Source: Gymnothorax reevesii (taxonomy: Eukaryota > Chordata > Actinopteri > Anguilliformes > Muraenidae). From it: DNA of 64,000 bases. The notes beneath the pieces were generated by a model, which saw only the letters and a list, made by a program, of their open reading frames with translations, was not told the origin of the DNA and made no database searches. Made by a program: the position numbers and the translations under genes. The stretch covers positions 112,652,219 to 112,716,218 of the forward strand of contig CM056577.1 in assembly GCA_029721435.1 (NCBI GenBank). Reading direction: 5' to 3'. Position 1 is the first letter of the stretch. Each line of letters begins with the position of its first letter. Shown piece by piece: positions 1 through 64,000 of this stretch.

Positions 1-879
1 ACTGATATTTCATTAAGCCATGGTCAGATTTGACTCGAATTGGTCCCATAAGAAAGGTCTAAGATGGTTCTTTGAAATGATGTAGGATTTTTTGGTTTGT
101 AACATTTATGAATATTTAATGAGCTCTATTATGTAACCATAACAAAAATCGCTCTCAAAACTTGCTTCATTTTCAAAATTATCCCCCTAGGGATCCACCT
201 ATCTAGATGATCCATTTCATAGATCTCCAACAGATACAACTTCAGTCCAAATTTCAAGTCAATCAGATAAATATTAATGATTTTATGAATGCCATAAGGT
301 TGAAAATCAGTCAGAATTGTGATTTTCGGTTATTTGCATTTAAAGTCACTAGTAACAATTGAGGCAGAGGATAAACATAGATTCTTGGTGTTGACTGGCA
401 TCTCACTGCAAATCAAATATATTGAAATTTTCAAAAAAACTGAAATTTTTACCCTGAAGACCTCTTAGTAAGAGGTCAGAGGAGAGTGACCTGACTGATG
501 CAAGCCTAGCGGAAGGCAATAGGTACTCAAAAAACCATACGTTACAGCAGTGCCATGCAGAAGGGCATCTCTGAATGCACAACACGTCGAACCTTGGAGT
601 GGATGAGCTACAGCAGCTCAGGACAAATCACACCAGAGTCCTCATGTTCATTTTAGCATGTTGTGCATTTCATTGCATTATAAAAATACCTGGGAAAAGT
701 GAAGCCAAGAATCTTGCTTGGAGTCATGATCAGAAATTATTTATGCCCTTTTTCGGCAAGTGGCATCGCTCCTTCAACTCGTTTATGATCATTAAGGGGA
801 GTGAAAAAGAATGTCAGGAACAGGAAGCATGCTAATTGAATGGGCTTGTGTATGAATGGCAACTGTGCTGGAGTGCAAA
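1..879. other. No gene recognised
   Basis: This stretch is AT-rich. It has only short open frames with no recognisable protein, and no clear terminal repeats or tandem repeats. Confidence 0.5.
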
Positions 880-1940
880 TATACTCAGCGCCATTTAAAG
901 GGCAGCGGTGAGGTATGAACTGTATTTGACCAAATTGAAGAATCGATTGATTTTTTTTGTTTTTCCAGTTAGATACAAGTGGCAATAAAGAAAAGTGAGC
1001 GGCATTGCAATGTTGACGCTTGCCACGTGGACCCTCCAAGCACTTCAGTAATATCAAACACTGAGCTGTTTGTGTACAGTGATACTTGATTTCTTCCTTT
1101 GGTTGTGGTCAGTTACCTATTTAAAGTTAAAAAAAAAAAAAAAGAAAAATGCTACGTCATCAAGAAAATGGGAAGGCTTACAACACAGGAGAGAAAAAAA
1201 GGTGAGTGATTCACAGCTGCTGAGAGGTGGTGCGTTATCTGCACTGTCACCGTTCAACAATCAGTCGGCTGTCTATCCCAGAATGGAACACAGGCACTGT
1301 CACTGACTGCGTTTACAAGGTCTTTAGTATCCTGGTTTTCATTGGGTTTTTTAAGTATCCCGTTTTTGTGTTTGTGCATGTAAACATCATATCCCGAATG
1401 CAGAAACTGGGTTATGCCCTTATCCCGGTTTCAAGAAACCCAGTTTGACCACTTGGAGTACTCCAATAGAAGCCAGGATACTGGAGCATGTATCCGCATT
1501 ATCCTGGTCTTTGACGGCTGCCCAGCAGACGTAACGCACTCCTGCGCAGATAGGATGCAGTGATCAGAAAACGGGTTACTGGTATTTCTCATGTATACAG
1601 GGATATGAATGACCGGGCTTCTCTGTTTTCTCTGTGTTCCATGTAAATATCATAGCCCGGATATGCTCAAAGCCGGGACAAGCCTCAAAACCGGGATACT
1701 AAAGACATTGTTAACGCAGTCACTGACCAACCCCGCTTAGGGCAGCCACGAGTGACGATGGCAGCTCAAGAGCGCCACATCTGGTTAGAGCCTGTACGTG
1801 ACAGATTCCAGACAGAAACCCAAAATGATCATGAGATGAGGAGTCTGAGACGTTTGAGGGTGAGCGCAAATACCATTCCACGCCGTCTACGTGAGCAACA
1901 CGTGCGTGCGCACGGCCCCTACAGAAAACCTTATATTTTC
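880..1940 (+). pseudogene. Tc1-like transposon remnant, N-terminal transposase part
   Basis: The left end starts with TATACTCAGCGCC, the same end sequence as the element at 24798-25543. Around 1227-1306 a frame reads VRYLHCHRSTISRL and then TGTVTD. It resumes after a nested element as QPRLGQPRVT, followed by ERHIWLEPVRDRF. This is the helix-turn-helix and linker order of Tc1 transposases (GRPR-like motif, then a long basic region). The reading fades near 1930 and the catalytic D, D and E are absent, so this is a truncated dead copy. The Tc1 assignment is a family-level inference from motifs. Confidence 0.7.
1307..1719. mobile_element. 413-bp MITE nested in the Tc1 remnant
   Basis: The terminal inverted repeats are about 35 bp. 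The left end reads CTGCGTTTACAAGGTCTTTA and the right end is its near-perfect reverse complement ending in CGCAG. TCACTGA flanks both sides (1300-1306 and 1720-1726). Removing the element and one flank joins the two transposase halves in one frame. It has no coding capacity. The superfamily is not certain. Confidence 0.75.
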
Positions 1941-4411
1941 CCATGCGCAAGTATGCAAAAAGTGTTTTTTCTGCCGCGACTGTGCTCAATTATACATTGT
2001 TTAGGATTGTCAAACTGTACTGAAACTGCAGTATAACTAACAACTGAGTTCTGCGGTCAGAAGAGACCGGGGCTGTGTTCAAATAGTAAAAAAAAAAAAA
2101 ACATCCTTTCATCGAATTCCAAAATACTTTTTAACCTCCATGGGAAACTTCATGAGGTTAAAGAAAGATGAAGAGGAGAATTAATAAGGACTTGGAGAAA
2201 GACATCTGTGGTTTTAATAGAAAACCATTACATTAGGCAACATAATCATGCCTCCCTTCCTGTCATCTGTGTTTGTTTTCATGAATGGCACGATAGATGT
2301 TGCATTACTTTCAATATTGTTGCCGGAAGGAATTGTGGGATAGCTTTATCTCCTTTCTTTTCATAACGGATGGTTCAGTGCGCCCCTTGTTTAAGTAAGG
2401 AAGCACTGAGGCACCTTTCCTTAACATTTATGGAATTTGAACACACACATCATGGCTGCCATTTAGATGCCTCTGGGTCATTTTCAAGGATTAAGGAACT
2501 TTCCTAAGCAAAAAATACAATTTGAATGCAGCTCAATATAGAGCTCCTCGCAAAAAACACGAGAGATGGGTTTGGCATAAAAATAAAAATGTCCATTCTG
2601 TGAAGAACATCATTCCCACTGTATGAAGAAGTACGGTGGTGGATCTTTGATAATGTCAGTCTTCTTTCTTCCAAAAGCCCTGGGAAAACTTGTGAGCATT
2701 CATGGTGTCATGGATTCGATCTAGAATCGACAATTACTGCCAGAGAACTTAAATTTAGCCATGGTTCTGTCTTCCGAAGGTACAAGGGTTAAAACTGTGT
2801 GACCTGCCTGTTTGTCCTCCTTACAATCTCCAGGCCAGTCTCAGGAGTGGTGGATGAGTAGTTCTTTTTATTGCCCCGCTGTAGTAATGAGGCAGAATGC
2901 ACAGGAAAAACACTCAATATTGTTCTCTTTCCTGTGCAAATACACCCTTCCCCCAGCAAGCAGTCATTGTGCAAGTTGTATTTATACAGTGACTGTAAGC
3001 TTGTATTTCTAAACTCTGTTAAACTGGATTTTATTGTCTTTTAATTTTTTTTTCTTAGATGCAAAAATGAAATAAATACACATTAAAAAAATTGAAAACT
3101 GTGTTAAAATAAGGTAGACGAGATATTAACTATGTATATATTAATTGGGAAAACTACAAAATTCAAAGGAACTTCCCTCATCCATCTTGTTTTTTCCTTA
3201 AAACACACAGAGGTGAAACTCAGAGGCTTGTGCTTTGATGCACCCAAGTGAGCAAAAGCAGAACTGCATCACCCCATTCACTCCTGAAATAACCCACAAA
3301 ATGCTCATTCAGTAACGACGCTCTCAAACACATTTAGACAAAAGAAACTTTTACCAACAATGAAGCCCACTGCATGGGACGAACTGTCAATATTTCTCTC
3401 ATAGCTGAACAATCGCAGCCTTTTAACAGAGAATGCATGAATGGGGTCTGCTTGCTAAAAACTTGCGTAACATTTGGTTCTGACATTCAGTTATAAAAAC
3501 AAAATACTTAAATTATTTTGAAACAAAGTTGCAGTGGTGCTTACAACAGGTTTTCAAACTAAAGCTGCAATCTACGGGAAACGTAAGTGCTTTTCACAAC
3601 TTTCATAGCTGATATATCCAAGACCTTTAAATGCCTGTGATTTACCGCAGCAAGCTGTCATTGAGCCTCTGTGGATATTTTCTGCATTCCATTTGATCTT
3701 AGCGACAAAGAATTCACACCATACTTCCATGAAATGGCACATTGCCCACATTTTGACAGGATTTTTGGATCATAGTAGCCCCGTCACATATGCAAATCAA
3801 CCACAGAATCAGGGTTTTGCCATAGCTATTCCCAACAGTAACTGGATAGTAACCTGTTTGACATGCAAAAGAGTTAATAAATGTGAGCAGAGAAATTAGA
3901 AGACTCTGGAGATATTCTGCATGAAAAACTGTTCTAAGATCACTTATGTCTTCCTTAAGCTCATTTAGACACTACCCATGAGGACCCAGAGCTGTTATTT
4001 TGGCGAGAGGGCAAATGAAGGGGATCCAACAATTATTGCATTATTATTCGTCAGGCTGAGGGTCATTGTGAAAAAACTGAAGTACTGTGTTCACTATAAT
4101 GTGGCATCATAACATGCCAGAATGTTGAGTCTTCACACTTTTGAAAGATGCATACTTTTTCCATGCGGTAAAATATTCCACTGCATAAAAACGCAGTTAT
4201 GCTTAGCAACATGACAAAGTGTTAATTATTAAGAGGATGAGAAATAATGGCATTTATACATAATCACTTTTGCTTATGTATATACCCTAAGTGAGCCGAT
4301 ATACAGTAAGTGGAGGGCACATAGATGTGCTTTGCTCCAATGCAATAATTTATGATAATGTCGACAGAGGGTCTCAAAATAATGAAATTTTTCACAAAGT
4401 TCCTCTCTTTA
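1941..4411. other. No gene recognised
   Basis: I see short A runs and AT-rich sequence. At 2825-2878 on the minus strand there is an exon-like segment (good acceptor, GTAAGG donor, 54 nt). It is open in phase 0 (GNKKNYSSTTPETG) but closed in phase 1, so it does not match the small-exon gene of this window and I leave it uncalled. Confidence 0.4.
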
Positions 4412-5262
4412 TACAGTAAGGTCCATGAATTTATGAACACTGACAAAATCTTTGTATAGTTATCTTAGCTATTAAGTTAAATTTTAACAATAAATATGAG
4501 CTTAAAGTTCCAACCATCACATGACATTTGGGGAGGCTCTCATCCAAATCATTTGGACACTGCAGGAATTACAGCAATCTTAAAATCTGGTTCCTTGCTT
4601 TCTTAAAGTAATTGGACAAATGGCAGCTCAGCAGTCAAATTGCCAGTTGTTCCTTATTCCTTCATTACTCCATTTGCAGTCACATGGTGGAAGTGTTATG
4701 GCATGGGCAAGTATTGCTGCCAATGTCAATTGTTCCTGTATTTTCTGATGATATGACCACTGAAAAAAGCAGCAGGATGAATTTTGAATAGCATATTCCT
4801 ACTTTATCTTCTCAGATTTGGCCAAGAGCTTCAAAGCTCATTGGATAATGTTTCACAGTACAAATCAAATGGCCACAGAATACTGAGAAAGAAGCCTTTT
4901 ATTCATGCAAAGAAATGGAATGCTAAGGTCAAAATCCAACTGAGCTGACATTTTACTTACAGAAGGCATTTGCTGCAAGAGCAAGCTGGACCTGACAGTT
5001 GCAATGAAAGCCTATGAGGGCATAACCAGGGAAGGAACCCAGAATCAGATGACATCTATGGACTCCACACTTCAGGCAGTCACTCGCTGCAAAAGATTTG
5101 CAACCAAGTATTGAAAATGATGTAAATTATGGTTTTTATATTACTTTTGATCCCCTAAAATTGAGGATTATGTATAATATAGCTGTCATTCCTACTCAGT
5201 TCAAACAATATATTTGACAAAAAACTTTTAGCAGAATATATACACTTGAGGTTCATCTTCAG
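4412..5262 (+). mobile_element. Degenerate DNA transposon remnant
   Basis: The left end reads CAGTAAGGTCCATGAATTTA, a terminal motif common in fish DNA transposons. The rest has the layout of a decayed transposase gene, ending near 5100 in a stretch coding for remnants such as CKRFATKY. No open frame survives. The right terminal repeat seems lost. The superfamily is left open. Confidence 0.45.
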
Positions 5263-6403
5263 GTTCCAGAAAAGGTGGGACCAGGTACCAAGTTCTAGGT
5301 ACTTTTTCCTAATGGAAAAGCAAAAAAGAGTAGAGTGGAGCAGAGCAGAGCAAGCACTGCGTAGTGGAAAAGCGCCATAAGTGTAGTTGAGTCTTTGGTG
5401 ATTCCGTGCTGGAAAAGGTGATTGCCAAGTCGGTAAAGTGAGCAGGCGTAACAAATTGAATGTTTTCATTTATTGTACCAGTACTTGATGAATGGCTTTG
5501 TTATGTCGCAACTCGATTGCTACACCTAGCCTCTATGTAATGTTACAGAATAAACAGTAAACTAGCAAAGGTTGTTGTTTGTTTAAAAACATTGGATTAC
5601 TGGCGTGTATTTGGTAACTATTGAAGGTGACATCCTATAATCATGCATGTAGCTAATGCTGGCTTTGCTTTTTCGTATTAAAATGTTCAAGATGTACCTA
5701 AACTGAGATGTATATTTCCATTGCTTTGAATATCTTACACCGATTCACGGTACTGCTTCATGTAAGCTAAGTAGCATTGACTACGTCCATGTGCGCACTT
5801 ACAGCACGCTATAAATTCAGCCCAAAAAACTGCATAGCTAAACACTTATCATTGCATGCACACTCTTTATTTCTTAAACCAATGGCAGATATGCATATTT
5901 GATGTCGTAACTTTTCAGCAACATTTAAGATAAGATGCAAAATATTAAGTATCCATTATTTTATGCATGCACCAAGCTTGCATGACAGCATAGCACTGCA
6001 CGGACAGTATTTGTTGATGCGTCTTTATCAGCTATTCATTTTGAGTGGGTTGGAAACGCTGGACAAGATGAAATGTGAACGACACACTGTTAGTCTGTTA
6101 GTGAGCATCAGTACACTGGAGTCATACGACAGAGATTCGATGGTGTGGCTTAACTCTGCATCAAGAAAATACAAGAGTCCCAGAAGAAAGAAACAGATGA
6201 GCGTGAATAGAACATTGTCTTTATGCACATTTAATGACTGGGCTGCTGAGATGACTTACGAATTTTCTTTACAAGGGGAAGGGTAAGAATTCTGTGTTCA
6301 ACCTCCTCCAATATCTAATAAAATCAGCACTTTTTTGGCTTTTCGCTGCACAGCATGTCTTTAGAAACTGGACTTTGGCTATATTGTCATGTTCTTGTTT
6401 TAA
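5263..6403. other. No gene recognised
   Basis: I see no convincing coding or repeat structure, apart from a GA-rich patch near 5325-5350. Confidence 0.4.
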
Positions 6404-7041
6404 AGGAGAATTCCGCTGTGAATTTGACTTGGGGTGTATTGAAAAATGATAACAAGTGCTAACCTTTGTTGAATACCCCACCTCCGTACGCACGCAACAT
6501 TTCAAAATAAATGGCTTTTTACCCGAAGCTCCCAACAGGCTTACAATTGTAGTGAATCGGGCATAGCGTTGCCATGCAAAAAAAATTGCTTTTTGCATCA
6601 TTAACAAGGCTCCAAAGTAGCTCCACACTTCATTGGTAGAATTCCGAGGGCCCTGACACTTGAAACGAGGCACTGAGAACTTTTAAAATGCACCGGTAGT
6701 TTATTAAAAAAGACTATTAATGCAAACAGTACCTTGAGGTAGTTTCCAGTGGCCTCCATCTTGAAAGTCACGATAAGTCTATTGACGTGCACAAACGAAT
6801 ATGAAGGATAGGGGGACAGCTTGCAATCTATTCGTTCGTGCTTGTCAAAAAAAATAGGGATTTCTTTCTATGGCAACATTATGCCCGACTCACTACCATT
6901 GTAAGCCTGTTGGGAGCTTCGGCCAAAAAGCCATTTATTTCGAAATGTTGCGTGCGTATGGAGGTGGGGTATGCAACAAAAGTTAGTACTCATTATCATG
7001 TTTCAATACACCGCAAGTCAATTTCACACCGGAATTCTCCT
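6404..7041. mobile_element. Foldback MITE with TTAA target duplication
   Basis: The ends are AGGAGAATTCCG and its reverse complement CGGAATTCTCCT. Each is flanked by TTAA (6400-6403 and 7042-7045). The inverted arms extend about 180-190 bp (6404-6590 against 6855-7041) with moderate divergence. TTAA targets are known for piggyBac and Kolobok transposases. The element is 638 bp and has no transposase. Confidence 0.8.
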
Positions 7042-7045
7042 TTAA

Positions 7046-7950
7046 GAGTGGATATTTGTTTGTCGTATGGTATCTAGGTTGGCAGTGATCAAATTAAAAA
7101 TCTAGAGTTTTTAATCCTTTCCGCCCTTCCTTGTAAAGCACTATGCCCAGGAAAGTGTGTATTTGTTCATATTATGAAAAAGTCTTTACAGGGAGGGACT
7201 GAAAAAATTAAGCAAGCAGCTTCTGGTGCGCTGTTGCGATATATTTTTTACTGTTGCCATGGTGTTGAGCACCACAGACAGCGTGCAAGCTCTCCATGGT
7301 AAAGTCGCACCTGACAGTAGACCATAATTTTATTGATTGATAGCTAAGCGCTTACACACACACTGCTAACGCCATTCCTGCCAGTAACAACGCCACCGCC
7401 CCACCACCCATTTCCTTAGCACCTCCTGTTCAGAATACGTTCCTGCTTGCGGTGCACCAGACATAAGCACACTACTAATAACAAAAATCTGCGGAGTACT
7501 AATGAGAAGGAAAAGAGTTGGAAAGGTAGATGTCTGCTTTCTGTAGAATGAAATAAAATATGTAGTTTGATGTTCAAAATAGATGGTAACTTTATTGTAA
7601 AGATAAATTCCGAAAGACATTCATTAGCAATGTACAATTTGTTACAATAGTGACGAGTATTGCTCAAATATATCTAAGCATAGAAATACAGTACTTGCAC
7701 TCATTGCAAAAATAAAAGCTTAAAAAGTTCAATAATTTTGTGCTTTTGTACTGCTTAATTTTTTGACAGAGCAACCATGCTTAGTTTAATCTCTCACTCT
7801 GAAAACTCGTGCATTCTGTTGTTTTTTTCCTTCTGTTCTCCTTGCAGATTGAATACATTTGCCAGGTGTTTATCGACAGACGTAGTAAAAGTAAACTCAC
7901 AGTGTTATCTTTGTATAAATAGTCAAAATAAAATGTAAAACAAACTATCA
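7046..7950. other. Possible 3' untranslated region of the minus-strand gene
   Basis: I find no confident coding sequence here. TTTATT (AATAAA on the minus strand) occurs at about 7583 and 7328 and could serve as polyadenylation signals if the terminal exon called at 8079 is real. An acceptor-like site near 7522 opens a short hydrophobic frame on the minus strand, but it is not supported further. Confidence 0.25.
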
Positions 7951-8079
7951 TTAGTGGGCGGGGACACTGCTCTTCCAGGTAGGCTGGTGCTCCATACACT
8001 GAAATCTGTAGCGTAAGATCTTCACGCGAGGCTTGATGTGGAAGTCAGCAGGAATCCTCCAGTTCCACATTTTCTGTAC
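7951..8079 (-). CDS. Candidate terminal exon of the small-exon gene
   Basis: The acceptor is preceded by a long C/T tract (CTCCACCCCCCACTCCCAG). Entered in phase 1, like the upstream exons, it codes for GTENVELEDSC and stops at 8045. Entered in phase 0, it stays open for 42 codons (KMWNWRIPADFHIKPRVKIL, then more) and stops at 7951. Which reading is used cannot be settled here. Linkage to the exon at 16715 is an inference from strand and acceptor quality. Confidence 0.35.
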   Translation of the reverse strand, partial: VQKMWNWRIPADFHIKPRVKILRYRFQCMEHQPTWKSSVPAH

Positions 8080-8740
8080 CTGGGAGTGGGGGGTGGAGGG
8101 AATGTGGAGCATTACGAAACCAGAAATCCTCGTGTCGGTTAAGTACTAGAATGTATACGAACTGCGACAGTGATGCTGGGATTGTTTTCAGTCAATCTAT
8201 GTGTGTCTGCACGAATCATTACGGCAAACTACAGTGAGACTAAAACTACTCTCAAGCTTATATGAAAGCTGTTTAAAATATTTCTGCAGGTGTTTCTATG
8301 TATCTGGATGTGTCTGTTTGTGAATAATTCTTGTGAATATGATGGGATCACAGCCATTTAAGATGCAGTCACAAAACATTTCAGGTGTTTTGCTGGGATA
8401 AAAAGGAAGGCTCACTTCAATGATAGGCATGCTCTGAGTATGCACTTACTGAATGCGTTATAATAAGGACTGCTATACTGAAAACGAAACCATCGTGACT
8501 GTGGTGGCCAGTGCAATCCCACATAATCCTGTTTTACAGTTACTTCCGCTACCCTGCACTGAGGCATCAGTATGTTGGTGACCTACTATGAACAGGTTAT
8601 TTCGCTAGAAATCTTTGTATGATTGAATGAAAAAAGTGATCCAGCATTATGTACTACAAAAAGGGGAATCACAGCAAATATTTCAGTCATAAATTCAGAC
8701 TGAAAATCTCACTTTTTACGTTTTAGATAAATGAGATTCA

Positions 8741-8895
8741 ATGGCTCTCATTTATCAAACGTGCGTACACCAAAAAAAATGGGTCTACGCCAAATCTCCC
8801 TCAAGGATCGGCATTTATCAATCTGATCGTGAGCAAACGGTCCGCAAAAGTCTCACGCCAGGTCTGACTTGGCGTACGCAGATTTGAAACCAGCG
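8741..8895. repeat. Dispersed repeat, copy 1
   Basis: It begins CTCATTTATCAAACGTGCGT and includes GGCATTTATCAATCTGATC. A diverged inverted copy lies at 21839-21942. The sequence is probably a MITE end shared in fish genomes. It has no coding content. Confidence 0.55.
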
Positions 8896-9027
8896 TACAA
8901 CATGCGGGAACAAGTGCAGCTGTCAAAATGAGTAATAAACCATATGCAGCGATGCGGACGTCATGCTGTTATTGCTCTTATTAGTAAAATTTATATATAG
9001 GCTAAATAAATAAATTAATAAATAAGA

Positions 9028-9213
9028 CTTTCCACACAGAATGGAATACTGAAAACAACTCATAGCATGACCTGCAGAACATGGATGTTGTAAATAATAT
9101 TCAGTGAATCTCAAGAAGAAAACCTTGCTTAATTGCCCAAGTTCATATGTGCCATGACAGCAAGATTATAGGCAACATAGAATTGTGCTCAAACTACTGC
9201 ACTTATGTTTTTT
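9028..9213 (+). repeat. 186-bp direct repeat, copy 1
   Basis: It matches 10974-11158 with only a handful of substitutions over the whole length, while the flanks on both sides are unrelated. The ends are CTTTCCACACAGAATGG and CACTTATGTTTTT, which are not inverted repeats. Confidence 0.85.
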
Positions 9214-9343
9214 ATACAAAATTGAGACAACCTGCTTGTCAGGCCAGACGGCTGACAATTAATCAATTTGACAAAGCGCAATGCGTGGCTTGACAGATAT
9301 GCAGTGTGAAATGTCAGATGATCATCCAGTCAGATGGGCTATA

Positions 9344-9556
9344 TACTGAACAACAAAAGAAACGCAAGTTAATTAAAGGCAGGCTAGAAAATAAGTTTGC
9401 GCGAAATAATTTCAGAAAATCAAATGTATTATTAGCGCGTGCTCATTGACACCCGTTTCATCAAAATTTTCTTTATTTTATGGTCACTTTGACTGAGTAA
9501 CCATAAGAGTAGATTAACTAACAAGCTAACTTGCGTTTCTTTTGTTGCTCAGTATA
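9344..9556. mobile_element. Tc1/mariner-type MITE
   Basis: The ends are TATACTGAACAACAAAAGAA and, reversed, TATACTGAGCAACAAAAGAA, about 30 bp of inverted repeat flanked by TA. The outermost bases match the ends of the Tc1 element at 12735-14246 (TATACTCAGCAACAAAAG). The MITE is about 213 bp with no gene. Confidence 0.8.
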
Positions 9557-9802
9557 TATAGGCCTACAGACACTTTGACCGTGATCACATTTTGTCAATG
9601 GCAGATCTTCCATTGTTGGAGGAAAAAACTGTCTGATGTGGGTGGAACTTTCGGCACAGAGATCTCCTCTGGGAAAGTGACGAGGGGCTGCTCGTTTTAT
9701 GTGGCACACAATAAAATGTCATGGAGTAATACTAATAAAAATACAATGAAGAGTAATCTCTGCAGACTGTATTTTAACAATTACCCTCATGCAGCTCCGA
9801 TC

Positions 9803-9838
9803 GAGGCGGTGGGGACTCATCCGTGTCCCCACCGCCTC
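9803..9838. repeat. Perfect GC-rich hairpin
   Basis: GAGGCGGTGGGGAC and its exact complement are separated by an 8-base loop. The 14-bp stem is unusually GC-rich for its surroundings. Confidence 0.85.
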
Positions 9839-10973
9839 ATATTCCCATGATGGAGGGGGAGCCCTGCTGCCACACCCTCCTCGAACGGTGACAGCTGGAG
9901 ATTCAAGTCTGGTCAGCCTCCACCGGTCTGTGCGCTGCTGCGCCAGAGCACAGCAACCAGTTTTTTTTTTCTTTTCGGTGGCGATCTTAAAATCGGACCA
10001 CCTTTTTTTTAACCTACATGTAAAGCATTTGGATTGTCAGTTATGTAGGCTGTATAACATGAAATATCATGGATCCATCAGTTGAATTTATTGAGGCTGA
10101 TGTTATTCGCACTTATATGCGTGACCAATGCTGTATTTTTTTCTTGACCTCACTTCCAAGTGCGCCAGTTGATGACCGTTTCAGTGCCGCTTATCAAGTA
10201 CCGCTTAAAATAAGTTTGGCCAAGAAACCATTTTTTAGCTTTGGACACACTTAAAATAAATGTGGGCAATGGAGAAATGTAGCAACTTGGCCACACTTAT
10301 AAGTGCATCCAATGTGAATTTCGATCAATTTTTGTGCTCGGACGCACTTAAATCGGTGCGAATAGTCACTTCAATTTATTAATGAATTAAATCAAACCTC
10401 TTCTGCACTCCAGTTTTCCACCTCTTGGGTGTTCACCGCAGCATCAACAGTTTTCCAAAAAAAAAACTAAAAGTTTCTTTTGCAATGCACGGCTACCATT
10501 AGCAGGCTACCGTTACCTGTCCTCCAGCTGGTTTGTCATCACTATTATCAGTCTTGGTTGTAAATTGGAATGTCCAGGAGACTGATAAGACAATTAATCC
10601 ATTTGGAGTTTGAAGTCTGGATTTAAGAGGCACTTTTGGCACTATCCGCTACCCAGTGAACCCAAACAAGCACTGCCCCCCTTTATTTGCCTTGATGTGT
10701 CTATTTACAACTCACATAAATTTTAGAACGAGTAATTTTTCATGCATATCCTCACAAAAATTGCAACTAGACACCTCTTTGCCAATTGCACAGAACTCCA
10801 GGAATCTTCCAGCAGAAATCAGAACTGATACTGTTCGAGATTAGATTCCCAATTATAAACTGAGGTTCCTCAGATCATTAATTACTAGTTTATGGTTAGC
10901 TTTTTAAACCAAAACGTTGGTGCTTTAAAAAAATTAAATGTACAATTAAATTTGCAGAACAAACAGACAAAAG

Positions 10974-11158
10974 CTTTCCACACAGAATGGAAGACTGAAA
11001 ACAACTCATAGCATGACCTGCAGAACATGGATGTTGTAAATAATATTCAGTGAATCTCAAGAGGAAAACCTTGCTTAATTGCCCAAGTTCATATGTGCCA
11101 TGACAGCAGGACTATAGGCAACATAAAATTGTGCTCAGACTACTGCACTTATGTTTTT
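10974..11158 (+). repeat. 186-bp direct repeat, copy 2
   Basis: This is the second copy of 9028-9213, in the same orientation. Differences are scattered single bases, suggesting a recent duplication or a recent insertion of the same unit. Confidence 0.85.
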
Positions 11159-11649
11159 GACAAATGAAAGAAGTTTCCAAATTTGCTCTTCAAATGAGTC
11201 TGCGAATAATAAATTTGAGTTGAATCAGTGCGATTTATTTGCTATCCAGTAGGGTTTCACTGCAACCCTACTAAGCACATCACATTCAAAAGCTAGGAAA
11301 CTTGTCAAGTAGTCGAATCAGTTATAACAAATTATTGTTAAAATTCAAGTCTAAAGGATGGTAGGCTTCCAGGGACAGGGTTGGACAGACCTACTCTGAT
11401 GCAGACAGTGCCATGTTTCTTGTGATTAAATTTTTTAGAAGTGGCTGGGAAGGAGCAGTTCTGGGTGTTGCCCATAGGAGGGCAACACACAGCCCACACA
11501 CAGGCTGGAGCTGCAAGTGCTTTAAATAATAGCTGTGGACTATTCTCTCATAAATCAGCCAATTTAGTAGCCGTCATACCTCCCCCAGCCTCTGAAAGGG
11601 ATGTGATGTCAAACTTAACATGCAAGAGGAGACAGGAAGCGATGAAGTC

Positions 11650-12480
11650 GGAGTGGCAAGCAGTGGATGGAGGGAAGAGGAAAAAATGAAAAAGAAGTAG
11701 ATGAAGAATCAAAAGTAGTGGAAATGAAACTGGCTGTGACTGGTCAAGAAACTAACCATGTATTTAGTGATAGAAACTTTGTTGGAAAATTCGTCAATCA
11801 AGAAGTCTGAGACATGCGTAGAAACAGTTTAGAAATTACAGAATGTACAAAAAAGAATCAATTGAAAAAGGTCTTACAGATTGTAGAATTCCATTTCAGA
11901 TGAGTGACCTGTTTTCCAATGTTAAACAGAGCAACTGTTAAGAAAGTAGTCAGTGGAATTTTGGTTCTCTTGGAAACCGGTTAATTCCCGGCGGTGAAGG
12001 GTGTCTGTGGAGCCAGATGGTTAAAAAGTTATTGTGACGGAAAATAAATTGATAGTACGTCAGTATTATAAGAGTTTGAGAGGGAATAGTCAAGCCAGGT
12101 CATGATGGATTATGTTAGCTGGAGTGTAAGGGCATTTGAAAGGGCTCAACTGAAACGTTATAGGTTTTAAGATTACGATCATGTAACAGCTGCATGCAGT
12201 CGGAGGAGGTTTAGATGGAGAAGGTGTGGCAAAGACGGGTGCTCAGAAAGCAATTGTCAGTTGCTGATGGAAAAAAAGTGTAAACTCTCACTGTCAGGGA
12301 AATCACAAAGAGCAGTGTGAAAGAAGGAAGTTTTAAAGTGAAGCTGAACGTACACGTGTACAGAGTAAAATATAGCACTGTATGTGATGGCTGTGAAGAG
12401 CATGAGGATGCATAAGCGAGCAGTAACGAAAGAAAGTACTGAGGAGATGGTGGGAACTGAGACCTGGCCAAGAATATGTG
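11650..12480 (+). pseudogene. LINE ORF1-like (zinc-knuckle) remnant
   Basis: Around 12100-12240 the plus strand reads VMMDYVSWSVRAFERAQLKR, then YDHVTAAC and RRCGKDGCSESNC. This follows the order seen in ORF1 proteins of fish non-LTR retrotransposons: a VRPFxPxPLRC-like segment, then CxxC/GHVAAxC zinc knuckles. Several Cys positions are lost and stops interrupt every frame. A later VCDGCEEHEDA may be the second knuckle. It lies directly upstream of the Tc1 at 12735. Confidence 0.5.
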
Positions 12481-12734
12481 GCCAAGTATGGGCCAAACAA
12501 GGTTTTCAGCATTCAGAGAGTTGCTGATAAATTGTGCAAGTGAAATTGAAACAAATACTGAAACAGTTAGGATGATAGTACATCCAGATAGGGAGATTCT
12601 AAAGGAAAGGTGGATGAAATGTGAGGAATTTTAGTGGAAGGGTTTAGTGGGAGTCAAATACCGAGTAGTTAGAATAGTCAGACACGTTTAAGCTATTAAA
12701 GACTGCAGGGTTACAATGAGGGCTTTTTAAAATA

Positions 12735-14246
12735 TAACTCAGCAACAAAAGTTTCTGTGACACCAATATTGTTAATTATTTTTCATAACGCAATTATGAA
12801 ATTGTCATACATGGTGATATCAGACTGAAACAGTACACGTAAACACAACATTGAAATGGAAATCATGAAAATGCGAGAAAATGACTTTGCACGTGAAAAT
12901 GTGCGTAAATCATGCTTGTGGATGGCAATAAAAGAGGAGAATTTTTGGAATGTTCACATTGTGCCTGATGAACGACGGAAGCATCACTTATCGAAAACAC
13001 AGCCATTTCGGATCAGGAACTCTACCCTCTAAATGCCAAGACTGTCTGAAAATGATCGGTGGAGGGCCATTGGGATGATTGAATCCGGAACCTCGCAGAG
13101 GGAAGTTGCTCATCGCCTGAATGTCCACCGAAACACCATTTGGAACTTATGGCAGCGTCATCAGCAGACAAGACATGTCAGAGACCGTCCTCGCAGCGGC
13201 CGTCCACGAGTAACCACTCCCAGACAGGACAACTGGATTCGAACAACCCATCTCCGAAATCGATTCCAACCTGCAACCATAACTGCAAGAACGATACCTG
13301 GTTTGAGGCGACTGTTCATACAGACAATCCGTCGCCGTCTCCGTCATTTTGGCATTGTCCCACGTCGGCCAGCAAGACGTCCAATACTCACAGTACAACA
13401 CCGACGACTGCGTCTACAGTGGGCACAACAACATCGACGGTGGATCCAACGTCAGTGGGATCTTGTACTCTTCACTGATGAATCAAGATTCATGCTTAAC
13501 CGATGTGATGGTCGTTTACGTGTATACCGTCGACGTGGAGAACGTTATGCCAACAACTGTGTTCAGGAATTTGATCGTTTTGGAGGTGGTAGTGTCATGA
13601 TTTGGGGAGGGATCACGGCTAGAAACAGAACAGATTTGCTTGTTATTGATGGAAATCTGACAGGTCAAAGATATTGCGATGAAGTGCTACGGCCATGGTG
13701 GTACCGTTTTTGATGCAACATGGTCCCGGAATAACGCTGCAACATGATAACGCCAGACCACACGTTGCAAGGATTGTACAGCAGTATCTGATGCAACAAC
13801 ATGTCAATGTCCTGCCATGGCCAGCCAGATCCCCAGACATGTCCCCAATCGAGCATCTTTGGGACGAGATGGATCGACGTTTGCAGCGGTTGGATAACCC
13901 GCCAGCTACACTCCAGGAATTGCGACAACGTCTACGTCAGATTTGGAATGACATCCTACAGCAATTTCTGGCACATCTGATTCGGTCCATGCGCCGGAGA
14001 TGCGTTGCTTGCATCATGGCACGAGGAAGTCACACCCGGTATTGAAGTGTTAAGGTCACAATTGGTTAGACGTCAGACAAGTGCTTCATGACGCATGAAA
14101 ATGACATTTTTCGTTTTGAGTGACGTTGGCACTGAAAAGTCAGTGTTTCTCCTGTTAAATAAACATATTGATTGCATTGAGATCTTTGCGCGTCATTTAT
14201 AACATACACATAAATGGTGTCACAGAAACTTTTGTTGCTGAGTATA
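12735..14246 (+). mobile_element. Near-complete Tc1-like transposon
   Basis: The inverted ends ACTCAGCAACAAAAGTTTCT are almost perfect over about 32 bp and are flanked by ATA on both sides. The length of about 1.5 kb is normal for Tc1 elements. It contains one transposase gene split by a single frame break. It is the best preserved mobile element in the window. Confidence 0.92.
13033..14045 (+). pseudogene. Tc1-family transposase, one frameshift
   Basis: The start MPRLSENDRWRAIGMI leads a paired helix-turn-helix region (REVAHRLNVHRNTIW) and the RPRSGRPRVT linker motif. The catalytic residues follow: Asp in TDESRF, Asp in QHDNARPH, and Glu in SPDMSPIEHLW. There are 34 residues between the last two, which is the DD34E spacing of Tc1. 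The first frame ends at 13713, and the rest continues in a shifted frame from about 13695. The pattern around 13694 (CCATGGTGGTACCG) fits loss of one base. The enzyme family cuts and pastes its own element at TA sites in the nucleus. As it stands this copy cannot make full-length enzyme. Confidence 0.92.
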
Positions 14247-14929
14247 TGTATAAAGGAAAAGTTTTGTAAATATCTTAAATATAGTAGGTGGCAGAAATGC
14301 GCCAACAGGTAATCCACTTTAAAACAAAGATGAAGCTGAGGAAAATGAAAGGAGTTGAGAGAGGAAGCTGTGGGTACATCTCAAAGTTGCATCCATGTTT
14401 CCCTCACTTGCATTTTTTCCTTGCATCTTAGTCCCTCCCTACAGGAGATGCGAGGAGAGAATATTCCCATAAAACCAAATGCAGCTGCCGCTATTAAACA
14501 TGTGGAACTTCTGGCCAACAAAAAGGGTTTTTCTGACTTTGAACCTACATGAAGATTCAGTACAATGAAAATAGTGTTTTTCAATCTGAATGCACTTTTT
14601 TACAGAAGGTACACTGACGTTATGGGCTTTATTTTAACGATCCAAGCACGTGGTCTGAAGTGCATGAAGGAAGTGCATTTTGGGCATGTCCAAAGCCATT
14701 TTCGTAAATTTAACGGCAGGGTTATCTGGACTCAAAGGTGACTGGGTCAGTGTCAGTGTCATCTGATTGGTTTATTTCTTGTATTAGCTTAAAAGTTGAA
14801 ACCTCCCACATAGCGAGAGGTAAGTGGACCACTATCTGTTCTCTGGTGGCAGATCTGATGTTCTGCTCACGGTTTGTACATCGGTTTAAGGGTGGTCCAC
14901 AGGCGAATACCAACAAAAAGCCTACAGTT

Positions 14930-15155
14930 TTGCAATTTTGTTGCCACTGACCCAACTTTTCCTGAAAAGGCTTAAAACTCAAAATGAGCAAATATTTTTT
15001 CTAAAAAGAATACATTTCTCAGTTTCAACCACTGATATATTGTCTTTGACCCATTTTCAATAAAAAATGGAATTTAAAAACAGAATCATTGCACTCAGTT
15101 TTTATTTACATTTTGCGCAGCATACCAACTTTTCTGGAAATGGGTGTGTACTTCT
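14930..15155 (+). mobile_element. Tc1-like element, terminal fragment
   Basis: It has the same layout as the end at 22263-22488: AAAATGAGCAAATATTTTTT, TTTCTCAGTTTCAACC, a long AT stretch, then a GCAGCATACCAACTTTT-type terminus. It is a solitary end without transposase. Confidence 0.55.
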
Positions 15156-15286
15156 CAATTCATTTCAATAACAATTTGTGTTACTCTCTTAATACTCTGG
15201 CTAGGTTAAAATATGGTGATTCATGGTAGTCCGAAAGTGGACCAGAGATAGTGGTCCAATATCTGAAAATCTGATTTTTGTATCTG

Positions 15287-15793
15287 TGTCATGGTTGGGA
15301 GGTGTGCGTGTGTTTAGGACTTTTCTTTGAGGCTCTCCTCCCGGGACGATATTGAATTCCTTTTCAATCGAATTCTTTACCCAGCTGGCTGATTGAACTT
15401 GGGCGGCGCTTCCATGGACTCTGTATAAGCCGGAAGTCTTCCACGCCTCCTTCGCTAGAGTGTCTGTTTGTAGTTATGCACTTTAGCTGAAGATATCTGT
15501 AGTAAGGATTTATGTGACTTTGTATGATAGGAGTTTCTATCCCTCTAGGGATATTCCCCTTTTCTTCTCTATCATTTGTGTCGCACTATTTTAGGTGCCT
15601 TTTTTTGCTCATCTCTCGAGACACTTCTCCTTTTTCTCTCTCACTTTGCTTCTATTTTGTCGGATGTTTGGACGTCCTTTTGGAAGCGCAAGGATTTTCC
15701 CTGTCAAATGGTCTGTATTATTCTTTGTGTTTGTATTGTGTCTGTGCTGCTCTATTTCTCTCTACTTCCCTCTTACCTATAAAGGTGCATAAT
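15287..15793 (+). mobile_element. LTR-like segment, copy 1
   Basis: It starts TGTCATGGTT and shares an ordered set of motifs with 23953-24520: TTTACCCA-CTGGC, a TATAAGCC box, CCACGCCTCCTT and GAGTGTC. The TG start and TATA-like core suggest a solo LTR. The right end and target duplication are not found, so the end given is approximate. Confidence 0.4.
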
Positions 15794-16714
15794 AACATCT
15801 TAATAATCTGCCCTTAAATCAGCAGTTAAAAACTGACAATTGACTTTAGACCAGGTTTTTGTCAGTCAATAGCGCAAGAGCTTAATGCAACTTCAATATA
15901 GCAGCACGCCAGTACTGCGCCTGACCATACCTCATTTTCAGACTAACATGTCCTTGGGCAAAAATAAATTTGCTATTCATGCTAACTGGGTGCTGGACGG
16001 GGTAACAACTGCACCAGTACATAAACAAGCGAAAACCTTTGTGTCACTGTTTACAGCACAATGCGCTGGGTGTAAGAGAGCCCAAAGTCACCCAAAATAT
16101 TACCACTGGTGTTGTTTTGAAAATGATTACTGAAGCCCTTTGATCTCTAGCCCCTTGCGTGTGAACAGAATTCAGCCATTTCAGATATCCGCTCTACCTT
16201 CTGGAAGGTAAGCGTCAGAGATAGATATTGCCTAAAGTACTCGGCTTTACTTGATTGGCACATCAGTCAATTCCATCACAGTATATCATCTGTTGTTTGT
16301 TGTCAATCAGTCCATGACTAAGCAAATCGGTGGAAGATTAAGCCAGACTAGTTGCAATCAAAGCTAAAAATGACTCAGAATAAACTTTTGTGGAGCTCCA
16401 ATACTCTCTCGTTTGTTTCTAATTAGAAGTGTATTTTTGTGTCACCAGTTCAACTGTATATTTCTGATCGTTATTAAAATAATTGGTCTTCGATAATCTG
16501 TGTAATAGTAACCGTTATGTCAGCTACCCACCTTCAGGACCCTGACCAGATGTGACGTACTGTTCAGCTGCGGAAGCTGAAACGAGCAAGCAAAACAGAG
16601 AAAAGAGAAGGCAATTTGAGTATCTGCTCAGGCAAGCTCACTGATCCGCTGGATGCCCTGATCCAAATCCTGTAGGAGTGCGCAGAAACATGGGTGAACT
16701 CTCTTTAAACTTAC

Positions 16715-16750
16715 CAGCATGCTGGGCCAGCGGGGTGATTCCTGTCTGAC
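16715..16750 (-). CDS. Small exon, codes [11 protein letters not shown]
   Basis: The acceptor is GTGTCTCATTAG and the donor CTG|GTAAGT. It is 36 nt, phase 1 in and out. It is the most downstream internal exon found with confidence. Confidence 0.68.
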
Positions 16751-17856
16751 CTAATGAGACACAGACATGGCATGAATGAATTGCGTACGAATAAATCATG
16801 GGAAGAGCTTCTGCTGCCCCTCTTTTTTACTTCTATGGAATACAGTCTGCAGCTCTCATATTTTCTCAACATCTCGACAGGCCATCCTCAAAACCTGTTA
16901 ATAACTATTCCGACAAATCAAATTCATCCAGCGTCATCTTCTGTCGTCCTCTTTGACTGAGAGCATCTTTGTGTTGGATAAGACAAAACCTAGTAAAAAC
17001 ATGAGAAAATATCGGTAGGAAAGCGCATGCAGCAATTTTTAATTTTCCTCAGAAATTACAACATTCTAAATGGTAATCAGAATTATTTCAAAAAGTGCCG
17101 ACCACATCTATATCTGGATACACAGAAGGATTACGCTTCTCAACTTAGCCTCTCAATAATGCAGTGACCACCACTCCATTTGGCGAGATCTTAGCTTAGG
17201 TGCTGGAAAAAGTGGAAAAGTGTAAAGTAATAAACCATCTCTGCATAATTAGATGTATGCAGAATATTAATTCTACTAGCAAAGCAGGTCCTCTGATGAA
17301 GGTCTAATTAACTGAAAGCGTGGCTTATGAAGCAGATATTCTGCATAGATTTAAGTTTGCAGAAATCACTTGCATTACATCTCAATGGGCGATTAACATT
17401 TTTAAAGCCCCTGAGTGATAATGCAACAAATCAGTTAACTGCATAAGGAATACCTCTTATGCTGCATTTACAGATGAAAAATTTGTGCCCAATTTTCTGT
17501 CATAGGATCAAAGAAGTTAGACTTTAAGACTGTTTGACTGCAGAATTAAAAGTAATAATCAAACTTACTTAAACCTTCATGAACTCCTTGTGGATCAGCT
17601 GTGACTGTGGTCAAGAAAAAAAATTTTTGGGTTAGAAAAAAGTTTCTTGACTAAATGATGTTTATTTAATTCAGTCTCATTTGAGAGCCTGATATATACA
17701 TATATATACAGTACCAGTCAAAAATTTGGATATACCCACATTTATACAATAAATATTACATAAAGAAATAAGCTCCCTTTATTTTGCTAAAAAATATCTA
17801 AGTCCTAAATCCATCAAACTAACCAGCATTTGTTGTCATATTTGCTGAGCGTACTC

Positions 17857-17900
<44 letters not shown>

Positions 17901-18286
17901 CACTGGGGCAGTTATATGACTATTCTGAGTTGGCAGCTCAGCGGCTGCCGAGGTTCTAAAAGATGTGCTGCACTTGGGGTTCCCTTCCCATTGACCTTTT
18001 TGCCTTGTAAGTCTCAAAACTGCTTGACTTTAATTCAGCCGCTGGATAATGGAAGGAGCTTATTTGATTACTTCGCAAAATGTGGTTGTTTGAATATAGT
18101 CCAAAATTTTGGAATTATCATTCAAGCAAATTATTCTGTTTTGACTTTTGACTGTTCACCTCTTACCAGAGTCTATTTGACATGATATAGCTAGAGAAGT
18201 AAAAGAGTTTAAATTTCTCTACAAACTGTGACATCAGCAAAGTGGGTGCTGTGACATCAGCAAAGTGTGTCCAGACTTTTGACTGG

Positions 18287-18322
<36 letters not shown>

Positions 18323-21300
18323 TGAAGGTCTAACGTACTTACCCATATCCATAATGTCAGTCTGAGTCATGGTGTTCAGTGTGTCTCCTGTAACTTCAGT
18401 ACCATATTAAGACAATGAGTGAGACTGTTCAGTCACTCTGGGGTTGGGGCAGAGAGTAAATTTTTTTAATTCCTTTGGTCAATATAAAATGGAACACATT
18501 TAAGATGACCCACCTGGAACTGAGGTCTCAATGTGTCCACCTCCGAGGTTTACTGAATCTGAAGCATAGAAAAATTGGTATTCGGATATATGGTGGTGAC
18601 TTGTTGAGGAAATGCTCTTACCTTCATAATTATCATATCCCCAAAATACGAGTTCCGGGATATCATGATTTTGCCCCACCCACCGCCACCATGTCTGCCG
18701 CATCCACAGATTTTATCCGTTAGTGTGATAACTTTTAGTGCGATAACTCACAAAATACTTTACATTGGCCTCTCATTTTTAGCGTATGGGTAGATATGGT
18801 AGAGAAGATGAACTGATTAGATTTTGGGCAAGTATGCACTCCTAGGTTTGCCACCAGGTGGCGCTACATATTGAAAAAAATCGCTCTTTTAACCATATGC
18901 CTGGATTAACAATTACTTACACAGACCTCAAATGTGCCTCATATTGTAGGTCTGGTAAAGGGGAATCTAATAAAAGGGCCTTCGAGGAGCGGGCAATTTC
19001 AGGGATATAGCCATTGCTGTCGGCCGCCGAAGTTCTCCTGTAGATTTTTTTAAGATGAGACTTCGCTGAGCATTTTAGTGATCTCTGATCAGGATCAGTC
19101 ATGATTTTTTCCGACCCATTTCTTCCACAAAATTGACAGTTCACCATATGCTTCCAGGTTTAAATAAATGGTTGGACAGTTCCAGACCCAATTACAGTGA
19201 TTTCAGGAATCTCCTTAGCTGTTTCCTTGAGTTTCAGAAATCTAAAAATTCATGCATAATATTAGCCTTTCTTCCCATGCCACAACCAAGTTTCCAAAAA
19301 TGTTGGGATGCCATATAAAATGTCTATAAATACAGTATGCAATGCTTTACAAATAATTTTAAATCTATGTTGAATTGAATTTAGTATAAAGACATCAAAT
19401 CAGATGTTGAAAGTGAGACATTTCATTGTTTTTTGAAAAAAATATGTCCTCATTATGAATTTGATGCAAGCAACATATTTTTAAAAAGTTTGACTGGGCA
19501 TGTTTACTCTTTGTTGCATCAACTCTTCTTTTCAAACACTCTGTCAGTGTTTGGGAACTGAAAAGATCAATGTTTTCTCAATCTTGCTTGATGTAGGATT
19601 TTAGCTGCTTAATAGTTTGCAGCCCTCTTGGTCATATTATTTGATTGATAATAGGCCAGATAATTTCAGTAGGTGACAGGACTCAACTGCAGACAGGCCA
19701 GCTTAGCACCTGGACTCTTTTACCATGGAGCCATGATGGTGTGTAAGCGCAGAATGTGGTGTTCTTCATTGTCTTGCTCAAAATAAACAAGGCTTGCCCT
19801 GAAAAAACATGTGGATGCTGATACATGTTGCTGTAAAACCTACATTGTTCAGTATTCACAGGGTTTTTATGTGCAAGTTACCCATGCCATGTACACTAGT
19901 GCACCGCCATATTGTGGTGTATGCTAGCTTTTGAACTGTGTGCTGATAACAATTTGGGTAGTCCCTGTCCTCTTTAGCCCAGAAGACAAGGTGCTCATGA
20001 TTTCCAAAAAGAACTTTGCATTCTACTCGTTCAGACCAGGGGATATTTTTCCTCTTCACCTCAGTCAATCTTAAATAACCTTGGGCCTAGCCTGCAAACA
20101 GGCCCTGCGCTGGATTGGGGTGAGAGGCAAAAGAGGGCCTGCACAGAATATTTGAGTTCTGCCCCCTGTTCCGCTTGAGTTGTCATCAAAATGGAATCAG
20201 CCAATCACGACTTAGTGGAAGTGAGCTACTGCTCACTGAACCAAGACAGTTAAAACACTGCGACTTTTGACTGGGAGTGCGTTTGTTCGAAGTAGCACAA
20301 AATACCCCAACAAAATCTTACAAAAGCAAAGGAAGAAAACCAATTAGCATCAAGAGCTCAGTAGATGAATTTTGAAGAATTTACAAATGTTCTTTAAGAA
20401 CAAACTACACCAAAGACCTGGAAACGAGGCTTTTCTCGAAGTCAGTAGACAGCACGGCTAGAACATCTTTGCCATTTATTAGACTGTGAATAGCGAGCCC
20501 TTGTTCTCTTGCGCACCTTGAAGATATAATTCCTACGGCTTTTTTCAAATGATCCGTGTGATCAATAAATTCAGACGATGCCATGTTTAATGGGCTCTAT
20601 GCACGCACCAGTTTCGTGTTTGAGTGAAGGCCGCGCACCTACTTTTGGTCCACGAGATTGCAACTGGCATAATGGCTGTCATCGCTTCTGTCTACGCGAC
20701 CCAGTTACCCAGTGCTCTCTGAGTGATCTCGCTATGTAGCAAACAGATGTTCAGGCTCTCCCATCACACTCATTTGTATGAGGTAGAGGGACTGTCACAA
20801 TACGTAACATAAGTTGGTAATTATGGAAAATTGGAAGGGCACCCTCACATTCCTGCTCTGCTCTCTTTGGGACCAGTTACAATACGTAACTTTCATCCCG
20901 CTCCATCACAGCAGCAGGTTCATAACGTGAATGGAAAGACTGGGGATCTAATCTATTCAATACAATGCAGTAGATTAGCCCAGTAGGATAATCGACCGTC
21001 TCTAAGATGCGGGAACTTCCAATTTGCGTTCAAGCTGTAAACACTGCGTCATATTCTTCTGCTAAATGGGTTTAGCTACCATGTTTAGCTAGCATGTTGA
21101 ACATTTATTTGATTCCTATGCTCCTGGTGTAAGTCAGGTGTATGTGAATGCTCTTACACTGTTGTCACAGTGGGGCATTGAAATAGAACATTGGTTACAT
21201 ATTGTAACCCCAAATTCATAGCTCCACCATCGTCAGCTTGAAAAAAGTTTGTTTGGGAAAAGTTTGTTGTTTTTCCGATTGCGCGAATGGAATATACAGT

Positions 21301-24300
21301 GGATCAGGGGCACGTTTCCCCTTCCCAAAAGTGCAGTTGCTAATGAAGTTAGCAACTTACGTAGTTTGTAAGTTCATTCACAGTCCATGGGCCCAACTAT
21401 GTAAGTTAGTATCTGTGATTTCGGGAAACGAACCCTAGGTCTGTAGTCTGAAAATGTTGGCTGCAGACTCCGGTATGATTCATAATGGTGAAATTGCAGA
21501 GTCATATCATATCCATCCACCCGTCTTTGGGAAATGTGAGGAAACTAAGGAAAGAACTGAACTTAGCCGAAGCTGTAAGCTACGTAGCGGCACACAGCAG
21601 TAGTGTCCTGAAGAGCTGTCCTCGCATGTGTTGAAGTCACGAAGAAAAGTAAACCGACACCGGAATCAGAATTAAATAGACAAAGAAACAAAATAAAATG
21701 TTTTGAAAATGAATGTTGTTTTGGCCATTTAAAACGAAATTGTGTCTAGCATTCCAACACTAGCACAGGACTTAGAGCCCCGTACATAGAGCCCATTGAA
21801 TATAGTGGACTGTGGTTTTGTTTTCATTGTTTCACGTTCAGATTGATAAATGCCAATTCTTGAGGCAGATTTGGCGCACACCCATTTTTTAATTTTTTTT
21901 TTTGGTGTACGCACATTTGATAAATGAGGGCCATTGAGTGGTGAAGCTCCCAGCATCTTTACTTCTAAAGAATCAGCCTCAATGGCAGGGCTCCTGAAAT
22001 CACAGTCTCAAGGAATGAGATCTGTTGGTTTTCCGCTCTCCCTTTACCTGGGTGGCAGGTGTGATGACAGTCTGGCCAATCAGTGGCCAGACATGTTCAC
22101 TATATTACCTGGATTGAGTTAAAACTAGGATTTGGGGATTCCTGCTCTATAGGATGCTCTTTTATACGCTATCCTGTAACTGACCTGTTTCCAATTAACC
22201 TAATAAGCAGTGTGATGTTCTACCAGGTGTATTTTTTAGCATCATGCAACTATTTCAGTCCTTTATTGTCCCTGCCTTAGCTCTTTTGGCATCAAAACTC
22301 TTTTCTGGCAGGAAATTAAAAATGAGGAGATATTTATCAAAAAACAACATTTCTAAGTTCATTTGATATGTTGTCTTTGTATTATTTTCAATCAAATATA
22401 GGGGAGAAATGATCTGGTAATCATAGATTTCTGCTTATATCTACTTTTTACACAGCATCCCAACTTTTTTGAAAATAGTGTTGTAAAGTAGAATATTGCT
22501 ATTCAAAGAAACAACCTGGGAATTTTACTGACCTGTAGTGTTTGTGTGCCCACTGGTCATGGCAACATCATCAAGCCCTGTGCAACAACGTTTATTACTG
22601 CATGAAACCAGGAGGTAACATCAACACTCATTTTTTAACTTTGTGGAGTAAATGTAAAATAGTACTCCAGTCAAAACCATCTGTTCTTGCTTTTAGTGAC
22701 ATGACAGCAGTTGGGTTTAGATCCAATAGATACTACTAACTATACAGTGCAAGAACAAAAAAAAATAAAAACATTGTGCGGATATTTCTGAAACCCCAGA
22801 TACATAACTGCTGTACCCAGTACACTAGAGCTGAGTATGTCCCCTGGAACTAACATATACCAAGACATAAAAATGAATTACATTCTTAGTAGAGAATTGC
22901 ATGTTTACATGAGTGCTTATATGGGTAATTTCACAATAACTCTGCATTTTCAAATAAGACTTCAATTTCATCAGGAGGATTTTGTCAGAATGCAGAACAC
23001 TCTGAAAATCATTTCATTTATTTTTCCTGAAAAGTTTCATTTGAGTGTGTCAAAAACCATAACAGACTTAAAAGAATAATGAACAAAATATGACTTTTTT
23101 AATCATTCTTGTGATGAATTAACCCCTTTCTGCAGATGTAGACGCCGGCGTCCGTAAATTCCAAAATTTAATTCCTAAACAATTCAGTAATTGAATTTCC
23201 AAAAGTCTAGCTTCACTTGAATAATTTTCAAAAATCTCTGTGTCACAAATCCTGAGTTCTAAAGCTTAAATAGGCTCATGCACAACAGGAAAAATTGGCA
23301 AAATTTTGTATTCCGCGCAAAGGGGTTTTAAACAAAGTCATGAAATAGACAAAAGGAGGTCACCCTTAAACAGCCCAGAATCGTTTGCCACATATAAGAA
23401 TTCAAAAAAATTACATCTAAATACAGCAAAAGATGAAGTAATATTTCAAATCTGTCAACTCCTCAAATGCATTTTCTTTGAAATACGCATTTAGGTGGGT
23501 AACAGTAATGACAGTAATAGTGTTGACAAATCAAGATAAATGCACAGTGTAGGCTGTCGCCACATTTTCATCTTAGAAGAATCTTAAACATCAGCATCAA
23601 AAAAGTTATTTATCTAATACTGCAACCTTTACTGCAATTAAGGTACGAACAACCTTTTTCACCAAACCTTCCAGCTGCCAAACTAATTTGGAGCACTGTC
23701 CACCATTCTGAACTACCCTCCAGAACTACTTCACCACAGCCATCTATTGGTTCCCTGATGAACCAAAATTCCTGAGTTTTTATTGATTTGTATGAAGTGC
23801 CTCAGAACACCATTGACCTGAGCCTTGGAGACGCAGAAATATTGGGTAAAAAAATGATTGGTTTAAACTCTGGTTTAATTACATTTTTCGGTTTTTTACA
23901 TGAATATGGTTTCTATCAGGACAAATCAGGAAACAAAACCAGGAGAATTTGCTGTCATGGTTTGCTATGTGCTTTTTGCTTTCTTTGTTACTCTCGTCCC
24001 TGTCGACATCGTTTTCTTTCCCCATCGGATTTTTTACCCAACTGGCCGACTATTCCTGGGTGGTCCTTCCCCGGAGTCTATTTAAGCCGGAGGTCGCCAC
24101 GCCTCCTTTGCTGGAGTGTCAGATGTTACGTTGCTCACTTTGGCTTGAGAAATCTTTAGTCAGGGTTTGCCTTAAATATATATAATCTTTGTTTCTGGGA
24201 AGCTTTGCTGCTTTATGTTATTTGGCACTATTGTCTGGTGCCTTGTTAGTTTTCTCTCTTATTGAGATTTCTTTTCCTGTCTGGTTGCTCGCTTCGTTTC

Positions 24301-27300
24301 TGGCACTTAAGCCTTTTGTTTATTCAGAAACGCGAGCGCCTTTCCCCTCTAATTTTGCTCTACTCCACCTTTACCAGCCATTACATTTGCTTCAAAATAA
24401 CTAGATACAACATGATGAGTTTACCCTCTGGGGCCTTGGGACAGACAGAATTTTCTTTTAAAACTGAATTACTGGTCAAAAATATTACAAATAAAGTGAT
24501 TGTCTATGGTTTTGGTCTTACATGCTGAATTCTCCCATTTCAGTATTTATCACAGAAATAAAAAGCGCTGAATAAAAATACTTTAAGCAACTGGACACAA
24601 TATGCAAAGTTAATGTGAAATGACCCATATCTGAGTATGCTGAAAAATTGTTTAAAAAGGCAAATACTGTATTTAAATCATAATAATGTCTTATGATTCC
24701 CAAATGTGTTTGTTATTTTTGTAACATTTTCAGCAATCATAATTATGAAGTCTCAAGCATTCTGGCCAGGTCTCACAGTCTTTTGTAAGACTGTAAATAT
24801 ACTCAGCGCCATTAAAAACACAACGGTGAAGTATGTACTGAATTTGAGGCACAAGTGGAAATAAAGAAACGCAAGTGGTATTCCTGACGCACACCTTTTT
24901 CTATGGAAGCAAATCCATGAAATGAATTGAAAAAGCCTTTCTGCTAATGCATTTTAATTTTCAAATTTTACATTTCAAACTGAATTTTGATAACTATTTG
25001 CTGGGGCATCTTTTGAAAATTAAATCTAAAAGTTCTTTTCTTTTTCATTTAAATTAAGTCACAGAATGAGCAGCCTTGAAGAAGAAAATGAAAATGCAGT
25101 TTGGATTATATATTCTTCATTTTATTTATGAGTCAAAAATGTAGCTACATCCTGAAAATGAAAAGGCATTTCTGTTAATAAATTTTAATTTGAATTACGA
25201 GACAGATTTGCTTCCATATTTCTCTCTCCTGTGCCACAAGCCGTTCCAATTTCTTGATGCAGTGGCATTTTTCTTTTTTTTTTTGGCTTTATGTAGGCTA
25301 TTGACCGCACCCAAAAGAACAAGTCAAGTGTCACTGTACACATCACGACCAGCTCAATGTTTGTTATTACTGAAGTGCTTGGCACTTGGCGAACGTGAAG
25401 CGCTTCAGGATTACAATACCACGCGCTTGTCTTTGTTTCCACTCGCGCCTCACTGGAAAAGCAATTTCAAAAAATTGATTCTTCAATTTTCCGCAAATAC
25501 AGTACATACCTCACCGTTGCCTTTTTAATGGCGCTAAGCATATGTTTATTCTCAAATATACTTTTTTTAGCAGGCAGTTTGCAAGTGCATATTTTGTTGG
25601 GCAAAATCACCCACAACATATCACTCGTGATTTCTGTCAGAGAGGAATTCAACATTTAAGTTCTCTGCACTGCAGTAGAATGAGTGCTAAACTTGCCGCA
25701 AGGATGAGTCTTTCTTACCAGTGATATCTGCCTGTATATGCGAGCTGGTCACCGATTCCACACCTCGATCTATTCACATATTAAAACAAATATTTCATAC
25801 ACCTACCATGCCATGAAAGTCAATAGTAGTATGTCTGCTGAAATAATAGAGATAAAATAGCTCAAAATTGAAGAGAATTGAAATGACCGCCACCAGTCAC
25901 TAACACTCCTCCTCAATTGTTCGTTATGCTACAGGGCAATCCACCGGTATTTAGACAGTCACACAGTGCAAACAGGGCCTCCATTCCAATACGCTTTTCC
26001 AATTTGCCTCTTCTCCCACCACTGCCTACAGCCATGCTTTCAGATAGTGAGGTCAGAGAAAGACCTTTCACATGCAAGCAATACACAACAACATGACAGT
26101 CGTTATATAAAAATAACTGCATGCTTCAGTGATGCAAAACCACTGAGGTATGCAATTATTTCTGTGTAATGACCAGCATGGAGTTGCAAATTGCTCTTAT
26201 ACCATGGTTATCATGCACATACTGTATGTTTTGCTAGGGGCATAGTTTTTGTGTTTTAGCCCCACTTCGGTCATTGCTATACTACAGCTGTGTTGAAAAA
26301 TTCCACAGCATCATAGTAACAATCGAACAGTTGTTGTCGCATTGTGCCTTCTCCAATTAGTCAAAATCTCCAAATTAGCCAAAAATATGAATCGTTATTT
26401 CAGAAGCTCAAACATGTTTTCTGTGTCTATTCTAACTTTCACTTCCAATGTCTGCACCACTATAGGACAAAGTGTCAATTAAATATAGTAGCTTGGAATT
26501 CAAGTCTGGCAAATTGACACAAAGCATCAAAAGGCTAACGTGTTTTGGAGAAAATCCATCCCGAGTCACGGCTCATCAGGCCAGTGCTTAACCTCAGGTT
26601 TCTAACATGTTTGAAAACTACTTCATATTTGTGCAGTCAGAGGAAATTAATGCACACCGCAAGAATGACTTTCTACCAATTACAATTAGGTATTCAACAA
26701 AATACTCAGTAGGTTGTACAGAGGCATAAACATGCAGTTTACGGGCACCTGATTGACCACTGGTAATCATGAGGGAGCGAATAAACCCACAGCTCTGATC
26801 CTCTGAGCCCTTGTGTGTCCCCCTACAGAGCTTGCAAATGACACATGACACAGCATCTTTCACGACAAAAAGAAGAGGCCTTACCCAGTACATCTGTCTG
26901 AGGGATGATGGAGTGAGCCTCTACTGCTCCTGTTAAAACTGACAAATCTCCCTCAAACAAAAACATCTCACCAGGAAGACACGCCATTCTAGAATTCCTA
27001 TACTCTGCATTGCACTTCACAACAAATAGTTAAGGCAAATAACAATATGTCCTTAATTTCATTTAAAACCTCTGTGCATTCACTTGACATGCCTTTCTTT
27101 TTTTTTTGCTGTTACCTCAGATATACTTGAAATGTTAACACAGCAAGACAGGACTGTTTTGTTTAAGTATTTAGGCATGTAACAAATTAGCTTTATACTG
27201 CATAAAGATACCTTTATCTTGAAATATTTTTTGAACTATTGAAATTTACAGTGGCCGACAGGGGCAAATGCGCTGCAACGGCCCAAAACATCTCCAATTG

Positions 27301-30300
27301 GGGAAACGCACTGCAAAAACAGCGGCTTGGAGTACTTCCGTTGTGTTAATGTCTAAATGCAGCGTTTTTCTCTTGCATTTACTTTTACAGTTTGCACGTT
27401 TTTTTTGCAGCGCCTTTCTCCAGTTGGAAAAGTTTTGGGCCATTGCAGCGCGTTTGCCCCAGTTGGCCACCGTAGAAATGAGTACAATTATTTCACCTCA
27501 TATTTTTGTCTTGTTTTCCAAAAAAAAGAGAAGATTTTTCATCACGATAGAACAATAAAATACAAACCTGTTGAATGGAGCAGTGAATCAATGCCATGAG
27601 GGTCAACTAAAGAGGATGAAAGTGGGTTTACAGTGGGAGTGTGACACACATGGAATTACGGAAATGTATTATATTATTTTCTTGTTGGATAGAGTTTATC
27701 CCAATCCTCATTTTAATGGAATATATTAAACTTTGCTTTCGTGCTTATATTGCAAACAAAACAAGGCAATTTGGCATAATTGAACCTCACCCACAGTTTG
27801 AAACTATAGAACTATCATGGGCTTGTGTTTCTTTTCAAGAAAACTTGTAGATCTAATGTAGAGTCAGTGTTGATTACCCTGAAGTGCAGTCATTCAGACT
27901 GTTTCACAGCTGGATCACCAGCTGATGGCTACATTCCAGTGCTCTACAGGGGCATCCAAGTCTTAGTTGTGCGGCACAGGGTGCAGACGCAAAGGTGCAG
28001 CTTTGGTGTGGCACTGCATCACAGCAGCATGGTGGTAGATAGCGTGAAACCACTGTGACTGTTGACCTTTCTCGAAACAGGCATCAGAGTGTCCCCAAGT
28101 GTCCCCGCCGGTTTTTTCATATAAAGGAACTAGACTTCATGGGACTGGATGCACTGGCCCACAACTGAGCCAACATGCTTTTATACTTCTTTGCCGCATT
28201 TTTCACTGCTTGGTGAATGTTACATCTATTTCCCAGACATAAACTTTGCCGACTGTTGATTGTTGGTCATTAGCCTGTGAGGCCTTGATGCTACCTTGTC
28301 CCCAGCACAGCAGACCATCTGACGCAGGCAGAAAACGGGGAAGGAAACCCTCACCCAGATTGCTCTGGCCCCTGGACCTACTGGACCTTTACTTGAGTGC
28401 ATACGCAGGGCCAGGGACACTATGAATGCCCATTCACTACGTGAACATAGTATGCAAACAAGCAGGTAAGGTAAACTCGCTTTCAATGCATTCAAATGCC
28501 TTCTATGGAAAGTTTTACAAGTTCTGAAATATATGTTTGTGCTTGGATGGCCTGTGTCTACACTGAAAGTGTATGTCACAGCCTTATCAGCCAACTGCAC
28601 AAAAACAGGCAGGGGGAATTCGGACAGCATGGGAAATGAGCAGAAAACCTGTATTGAGTCATGACACCCTGTAGGCGTGGTAGCTCTCATAAAATTCAGC
28701 TCATTACTGTCCCAGGGACCTCAAAAACCAGTCATAACATTAAGTAATCTTGGGGCTGTAGATCCAAAGATACTGTCATGTTAACAAGTTAAAACTAATA
28801 TATTTTTAAACTAATAGATTTTTTCTACTGGTTTCATTGGGAATGGTGTTACTTTCTAATTTAAGTTTACACTACATAAAGCTCTTGCTAAAAGCACTAC
28901 AGTTTTTGAGCCTTCTGTTTTTCTCTGCTCAATCACAAATAGACATTTCTTCATTATCATTTAAAATTAACATCTGAAAATAATAATGATAAATAAATAA
29001 ATAAATTTGTATAATCTTACCTGTCATATCATGATGGATGTCAGTGACTAGTTGGTCGCCTGTTGGCAAACCAATATAATTAATGCACATTACCATCTGC
29101 ACAAATTATTTATTTGAGTAAAATGGCAAAATACTTAAAATAAAATAATAATAGCTGAAATACCTGTCTGATGAATCATTGTCACTGGCCGTTGACGGCC
29201 ATTTCCATTTCCTGAAACACAGGACATCTCTAGTATGAAAAATGTCACTTTCCTCCTTCTGATGGTAATCCATTATCCTTTGCATTATATATCAATGGAT
29301 TGTATTGTTGTGACATCATCAGCTAAGCCAGAGAATGTATTTTACAATCGGGGGCTTTTTTACTTCCCTAACATGTGTGTCTATCATGGTGAAAATATTT
29401 TGTTTTTGCTGCGCCAATATGTCTTGTTCCTGCGGCACCATTTGACCAAGGGTCAATAGAGGCCATAGCTATTGTAAAACCCCATAGATCATTTGCAACC
29501 AGCATGCCGAAGCCTACCTGGCAATGGCAGTTGGGGAAACATGCTATTATGGGAGATATATTGTCATTGAAGAAGAATGGCACTATCATGTGTTCAAACT
29601 ATTTTGTCAGTGGTAAGATAATTATTTTTCCCCTACAAAAATGTAACATGCCATAGTTTACAAACTTAAATATCTGGATTATTTACTTTAGTGGCCTGAT
29701 TATCTATCTAAGTGCTACGTTGAGTCATTTTTGGCCTGATGTGGTGGTATTGGCGCATTGCCACTGGTATACTCCAGATTCAATTCCATTGTCTTTAATT
29801 GGATTAACCCATGGACAATCCTAGACAACTCCAGACAATCATTAGTGGCACACTTATTACCCAATTTTTTTCTCTTTTTTTTTTTGTGGAAATATGAGCA
29901 CCAGATTTTATGATTCATCTTTATTTATTTATTAATGAATCTATATATGAATGAGTTGTAAGAGGAAATGGAAGCTCCTCTGAATCACAAAAATAATAAA
30001 ATTAGATATTTTTCAAAAATGGTATGCATGTCCTGAATTTGCTGAAACATGTCCTGAATCTGCTGAAACAGTGAAAGAGTAAGATAAAACCCTTGCTTAC
30101 CATTAGCAGAGGCAGAATCAGTACTGGGAACATCAACAGAACCCCCCGAAATAGTACATGCGCATTGATGTTATATATTGATGTTAAATAGTACATTTGC
30201 ATTCACTGCAAATTCTTCTCGCATTTTGTACTTGATACTGCACTGAGTAAGATGTGACTTTTTCTATCACATCACATGGTTTGCAAGATATCGCTTTGAT

Positions 30301-33300
30301 CCAGTATTTCCCCCTCTCCATTGGTAATATGTGTGTCATATTTAGATTCAATAAGATGTTTCACATTGACTTGCACTTACCCGGATAATCAACAAAGGAA
30401 TTGTCTGTATGTGACATCGTAGATACTACTGCCTCATCTGGGGGGAAATAAAAAACATTTTAAAAGTGCCTTTCTATTACTTTGCATGAACTATTACTGG
30501 ATAAAATAAAATGAACGACAACGGTAAATAATCAAAACCCAATCAGTTGTTTGAATCCTTGGACGCATTGTGTGCTTAATGAACAGATAATTTTTAAAAA
30601 TTATGTGAAAAACAAAAAACGTTACGTTTTCAAACGAACCATTATACACACACTCAGATTTTATTGAAAAATGAAGTCAGCGAGTCACCTCTTTCAGGTG
30701 CATAAAAATTCTATTGTCTAAGTTCAAATAAACTATCAAAATTGATCAGACCCTCTTCCAAACTACAACCCCAATTCTGAAATAGTTGGGATGAAGTGTA
30801 AATTGTGAATAAAATCAAAATGCAATGAGTTTGAGATCATATGAGCCAATATGTTGTTAACAATAGAACATAGATAGCATTTCAAATGTTGAAACTGAGA
30901 CATTTTGCATTTTTATCCACAAAATGTGCTAATTTAAAATTTTCTGGCCGCAACAGGTCTCAAAAAAGTTGGGACACTGGGGAATAAAGGGCTGAAAAAG
31001 CAATTAATAGATAAGAGAATCAGCTGAAAGAACATTTAGCAAGTAATTAAGTTAACTGGCATCAGGTGTGTAACATGATTGGCTTTAAAAGGGATGTCTT
31101 AGAGAGGCTGAGTCTCTCAGAAGTAAATATGGCCAGAGACTCTCCAACCTGAGAAGACTTGCTTAAAAAAATTGTGGAATACTATAAAAACAATGCATCT
31201 CAACGTCAAATTGCAAAGGCTTTGAAGGTCTCATCATAGACAGTGCATAACATCATTAAAAGATTCAGAGAAACTAGAAAAATCTCTGTGCGTAAGGGAC
31301 AAGGCTGAAGACCTTTACTGGATGCCCATGATCTTCAGGCCCTCAGACGCCACTGCATCACTCACCGGCATGACTCTATCATTGATATTACTAAATGGGC
31401 CCAGGAATACTACAAGAAATCACTGTCTGTTAACACAGTCTGCCATGCCATCCACAGATGCCACCTAAAACTTAATCATGCAAAAAGGAAGCCATTGTTG
31501 AGAAGCGCCGTGTTCTGTGGGCCAGTCCATTTAAAATGGACTGTAGCAAAGTGGCAAAGTGTCCTGTGGTCAGACAAGTCCAAATTTGACATTCTCAATC
31601 ATGGGCGTTGTGTCCTTCGGGCTATAGAGGAGAAAGACCATCCCTCCTGTTATCAGCGTTCAGTTCAAAAGCCAGCATCTTTGATGGTATGGGTATGCTT
31701 CAGTGCATATGGTGTGGGATACTTGCATGTTTTAAAAAGCACCATGAATGCTGAAAGGTATGTAAAGGTTTTAGAGCAGAGGTGGGCAGCGAGGGCCATA
31801 TCTGTCCCTGGTTTTCACACCAACGTCTGGTCTTTAATTAGTTGATTGTCTCAATTAGCCAAACCATTTATGAAATCTGACGTTTCCCGCGCATTTCTTT
31901 AAATTATCATGAAACTACAAAGACTAGTCTTGTCTCCCTTCATAAAACATTTTCCTTTGATCGAATCATTGCCAAAATGTATAATTGTGCATGCAATCAA
32001 TTAACTAAATTAGTCAGGGTAATTGATAGGAATAAAAACCTACATACACACCGGCCCTCCAGGACCGTGATTGCCCACCCCTGTTTTAGAGCAACATATG
32101 CTCCCCTCCAGACGACATCTATTCCAAGGAAGGCTTTGTATATTTCAGCAGGACAATGCAAAACCACATACTGCAACTATTACAAAAGCATGGCTTCGTA
32201 GTAGAAGAGTCCGTGTGCTGAACTGGCCTGCCTGCAGTCCTGACCTTTCACCGATTGAGAACATTTGTTGCAAAATTAAACGAAAAGTCTGTAAAAGGAG
32301 ACCCAAAACTCTCCAGCAGCTGGAAGCCTGTATTAAACAAGAGGGTGATCAAATTCCAATTGCTAAACTTAAGAAACTTGCCTCCTCAATGCCCAGACAC
32401 CTCCACTCTGTGTTAAAAAGAAGAGGGGATGCCACACCATAGGAAACAGGCCCTTGTCCCAACTTTTTAGAGACCTATAACAGCCATCAAATTTGAAATG
32501 AGCTCATTTTGTGGATAGAATTGTAAGATTTCTCAGTTTCAACATTTGCTATGTTATCCCAGTTCTCTTATGAATAAGAAAGTCATTGCATTTTGATTTT
32601 ATACACAATTTACTATTTCACTATTTCTGAACTGGGGTTGTACAATCCCATGTAATCCTACGCATATCACAGGACAGCCTAAACAAATTAATTTAAAATT
32701 GTGTTCACTCACGTGTTGCTGATGAAAAGCTGCTGTGAATATCTGGAGTTCCAGCACCTAATGTAGACATAAAAAAATAAATGTAACATACTGTATTTGT
32801 CATAATGTATTGCACATCTGCTCAAACACAGTGCCGTTTGTTTTTGTTTTTTTTTTTGTTCTTTTTCTTTGTATAAATGTATGCATGAAGTGCAAGAGCA
32901 AAATTCATCAGTGGTTTGCACTTGAGGGCCTTATCTCACAGAATCCTCACCTGGGTCACCTGGGGCGAGTGACTGATCACCAAAGAAGCTGATGTCACCA
33001 CCACCTGCCAGCACAGAGACAAGAAAGCAGAGTGTCTGGTCAAGCAAGCTTGTGACTCGCAGCAGATAATTCCGGTAATACTGCATAAGGACATTCTTTT
33101 TATTCAAAGCACTCTTACTGCATTACTGGGATGGTACTCTATTAATACAGTGGATACATATAGTCAGCACACCACCATTGAAATTAACTGGTTTTTGAAA
33201 TGTAAAACCAGAAAAAACGACTCAACCGCCTTCTCTATATTTAATGTTACCTATCAACAAACGAAATCAAGGAAAATGTAGTTAATTATGAAGGAAAATC

Positions 33301-35722
33301 TAAATAATCTGCAACAATCTGATTGCAGACTTTGTAATTAAGGCCCCATTAACTTTTCTCATCATCCATCCATTATCTGAGTCTCTTCCTCATCAGGAAG
33401 AGATCAGCCTCATCAGGCTCTCCCGCGGGAGAGAGCTGGAGCCAACACGAGCCGACTACGCACAAAAGGCACAAACATATCTTTGACAGCTTGCTGATAC
33501 ATTGCAGAGCTCACACATCTTTCACTCACAGACTCTAACCTATGAGCAATTCAGTGTCTCTAATCAAACTAGCATGCATGTTTTAGGGTTCTTGGAGGAA
33601 AGCGGAGTACCCAAAGGAAACCAATGTGAACGATGCAAACCCGCAACCTTCTTGCTGTAAGGCAACACTGCTACTCCCCATATCACTGTCCCACCCCATC
33701 ACAGCCCTCTGTGAATCTCTTTTGTGTTCCGTCCAGCAGCTTGCGAGTCTTTTAGGTACATGTATTGTCTCTTTTGACTGGTCTACATCCCGTGTGCTCT
33801 CCTCACGAGCTGTGTTGCAGTCACGTTCCTCTTCCCTTTTCTTTAACTGTGCAAGTTGCTGAATTGTCTCTTCCTATATTTTCTTTAGCTACATGGCAGT
33901 ATTTCCTAGTATAAGCCTATCATCCTTTAAAATTATTTGTGATCTTAAACCCGACCGCCCCCGGTACCGAGAGCGATCATTATGCATCATAAATACAGCA
34001 TGTTTTCTAATTATTGGCATGTGGTATATCCAGTTTATGGGAAGAAACTAGGCAAAAAGCCTATGATTAACATTTATACATCAACCAAACACAATTCAAG
34101 CACCAAGCAAGTAAATAAGCATGTAGCAAAACACAGGATAAAATAATATCAGCCCTCAATCACAAGCGTTTTTACTGAATTTATGCTAGGCATACAAACA
34201 ATATATCAAATGAAAGAGGAAAATCCACAGAATCCAAGAATATAAAGCCATGTCATTTTAAATCGACACCACACTCAAATAACAGCAGGCAGACTTTACA
34301 TTCTGTGGATATGTGCAAAACTTTTTTTCGTACCTCTGATATTTTGCAATAAAATACTGTGTTCAAGGGTAAATTTGCACTTGCTGTTGTTAGCCCAACA
34401 TGTCAGTGTAATATCAAAACTAAATCTCCATGCATGTTTTTTTTCTGGGGCACTGCTTTAAAGGATGTCAGCTCCTGAGCATTCCGCTCACTTGCAATTT
34501 AGTTTCCTCTCTGTGATCGGCTTGTGATGCGGTCATTAAGACTTTGTGGGTGGCCATTTGATTCTATTGGCTCTGATGTTTCCAACGAGCCTTAAACCAC
34601 CTTAATCGCCTGAACCAAGCCTGAGATAGAGACTTGTGTTCCCGGTGTGTCAAACTGAGTCCTTGGGCTATTCACACATACTTAAATAGTGCAACATTAT
34701 AAACGCTTAACTGTTTTGTTTTTAGTCTTTTGGTATAATTCTCCGCTAAAGATTCAACAGTCATTTTCAAAGTCGTATCTGAGTGGGAATCCTTGTGCCA
34801 TTCTGCATAAATACTGAGAGTGCAACAATCAGTTGAAATCAGTCAGCTGATATAGCCTGGTAGTTAGGGCAGTGGTTCTCAAATTCGGTCCTGGCGCCCC
34901 CCTGTGTATGCTGGTTTTTGTTCCAGCCGCAACTGCAATTCTAGGATTTTAACAAGCTGTTGATTTGTTTTAATTAGGTGCATTTATGCAAATATCCACA
35001 GGTTCCTCATTGGTGAAACTCTTAACTCATGGAGTAAAAACCCGACAATTTACTTGGCAAACAATGGAGTCACACCTGTTGTGTTTTCTGTTGATTTTAT
35101 TTGGTTCAGGCAGGTTATTTGGGAAAAACTCAAAACACCTGCATTCAGAAACCTAATTTGGAGCTTATTGATTTTCTCAGTCTAATTTGATCTGTTTAAA
35201 AAAGTTTTCACCTGAAAATCCCAGCAATATTGAAAATTAAGCACCAGATGTTCAAGGGTTTTTATTCTCCATAGCAGAATGGATGTGTCCATCCAAATGT
35301 GACTTAAGATGGTAAATAACTACTCTAAACATGGAATGCTGCAAATTAAGACAAAGTAACAGCTTATTAAGATCTTAGAATTGCAGTTGTGGCTGGAACA
35401 AAAACCAGCATACACAGGGGGGCGCCAGGACCGAATTTGAGAACCACTGAGTTAGGGTGATGCGCTTCACCTTAAACAACCATGGTTCAATTCCTGGATC
35501 GGCATTCATTTATTTAGGCAGTAATATCATTTTTCTTGCATAAACAATTGCTGGGGCTTTTGATCTTCTTACTTCCTACAATTTTTTACCTTATCTTTGA
35601 ATTTATCATTTTGTTTATTTGCTTTTTTTTAGAAAAAATAATTAATCTGTTCCATTTGGGTCAAACTTCATTTTCTTTGTATGTATTATCTTTGAATGGG
35701 ATAATGTATACAGGACTGGCAA

Positions 35723-35756
<34 letters not shown>

Positions 35757-38700
35757 AAATTCTAAAAATTAAAAAGTGGTTGTATTTGGATGGAATATAT
35801 GCTTGTCGTGACATAAGTGAAGTTAAAAGAGTTTTACAGTTTAGTAACTGAGAAACTTGAAATGGAACACTGTGTCAGCTTGGAGAGGCCACCGTGACAT
35901 TCCTGAACTAAAATTTATCGGAAACACTTTACAATCAGGGTACAACAATTAACATTAGTTAATGCAGAAATAAGAATTTACTAACAGGTAATTAACATTT
36001 AACTAATGCACCTGGTAATCATTTACAAATGATGTTCACATGAACTAAGGAATTAATTTATAAATTGTTGTTTAATAGTTTGAAGTACTACATAGGGGAT
36101 ACTTAAGGAATGTTTTCAACTTCGACAATAAGGAAAACACAGAAAATTAATAAATGTTCAATTATGGTTATGTAATGCTTAATCATCTGTCTAACATCAG
36201 TTACCTGCTAATTAACTAATAGTAAATGAACTAATGTTAATTAATGTTAATTGTTGTGCCCTTGTTGTAAAGTGTTACCAATTTATCAAATTTTGCTCTG
36301 ATTTACTTTGTTAGAATAAACTTTGGCACAGGTAATGGTGAGATTCTGTGCAGTAATTTTTTAGAGGCTTCAGACTGCAAATAATTTCATAACAGATAAA
36401 GGTAAAACTTTGTTCGGTGCACATGAGATGTTCCATTTATGCTGTGTTCCATCTTCATTTACTCTGACTCAGTGACATATACACTGATCCTTATGACAAA
36501 AATCCCCAAGGTGTTCCCTTTATTATACCAATATTATTCAAATGAACCAAGTAGTCGCAGAGATATACTCATTTCGTCTTGGGCATGTCATTTCCGAACC
36601 AGAGGCTCAGGACTTAATAGTGTAAGTGAAACAACTGGTAAAAAAAAATAAATAAAACAACTGGAGGAGAAAAGAGAAGCTGTAAAAATGGATAGAGGTT
36701 TACAGGAATTGCATGCAATTCAGGAAATCATCATAGAGCTTTTCTTTCAGCTTATAATTACAATGTTTGAAGCTGTCCAGAGATGAAGACGGAGTCGAAA
36801 GCTAATGAACGCAGGGGTAGCAAGCCAGCTATGTCAGTACTTATTTTATTATGTTATTTTATTTGTTAGGCGCAATAAATTTCATGCCTGGGGCAAGCTC
36901 TTAGTGCTTTACAATGCTCAAAATGTTAAGTCTATCTACAGTCATGGAGGAATCTTACTCTCTAATTAAAAGCCAGAAAACATTATATGTTAAATATAAC
37001 TAGGGCATCCTCAGCATAAACACATCAGTCGACTAAAGCCGCTTAAATTGTTTCCATCCCACATTATGCGCATTAACTCCTCAACAAATGAGGCAAAAAT
37101 CACCTCAAGCGAGCGTACAAAGAGTCAATGGGCCACAAGAAATAAATAGATTAATGATATGACTGGCAGGAGGACTTCAGAAAGTCTAGCATTGCCATCA
37201 TTAGAAATAGTGGCTAGAATGGAAAGTATTAGACTGTTGTAATTGCCAAAGTCAGAGGAGAGTTTGAGGAGCAAAGGTGCGCAGAGTTGCCACAATAAGT
37301 CTTCAGCTAGATCAGGGATTTATAGGAAAATGGCTACCTAATGTGGTGAGAGTGACCTTTCAAATTGATTTGATTTTTATTTGCGCAGGCTTTTCGCAGA
37401 GGGCCTATTGCAGAGATGCTTTGGGAGCGAAAAATGTGCAGTACCCCGCCTAACCCCCAGGATTGCTAATAAGGCAAAAAAAAACACTCCAGATGCAGAG
37501 AAAAAACTTAATACGGTGGTGAGAAAAAACTCCTTTGTGGGAAGAAATCTCAGGATGAACCCGGCTATAGTGGGGGAGCCCATCCTCTGCGGGGAAGTTA
37601 ATTGAGTAATTTGTTAATATTAATTTATTTGCATGAATGGGCATGGAGTAGAAAGTAAGGATCTTTCTAAGGATCTTTCCCCAGCATTTGGGGAGTGGAA
37701 TTGTCCTGTTTACAATATTGACTTTATCCAGTTCTCCAGGTGAGAGACGAGCTCTTTCAGTCCCCCAAAAATGTGGTAATACTAGGGTAGAACTCTAGGG
37801 GCAAAATTAACCAGTGTGACGTCTCGGCGGGGCTAAGTAGGATATTTTGGGTCTAACTCGCCCAGTCTGGTGGTGTTGGCCAGCATTATCTTCTTGGGTT
37901 TTGACTAGGCTATAGCGTTATCAAGCTTGTGCAGATCAGAAGGTATGGAAAAAACGGGTTCAAATGAAATGTCTACAAACGCGAATTGGGATGATGGAGA
38001 CTTTACGTTAATAGTATTTACTGTATGCTGGTATCCATCAGATGACATGTTAAGAACTATACATGCATTTGAAGTGCCATCTGGCAGGTTGGCTCTGGCG
38101 AAGAGCGCACTTAATCTGGCATCTGTCGCAGATCACCACTGGCTGGGCGTGGTTACACCTCTTCCTCCCAAGCCTGTACCATCTGAGCTCAACAGGCCTC
38201 TGGCATGGCTATACAGTTCTTTTTTTATTTCATTATTGCAAATACCTGTTTCATCTTCCATAGATACATCAAATGGATTCAGACATTGTTTCGTACCCAT
38301 GATCCGTAAAAAAGGACAGAAACCCATGGATCTATTCTGGAGCGGGATGTGGCCGTAAATTTACAATTTCAAGCCAGAACATACACTTTCTAATTATTTC
38401 TTGAGTAGGTAAAGCCTAAGCAGAATGACGCATGACAGAGACAGAGAAAGCCAATATTACCAGGAGGATCTGGATGTAAACCACTGCTGGAGGACTGTCC
38501 TGGATCCAGCCCAAGGTCTGAAATTACAGTTAGGTACAGAGGATAATATGTGTTGAAAACTATTTCCCCTCAAAGAAATGACTTGAGGGACATTACAAAT
38601 TTTATTTGTCAATATGACTATCTTGTCCTGAAATTTTTAGACAAAAAATTTCCACAAAAGAAATTTTTTTATTTTCACGTATTACTTTACATATAACAAT

Positions 38701-41700
38701 TTTTTAAGTTATATTTTGATTTCAAGATGGGACCATGTTCAGTGTAAAAGTTTTTCTGCCGATCTGATGGTCTATGTTCTGACTAAAAAAAAAAAGTTAA
38801 CACACATTTTTTCATTGGTAGGGTGTTTTAAAAATGGCAAATGAATAAATACTTACCCGTCGAAGCTGGGGAAATGGATCCTGCATGATCTGGTGATATT
38901 GATGATATTTTATAATGGTGTATTTTATTTAAAAAGTGAACCTTTGCAAACAAACCAATGTTTAACAATAGACTTTCCCATAAGGAGAGCAGATGTTACA
39001 ACCTTGATTTTTTGTGATTTTACTATAAAGTTGTACAACACTTCAAATGACAAAAATACAACTAAACAATAAAAAAACCTGAAGTTCACCATCTTTTCAT
39101 CCCTAAAAAAGGTTTAGCCAATGAGAGGCCAAGGAACGCTTCAGCAGTCATAGGGCAATGACCCATCTTGGGTTGACCCAAGATGTGTAGGCTTACCAAA
39201 AACCAAGGTCTGTATGAGCTTGACTCGTTTTGTTTTAAATTCTCACTTCTTCCGAGACATTTGTCTGCTTGAATTGGTTATTGCATGAGCTAGTGCTCCC
39301 CCTCTCTTTCTCTGTTAGTTGTCAAGCAACAAGAACTTGTTGTTTTCTCTAATTGCTAGTTTCTTTTCCACACAGTATGTGCGAGTGAAATGTGGGTTGT
39401 CTTTCATCATATTCATTATACTGAGCAGATGTTCACATTAGTATAGGTATTACCATTACTAGCTACATGTCACATTTTTATAGTTCTGAGATCTGGAAGG
39501 TTCCCAGCAGGTTTGATCATTACACACTGCCAGCATGTTGAGCAAACTAAGTAATGTACAATTCCGATTCCGAAATAGTTTGGACGAAGCATGAATTGTG
39601 AATAAAATTAAAATACAATGACTTTCAGATCACAGGAGCCAATACGTTAATTACAACAGAACATACATAACATTTCAAATGTGAAACAAAGACATTTTAC
39701 ATTTTTATCTACAAAATTAGCTTTTTTCACATTTTTTGGCTGCAACAGGTCTCAAAAAAGTTGGGAGACAGGCCAAAAAAGGGCTGAAAAAGCAATTAAT
39801 ATATAAGAGAATCAGCTGAAAGAACATTTAGCGAGTAATTAAGTCAATTGGCATCAGGTGTGTAACAAGTTTGACTGTAAAAGGGATGTCTTAGAGAGGC
39901 TGAGTCTCTCAGAAGTAAAGATGGCCAGAGGCTCTCCAACCTGTGAAGGTTTGCGTTAAAAAATATTGTGGAATACTTTAAAAACAATGTTCCACAACGT
40001 TAAATAGCAAAAGCTTTTAAGGTCTCATCATCAACAGTGCATAACATCATCAAAAGATTCAGAGAAACTGGAAAAATTTCTGTGCATAAGGGACAAGGAT
40101 GAAGACCTTCACTGGATGCCTGTGATCTTTGGACCCTAAGACGCCACTGCATCACTCACCGGCATGATTCTGTCATTAACATTACTAAATGGGGCCAGGA
40201 ATACTTCAAGAAACCACTGTCTGTAAACACAGTCCGCCGTGCCATCCACAGATGTCACCTAAAACTCTATCATGTGTGACAGTTGAAGGGTCCTGTCACT
40301 GGAAATGTCTCCTAATAAGTAGGTGCCCTGGCTACCTTGCCAATGAGCCTGGCTCTTTGATGATGTGGTCTAGTCTGCTACTTTCTGGCGTAATCGGCAG
40401 GATCTGGGGGATCCTAATGGATGGCAGCATGTGTAAAGCATGGAGCATGAGGACACGCTCACGAAAGAGGGGGAGAGATGTGACAGTTGAAGGGTCCTGT
40501 CACTGGATATGTCTCCTAAAAAGTGTGTGCCCTGGCTACTTTGCCAATGAGCCTGGCTCTTTGGTGATGTGGCCAGTGCATTTGACTATTACCCAGGAGT
40601 CTGTAGGTTCAAGTCCCCACCTTGGCCCTCCTTCGGCCTGCTACACATGCAAAAAGGAAGCCATCGTTGAGCATGATCCAGACGCGCCGCTGTGTTATGT
40701 GGGCCGAGGCTCATTTAAAATGGACTGTGGCAAAGTAACCTGCGGTCCCAATTTGACATTCTTGTTGGAAATCATGGGCGTCATGTCTTCCAGACTAAAG
40801 AGGAGAAAGACCACCCCTCCCGTTATCAGCGTTCAGTTCAAAAGCCAGCATCTCTGATGGTTTGGGGATGCATTAGTGCATATGGTGTGGGACACTTGCA
40901 TGTTTTAAAAAGTACCATGAATGCTGAAAGGTAAATAAAGGATTTAGAGTGACATATGCTCCCCTCTGGATGACATCGTTCCAGGGAAGGCCTTGTGTAT
41001 TTCAGCAGGACAACGGAAAACCACATACTGCAGCTATTACAACAGCATGGCTTCATAGTAGAAGAGACTGTGTGCTGAACTGGCCTGCCTGCAGTCCTGA
41101 TCTTTCACCGCTTGAGAACATTTGGTGCAAAATTAAACAAAAAGTCCATCAAAGGAGACCTAAATCTCTCCAGCAGCTGGAAGCCTGTATTAAACAAGAG
41201 TGGGATCAAATTCCAATGGCTAAACTCAAGAAACTTGTCTCCTCAATGCCCCGACGCTTCCACTCTATGTTAAAAAGAAGAGGGGGATGCTACACCATGG
41301 TAAACACACCCCTGTCCCAACTTCTTTGACACCTGTAGCAGCCATCAAATTTGAAATGAGCTCATTTTGTGGATAGAATTGTAAAATTTCCAAGTTTCAA
41401 CATTTGCTATGTTATCTCTGTTCTATTGTGAAAAAAATACTGGCTGGTGTGATTTGAAAGTCATTGCGTTTTGATTTTATTCACAATTTATACTTTGTCC
41501 CACAGTATAAATCGGAATTGGGGTTGTATTAGCCGAGCAAGCATCATTGTTAGATTACTATGCACGTGCAGTTGGTTACTTAACACAACAATCATGTTTG
41601 GTTATTCAGCAGAGCATTTGTTGTATTAGTAGATACCATTAATTATTAAATTGCCAGTGTGTTCAGCTGTTGTGGGTCAGAAAGCAGACACATTTTGTCA

Positions 41701-44700
41701 GCAAGAGCATTTTTTAACCTTCTGCCGTAAAAGAGCTAAAGAACATGTGACGTCACTGTTGACAGAAAAATTGTGTATTCCGTGAGTGTTTGTAGATCTT
41801 AACTATCTCTCATGCAGATCACCTTTGTCCTGAAATGACCAAAAGCATATTTTGTAACACATCTTTCATTTTCAGTTCACTTCATATGATGTTTGACTTT
41901 CATTTCAATTGACAGGTTCAAGCAAGAATTTGAAAGATTATGTTTCATTTTGGGAACAAATTCAGTCATAATTGTAACTATGTTCAAATTCTATTAAAGA
42001 AACGACTGCTCAGAAAATTCCAAACAGCACAGGCTGACACAGTACAGTACACTGCATGGCTAAGAGTGTGTGACCACTCCTTGGTCTAAATTGGTTTTCA
42101 TAGCTTGGCCTCTAACTTGTATTTCCAATGACAGAAAAATCTTGAAGCTGTTCTGACATGCTAGATGATTCCATCCACCCAAAAGTTTTTGGAAGGTCCT
42201 TTCCTGTTGCTGCCCAGCAGGTACTTGAGCGAATTCCAAAAGTGATTTGTCAAGATTGGTGCAGAAAAAAACCTTTAACTGGCCTATACCAAGCCCAGAC
42301 ATGAACACCATCCTCATTGTACACCTTTAGGATCAACTGTAAAGCTTATTTGGAGCCTGGCCTCATTGCCCAACATCACTGCCCAAACTCACAAATGCTT
42401 TTTTTGCAAAAACTAAAGCAAATTCACACATCAGTGTTAAATTATCTAACAGACAGCCTTCCCAGGATAGTGGAGCTGGTTATAGTAGCATATAATTCCC
42501 ATAATTTTGAAATGAGATGTTGGATGAGCAGATGTCAACATACCTTTGGCAATGTTGTTTATATCAATACTTAACACACATTGAAGTTGAAACTATCTGC
42601 ATAAAAGAATTTCTTCCAAGCAGTTTGGCAAAATCCCTGATGTATTCGATTTTACTTCTATCTGATACATTGAATAATTCTCATCTGGGAAATTTACGAT
42701 GAGCATATTATTGAATATCTTTAAGGGAGCAAGAAAAAAGACTATGAAACATGAAAACAAGAGAGGAGCAAAGGGCCTGTTAAAACCCAAAATATTTTCT
42801 GTATGAAATATCATAGACAAAACAAGGGTAGAATTGATTTGTGACGCAAATATAACTGTTGTTTTGAATACCTGACACAGCAGTATGAACATCATGGAGA
42901 AAGAGGTCTGCAAGACCTAGAAAGCACAAGGATGAGCCGGGTACAGTGATTTTAGAGAACATTGGATTAGATCATACGGATTCCTATTCAGTAGTAAGAT
43001 AATTAAATTAGCAAAAACTTAAGATCAGACTTACTTACCCAGTAGATCTGCGTGGGGATCAATGCTAAAGTGATCCACTGGACCTGTGATGTATTGAGCC
43101 TGTTTCATTTATTTGCATTTCGATGAAATAAGAGATGAGTGAGAGTAACTTCAAAAATTCACATCTTGGTAATTTGACGAGTTCAGCTGACGCTCCCTCG
43201 ACTTTATTCATGGCCTTAAAAATACTTAAGAAAGGCAATAAGGAAGAGCAAATGAGATGTAATGCCTCCTCTCTTTTTGGCCTTAAATAGTTTTAGACGC
43301 ACTAGTCAGAGTTTTGCATTGAGCTCGTTAAAAGGGCATATAACTCAGAATTTAAATTGAAGGTATTTTTACTTATGCTAAGTTCCCACTATCACGATTC
43401 GCGGCACAATTGAACTTGTGGTCTTTATCATGGTGATCCTATCAGATCTTATCAGATCTTGAGGTCAGTCGTGGCAATCGTGTTGATCTTAGAAAGGTTT
43501 CGGATGGTTCAAAAATTTCTTACGATTAATTGTCAATCATGATCATCGCATCATCTCGTATCCAAACCTGAAATTTCAGAGAAGTTCCACGATCAGCTAT
43601 GAATGGCCTGTCGTGGCATTCGTAACGGAGCGCATGACAGTGGGAACTGAGCATTAGCTGGAGTCCTATCTCTCCAGTGAGATAGTTTTCTTCTGCTTTT
43701 TACATTTTTTTACTTTAGACATCCTGGATACATTGGACCTCAATCAGTTTAATGTTTCTTGGGCGTAATGTGCAAAAATGTTCATTTAAGAAACAGCAAT
43801 GTCTCGGAGCATAAATTCACAGGGTTACTTTGAGTACTGAACGCCAAAACAGCTGCAAAGCACTGTGTCTCATCGTCCATATTTAATCAATTACTTCAAC
43901 CAATTTTCTTCCAAATTTTATCATGACTTGTCTCAATATGTGTAGGCCATTTTTTAGGTCTCATTGCCGTAGTGTTTTTGCCATGTTCCAGGAAAAAAAT
44001 TACCGTCCTTCAAAACATTTTGCTAGTCAGCGCTTATTTTCTAAATGAGGCCACAGGTGTAGCACAATTACCTACCGAGTAAGTGAGTTTGGACTGCGCC
44101 ATCAGCTGTGTGATCTGTGCCAATACAGAAGATCAAGATCAAACACCTGAATGACTCCGTCATTTTTCTGTCCTCACACAGTTCATGTCTTCAGAAATTC
44201 TGTCTGTCAAATCACTGTTCAGCTTTAGAGCTTTTCAAGAAGAAAATTCTGTCTTGTCATGGCGAATTGCATGGCACTTGATAAATCTCACCCACTGGTC
44301 CTGCATGTGCTCCGTTCACCAAAAGTTTCTGCCCATTCCCTGAGGGAACCACACAGTGCATGTAGCCATCAAGAAAGTTAAAACTCAGGTACTATCCTAG
44401 CCATTTTAAAGGGTTCTGAGGATGTATTCTTTTCTTTCCATTAAATTCTGGACCAGGTGCCATGTAACCAGCTGCATCTGAAGCAATGGAATGCGTAATC
44501 TTACAAATAATCTACACACCTTCCTACAACAGTTAATGAACCTGGTCATGCAATTAATAGGTGGGGGTCATACCTGCAGCTGCAATCTGAAAACCAGGGT
44601 CAGACACCCCCACATCTCCTATATTGGGGGAGCAAAATTAATTTTTTTTGACAGATTCATTTTGATATTTACAGTGCTGTGAAAAAGTTTTTGTCCTCTC

Positions 44701-47700
44701 CCCAATTTATTCTATTTTTGCATATGTTTCACGCTTAAATGTCTCATATTGTCAAATTAATTGTAATATTAGACAGAGAGAACTCAAGTAAACACATAAA
44801 ATGCAGATTCTAAATGATCATTTCATTTATTGAAGGAAAAAAGCGATCAAACCCTACTTGGCCCCATCTGAAAAAATAAGTGCTTGCTGAGCTTCTAAAT
44901 CAACCAATTAAATTTCATTAAGAAATGGGTTCAATTTCACCAGACCCTGTTGAATAAAAAGAATCACTTAAATAAACCTTTTCTGGCAATGTGAAGTGGG
45001 AAAAAAAGCCATGCATAATGCCATAGTCTAAATAAATAAAAAAAACAGACAAGAAACAAAGTTGTTGTCATGTACGGTATCTCACGTGAGTACACCCTTC
45101 ACATTTTGACAATTCATTTATTATATCTGTTCAAGGGACACACTAACAGAAATGAAACCTGAATATATTCTAGAGTAGTCATTGTACAGTATGTGTAGCA
45201 GTGTAGATTTACTGCACTGTCCAAATAACTGAACAAACAGGCACTATTTCCAAAATGGGTGGCAACAAATTGTGTACACCTCACCGTCAACATGCCAAAT
45301 TGTGTCCATAGTGCCAATATTTAGTGTGACCAAAATTGTTGTCTAGCACTGTCTTTATTCTCCTAGGTATAAAATTCACCAGAGCTGCACAGGTTGTTGC
45401 TGGGATCCTCCTCCACTCCTCCATGACAACTTCATGGAGCTGCTGGATGTCGGACACCTGCTGCTCCTCCATCTTCCTCTTGAGGATGCCCCACCGGTGC
45501 TCAATGGGATTCAGGTCTGGAGACATTCTTGGCCACACCATCACCATCACCTTCACCTTCAGCTTCTTCTGGAAGGCAGTTGTCATCTTGGAGGTGTGTT
45601 TTTGGTCGTTATCATGTTGGAAAGCTGCCGTGTGGCCCAGTTTCCGAAGGGAGGGCATCATGCTCTGCTTCAGAATGTCACAGTATATGTTGGAATCTAT
45701 TATTCCATCAATGAAGCGCAGCTCCCCAGGACCAGAAGCACTCATGCAGCCCCAGACCATGATGCTGCCACCACCATGTTTGACTGTAGGCAGTACACAC
45801 TTGTCTTAGTCCTCCTCACCAGGGTGCCGCCACACATGCTGGACACCATCTGAGCCAAACAAGTTTATCTTGATCTCGTCAGACCATGGAACATGGTTCC
45901 AGTAGTTCATGTTCTTGGACTGGTTGTCTTCGGACTGGAGCCAGCTGATCATTTGGACCCCATGCAGCTTTGATTTGGAGCTCCTGAACCTTGAGTATTT
46001 CCTGCTGTGCCTCAAGGAGAAGTGAAGGAGGGCTCCCATTGAGAAAATGAAGCGGGCAGCTCTGAAAATAGCACACGAGGTAGTGAGATAAGGTCAGTGT
46101 TTAAGGAGTTTGCTGCCTGTGTGTGCAACGAAATTCCTTTCCAGCTCAGAACCTCCATCTCATCAGTTTAGGTCACTCTGAACACCCAGGCCTCCAGCCC
46201 AAGACCCGCAGGCATCTGCACATCCAGATAATCCAGATCACATCCAGTGGGCTTCCCGTCGTCCAGTCCAGGTGCTGAGGGCGTCTCCTGTGCAGTCCAG
46301 ATCCTGTGGGCATTCCTTCACCCAGTCCAGGCCCTGCGAGTGTCCCACCCCCAGTCATAATCCCGCAGGTGTCCCAACATCCAGTCCAGGTCTTCCAACA
46401 TCCTGCCACCTAATCCAAATCTTGGGGATGTTTCACCATCCAATCCAGGTTCTCCGGAAATCCCGCCACCCAGTTAGAACTTATGGATGTCCCGCTGCCC
46501 TGTCCTTGTACTTTGGCCATTTTTACACCCAGTCCAGGTCTCGGTAAATCCCGGTTGCATCTTGTCCTGGTCTAGTGGGCTTAACAGTGCCCGCTGCTAT
46601 CCCAACAGCAGTAAACAGGCATTTGTTCCAGGTGCCCACGGTCATCCCAGTGGCAATGAACAAGTCCTTATACCAGGCTCCAGCACCCACTCCAGTGGGT
46701 AGATCTTTGTTCTAGGTCCCTGTAGAACAAACACCCGTTCTAGGCTCCAACGCCAACCCTATTACGCAAACTGTTGTTCCAGGCTCCAGCTCCTTCTCCA
46801 GTGGACCAGTCTTCATTCCAGGCCTCAGCCCCCATCCCTCCGTCATTGTCCCCCTAACCTCTCCCACACGATGAGTGGCGTGATGTGTGACTGTCCCGTG
46901 GAAACCATTTTTGTCTCTTGCCATTAGTTGAATATGAACACTGACCTTATCTTCGTCAACCAATGCATATGGTTCCTTATAAGGTCATCTGATGGTTTTA
47001 TGACTCAGATGATGGGTTTTTGGCAGACCTTTCATTGACAGGCCACTCCTATGAAGTCATTACTGTTCTAAGTTTACCCCCCTTCTTTAAAAAAAGGCTC
47101 TAAATGTGGCTTGCTGAAGGTCCAGAATCTTAGAAATGGCTTTGTAAACTTTTTACAATTTAAATTACCTAAAGGACTTTTTTTTTTTTTTTTTTTGCTG
47201 TATTTACTGCATTTTGTGTTTACTCTGGTTAGCTTTGTCTCAAAGTACATTATTTATTTTAAACAGCTGCAAAAATATGTTTTACATCAGAAATATGTAA
47301 AGCAGACGAGGAAATGGCAAATACTTTTTATGGCATTGTATTGATATCTTTCAAAACTATTGCTTGTGCTCGCTCATTTTTATTTTTATTTATTTATTGT
47401 ATTTATTTATTTTTACCTCAGGCCTGTTTATTCTTTTTCAATGGAGTTCAAATCATAATCCTTGAAGCGGAAATGCATGCTGTTTTCTTTTGAGCTTTGC
47501 ACTCAGAACATTTGTCTCAGCCAATTCCAATGAATGCACCTTGTTGTTGAAGTTTTGTTACAAGCCATTTCCTGGCTTAAACAACACATAATCCATAATA
47601 AATATTTGTTTATATAACCCCCTTCGTATTTCCATTTTAGTCATAAGTGCAACTAAAGAAGTGTAAAAATAAATATACATATGCATAAATATATATGACC

Positions 47701-50700
47701 TCATCTGTTTAAAATTAAAGTCTGTGTTGGCTAGGGTCTCATACCTGTCTGATGAGACTGTGGATGCACTCCAGAGATGGTACCAGACAAGCTTCCCATT
47801 TGTGTTTCTGAGACTAATCCAGATGGAATCAGAATTACCATTAAACACAGGGAGATAGTGGTGACATTGCATGGCAATTATCAATAGCACTACGTTTGTG
47901 TGAATTATTATTATTATTATACACTCACAGCCCGCATTACCTGTCACATTAGCTTTTTAATGGAGATGGCCTGTTTTAAGTAGCATCAAAATACATGACG
48001 ACAACTAAATACGTAAAACAGGCAGACATTAAAAAGGTTAGTTTTATGTGTGGAAAAACAGAAAAATTACCAAAATTCATGATCAAAGTGATTTAACCGT
48101 TGTATCACTTTTGGTGTCCCATGTCGGTTTTATATTTTCACAAACTTCAGAACTCTTAATAATGACAGAACAGAAAGGCCACAAATAACTGTTCACGAAA
48201 GTGATTTGTTGAGGGGGATGTTTTTTCAAATACCAGTAGATTGGCTGCGGGACCAGAGCTCTGTGTTGGTAAAGCTTTCTTTACCCACATGAAGGCAATA
48301 AATGGCAGCTGAGGATTCTTTACTAGTGCAGTATGCTCTTACTTACATCTCAAAGTGACAAGCATAACAGTGATTAAGTTTACTTTTTTGGTTGTGCAAA
48401 TCTCCATCTGAGCCTTTTTTGGGGTGTGGTGGAACAGACAGTTGAGTATGAATGTCTGATCTACGGGAACAGTGCAATGATATCAAGTAAGGATAGACAA
48501 ACACCTTTAGGAATTTTTCTATACCCTTGATGAATGCTATAAAGAATTAGCGCTGCTTTCGAGACTAACATGGGTCCTACCCAGTACTGTATGTGTGTGC
48601 CTAACAAAGTGGGCGATGCATAATAACCGTTTCTTGAATCCATTGTTTTAACTGAATGGGAATAATTTGATTAGTATTTCTAACCAAAATGTAATAACTG
48701 ATATTGCAATAAGATTTGGAAAATAATTACCTTGGGAATGAATTGGTGACATAGGACTCCCTTGATCCCCGGCACCTGCGAACAGGATTATTATTTAGCA
48801 GCAGAAGCAAAGGTTTTTTTTTCCATTTAAGCTACGTGGTAGTCCTTGAATTACACAGCACCACACAAAGACCCAAAACTTATTCACCTGGGAAAAAAAT
48901 ATGCCTAAACTTTTTACAAGTAGCTTCCGTACCAGCATCCGTACTAGACCCTGTGGGCACTATAGTGCAGAGATCTGCTACCCACAAGCAATGAGCCGTT
49001 TGTTGAAATTTGAAAATGAACACGTTTCTTTCACTATACATGTTCACAATATATTCACTATAAATAGAAGGTGAAGCCAAGAAATTTCGGCCTTACCATG
49101 AGTACTGGAGGGCTGGGCCTGAGGTTCTCCACCATTACCACCTGCACATCAAATTACATCTGGGCTAAACACACTCATTTTTATGGTAATAGATCTTCAT
49201 AAAATGCATAAGTTTATGCTGCATGTAGAAGCGGAGAGAGCCGCATAATTGCCATTTATATATATTAATTCACTTAGCAGCAAAATAAATAAATAAAATA
49301 ATAATAATGCATCAGTTTTATATAGCACTTTTCTGGGCACTCAAAGATGCTTCACAATGGATACATTATTCATTCACTCACACATTCACCCTCTGATGGT
49401 AGTAAACAACGTTTGTGTACCCACAGCTGCCCTGGGGCAGACTGAAGGAAGCGTGGCTGCCAGTATGCGCCTACGGCCTCTCCGACTACCACCAAACATT
49501 CGCACAGAGCCATACAGGAGTGTTGATATATTGCATGTTTTTGTTCAATAATAAAATAAAAAAAAACATTGTGAGCGGATATCTCAACGTCAAGATGAAT
49601 AAATGTCAGTGAAGATAAAAATATTATTACCCTGGATTACTCCTGTGGTTGAAGTACTGCTTGAGGTTGCTAGAAAACAGAAACTGCTGTAACTAATCTT
49701 TAGCACTTCAAAAAATGACCAATACCAAGTGAAGGATTTCTGGCGTATAGTGTAACTTACAGCTGTGACCAGTGTGTACTGGACTGACCCCATTCACCTT
49801 GTGTCCTATAAAGAAAGAAATTGACAATGGAATTCAGGAATATAGGGAAAAGCAGACTCCAGCAACAAACGTGCAAACGTTTAAGCTAGGCTCACGACCG
49901 ATTTTATTGGCCAATCCTGAGGTTTTCTGAAGGACACAAGCTACACTAATATCAACAATTTGTCATTTTGTAGAGTATTGCATTAAATATGGACATAAAT
50001 TTGAGGAAATGATACTTTCCCTTACCATTGGATGAATTGGCTTCAAACGAAGCATCATGCTGACTTGGTGTACCTAGAAAAAAACTAATATGATTTGGTG
50101 GCAGCAAAACTCATAATGCAGCCTCATGACAAAAGCCTCCCGCCGAGCAAGTTTGTTTGCTTACGTCTGTAGCTTACTCAGTTTACCACCACGGAACATT
50201 TTGGGGGTCTGATAGTGATAACATGCAGTTAATTATCTTCTTAAGCAGTTAAATTGTTTGTTTTGCAGTGGCATCCTATATGACTAAATCAATCCAGAAT
50301 TAGCTTGCATTAAAACTTATCAAGATGACCGCATCTACTGTGAGTGATATTATTCTTTGTGACCTCCAACGAGTCAAAGTAGATCAGTTTAATCTTACCA
50401 GTGTCTTTTGGTGCCACGGTGCTTTTCTGTGCTCCAAGTACTTTCAAATGGAAAAGAGAAAAATATACAAAGTATGATTTTCGTGAGCTGCATTTCAGTG
50501 AATGAAATTTTTTTGACAACTTCCTGCTTGAAAAAAAATTGAGAAAACAAATTGCCTGAATGTATAACCCCCAAAGGTTAAAATGATTATTGTGTAAGTC
50601 GACATTTATATTATTATTCAAGATGTTTAAACCTTAGAAATGACATTGCATTTCAATTAGTTGAACTTTGTATTTATCCACACCTTTTGTTTATTTTATG

Positions 50701-53700
50701 CACAGCCTGGGTGGCGTATTAAAGTTAACACTTATCGTTTGTTCAGTGACGAAGCCAATGCAGTCCCACTATTGATTTTTTTTAAACTTTCAATTCAGCG
50801 AATATTGTTTCCTCTGATGAACACATTGATGTGGGCAATGCTTGAAAGATTTTTTTTTTGTACTACAATGCATAAAATTGATGTTACCTTTGGTAAAATT
50901 TCTCTGTAAGGAATTAGATCAGTCATTTGATGTTAATAGTTGCTTTTATCATGTATTAATGAACTATGACTGCGCATAGAAGTTCATTGAGAATCTTTGA
51001 ATGAATTTGCTTTGCCAGCGCATAGAAATATGTCCTTATTGTTGCATCACTAGACATATGGTGAATGCCCATCATCAGAGCAACTGAGAGGGTTCAACAC
51101 ATTGGTGGCAAGTTGTTAACTTCTCACCCATATTCATATCTTGAATTTTCGAGTCATCCTCATCTGAAAAGAAAAGGAAATTGAGGCAATTCATAAAAAA
51201 AACACATCTTCTTCTTGTAGCCCATATTTCAGGTTTTCATCTGCTGAGTATTTGGAAGCCTAAAGAGAAATAACACCTGTGTTTGTTAAATCTAATCAAG
51301 CTGAATTTCTCCTATCACTATGAGTTTGAGATTTTTATCCAAACAGTTTTAAGTACATTAAAAAATACATTATACTTCCATTAACCCCTTCAGTGCCAAG
51401 GTCTTTTTTCACGGTTTTTTTTATATGAAGGTCGATTCGTCACACAGCCATCTTTAAAAAGCTGTTGTGAATTTCCTATTCAAGTAAACAGTTTAAATCT
51501 TTTACCGCATTTTTCTGGGTCTATTTTTCAAAATTCTGCAGTCAAAATCCTTTTCAGGCCAAAGTTTAGAAATTCAATACTGAGAGAAATCTTTTGGAAA
51601 TGTAAGTCAATGCACAATGCCACTTCGCAATCTGCACGCTCGAAATGGCTTTCCTTTCACCTGCCATTGCAAGACACACTAACCATCCTTGTAGGATTTT
51701 GCTTTTTGTCGGTTGGTGGAATGAGGGATGAGAGTTGTCTTTCTGTAAGACGAAGGGGGTCCTCAAAGGATGTAAGCTCCCCATTAGCTTGGGTGCAAGC
51801 AACATGGTTTTCCTCAAATACAGTAAGGAGGACATGAATTCAAAATTCAAGAAGGGGGAGGGATTTACCAAGCTTTTTGTCCACTACATTAGAACTGCAA
51901 ATGACAATGCCTCAAGTGAAAAAAATACTTTCTAGCACCATTTCACACATCTTCTCATTTTTCATACGATGGTATGCATGCTGAAAATTTGGTCCCCCGG
52001 GAGTGAATATAATAACTATGGCTGTAAGAGTAGCTACAAAAAAGTGTTGTAGTTGGAGGGATAGCTAACACTAACGTTGGACTGGCTGGTTATACCAATC
52101 ACTAATTCGACTATAGTCAATGCCAGATATCCTGCATGTTAGCCAACCAGCATCGCTTTGAAATATGAACTGCACGGAATAATATGCTGCATTTCACATT
52201 AGTTAGCTAGATAGTTTGAAGTTATTACAGTACATGTAAACTGTAACCTAATTAGCAAGCTAGCTAGCTAGCAGTTATAACAGCGCAAGCGAACAATTGG
52301 ATAATGTCCGCTAAAGCTAGTTCCATGCTGATCATTGAGTTTGTCCGAGTAGATGACAATTTCAGCTATTTTGTTATATTATATCTGGCCAGCAACCACT
52401 TCCAAACAGGAGCTAAACCAAATGCCTCAACTCATTTACACTCAATGAGTGACCCACTAACTGTTGAAATCGCCCTAGTTTTATGGTGCCCAATGAACTG
52501 CTGCCACCGTGAGGTAGAAAATGGAACTCTAAAAACCAGAGTTAACTCGGGAGTGGCACTGAGGCATCAAACTTCTACCCCGATTATACTCAGGCATGGC
52601 ACTGAACAGGTTGATTTTATACTCAAATCTCTGCACATAGTGAATTTTCTGTATAAATACAGGCCTGATCGTGTTATATTGCCTTCAGCAAAGCAATTTT
52701 TGATTAATTTGGAAGGTCATTTTATAGGTTTTTTTTTTTTTTCATTTTTAAATATAGCACTTAAGACCATATCTGTTTGCAGAAGTTTGAATTTGGCTAT
52801 AATACTGAGATTTCTGAAAGTTTATGTGGGTAAATATCATTTATGCATGCATATTAAGTGCATATGTGCTCCTTTGAAATTTAAATATTCAACTGAGCAA
52901 TTGTATTAATTAAAGATTTATTTCTTAGATTTTTAGATTCACCAATCTATAATTTAACACTGTGGTTCGATAATTTTAGTAATTTCGTAATTTCAAGCTG
53001 AGTTTTATATTTCTTTATGCAAATTTTTTTTTTTTAATTTACAACATTATAGTGTATAATTAGCTTTGAGAACATGGTCACGGGTTTTTATCCAATCAGA
53101 ATAGCAAAAGATTGGTCCTGTACGGTAAGCTTGAGAAAATCTGATTGCTTTAGATTTTATTGAATAAATTATATATGTTGTATAATCACAGAATTTGCAG
53201 TTAATTATTTGGAAAAATAATCATATTTTTCCAATGGATATGCTACTGTTAGCTTCCAAAAATTTTCGAGGATTTTTGGTTTTTATCAGTTTTTTTTAAA
53301 TCTGCATTTCAGTTGTTTTCCTATTCTTGAGCAAAATTGTTTGACTTGCAAACATAATCCCCTCTGACCAGCTTAAATCATTTTCTGAATCTGTTCAGGT
53401 GGGTAAAGGCTTTTCCTACCATCTTCCTCCTCTGAAAGCTCCTCTCCAGTCTCCATTTCCAACTCTCTTTCTTCCGGTTCTTTCTCTGAAAATAAAAATC
53501 ACATCACAATAACTTCTATTGCATGTCTATTTATCATTTTCAAATTCAGAAAAGAATACACTCACTGTACAAAGGTTGACATGTCAGCTTGTGAACCTCT
53601 TGCTTTATCAACGGTTTGATTTGTTTGATATGTTGTTCCTGAATAAGAATTTTCTGGAAGGTTCCCCCTCCGCTGTGGGATTGTGAACCTCTTGCTTTAT

Positions 53701-56700
53701 CGACGGTTTGATTTGTTTGATATGTTGTTCCTGAATCAGAATTTTCTGGAAGGTTTCCCCTCCGCTGTGGGATTATAGCACTCCCTTGACATTGTCCCAA
53801 AGTAATAGGACTCGACTGGCAGACAGACCTGGCTTTTCCATTAGTCAGTGAGCACAAAGCTGCCGGCACACCCCGGTGGATAGGCCAGGACATTACAACT
53901 CCCTTAAGACTTTCCTAGTCTTTGTTCTCCTTTTTGGTGTTGAATATATCTCTCCTATAGAAATTACTCTTTCAGAAAATAACAGATAATTTACCTACAT
54001 GTCTTAACAAGATCTGCAGCCTATGTGCCTCTGTAGCTGTTCTTTACAAGTGCATGATGCCAACCTGTCACCTCTGCAAAAAAAAGAAGCTGTCTAATTG
54101 GTTTGCTGCACAAAAGTTGAGCAAGCACGTCTGACCAGTAGTGAGACTTGTTACACAGAAATAGATGCCAGGTTACACAGAAAAGGGCTATGTTCACAGA
54201 AACAGATCAAGTTTTGTCATGGACTAAACTGAACCTCCAGAGAATCTCCATTCAATGTTAGTATAGATAAGGACTGGTCTTAAGTTATGTTTTCTCGCCC
54301 CATTGCGAATGTTGAACATAGTAAAACTGTCTCTGCGTTTCTGCAATCATTCTGTCTCTAATCCAAAGAAGTAATACTAAAGTACTTTCCCATCTTAATT
54401 GCAAAGGAAAACACATATACAAAGTGAAGGAAATAACTATTGAATGCATCAACATTTTTCTCAGTAAATATATTTTTAATGGAGCTGTTGACCGGATGTT
54501 GGTAACAACCCAATTAAATCCACACAAACAAAGAAATCTAAACAAATAAGTCCATAAATTCAGTTATGTGTAATAAGGTAGAATGGCACAGGGAATAAGT
54601 ATTGAACACATGAAGAAAAGGAGGTGAAAAAGGCACGGAAAGCCAAGAAACCAGCTGAAATCTTTCAATATTTCGAAAGCAATCATGCGCCTTTCAGCAC
54701 AAATTAATATCACCTGGTTTATTCCTAATTGATGGCCTATAAAAAGTTCTCATTACCAAGCTGTGACACAAGAAGTATCTCATGATAGGCAAAAGCAAAG
54801 TGCTCTCTCAAGACCTTCACAACCCTATCGTTGCAAAACATACTGATGGCATTGGTTGCAGACATATTTCTAGACTTTTGAATGTTCCAGTTGGCATCGT
54901 TAGGGCCATAATCCCGAGGTGGAAAGAAAATTATTTCACCATAAACTGGCCACAGCGAGGTTCTCCTTGCTAGATTTCTGACAGTGGACTCAAAAGAATA
55001 ATTAGAAGAGTTGTCCAAGAGCCAAGGACCAGTCGCGGAGAGCTTCAGAAAGACTTGGAATTAGCAGGTACAGTTGTTTCAAAGAAAGCAATAAGTAATG
55101 CACTCAACCGCCATGGCATCTATGCACGTTCACCGTGCAAGACTCCACTGCTGAAGAGGAAGCATGTTGAAGCTCATTTAAAGTTTGCAGCACAACATTT
55201 GGACAAGTATATGAAATACTGGGAGAATATAGTCTGGTCAGATGAGACCAAAATTGAACTCTTTGGATGTCAGAGCACATGCCATATTTAGAGGAAAAAT
55301 AGCACTGCATATCATCCCCAAAACACCAAGCCAACAGTGATGTTTGGAGGTGGAAACATCAGCATATAGTTCTGGCAGACATAATTGAAGGAAGGATTAA
55401 TGGCGAGATGTATCAAGACGTTCTTGATAAGAATCTGCTGCAATCTACCAGGATGCTGAGGATGAAACAAGGATGGACATTTCAGCAAGACCATGATCCC
55501 AAACACACAGCCAAGGAAACTCTCAATTGGTTTCAAAGAAAGAAAATAAAGCTGCTAGAATGGCCCAGTCAATCACCTGACTTGAGGGCAACTGAAAATC
55601 TATGAAAACAACTGAAGATCAGAGTTCATAGAACAGGCCCCGAAACCTAAAAGATTTGAAGACTGTTTGTGTGGAAGAATGGGCCAAAATCACGCCTGAG
55701 CAATGCATGCGACTAGTTTCTCCATACAGGAGGCGTCATGAAGCTGTCATAACCAAAAATGGTTCTTCTACAAAGTATTAAATAAATTTCAGTGTGCGTG
55801 TTCAATACTTTTTCCTTGTGTCATTCCACTTTATTGCACGCAACTTAATTTATGGAGTTATTTATTTTGATTTCTTCGAATGTCTTTACTTGAATTGTTC
55901 CTGAAAACTATTTAAAATTTCATTTCAATAGCCCAGAAAAATGTTGAGCATACATTACTTATTTATCCCACTGTATATATAGTATTTTTTTTTGTTTTAT
56001 TTTGTAGCATGCATTTGACCCCTTACATGTCATACCTTCAACTGGAGCAGTTGAAACTACGGGTGCCAAAAAGACCACTGCTGAAAATATTAAAATATTT
56101 CTGGGGAAAAAACATTAAGCAACAAAGAGATCTCAAAAAGTTGAATACATCTTATGTATAGTATCTCATATAGTCAATTAATTGTATTTTAAAATGATCA
56201 CTTCATGCGCTAATGTAAAACAATGGAAATTCAGGAACACCCTGTATAAGAAAAAACTTCCCAACAGGCTACATAAATTTTGTTTTATAATGTGCAAATA
56301 TATCATGATATGAATAGATGTAAAATATTTACATTACACAGTTACATTACTGATTATTTCATAAAAGTATCCCTCACTTTGTCTTCATATTCAAGCTTAT
56401 GCAAATTAAATGCATCATAGATATTTGCATGGTCTGAGTTTGATAGTGTAAAACCACATGTATACTAGTCTTTTGCTTACATAAACATCACTTTTGACAG
56501 CAATAAGCTGCAGTAAAAAACACACTTCACAAACAATATGTCCGCACATATCTGCATGGTGTATTTTTCAGGCAATTTAGTTCCATAATAATAATAATAA
56601 TAATAATAACAAGTGTCAATGTCACTACAGTGATATGCACCAACGTCAGAGAAATCAAAAAGCTCTCTGAGGTTCATTCCCCATCAGATACACCTTGTGC

Positions 56701-59700
56701 GTTAGGGAGAATTCGCACTGGCCTCAGCATCATTTTCCTCCTAAAAAGCACTCTCCCAAAATACTCTGGAACAGTCTTGTTAAAACAGCTATTTCAACTG
56801 AGGAGCACTCTTGCTAGCAAGTATCGAGTATATAGAGAATAGAAGTCACAGGTTTTAGTATATTCTGTGAAAGCCTTATCAAACAGGCCTGATAAAATAT
56901 CTCATATTTTACAAAAGCCACCCCTTGAATGCTGGTATTTTGTATAAGCAAAATGAAATGCAATCTGTCCGAATTAAAAATTGCCATGCCTTTCTTGCCT
57001 GCCCCAAGAACCGACTGTCGACCAGGTAACCGATAACGGACCATTCAGAGATTTCCAATTGTTCTCTTACCGAGACAACATCTTCTTTATTTGAAGTCGG
57101 CGAAACAGGAGCAGACATACAGCAATGCATGAATGTGCAAGCTTTTAACTTTCTTATGCTTGGCTGCCTACCCCAATATGTTTTATACTCTAACAGCCCC
57201 CCATCTTGAGAAAGGGGCAGGGCTTGCATGAGAACCCCAGCCCATGCAACAGAATTTCTGCCTAGGCTGCCTGAATAAAAAGACTACAAATGAGACAACC
57301 GCTTTTGCCTTGTTCTTTTTGTCAAGGTTGCTGTTAAAATTGGATTAAACTACATTCATATGAAAAGAAATGCTGATTTTTGTCCCAAGTTAACCTTAGT
57401 GAGGTTACCCTTAATCTTTCTGCGAGCTTTGATGCACATGCCAACATAGTTCTTGGATTGCTGCTGAGAGCAACAATTGAGCCAGGCTACCAGCGGAGGG
57501 CACAGGCAGCCTTCTCATGGATGGAAATTGCTTTTTGTTTTCAGCTCCCAGGGTCAAAGGCAAGTTCCCTGCAACCCTGCTGACCTGCTCTAGTTTCCTG
57601 CTCGGTGACAGACTTGAGAGGATTAGCTCTGACCTCTTGCAATGAAAAAGTCTCACAATGTTTCAGAGTGACCAGAAGTGTCAGAATACTGCCTGTGAGA
57701 TTCTTTACAGCTCTGCTGTTAAAGAGAAGTATAACCAGTTTATCCATTATTAACACCAAAAGCACATAAGCCTGTCTCTGTTCCCCTACATATGATAAAC
57801 AGTTCAACTGACACCTTTTTTGCACCCTTTCTCTGTCTCTACTTTTGTTGCAAAAGTCTTCGTGTCCTGGAACACTTCATACATATGGTGAGACTCAAAA
57901 CACTGTTCGGATCTAAAATCCAAATCAATGTGCACTATGCATACTTATAATATGCAAAAGTTTTTCATACAGTGCTAGTCTCTAACAAATATTGAAGCGA
58001 CAATTTTCACCCAACTGTTACCATACTTCTAGTACCATTTTTATCAAGGGTGAAGTGCCAGCCAGTCAGTTTTAGGACGTCTGGAACTTGAACTGGATAT
58101 TTGCGTCAGAAGTACACTTCATAATTCATTCAGCTGCCGCAATCAGAAACCAGTCTAGTGAATTAAAGCTTTTAATACGCGCTGTTAGCAGTAGTGCGCT
58201 TTAGCCCTGAAGCCAAATTTATCTGCTGTTGGTGCACTCCTTTCATGGAAATACAGAACAATTTAGAAATTTTTATTTCAATTTTGCTCTTTGCAATTCA
58301 TTTCAGAAAAGCTGGGACAATGTTCTATTTACCATTTTCGATGTTGTCATTCCTTTTCACAGCTCTTCATATACAGTGGGAAAATAAGTACTGAACGCAT
58401 CAACATTTCTCTCAGTGAATATATCTACTTCTAATGGAGCCATTGACATAAAATTTTCACAAGATGTCGGGGACAACCCAAGTAATCCACACATACAAAG
58501 AAAGTAAAATAAATTAGTCCATAAATTAAGTTATATGTAACTCTTTTATTGGGTTCAAATTGGCTAGGAAGTTGGAAGCCGGGGCTGGGAATAACGTCAT
58601 ACCCGAGCTGATTGCATATTAAGTAAGTCGGAAAGCTGACTTGGAGTCAGTTGGGTGTCCTCCAGCCTGGATAGCCTTTACAAGCTACTGTTAGCAATAC
58701 TTGTTGATAACAACGCCTTACTCGGTATTTTTCGCTTGTTAACACCGTCTACATTAATAACCTTGATAGGAACATTGAATACAAATTGCAGATGATACTA
58801 AATTGGGAGGTTTGGCCAACAGTTAACAGTCCACTTAAGTGGTGCAGCGAAGCCCATGAAAGGAAGAAGACTAAGCACAAGATATTGTTGACAGACTGCA
58901 AAGGGAAAGGGTGACAAGCTTCCAAGCTAGCAATTTTTTGTTCCCAAAACGTTCTGAAAATGTTACTTTGAACATTCTCATTTCAGCGGAAAGTTTTTTT
59001 TTTAAGTTCCCAGAATGTTCCAGGATAATATTCTTTAAAAACATTCTAGAAATGGTGTGTGTTAACCTCCTTCGAATGTTAAGTGACAACATTGCTATAA
59101 CATTCGCCCTAACGTGTTTGAAATATTTTCCGTGGGAAGTTTTTTTTAAGTTCCCAGAATGAAGTAGGATAACATTCTCTAAAAACATTCGAGAAATGTT
59201 GTGTAATAACCTCCTTTGAATGTTAAATGACAACATTGCTATAACATTAGGCCCTAACGTGTTCAAAACGTTTTCAGCAGGAAGTTTTTTGTAAGTTCCC
59301 AGAATGTTCTACGATAATATTCTCTAAAAACATTTGAGAAATGTTGTGTGATAAAGTCCTTCGAATGTTAAGTGACAACATTGCTATAACATTAGGCCCT
59401 AACGAGTTCGAAACGTTTTCAGCAGGAAGTTTTTTGTAAGTTCCCAGAATGTTCTAGGATAACATTCTCTAAAAACATTCGAGAAATGTTGTGTGATAAC
59501 CTCCTTTGAATGTTAAATGACAACATTGCTATAACATTAGGCCCTAACGTGTTCAAAACGTTTTCAGCAGGAAGTTTTTTGTAAGTTTTTTGCACTTACA
59601 CGGCACCGGTGGGGCTTGCTACAGCCTTAGTCACCGGGGAGGTCCATATGGTACTATTGTTTAGAAAATGAAAAGTGATCTAACAGCCTGGAATAAGTGT

Positions 59701-62700
59701 TGGGCCTCTGTGCTGCAGGAAGTGGATGGAGGGGTGTTGACTGTTTCCTGACCAGTCTGCTTATAACTTCTCACTTGGCACATGACAGAGGACGGTACTT
59801 TTATTATCATGCAGTAGTTATCCAGTGCCTCACATCCCTCTCTTCTGTGTCTCTTTCCGAGGATCTTTCCCTCCACTTCCCTGAGTCCTGGACCGTATGA
59901 GCCCTGTCCCTCACCATGAGCGCTGGCTGCTGCTGTCCTGCTGTCCTGGTCCGATCCGGTCCGGCCCTGGTCCAGTCCTGCACCATCCTCGACTTGCCAC
60001 TTTCTGAAGCTACCGATGCCACTGTTTAGATGGACTTAAATGGAACTCTTCTGTCGTTTCACTCCCTTTTTACTTTTTTGTTCTTAATTAGCAAGCCCGC
60101 GGAGGATGGGCTCCCCCTCTATGGCCGGGTTCCTCCTGAGATTTCTTCCCACTGGGGAGTTTTTTCTCACCACTGTTGGAGGATTTTTCTCCCTACTGGG
60201 AGTTTTTTGCCTCATTTGCTGTAGTGGGGAATAGGCTGGGCACTGCCTTTTTATTTCTTTAAACTCTCACTGTAAAGCGTCTTTGTGACAGTCTCTGTGA
60301 TAAGCGCTATACAAAATAAATTGAATTGAATTGAATTAAGTTCCCAGAATGTTCTATGATAACATTCTCTAAAAACATTCGAGAAATGTTGTGTGATAAC
60401 CTCCTTCAAATGTTAAGTGACAACATTGCTATAACATTAGGCCCTAACGTGTTTGAAACGTTTTCAGCAGGAAGTTTTTTGTAAGTTCCCAGAGTGTTCT
60501 CTGATAACATTCCCTAAAAACATTCGAGAAATGTTGTGTGATAACCTCCTTCGAATGTTCAGTGACAACATTGCTATAACATTAGGCCGTAACGAGTTCG
60601 AAACGTTTTCAGCAGGAAGTTTTTTGTAAGTTCCCAGAGTGTTCTAGGATAACATTCTCTGAAAACATTCGAGAAATGTTGTGTGATAACCTCTTTCGAA
60701 TGTTAAGTGACAACATTGCTATAACATTAGGCCCTAACGTGTTTGAAAGGTTTTCAGTGGGAAGTTTTTTGTAAGTTCCCAGAATGTTCTAGGATAACAT
60801 TCTCTAAAAACATTCGAGAAACGTTGTGTGATAATCTCCTTAGAATGTTAATACAACAATTCATAATAATTAATTATAAATGATTAATTAACCAATTAAT
60901 CAATTTATTTATTTAACTATTGGAATTGGACTATTAACACATATAGAAGTGATATCAATATTCAGCAGTCTTTCAGCAGAATTACTACTTCATTTATTTA
61001 ACGCTTTAACACTTTTTTATTTTTTACCAGCTTAACAAACCAACATTCTGTTTCAATAACAAAAACACCCAAACAACAAAAACTGAAGTTTTTCAGTTTA
61101 GTAAATTTAAAAAAATAAAAATTATATATATATATATATATTGTCCCAGCCCTCAGACAACAATGTGGAGCTTCTTAAAACTAGAATTGTCTCAGATTAA
61201 TCAGAAGCCGTTTTGGTAACCCTTTAAATTACAGGCCATTAATCAGATAGTAATCACTGGAAATAACCAAGGAATATCCAAGTAAAATAGGTGTCATATC
61301 TAGTAATAGCACTAAAATTAGTATATAATATTCAAGTAAACTAGACAGTAAAATGTGACCTCCCCCTGTAGGCTCACTTCATTCACATACTACACACCTA
61401 GTAATTTGCCAAATCCATAGTTAAAGTACATCATTATTTGATTCTGTCTTGAATACTTCAGTTAAAACTAGTAACTCCATTCAAGTCCCAGGCAAGTTGG
61501 CTTTGATGTAAATTCTAATGAAAATGGAGCAGTTTTGTTGGAAATTATGTACAAAAAACCAGCAATGATACCGCAAACACACAACTTCCCTCCAAACAAA
61601 TAACTTGACTGCACTATTGCACACATTCTTATTTGTTGCACATCAATATGCTCAAATATCTAAGTTTAACGAGAATTAATCTAATTTTAACTAGAATTCA
61701 TACTACACAAGCCCAAACATAAGCCTAATGACAGAAAGACATCTCAATGTGCATCATAACACACACATACCACCACTAGTAGGGCAGGGTATCGATTTAT
61801 CGATTACCCAAATTGATTGATTCGATTTGGGATATTTCAGTTACAATACTATATATGTATAGTACTGTAAGTATTATATGCATATATATGAAATATTCTC
61901 ATAAAAATAGTGCCGTAAATTGTGTAAGGAACCCTCTAACCTGGTGCATTATTAAAAATATCAATGGTTAATTATTTACCCCAAAGCAGTTGCATTAATC
62001 ATGTACGTTTTCAGTGTTTCCCCTACCATTGGTTTTGGGGGGATGCTCAAGTCAGTGGGTCAGACACAGCGGTGCAGTCAGGTTCATGCAGCTCAATAAC
62101 TCGACTCGTTGTATCTCATGATGATGCTCCGTCTTGTTGATGTAAAGTGTTGATGTTACTGCTGTAATGTCCGTCGGTGGATTTTTCTAAAGCCAGTCCT
62201 AACCTCTAACAAAAGTAATATCTGCTCATAGCTCATCACAAATTGTGTGCTTGGGGTGACATCAAACCTCAGCCGTCATAAAGACAATTCATTCAATAAT
62301 TGTCTTTTGACTTGGCTCTACTGCACTTCAACTCCTGAACAAAAAAAATAACAATTTTCACACAAGGAAAACGGAGCCGCTGCAGCATTACGTTGGTCAC
62401 ATTACACAGCCTTGCGGGCGCCAAAACATCAAATAAAAACATCCCCAAAACTTATTTTAGTGGTTAAAAACGGCACAAAAACGGCCAGGTAATTTATCGG
62501 AAATAATAATAAACAACGTGCATCCAATGTTTTAACATGAATGATTTAAATTTCAAAGAAAACAGTAAAATTACGGAGCGGCCTTTTGAACACAACATAG
62601 GGCTGTGATATACTTGCTGAAAACAGCATGAACGTGAGCGCATCATGGCTGCCACACGTTACCTGCGTCGGTTGGAGGCGTCAGACGCGGCTGGTCACCC

Positions 62701-62702
62701 AT
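16715..62702 (-). CDS. Unrecognised gene built of phase 1-1 small exons
   Basis: This entry spans the whole proposed gene; its exons are listed separately. There are 26 internal exons between 56080 and 16715, plus a candidate first exon at 62663-62702. Internal exon lengths are 18, 33, 36, 39, 45, 48, 54, 57, 63 and 66 nt, all multiples of three, and all begin with two bases and end with one base of a split codon. They encode 382 residues with no Cys or Trp, about 7% His, few Lys, and much Ser, Thr, Gly, Asp and Pro. The N-terminal part is acidic (EELSEEED). No domain is recognised, and a disordered protein is likely. If the first exon is right there is no signal peptide. If it is wrong, [11 protein letters not shown] in the second exon could end a signal peptide. 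Introns hold most of the transposons in the window. Confidence 0.72.
17569..17604 (-). CDS. Small exon, codes [11 protein letters not shown]
   Basis: The acceptor follows a strong T-rich tract (TTTTTTTTCTTGACCACAG) and the donor is GTAAGT. It is 36 nt, phase 1-1. It ends in A rather than G, so its junction codon with the next exon is Ser. Confidence 0.7.
   Translation of the reverse strand, partial: SQLIHKEFMKV
17707..18290. mobile_element. Internally deleted Tc1-like element
   Basis: The left end is CAGTACCAGTCAAAAATTTGG and the right end, reversed, is CCAGTCAAAAGTCTGGACAC. Both belong to a common fish Tc1 terminal family. The interior holds an AT run followed by a T run (about 17857-17900) and no transposase frame. 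A 22-bp unit (TGTGACATCAGCAAAGTG plus spacer) is tandemly doubled near 18228-18271, next to the right end. Confidence 0.7.
18343..18387 (-). CDS. Small exon, codes [14 protein letters not shown]
   Basis: The acceptor is TGAAGTTACAG and the donor GG|GTAAGT. It is 45 nt, phase 1-1, and ends in a DMG-type junction like the exon at 51128. It lies only about 50 bases from a Tc1 end. Confidence 0.72.
19284..20075 (-). pseudogene. Tc1-like transposase remnant, C-terminal part
   Basis: Read on the minus strand from 20068, the frame gives [20 protein letters not shown], then a degraded copy of the MVWGCxSxxGxGxLH motif ([16 protein letters not shown]). Lower down it gives the WPVCS-xDLSP-like and [10 protein letters not shown] regions. 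The terminal sequence at 19284-19440 matches, inverted, the end at 22263-22488. The copy has many stops and its 5' half is displaced by other sequence at 20078. Confidence 0.7.
20405..20584 (-). pseudogene. RecQ-like helicase fragment, N-terminal
   Basis: A 59-codon frame begins [20 protein letters not shown] and contains [17 protein letters not shown]. The latter aligns by eye with helicase motif I (Walker A) of RecQ-like SF2 helicases, normally xVLPTGxGKS. Here both motif glycines are replaced (by Asp and Glu) and a stop follows soon after, so ATP binding would be lost. The surrounding sequence, bordered near 20078 by GGGCCTAGCCTGCAAACAGG, appears inserted in the Tc1 remnant. The fragment is probably part of a mobile or multicopy helicase unit. 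Family placement is by motif only. Confidence 0.5.
21304..21437. mobile_element. Short palindromic MITE
   Basis: The ends CAGGGGCACGTTTCCC and, reversed, CTAGGGTTCGTTTCCC form imperfect inverted repeats over a 134-bp element with a largely palindromic interior (GTTAGCAACTTACGTAG). Target duplication is not clear. Confidence 0.55.
21839..21942. repeat. Dispersed repeat, copy 2 (inverted)
   Basis: GATTGATAAATGCCAATTC and GTACGCACATTTGATAAATG match the 8741-8895 repeat in reverse orientation. Confidence 0.5.
22100..22488 (-). mobile_element. Opposite end of the split Tc1-like element
   Basis: GATTCCTGCTCTATAGGATG and the terminal AT-rich block ending in CACAGCATCCCAACTTTTTT match this Tc1 family. 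With the end at 19284 it brackets about 3.2 kb, twice the usual length, which fits later insertions between 20078 and 22100. Confidence 0.5.
23953..24520 (+). mobile_element. LTR-like segment, copy 2
   Basis: It starts TGTCATGGTTTGC and carries TTTTTTACCCAACTGGCCG, a TATTTAAGCCGG box, CCACGCCTCCTTTGCTGGAG and a long T/C-rich part, parallel to 15287-15793. No coding part or clear target duplication is visible. Confidence 0.4.
24798..25543. mobile_element. Internally deleted Tc1-like element
   Basis: The left end TATACTCAGCGCCATTAAAA and the reversed right end TATGCTTAGCGCCATTAAAA are the same family as the element starting at 880. The right arm (25190-25543) matches 880-1195 over some 330 bp. 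The interior has been replaced by a second element. Confidence 0.7.
24904..25216. mobile_element. MITE nested in the deleted Tc1 element
   Basis: The ends TGGAAGCAAATC form a perfect 12-bp inverted repeat flanked by TA on both sides. Related AT-rich inner arms (CCTTTCTGCTAATGCATTTT and its inverse) extend the symmetry. It is 313 bp and non-coding. Confidence 0.65.
26885..26929 (-). CDS. Small exon, codes [14 protein letters not shown]
   Basis: The acceptor is GTCAGTTTTAACAG and the donor CTGG|GTAAGG. It is 45 nt, phase 1-1. A second AG six bases inside would give a 39-nt version, also in phase. Confidence 0.65.
27249..27472. mobile_element. 224-bp foldback MITE
   Basis: CAGTGGCCGACAGGGGCAAA and, reversed, CGGTGGCCAACTGGGGCAAA start inverted arms of about 80 bp that include GCGCTGCAA and GGCCCAAAAC. 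TA flanks both ends. Confidence 0.75.
27473..29020. other. No confident gene
   Basis: A minus-strand frame of 154 codons (28226-28690) is open but resembles nothing I know and has no supporting splice pattern in the phase used by the small-exon gene. Confidence 0.4.
29021..29059 (-). CDS. Small exon, codes [12 protein letters not shown]
   Basis: The acceptor is GGTTTGCCAACAG and the donor ACAG|GTAAG. It is 39 nt, phase 1-1. An alternative upstream acceptor (TTTGTGCAG) keeps the frame but makes it 76 nt and would not be phase-symmetric. Confidence 0.65.
29164..29211 (-). CDS. Small exon, codes [15 protein letters not shown]
   Basis: The acceptor is CTGTGTTTCAG and the donor CAG|GTATTT. It is 48 nt, phase 1-1. 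Its HQT-G end resembles that of the exon at 47745, suggesting exon duplication. Confidence 0.7.
30101..30142 (-). pseudogene. Decayed small exon
   Basis: It has a good donor (AATG|GTAAGC) and an open phase 1 frame, [13 protein letters not shown], of the right composition. No AG lies where a phase 1 entry would need it; the sequence there is TTTCGGGGGG. The only close AG gives a 23-nt exon that would break frame. It looks like an exon that lost its acceptor. Confidence 0.4.
30381..30437 (-). CDS. Small exon, codes [18 protein letters not shown]
   Basis: It has an excellent acceptor (TTTTTTATTTCCCCCCAG) and donor (CGG|GTAAGTG). It is 57 nt, phase 1-1; the other two frames stop at once. This is one of the clearest exons. 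Confidence 0.8.
31131..32440 (+). pseudogene. Tc1-family transposase, disrupted
   Basis: The frame starts near MARDSPT and runs through a helix-turn-helix region ([16 protein letters not shown]) with three stop codons. Catalytic Asp lies in WSDKSKFD, the second in QQDNAKPH and Glu in SPDLSPIEN, with 34 residues between the last two. The gene is cut between VKVLEQ and HMLPS by the hAT MITE. Stops and the insertion make it inactive. Confidence 0.88.
31777..32083. mobile_element. hAT-type MITE with perfect target duplication
   Basis: The ends CAGAGGTGGGCAGCGAGGGC and, reversed, CAGGGGTGGGCAATCACGGT carry the CAG start typical of hAT elements. The 8-bp duplication TTTTAGAG is perfect (31769-31776 and 32084-32091). 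It is 307 bp and non-coding. Confidence 0.92.
32713..32757 (-). CDS. Small exon, codes [14 protein letters not shown]
   Basis: The acceptor is GTCTACATTAG and the donor ACAC|GTGAGT. It is 45 nt, phase 1-1, ending in C so the split codon with the next exon is His. Confidence 0.7.
32951..33004 (-). CDS. Small exon, codes [17 protein letters not shown]
   Basis: The acceptor is CTCTGTGCTGGCAG and the donor CCAG|GTGAGG. It is 54 nt, phase 1-1. Gly- and Asp-rich. Confidence 0.75.
33010..34861. other. Intron, nothing recognised
   Basis: I find no convincing exon, transposase or terminal repeat here. Confidence 0.4.
34870..35449. mobile_element. 580-bp hAT-type MITE
   Basis: The ends start CAGTGGTTCTCAAATTCGG and form about 50 bp of near-perfect inverted repeat (through CTGGCGCCCCCCTGTGTATG). 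AGTTAGGG is duplicated exactly at 34862-34869 and 35450-35457. Confidence 0.92.
35920..36279. mobile_element. 360-bp hAT-like MITE
   Basis: GGAAACACTTTACAATCAGG and, reversed, GGTAACACTTTACAACAAGG start inverted arms containing ACAACAATTAACATTA. AATTTATC is duplicated exactly on both sides (35912-35919 and 36280-36287). Confidence 0.9.
37360..37605 (-). mobile_element. Retroposon 3' fragment
   Basis: Read on the minus strand it shows GAGGATGGGCTCCCCC, CCTGAGATTTCTTCCCAC and GAGTTTTTTCTCACCAC, then a tail with AAATCAAATCAATTT. The same block occurs on the plus strand at about 60085-60336. The tail points to LINE-type reverse transcription. Confidence 0.6.
38461..38517 (-). CDS. Small exon, codes [18 protein letters not shown]
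   Basis: The acceptor is CTGTAATTTCAG and the donor CCTG|GTAATA (weaker). It is 57 nt, phase 1-1. Confidence 0.68.
38857..38889 (-). CDS. Small exon, codes [10 protein letters not shown]
   Basis: The acceptor is CATCAATATCACCAG and the donor CGG|GTAAGT. It is 33 nt, phase 1-1. Confidence 0.7.
39920..41319 (+). pseudogene. Tc1-family transposase, disrupted
   Basis: The N-terminal region is decayed. The C-terminal part at 40949-41319 is open and carries QQDNGKPH and [11 protein letters not shown] with the 34-residue DDE spacing, then [20 protein letters not shown]. The 371-bp insertion at 40275 breaks the gene. Confidence 0.82.
40275..40645 (+). mobile_element. Solo-LTR-like insertion
   Basis: It starts TGTGACAGTTG, ends CCTGCTACA, and is flanked by CATG on both sides (40271-40274 and 40646-40649). 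TG...CA ends with a 4-bp duplication suit a solo LTR. Comparison with copy 1 of the host Tc1 shows a clean insertion point. It contains a 94-bp direct repeat (40275-40368 and 40479-40572) and a segment GCATTTGACT...GGTTCAAGTCCC resembling part of a tRNA-Cys. Confidence 0.65.
42872..42907 (-). CDS. Small exon, codes [11 protein letters not shown]
   Basis: It has a strong acceptor (CTTTCTAGGTCTTGCAG) and the donor CAG|GTATTC. It is 36 nt, phase 1-1. Confidence 0.68.
43039..43083 (-). CDS. Small exon, codes [14 protein letters not shown]
   Basis: The acceptor is CAATACATCACAG and the donor CTGG|GTAAGT. It is 45 nt, phase 1-1. Its ADLL-G end resembles THLL-G of the exon at 44076. Confidence 0.75.
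44076..44114 (-). CDS. Small exon, codes [12 protein letters not shown]
   Basis: The acceptor is CTGTATTGGCACAG and the donor CG|GTAGGT. It is 39 nt, phase 1-1. Confidence 0.68.
44292..44339 (-). CDS. Small exon, codes [15 protein letters not shown]
   Basis: The acceptor is GTGTGGTTCCCTCAG and the donor GTGG|GTGAGA. It is 48 nt, phase 1-1. Confidence 0.7.
44672..45065 (+). mobile_element. DNA transposon 5' terminal fragment
   Basis: CAGTGCTGTGAAAAAGTTTTTG and the following AT-rich block match a very common fish Tc1/mariner-type end. It carries no transposase and is cut off where the next Tc1 end starts. Confidence 0.55.
45075..46079 (-). mobile_element. Tc1-like element, 5' truncated
   Basis: The 3' end CGGTATCTCACGTGAGTACA is a known type of Tc1 terminus. 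The coding part runs on the minus strand and breaks off at 46079, where minisatellite-like sequence starts shortly after. Confidence 0.75.
45287..46039 (-). pseudogene. Tc1-family transposase, premature stop
   Basis: On the minus strand: [14 protein letters not shown] (first Asp), [24 protein letters not shown] (second Asp), [12 protein letters not shown] (Glu), then a long intact C-terminus. A TAA interrupts the frame after HPGEED, and the N-terminal DNA-binding part is missing. The spacing between the second Asp and Glu is 36, not 34; a GTGATG-type triplet run adds KVKVMVMV. Confidence 0.85.
46180..46600. repeat. Degenerate minisatellite, about 30-bp unit
   Basis: Units of roughly 29-30 bp begin CCAGTCCAGGT and contain CCCGCCACC or related endings. 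About eleven diverged units follow one another. It is GC-rich against an AT-rich background and has no gene meaning that I can see. Confidence 0.7.
46601..46840. repeat. Second degenerate minisatellite
   Basis: Units of about 40-55 bp share GTTCCAGGCTCCAGC and CCCAGTGG-like motifs. It directly follows the 30-bp array. Confidence 0.5.
47745..47807 (-). CDS. Small exon, codes [20 protein letters not shown]
   Basis: The acceptor is CTGGATTAGTCTCAG and the donor ACAG|GTATGA. It is 63 nt, phase 1-1. A 12-nt candidate exon (NVT) lies just upstream at 47941-47952. Confidence 0.72.
48731..48775 (-). CDS. Small exon, codes [14 protein letters not shown]
   Basis: The acceptor is CCTGTTCGCAG and the donor CAAG|GTAATT. 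It is 45 nt, phase 1-1. Confidence 0.68.
48933..48950 (-). CDS. Very small exon, codes SSTDA
   Basis: The acceptor is CTATAGTGCCCACAG and the donor CTG|GTACGG. It is 18 nt, phase 1-1. If the next donor (CCAG|GTGAAT at 48888) is used, the exon becomes 63 nt and stays in phase, but adds residues including Cys that are out of character. Confidence 0.5.
49097..49141 (-). CDS. Small exon, codes [14 protein letters not shown]
   Basis: The acceptor is ATTTGATGTGCAG and the donor CATG|GTAAGG. It is 45 nt, phase 1-1. Confidence 0.75.
49300..49515. mobile_element. Retroposon-like dispersed repeat
   Basis: TTTTATATAGCACTTTTCTGG, CACTCAAAGATGCTTCAC and CTGCCCTGGGGCAGACTGAAG form a block I know from fish SINE/LINE-derived repeats. 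An AATA-rich stretch on the left may be its tail, which would place it on the minus strand. Confidence 0.45.
49631..49669 (-). CDS. Small exon, codes [12 protein letters not shown]
   Basis: It has a strong acceptor (CAGTTTCTGTTTTCTAG) and the donor CAGG|GTAATA. It is 39 nt, phase 1-1, the most Ser/Thr-rich exon. Confidence 0.72.
49761..49805 (-). CDS. Small exon, codes [14 protein letters not shown]
   Basis: The acceptor is TTTCTTTCTTTATAG and the donor GCT|GTAAGT. It is 45 nt, phase 1-1. It ends in T, so the split codon with the next exon is Ser. Confidence 0.75.
50026..50073 (-). CDS. Small exon, codes [15 protein letters not shown]
   Basis: The acceptor is AGTTTTTTTCTAG and the donor AATG|GTAAGG. 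It is 48 nt, phase 1-1. It contains the only NxS sequon I noticed (NSS). Confidence 0.78.
50399..50431 (-). CDS. Small exon, codes [10 protein letters not shown]
   Basis: The acceptor is GAAAGTACTTGGAG (weak pyrimidine tract close by) and the donor ACTG|GTAAGA. It is 33 nt, phase 1-1. Confidence 0.65.
51128..51163 (-). CDS. Small exon, codes [11 protein letters not shown]
   Basis: The acceptor is TTTCCTTTTCTTTTCAG and the donor ATGG|GTGAGA. It is 36 nt, phase 1-1. Acidic. Confidence 0.78.
51164..53419. other. Intron with an unexplained plus-strand ORF
   Basis: Apart from TAGCTAGC-type short repeats near 52255-52275, I recognise nothing. A 201-codon plus-strand frame (52304-52909) has no family resemblance that I can see. 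Confidence 0.4.
53420..53485 (-). CDS. Acidic small exon ([18 protein letters not shown])
   Basis: The acceptor is TTTATTTTCAG and the donor GATG|GTAGGA. At 66 nt it is the longest exon of the set, phase 1-1. Nearly half its residues are Glu or Asp. Confidence 0.78.
53591..53774. repeat. Two tandem 92-bp units
   Basis: GTGAACCTCTTGCTTTATC starts each unit (53591 and 53683). The units differ at only a few bases. They are open in different minus-strand frames, so they are probably not coding. Confidence 0.85.
54420..55973 (+). mobile_element. Tc1-like element with long diverged ends
   Basis: The left end (GGAAATAACTATTGAATGCA) and right end (CATTACTTATTTATCCCACTG) are imperfect inverted repeats extending inward about 200 bp. 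A second copy of the terminal block lies at 58374. The length is about 1.55 kb. Confidence 0.75.
54782..55605 (+). pseudogene. Tc1-family transposase, multiple stops
   Basis: [20 protein letters not shown] starts the helix-turn-helix region. Then come [48 protein letters not shown] (first Asp) and a degraded QQDxDPKHTA (here [10 protein letters not shown]) with [16 protein letters not shown]. Stops and shifts occur after CHI near 55291 and again at the QISI stretch. Confidence 0.8.
56036..56080 (-). CDS. Small exon, codes [14 protein letters not shown]
   Basis: The acceptor is AATATTTTCAG and the donor GAAG|GTATGA. It is 45 nt, phase 1-1. It is hydrophobic in its first half and could be the end of a signal peptide or simply part of a disordered protein. 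Confidence 0.68.
56585..56609. repeat. TAA microsatellite
   Basis: About eight ATA/TAA triplets in a row. Confidence 0.9.
58374..58543 (+). mobile_element. Solo terminal fragment of the 54420 Tc1 family
   Basis: It starts CAGTGGGAAAATAAGTACTG and follows the 54420-54590 end base for base with moderate divergence (CATCAACATTTCTCTCAGTG, AATCCACACATACAAAGAAA). The rest of the element is absent. Confidence 0.75.
58991..60850. repeat. 145-bp satellite, about eight units
   Basis: Units start at about 58991, 59137, 59282, 59427, 59572, 60472, 60617 and 60762, beginning AAGTTTTTTGTAAGTTCCC. Each unit carries AGAATGTTCTAGGATAACATT and CATTCGAGAAATGTTG. A retroposon splits the fifth unit. Unit-to-unit divergence is low inside the array and higher at the left edge. 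Confidence 0.92.
59588..60336 (+). mobile_element. Retroposon inserted in the satellite
   Basis: TAAGTT is duplicated on both sides (59582-59587 and 60337-60342). The right end is GCGCTATACAAAATAAATTG followed by TTGAA repeats, a 3' tail typical of fish LINE/SINE elements. The block at 60085-60225 recurs inverted at 37360-37605. A short open frame at 59911 ([12 protein letters not shown]) is probably chance. Confidence 0.75.
60851..62590. other. No gene recognised
   Basis: It is AT-rich, with a TA run at about 61123-61141. I find no convincing exon, end repeat or transposase. Confidence 0.4.
62663..62702 (-). CDS. Candidate first exon, codes [13 protein letters not shown]
   Basis: ATG at 62702 is followed by 13 codons and one extra G before the donor CAG|GTAACG, so it leaves in phase 1, which the exon at 56036 needs. 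An in-frame ATG further upstream (62831) would lengthen it. Linkage to the downstream exons across 6.5 kb is inferred from phase and strand only. Confidence 0.4.
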
Positions 62703-62808
62703 CTCGACGCGAGGTACCGCGACGCATGCGCGAGTTGCAGTATTGACCACTAGAGGCGCTCGTGCGAATAAACACTGTGACCAGACCGGAACAGACAGAC
62801 GGGGTCCG

Positions 62809-63003
62809 ATGATGGAGAGTTTTGAGGACAAGTTGACAGACCTGGTGTGGAACTATCTGTTGTCTGCCCCAAGTGGAGACCACCGGTATCGTGCGTTTTG
62901 CCTGTGTAGTGCTTCGGCAAGTACAGTATACGCATACGCCGGCACAGACGTGACCCGACGCGTACGTCCAATCAAGCAGGCCCTTACCGTCCACAGTGCT
63001 TAA
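62809..63003 (+). pseudogene. Possible MADF-domain start fragment
   Basis: The frame MMESFEDKLTDLVWNY matches by eye the beginning of MADF (Myb/SANT-like) domains in fish, normally followed by PHLY. Here it continues LLSAPSGDHRYR, which does not fit. It is either a truncated transposon-derived MADF gene or a first exon with an unseen donor. Confidence 0.3.
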
Positions 63004-63344
63004 CAGCGCAGTGAGGTAAAGAAGGGAGGGGCTACGGAAGCCCAACAGAACAGTTTTACAAAATAAAAGTAAACAAAGTTAGTACCTTGGCCCTGGTGAT
63101 GTCCTGACAATTTTCAGCATTGACCTGTTATGGTAAGAAATCCAAACAAGAAATTCATCATACAAGCAGATTAAGACATGTTTTGGTCTTAATGGTAAAC
63201 CACAAAATTAAATTAATGTAAATACTAGCCTCAAAAAGATTTAAATGCAATCAATGCAAATACTACCACAACAATTAATAATAATTTTGAACTACTAGGC
63301 TACTGTTACTACTACTATCAATTATTATAGACTATACTGCAAAA

Positions 63345-63370
63345 TACTACTACTACTACTACTACTACTA
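63345..63370. repeat. CT-A microsatellite
   Basis: A run of about nine ACT/CTA triplets. Confidence 0.9.
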
Positions 63371-63520
63371 TTGGTAGTCAACTGGTCTGGTACTACCGCT
63401 ACTAATATTAACAAAAACTATTGCTATCTATTATTATATTATTATTATCACTATTGTTGTTGTATGTACAGACTACAGTCCTAAGAAAACATACTAATCC
63501 AGGATCAATGCATCAATAAC

Positions 63521-63900
63521 ATCCTGACAACATTTTCAAAATGTTGCATTGACAATTCTCATTCCTTTGTTATCATGTCACATTGTAGCAATGTTTTATG
63601 AAAAACTTTTCATGATCTGAGGCATCGATGACATCCTGACAAAATTTTCAAAATGTTGCTTCGAGATTGTTCATGATAACTGTTTCTTTTCATGTAACCT
63701 TGTAGCCGGGCCGGAGTGGGACTCATTTTCAGCCCTGGAGTTTCATTTCATGTCTCAGACTAACAGTGTTTTGCAACCAGGTGCCGTTAGTTTTGTTTAA
63801 CGGGGGGGGGGGGGGGGGGGGTTGGGGGGGGGGGGGGTCATGTGATTTTCTTCCTTGGTTATCATGTAACATTGTGGGAATGTTTTATAGAAGACCATTC
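63521..63900. repeat. 112-bp diverged tandem repeat
   Basis: ATCCTGACAACATTTTCAAAA (63521) recurs at 63633. GTTATCATGTCACATTGTAG (63568) recurs near 63859 beyond an inserted stretch with a G run. Confidence 0.7.
63802..63837. repeat. G homopolymer tract
   Basis: Twenty G, two T, then fourteen G. It could form a quadruplex. Length in the real genome is uncertain because such runs assemble poorly. Confidence 0.9.
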
Positions 63901-64000
63901 TATCATATGTTACCAGATGGAGGAGGACCTCTGCTAGGATGAATACCATAGTGTTGAGGATCTCTGATCGTTTGAGGCTACCCAGCCCAACATGGAGGAT

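Follow-up and report, generated by a model that had tools for sequence, protein, structure and literature searches.

The gene and its exons

The window, a 64,000-nucleotide stretch of the Gymnothorax reevesii genome, holds on its minus strand a series of small exons that are those of a real, complete fish gene. The assembled model runs from 57081 to 8045 on the minus strand and joins 33 exons into a single open frame of 493 codons, with GT-AG at all 32 introns. The first intron is in phase 2 and all others, from exon 2 to exon 33, are in phase 1, making 30 of the 33 exons phase 1-1. The main-frame protein has no Trp, and its sole Cys is the final residue. The features are listed below in the order of transcription; exons given with no other basis are as placed in the 33-exon model.

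57071..57081, minus: exon 1, coding part, ATG TTG TCT CG (MLS plus a split R), donor gtaaga; orthologues start MLSRN
56036..56100, minus: exon 2, phase 2-1, signal peptide; identity 18/21 to Anguilla, 20/21 to Synaphobranchus, 19/21 to Conger
53420..53485, minus: exon 3, acidic stretch
51128..51163, minus: exon 4, acidic
50399..50440, minus: exon 5
50026..50073, minus: exon 6
49761..49805, minus: exon 7, 45 nt
49631..49669, minus: exon 8
49097..49141, minus: exon 9, 45 nt
48731..48775, minus: exon 10, 45 nt
47745..47807, minus: exon 11, acceptor at 47807 or 47813
44574..44618, minus: exon 12, 45 nt
44292..44339, minus: exon 13
44076..44114, minus: exon 14
43039..43083, minus: exon 15, 45 nt
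42872..42916, minus: exon 16, 45 nt
38857..38889, minus: exon 17, put by eye on Anguilla DHTGSSSQIASTD
38461..38517, minus: exon 18
32951..33004, minus: exon 19
32713..32757, minus: exon 20, 45 nt
30381..30437, minus: exon 21
29164..29211, minus: exon 22, 14/15 identical to Anguilla
29021..29059, minus: exon 23, 9/12 identical to Synaphobranchus; missing in the Anguilla isoform compared
27568..27606, minus: exon 24, weak donor GTTTGT
26885..26929, minus: exon 25, 45 nt
25719..25769, minus: exon 26
22533..22577, minus: exon 27, 45 nt
18514..18558, minus: exon 28, 45 nt
18343..18387, minus: exon 29, 45 nt
17569..17604, minus: exon 30
16715..16750, minus: exon 31
16532..16576, minus: exon 32, 45 nt; main frame SAAEQYVTSGQGPE, second frame LPQLNSTSHLVRVLK
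8045..8079, minus: exon 33, main-frame end TENVELEDSC and TGA stop, the conserved ENVELEDTC tail
7954..8079, minus: second-frame tail of the terminal exon, VQKMWNWRIPADFHIKPRVKILRYRFQCMEHQPTWKSSVPAH; stop at 7951-7953; 88% identical to the tail of Anguilla isoform X6
7591..7596, minus: AATAAA polyadenylation signal, probable 3'UTR

Automatic alignment gave no in-order Anguilla placement for exon 17 (4/10 elsewhere). Two further homologous cassette exons were seen, one at 30099-30143 that is missing its AG acceptor and one at 22809-22847 with no usable donor.

Could so many short open segments arise by chance? Candidates were defined as segments of 30-70 nt with an AG acceptor, a GT donor, a length divisible by three, an open frame, phase 1-1 and no Cys or Trp. 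Between 16.5 and 56.1 kb, the minus strand holds 29 such non-overlapping candidates and the plus strand one, whereas 60 order-1 shuffles average 2.4 and never exceed 7. Candidates of exactly 45 nt number 12 on the minus strand versus none on the plus strand (shuffle mean 0.25, maximum 2). Minus-strand phase 0-0 candidates without Cys or Trp are also elevated (8 versus a shuffle mean of 2.4), a surplus that we read as alternative open frames within the same short exons. A scan with strict splice-site thresholds recovered just a handful of exons and was superseded by looser scans.

The initial annotation had claimed at least 26 small phase 1-1 exons between 16715 and 56080. This exon set is borne out, at 30 exons in the final model; the list lacked one more at 16532-16576, and the ends are now corrected to a coding region that extends from 57081 down to the stop exon at 8045-8079. 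The exon at 56036 is real, and it begins at 56100 rather than 56080 and is phase 2-1 rather than 1-1. The claim that all but three exons end in a G split codon was exact (27 of 30; the exceptions are 49761 with T, 32713 with C and 17569 with A). The reported lack of Cys and Trp likewise stands, the single Cys lying beyond the range then covered.

Homologues and conservation of exon order

The window gene is most likely the orthologue of zebrafish si:ch211-80h18.1. A Conger protein matches that of the window at 55% identity over 100% of the query (E 2e-123), and the Synaphobranchus, Anguilla and Megalops proteins are 53%, 52% and 40% identical, respectively. Homologues extend to eels, tarpon, clupeids, otophysans, a salmonid, osteoglossomorphs, acanthomorphs and bowfin, groups to which we presume the species belong from their names. 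The window gene has the features of the group: an MLSRN-type start, a signal peptide, an acidic block, exon-sized Ser/Thr/Gly/His/Asp cassettes, an ENVELEDTC-type end, exon collinearity among elopomorphs and the second-frame tail described below. There is no difference in kind; the window tail reads ENVELEDSC, with Ser in place of Thr, and two cassettes are apparently decayed.

Exon order was compared at the protein level. Against four elopomorph proteins, 28, 28, 26 and 27 of 32 exons are collinear (longest increasing subsequence; permuted maximum 15), with 28 of 32 for Anguilla against a permuted maximum of 13, and the expectation of conserved order in related fishes thus passed. Outside elopomorphs conservation of order is weak, Amia and Danio lying close to the control maximum. 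Isoform pairs within the family differ by cassette-sized blocks of, for example, 13, 25, 15, 12 and 14 residues. The homologues, the open frame over the full length and the shared order of exons together support a gene of mostly phase 1-1 exons, and one that, as first proposed, is not elastin-like.

The gene had been called unrecognised. This is true of protein families, since no Pfam model matches the window protein even at E 10, and untrue of sequences, since orthologues exist as automatic NCBI and UniProt predictions. Of six homologues searched against Pfam, four had no match and two had sub-threshold matches to unrelated families only. NCBIfam gave nothing significant, with sub-threshold matches for a few homologues at most; nor did PDB sequences for the protein, its orthologues and the tails, or Pfam for the tails. 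Rfam gave no match at gathering score over the window. NCBI names members of the family mucin-19, hornerin, sericin 1, PE-PGRS54, aggrecan, apomucin, filaggrin-2 and dentin sialophosphoprotein, and a precomputed PF01391 collagen label sits on three homologues (one Solea, two Oryzias). Mucin, collagen, aggrecan or hornerin identity was rejected: the defining Pfam domains are absent from the window protein.

Among the papers listed for zebrafish si:ch211-80h18.1, two name the locus, each a single time and within an expression result, among them as a marker of an inner-ear supporting-cell cluster. In the literature consulted, covered by locus name and six LOC numbers, no described function was found for the group, and among papers on small phase 1-1 exons in teleosts no title concerned this gene.

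Two probable reading frames at the end of the gene

The last two exons appear likely to be readable in two frames, giving two alternative protein ends. The main frame ends in ...GAENVELEDTC, a tail near-invariant in the family. The second frame, +1 to the main frame, is free of stops from exon 32 onwards until 91 nt beyond the main TGA. Among 125 fetched fish proteins, 29 have the second tail and seven fit neither tail pattern; one of the seven, Amia P0089, ending in QNVELEDTC, was missed by the main-tail pattern and brings the main tails to 90. The repeat copies in Amia were found by a pattern that itself demands the ending concerned.

Several observations point to selection on the second frame. 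Its tail is 39 residues long from its Met in 25 of 29 proteins, a length kept to the codon even though the final 14 residues diverge. The post-stop core is identical to the window at 9-17 of 18 positions across 17 distinct tails, and amino-acid changes beyond the stop are conservative ones (mean BLOSUM62 0.62 versus -0.33 expected; P 0.028, modest). In 18 proteins with the alternative tail, average conservation is 0.83 in tail columns versus 0.55 in the remainder and continues across the main stop. The second frame is also constrained within the exon 32 overlap, where silent sites of the main frame are nearly frozen in a manner that preserves it, with the qualification that the tail pattern itself demands MWNW-I-A and so partly conditions three of the eight silent sites (V, L, T/S). 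All 26 second-tail matches found without the pattern satisfy it. The silent-site alignment comprises 28 of 29 rows, P0042 being left out as two residues short in the overlap and out of register.

This codon test was made from proteins because the pattern scan found no other-species DNA and the genome itself gave no further convincing copy. The degenerate tail pattern had no match in genome contig and viral contig collections. Querying the genome of the window with the tail gave five matches: the tail itself, exon 32 of the same gene (E 0.10) and three at other places, with E values of 0.47 or higher, none of them a convincing second copy.

How would the second frame be entered? By the mechanism we propose, splicing that shifts the frame, either at exon 32 or before it, as in annotated isoforms of other fishes, would let translation run beyond the main stop and finish in a tail that is conserved, basic and Trp-containing (...LVRVLKVQKMWNWRIPADFHIKPRVRFLRYRFQC...). 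Depending on the frame used over the last exons, the C-terminus would thus be acidic or basic; conservation of the frames is read from sequence, and translation of the second tail is presumed. A comparable arrangement is known in splicing-accessible coding 3'UTRs, where splicing near the penultimate exon shifts the reading frame and lengthens it beyond the main stop into the 3'UTR (Preussner et al. 2020, PMC7392665). As there, the second C-terminal frame of the window is open past the main stop. Transcripts that would shift into it appear as predicted isoforms in other fishes. The fish tail differs in being of near-constant length across distant groups, basic and Trp-containing rather than Pro-rich, and entry is apparently by alternative acceptors or upstream shifts rather than by skipping the penultimate exon, here exon 32, whose length is divisible by three.

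The window itself offers poor access to the second frame. Where the 14-nt shift of Anguilla isoform X6 would call for AG, it reads TG. Within 130 nt, just two AGs are both in the right frame and free of stops, those at -47 and -50, with scores of -0.8 and -5.7 versus 5.2 for the main acceptor, and no shifted right-frame acceptor or donor was seen around exons 29-31. Moreover, the second-tail isoforms of other fishes are automatic predictions that differ in entry route, made by programs that favour open frames.

Both the missing good acceptor and the unlike entry routes would suit a gene that is real but whose second tail goes untranslated, with the last 120 nt conserved as RNA or DNA (a UTR element or splicing enhancer) with the open frame as a by-product. 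We hold this to be unlikely, given the codon-exact length of the diverging tail end in 25 of 29 proteins and the modestly significant excess of conservative replacements; nor does the window sequence, the one sequence used, give an RNA structure signal (z +0.7).

Considerably less probable is that ribosomes shift by +1 at the main UGA or before it, as known for antizyme. The second frame does stand at +1, conservation is unbroken across the stop, and all 29 second tails have Asp at the codon that overlaps the main stop; the main stop is therefore TGA in those genes, provided that the overlap matches the window. However, the NCBI isoforms of other fishes seem to reach the second frame by splicing, at exon 32 or further upstream, the constraint on the exon 32 overlap would be needless for a shift at the stop, and no stimulatory RNA structure is seen in the window.

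On balance, we lean towards dual-coding last exons, with acidic Cys-ended and basic Trp-containing C-termini both selected since before the split of elopomorphs, osteoglossomorphs and other teleosts. Splicing would switch the ends, perhaps altering matrix anchoring.

Nature of the protein

The window protein is acidic (pI about 4.4) and poor in Cys and in Lys (1.2% Lys), with Ser, Gly, Thr and Asp most abundant. Its predicted layout comprises a signal peptide, an acidic Glu/Asp block, 28 putative cassettes of 11-21 Ser/Thr/Gly/His/Asp-rich residues each and a highly conserved tail ending in Cys. A structure model of the Anguilla isoform has a mean pLDDT of 43, with 591 of 685 residues below 50. 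The product is most likely a secreted, disordered, acidic matrix protein of duplicated cassettes of about 15 residues. More than one Cys occurs in 32 of the 89 pattern-matched main-tail isoforms, which counts against this reading.

Duplication of symmetrical phase 1-1 exons, each encoding a module of about 15 residues, is the probable origin of the cassettes. Being built of such exons, they are therefore skippable without loss of frame, and splicing would set the length of the protein. From composition and two passing mentions of expression, we infer a disordered component of extracellular matrix or gel, probably O-glycosylated and Ca2+-binding, that may be produced by epithelial supporting cells among others.

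Elastin is likewise secreted and evolved by exon duplication, its hallmarks being repeated hydrophobic VPG/VGV modules and Lys cross-link modules; SCPP proteins are acidic, secreted and disordered, have small exons and typically carry S-x-E phosphorylation sites. Distant kinship with elastin, collagen or SCPP/SIBLING proteins draws on these likenesses, including the frame-neutral cassette exons of SCPP/SIBLING/starmaker-type proteins, and on the collagen and dentin sialophosphoprotein labels that some databases place on family members. Elastin further shares short symmetrical exons with phase 1 borders (PMC3458006), whereas SCPP genes have phase-0 introns (PMC6732285), in contrast to phase 1 in the window. 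By inspection, VPG and VGV occur singly rather than as repeated modules, and Lys cross-link modules were not seen, in a protein that is acidic, Ser/Thr/His/Asp-rich and disordered. S-x-E sites number three, one of them inside the acidic block, and no sequence similarity to SCPP proteins was detected. With the Pfam results for the window protein and six homologues as given above, such kinship is very improbable. That the exons are a decaying pseudogene copy, as the broken splice sites of the two homologous exons (30099-30143, 22809-22847) might suggest, is scarcely credible for 33 exons with canonical sites and an intact frame from ATG to stop, in a genome where the tail query has no other convincing copy (best elsewhere E 0.47).

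We consider it quite probable, taken as a whole, that the window holds a complete si:ch211-80h18.1 orthologue encoding a secreted, disordered cassette protein whose last two exons are read in two frames.

Significance

Why does an old and widespread ray-finned fish gene family still lack a proper name, with wrong automatic names that differ among species? The probable reason is the fragmentation of its coding sequence into about 30 tiny, low-complexity exons. In zebrafish, a vertebrate that regenerates, the gene is a marker of a cluster of inner-ear supporting cells, which makes a name and a structure useful. If both tails are made, the family would be a clean vertebrate example, conserved over a long time, in which two frames under selection share one gene end, and one directly testable in zebrafish.

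Gene model and exon excess

An initial annotation of the bare sequence had claimed a real gene of at least 26 phase 1-1 minus-strand exons at 16715-56080. Both strands were scanned for AG-exon-GT segments using simple splice matrices built from consensus values. Between 16.5 and 56.1 kb, the minus strand carries 29 phase 1-1 candidates (30-70 nt, non-overlapping, lacking Cys and Trp) and the plus strand one, whereas 60 order-1 shuffles average 2.4 and never exceed 7, which places the exon set far beyond chance. At exactly 45 nt there are 12 minus-strand and no plus-strand candidates in this interval (shuffle mean 0.25). Phase 0-0 candidates are also raised on the minus strand (8 versus 2.4), the extra ones being interpreted as the same short exons read in a second open frame; phase 2-2 candidates are not raised (1 versus 2.4).

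When joined, 33 exons give a single open frame, 493 codons long and closed by a stop, bearing out the claim of a real gene and showing it to be complete; exon choice was guided in places by eel proteins. The 32 introns are GT-AG throughout. Exons 3-32 (n = 30) are uniformly phase 1-1, 27 of them ending in G, and the exon at 47745 has two possible acceptors. The exon first placed at 56080 exists, but it starts 20 nt earlier, at 56100, and is phase 2-1.

Ends of the gene and neighbouring elements
57071-57081, minus: exon 1, sequence ATGTTGTCTCG
56036-56100, minus: exon 2, encoding the signal peptide
8045-8079, minus: terminal exon with stop, more than 8 kb beyond the range first annotated
7596, minus: AATAAA downstream of the terminal exon's stop
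13033-13713, plus: transposase-like ORF in the gene's last intron, Pfam transposase/DDE match above cut-off
45287-45805, minus: transposase-like ORF in an intron of the gene, Pfam transposase/DDE match above cut-off
31309-31845, plus: transposase-like ORF in an intron of the gene, Tc1-like by eye, no Pfam match
58996-59587 and 60337-60858: 145-bp tandem repeat in two arrays upstream of the gene, units nearly identical

The encoded protein is rich in Ser (11.8%), Gly (11.6%), Thr (8.9%), Asp (8.7%) and His (6.3%), with a pI of 4.37; it has no Trp, and its sole Cys is the last residue.

A misnamed fish family

The gene is a member of an uncharacterised, misnamed fish family that has already been predicted automatically in other species. 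With the first assembled peptide (31 exons) as query, at least 71 proteins matched when the 8000 candidates sharing most words were scored; the best among the matches listed were Conger (55% over the full query), Synaphobranchus (53%), Anguilla (52%) and Megalops (40%), so that the window probably comes from an eel-like elopomorph. A query of the 57 C-terminal residues of the Megalops protein matched 79 proteins among 115 candidates, including one from the bowfin Amia labelled 'mucin-21'. Matches shown with a species name are, judging by those names, ray-finned fishes; the searches covered proteins of 0.55-1.75 times the query length, a range from which absence from tetrapods is not inferable. 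Pfam returned nothing for the window protein, no match for four of six homologues and only sub-threshold matches for the other two; NCBIfam gave one sub-threshold match for four homologues, and the Anguilla and Amia proteins retrieved nothing from PDB sequences at E 1.

The 125 fetched homologous fish proteins (P0001-P0125) form one orthologue group under many unrelated automatic names, an annotation problem in NCBI and UniProt. Wrong names include mucin-19, hornerin, sericin 1, PE-PGRS54, autotransporter adhesin BpaC, aggrecan, filaggrin-2, homeotic protein ocelliless and putative lysozyme-like.

Exons 2-33 (n = 32) were placed on orthologues by best local alignment, and the longest increasing run was scored. 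Runs reach 28/32 in Anguilla and Synaphobranchus, 27/32 in Megalops and 26/32 in Conger; further out they are 19/32 in Pangasianodon and Alosa, 17/32 in Lates, 16/32 in Danio aesculapii and 15/32 in Amia. Permuted controls average about 8.8 with maxima of 13-15, and shuffled peptides reach maxima of 12-15; the Amia and Danio runs exceed the larger control maximum by only one. Exon order, which the initial annotation had proposed checking in related fishes, is thus clearly conserved among elopomorphs (26-28/32 versus a control maximum of 15) and less completely further out.

Cassettes and disorder

Right-aligned, the 28 Ser/Thr/Gly/His/Asp-rich cassette exons show weak preferences for H at -6 (7/28), T at -5 (6/28), D at -4 (6/28), T at -2 (9/28) and G at -1 (16/28). 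Amia copies include SSHTDSAG and SSHTDLTG, found using a pattern of that form. This suggests that the cassettes share a single ancestral module some 15 residues (45 nt) long. Among 19 database isoform pairs, compared as protein sequences, many differ by cassette-sized blocks (Pangasianodon 13 and 25 residues, Danio 25 and 15, Megalobrama 12, Silurus 14), others by single residues or larger or mixed pieces.

Two minus-strand stretches lie outside the gene model. That at 30099-30143, homologous to Anguilla and with a good donor, has no AG at the expected acceptor and looks like a cassette in course of loss; that at 22809-22847, homologous to Anguilla PGDMLSTSVLDTA, has no usable donor in phase and is perhaps another decaying cassette.

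An AlphaFold2 model of the Anguilla isoform (21 aligned rows) has a mean pLDDT of 43, with 591 of 685 residues below 50. Ten-residue blocks above 60 occur at 1-10 and 651-670, the latter within the alternative C-terminus considered below; as no secondary structure is assigned there, we claim no fold.

A probable second coding frame at the C-terminus

On the minus strand, 7954-8079 together with 16532-16576 form a second open frame that continues beyond the main stop, is conserved across 29 of the fetched fish proteins and marks a possible dual-coding C-terminus.

A pattern search assigns the main tail, ENVELEDTC or a form differing by one or two letters, to 89 of the 125 proteins fetched; an Amia protein carries it as well. 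The second tail is found at the end of Anguilla isoform X6 and of 28 more proteins in the set; these 29 are not independent (17 are cypriniform, several from one species). This tail comes from the same two last exons read one base on (+1), giving NST(T/S)HLVRVLKVQKMWNW(R/K)IPAD and close variants before the main stop, then FH(I/M)KPRVRFLRYRFQC followed by roughly 14 residues of lower conservation. The window too keeps the second frame open; in its best-scoring segment, 42 residues long, the comparison with Anguilla gives 88% identity. Measured from the Met, 25 of 29 tails have 39 residues (the others 38, 36, 41 and 41), as does that of the window. Asp occupies the position that overlaps the main stop in 29/29, implying TGA as the main stop.

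Are both frames under selection? In the overlap, third positions of the main frame are second positions of the second, so a silent main-frame third-position change alters or stops the second protein. Eight four-fold sites of the main frame (S, G, G, P, G, V, L, T/S) were compared: the second-frame residue is the same in 28/28 rows at six of them and in 27/28 at two, P0042 having been set aside. An A/T site (23 Gln, 5 Leu) and an upstream T site vary. Three of the eight fall within the pattern by which tails were picked; 26/26 matches of one search were found without it. The rows span what we take to be Elopomorpha, Osteoglossomorpha, Siluriformes and Gymnotiformes (one protein each), Cypriniformes and Acanthomorpha, and free silent sites could hardly have stayed fixed across such splits, assuming the same main residues in those species, an assumption that the near-invariant main tail supports. 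Downstream of the main stop, the 13 distinct replacements seen against the window sequence average a BLOSUM62 score of 0.62, against -0.33 expected for random single-base changes (P 0.028). In 18 proteins with the alternative tail, the mean majority fraction is 0.83 in tail columns versus 0.55 elsewhere. Folding of the spliced window RNA is unremarkable (z +0.7). A second coding frame is probably the best explanation, the main bias being that only proteins annotated in that frame are visible.

How might this frame be entered? Judged from residues, the shift amounts to 14 nt at exon 32 for the Anguilla isoform and one Danio model and to about 20 nt for acanthomorph isoforms; in other Danio and cyprinid models it lies further upstream. 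Before the 14-nt position the window has the dinucleotide TG; right-frame, stop-free AGs within 130 nt lie at -47 (score -0.8) and -50 (-5.7), the main acceptor scoring 5.2. TG acceptors occur in human genes, according to PMC2374985, and penultimate-exon frame-shifting splicing into coding 3'UTRs, as outlined in PMC7392665, is a precedent class.

Function

The zebrafish orthologue, si:ch211-80h18.1, is named in PMC9540346 as marking supporting-cell cluster SC0 of the adult inner ear, and stands in an expression table after mild brain injury (PMC5752677), listed near mgp, ctgfa, loxl2b, lamb1b and col5a2a. Together with the signal peptide and with a chain that is acidic, disordered and Cys-poor, these mentions make a putative secreted matrix or gel role most likely; the composition would also fit calcium binding and O-glycosylation. 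The conserved two-frame C-terminus, mostly outside the range first annotated, is the part most worth following.
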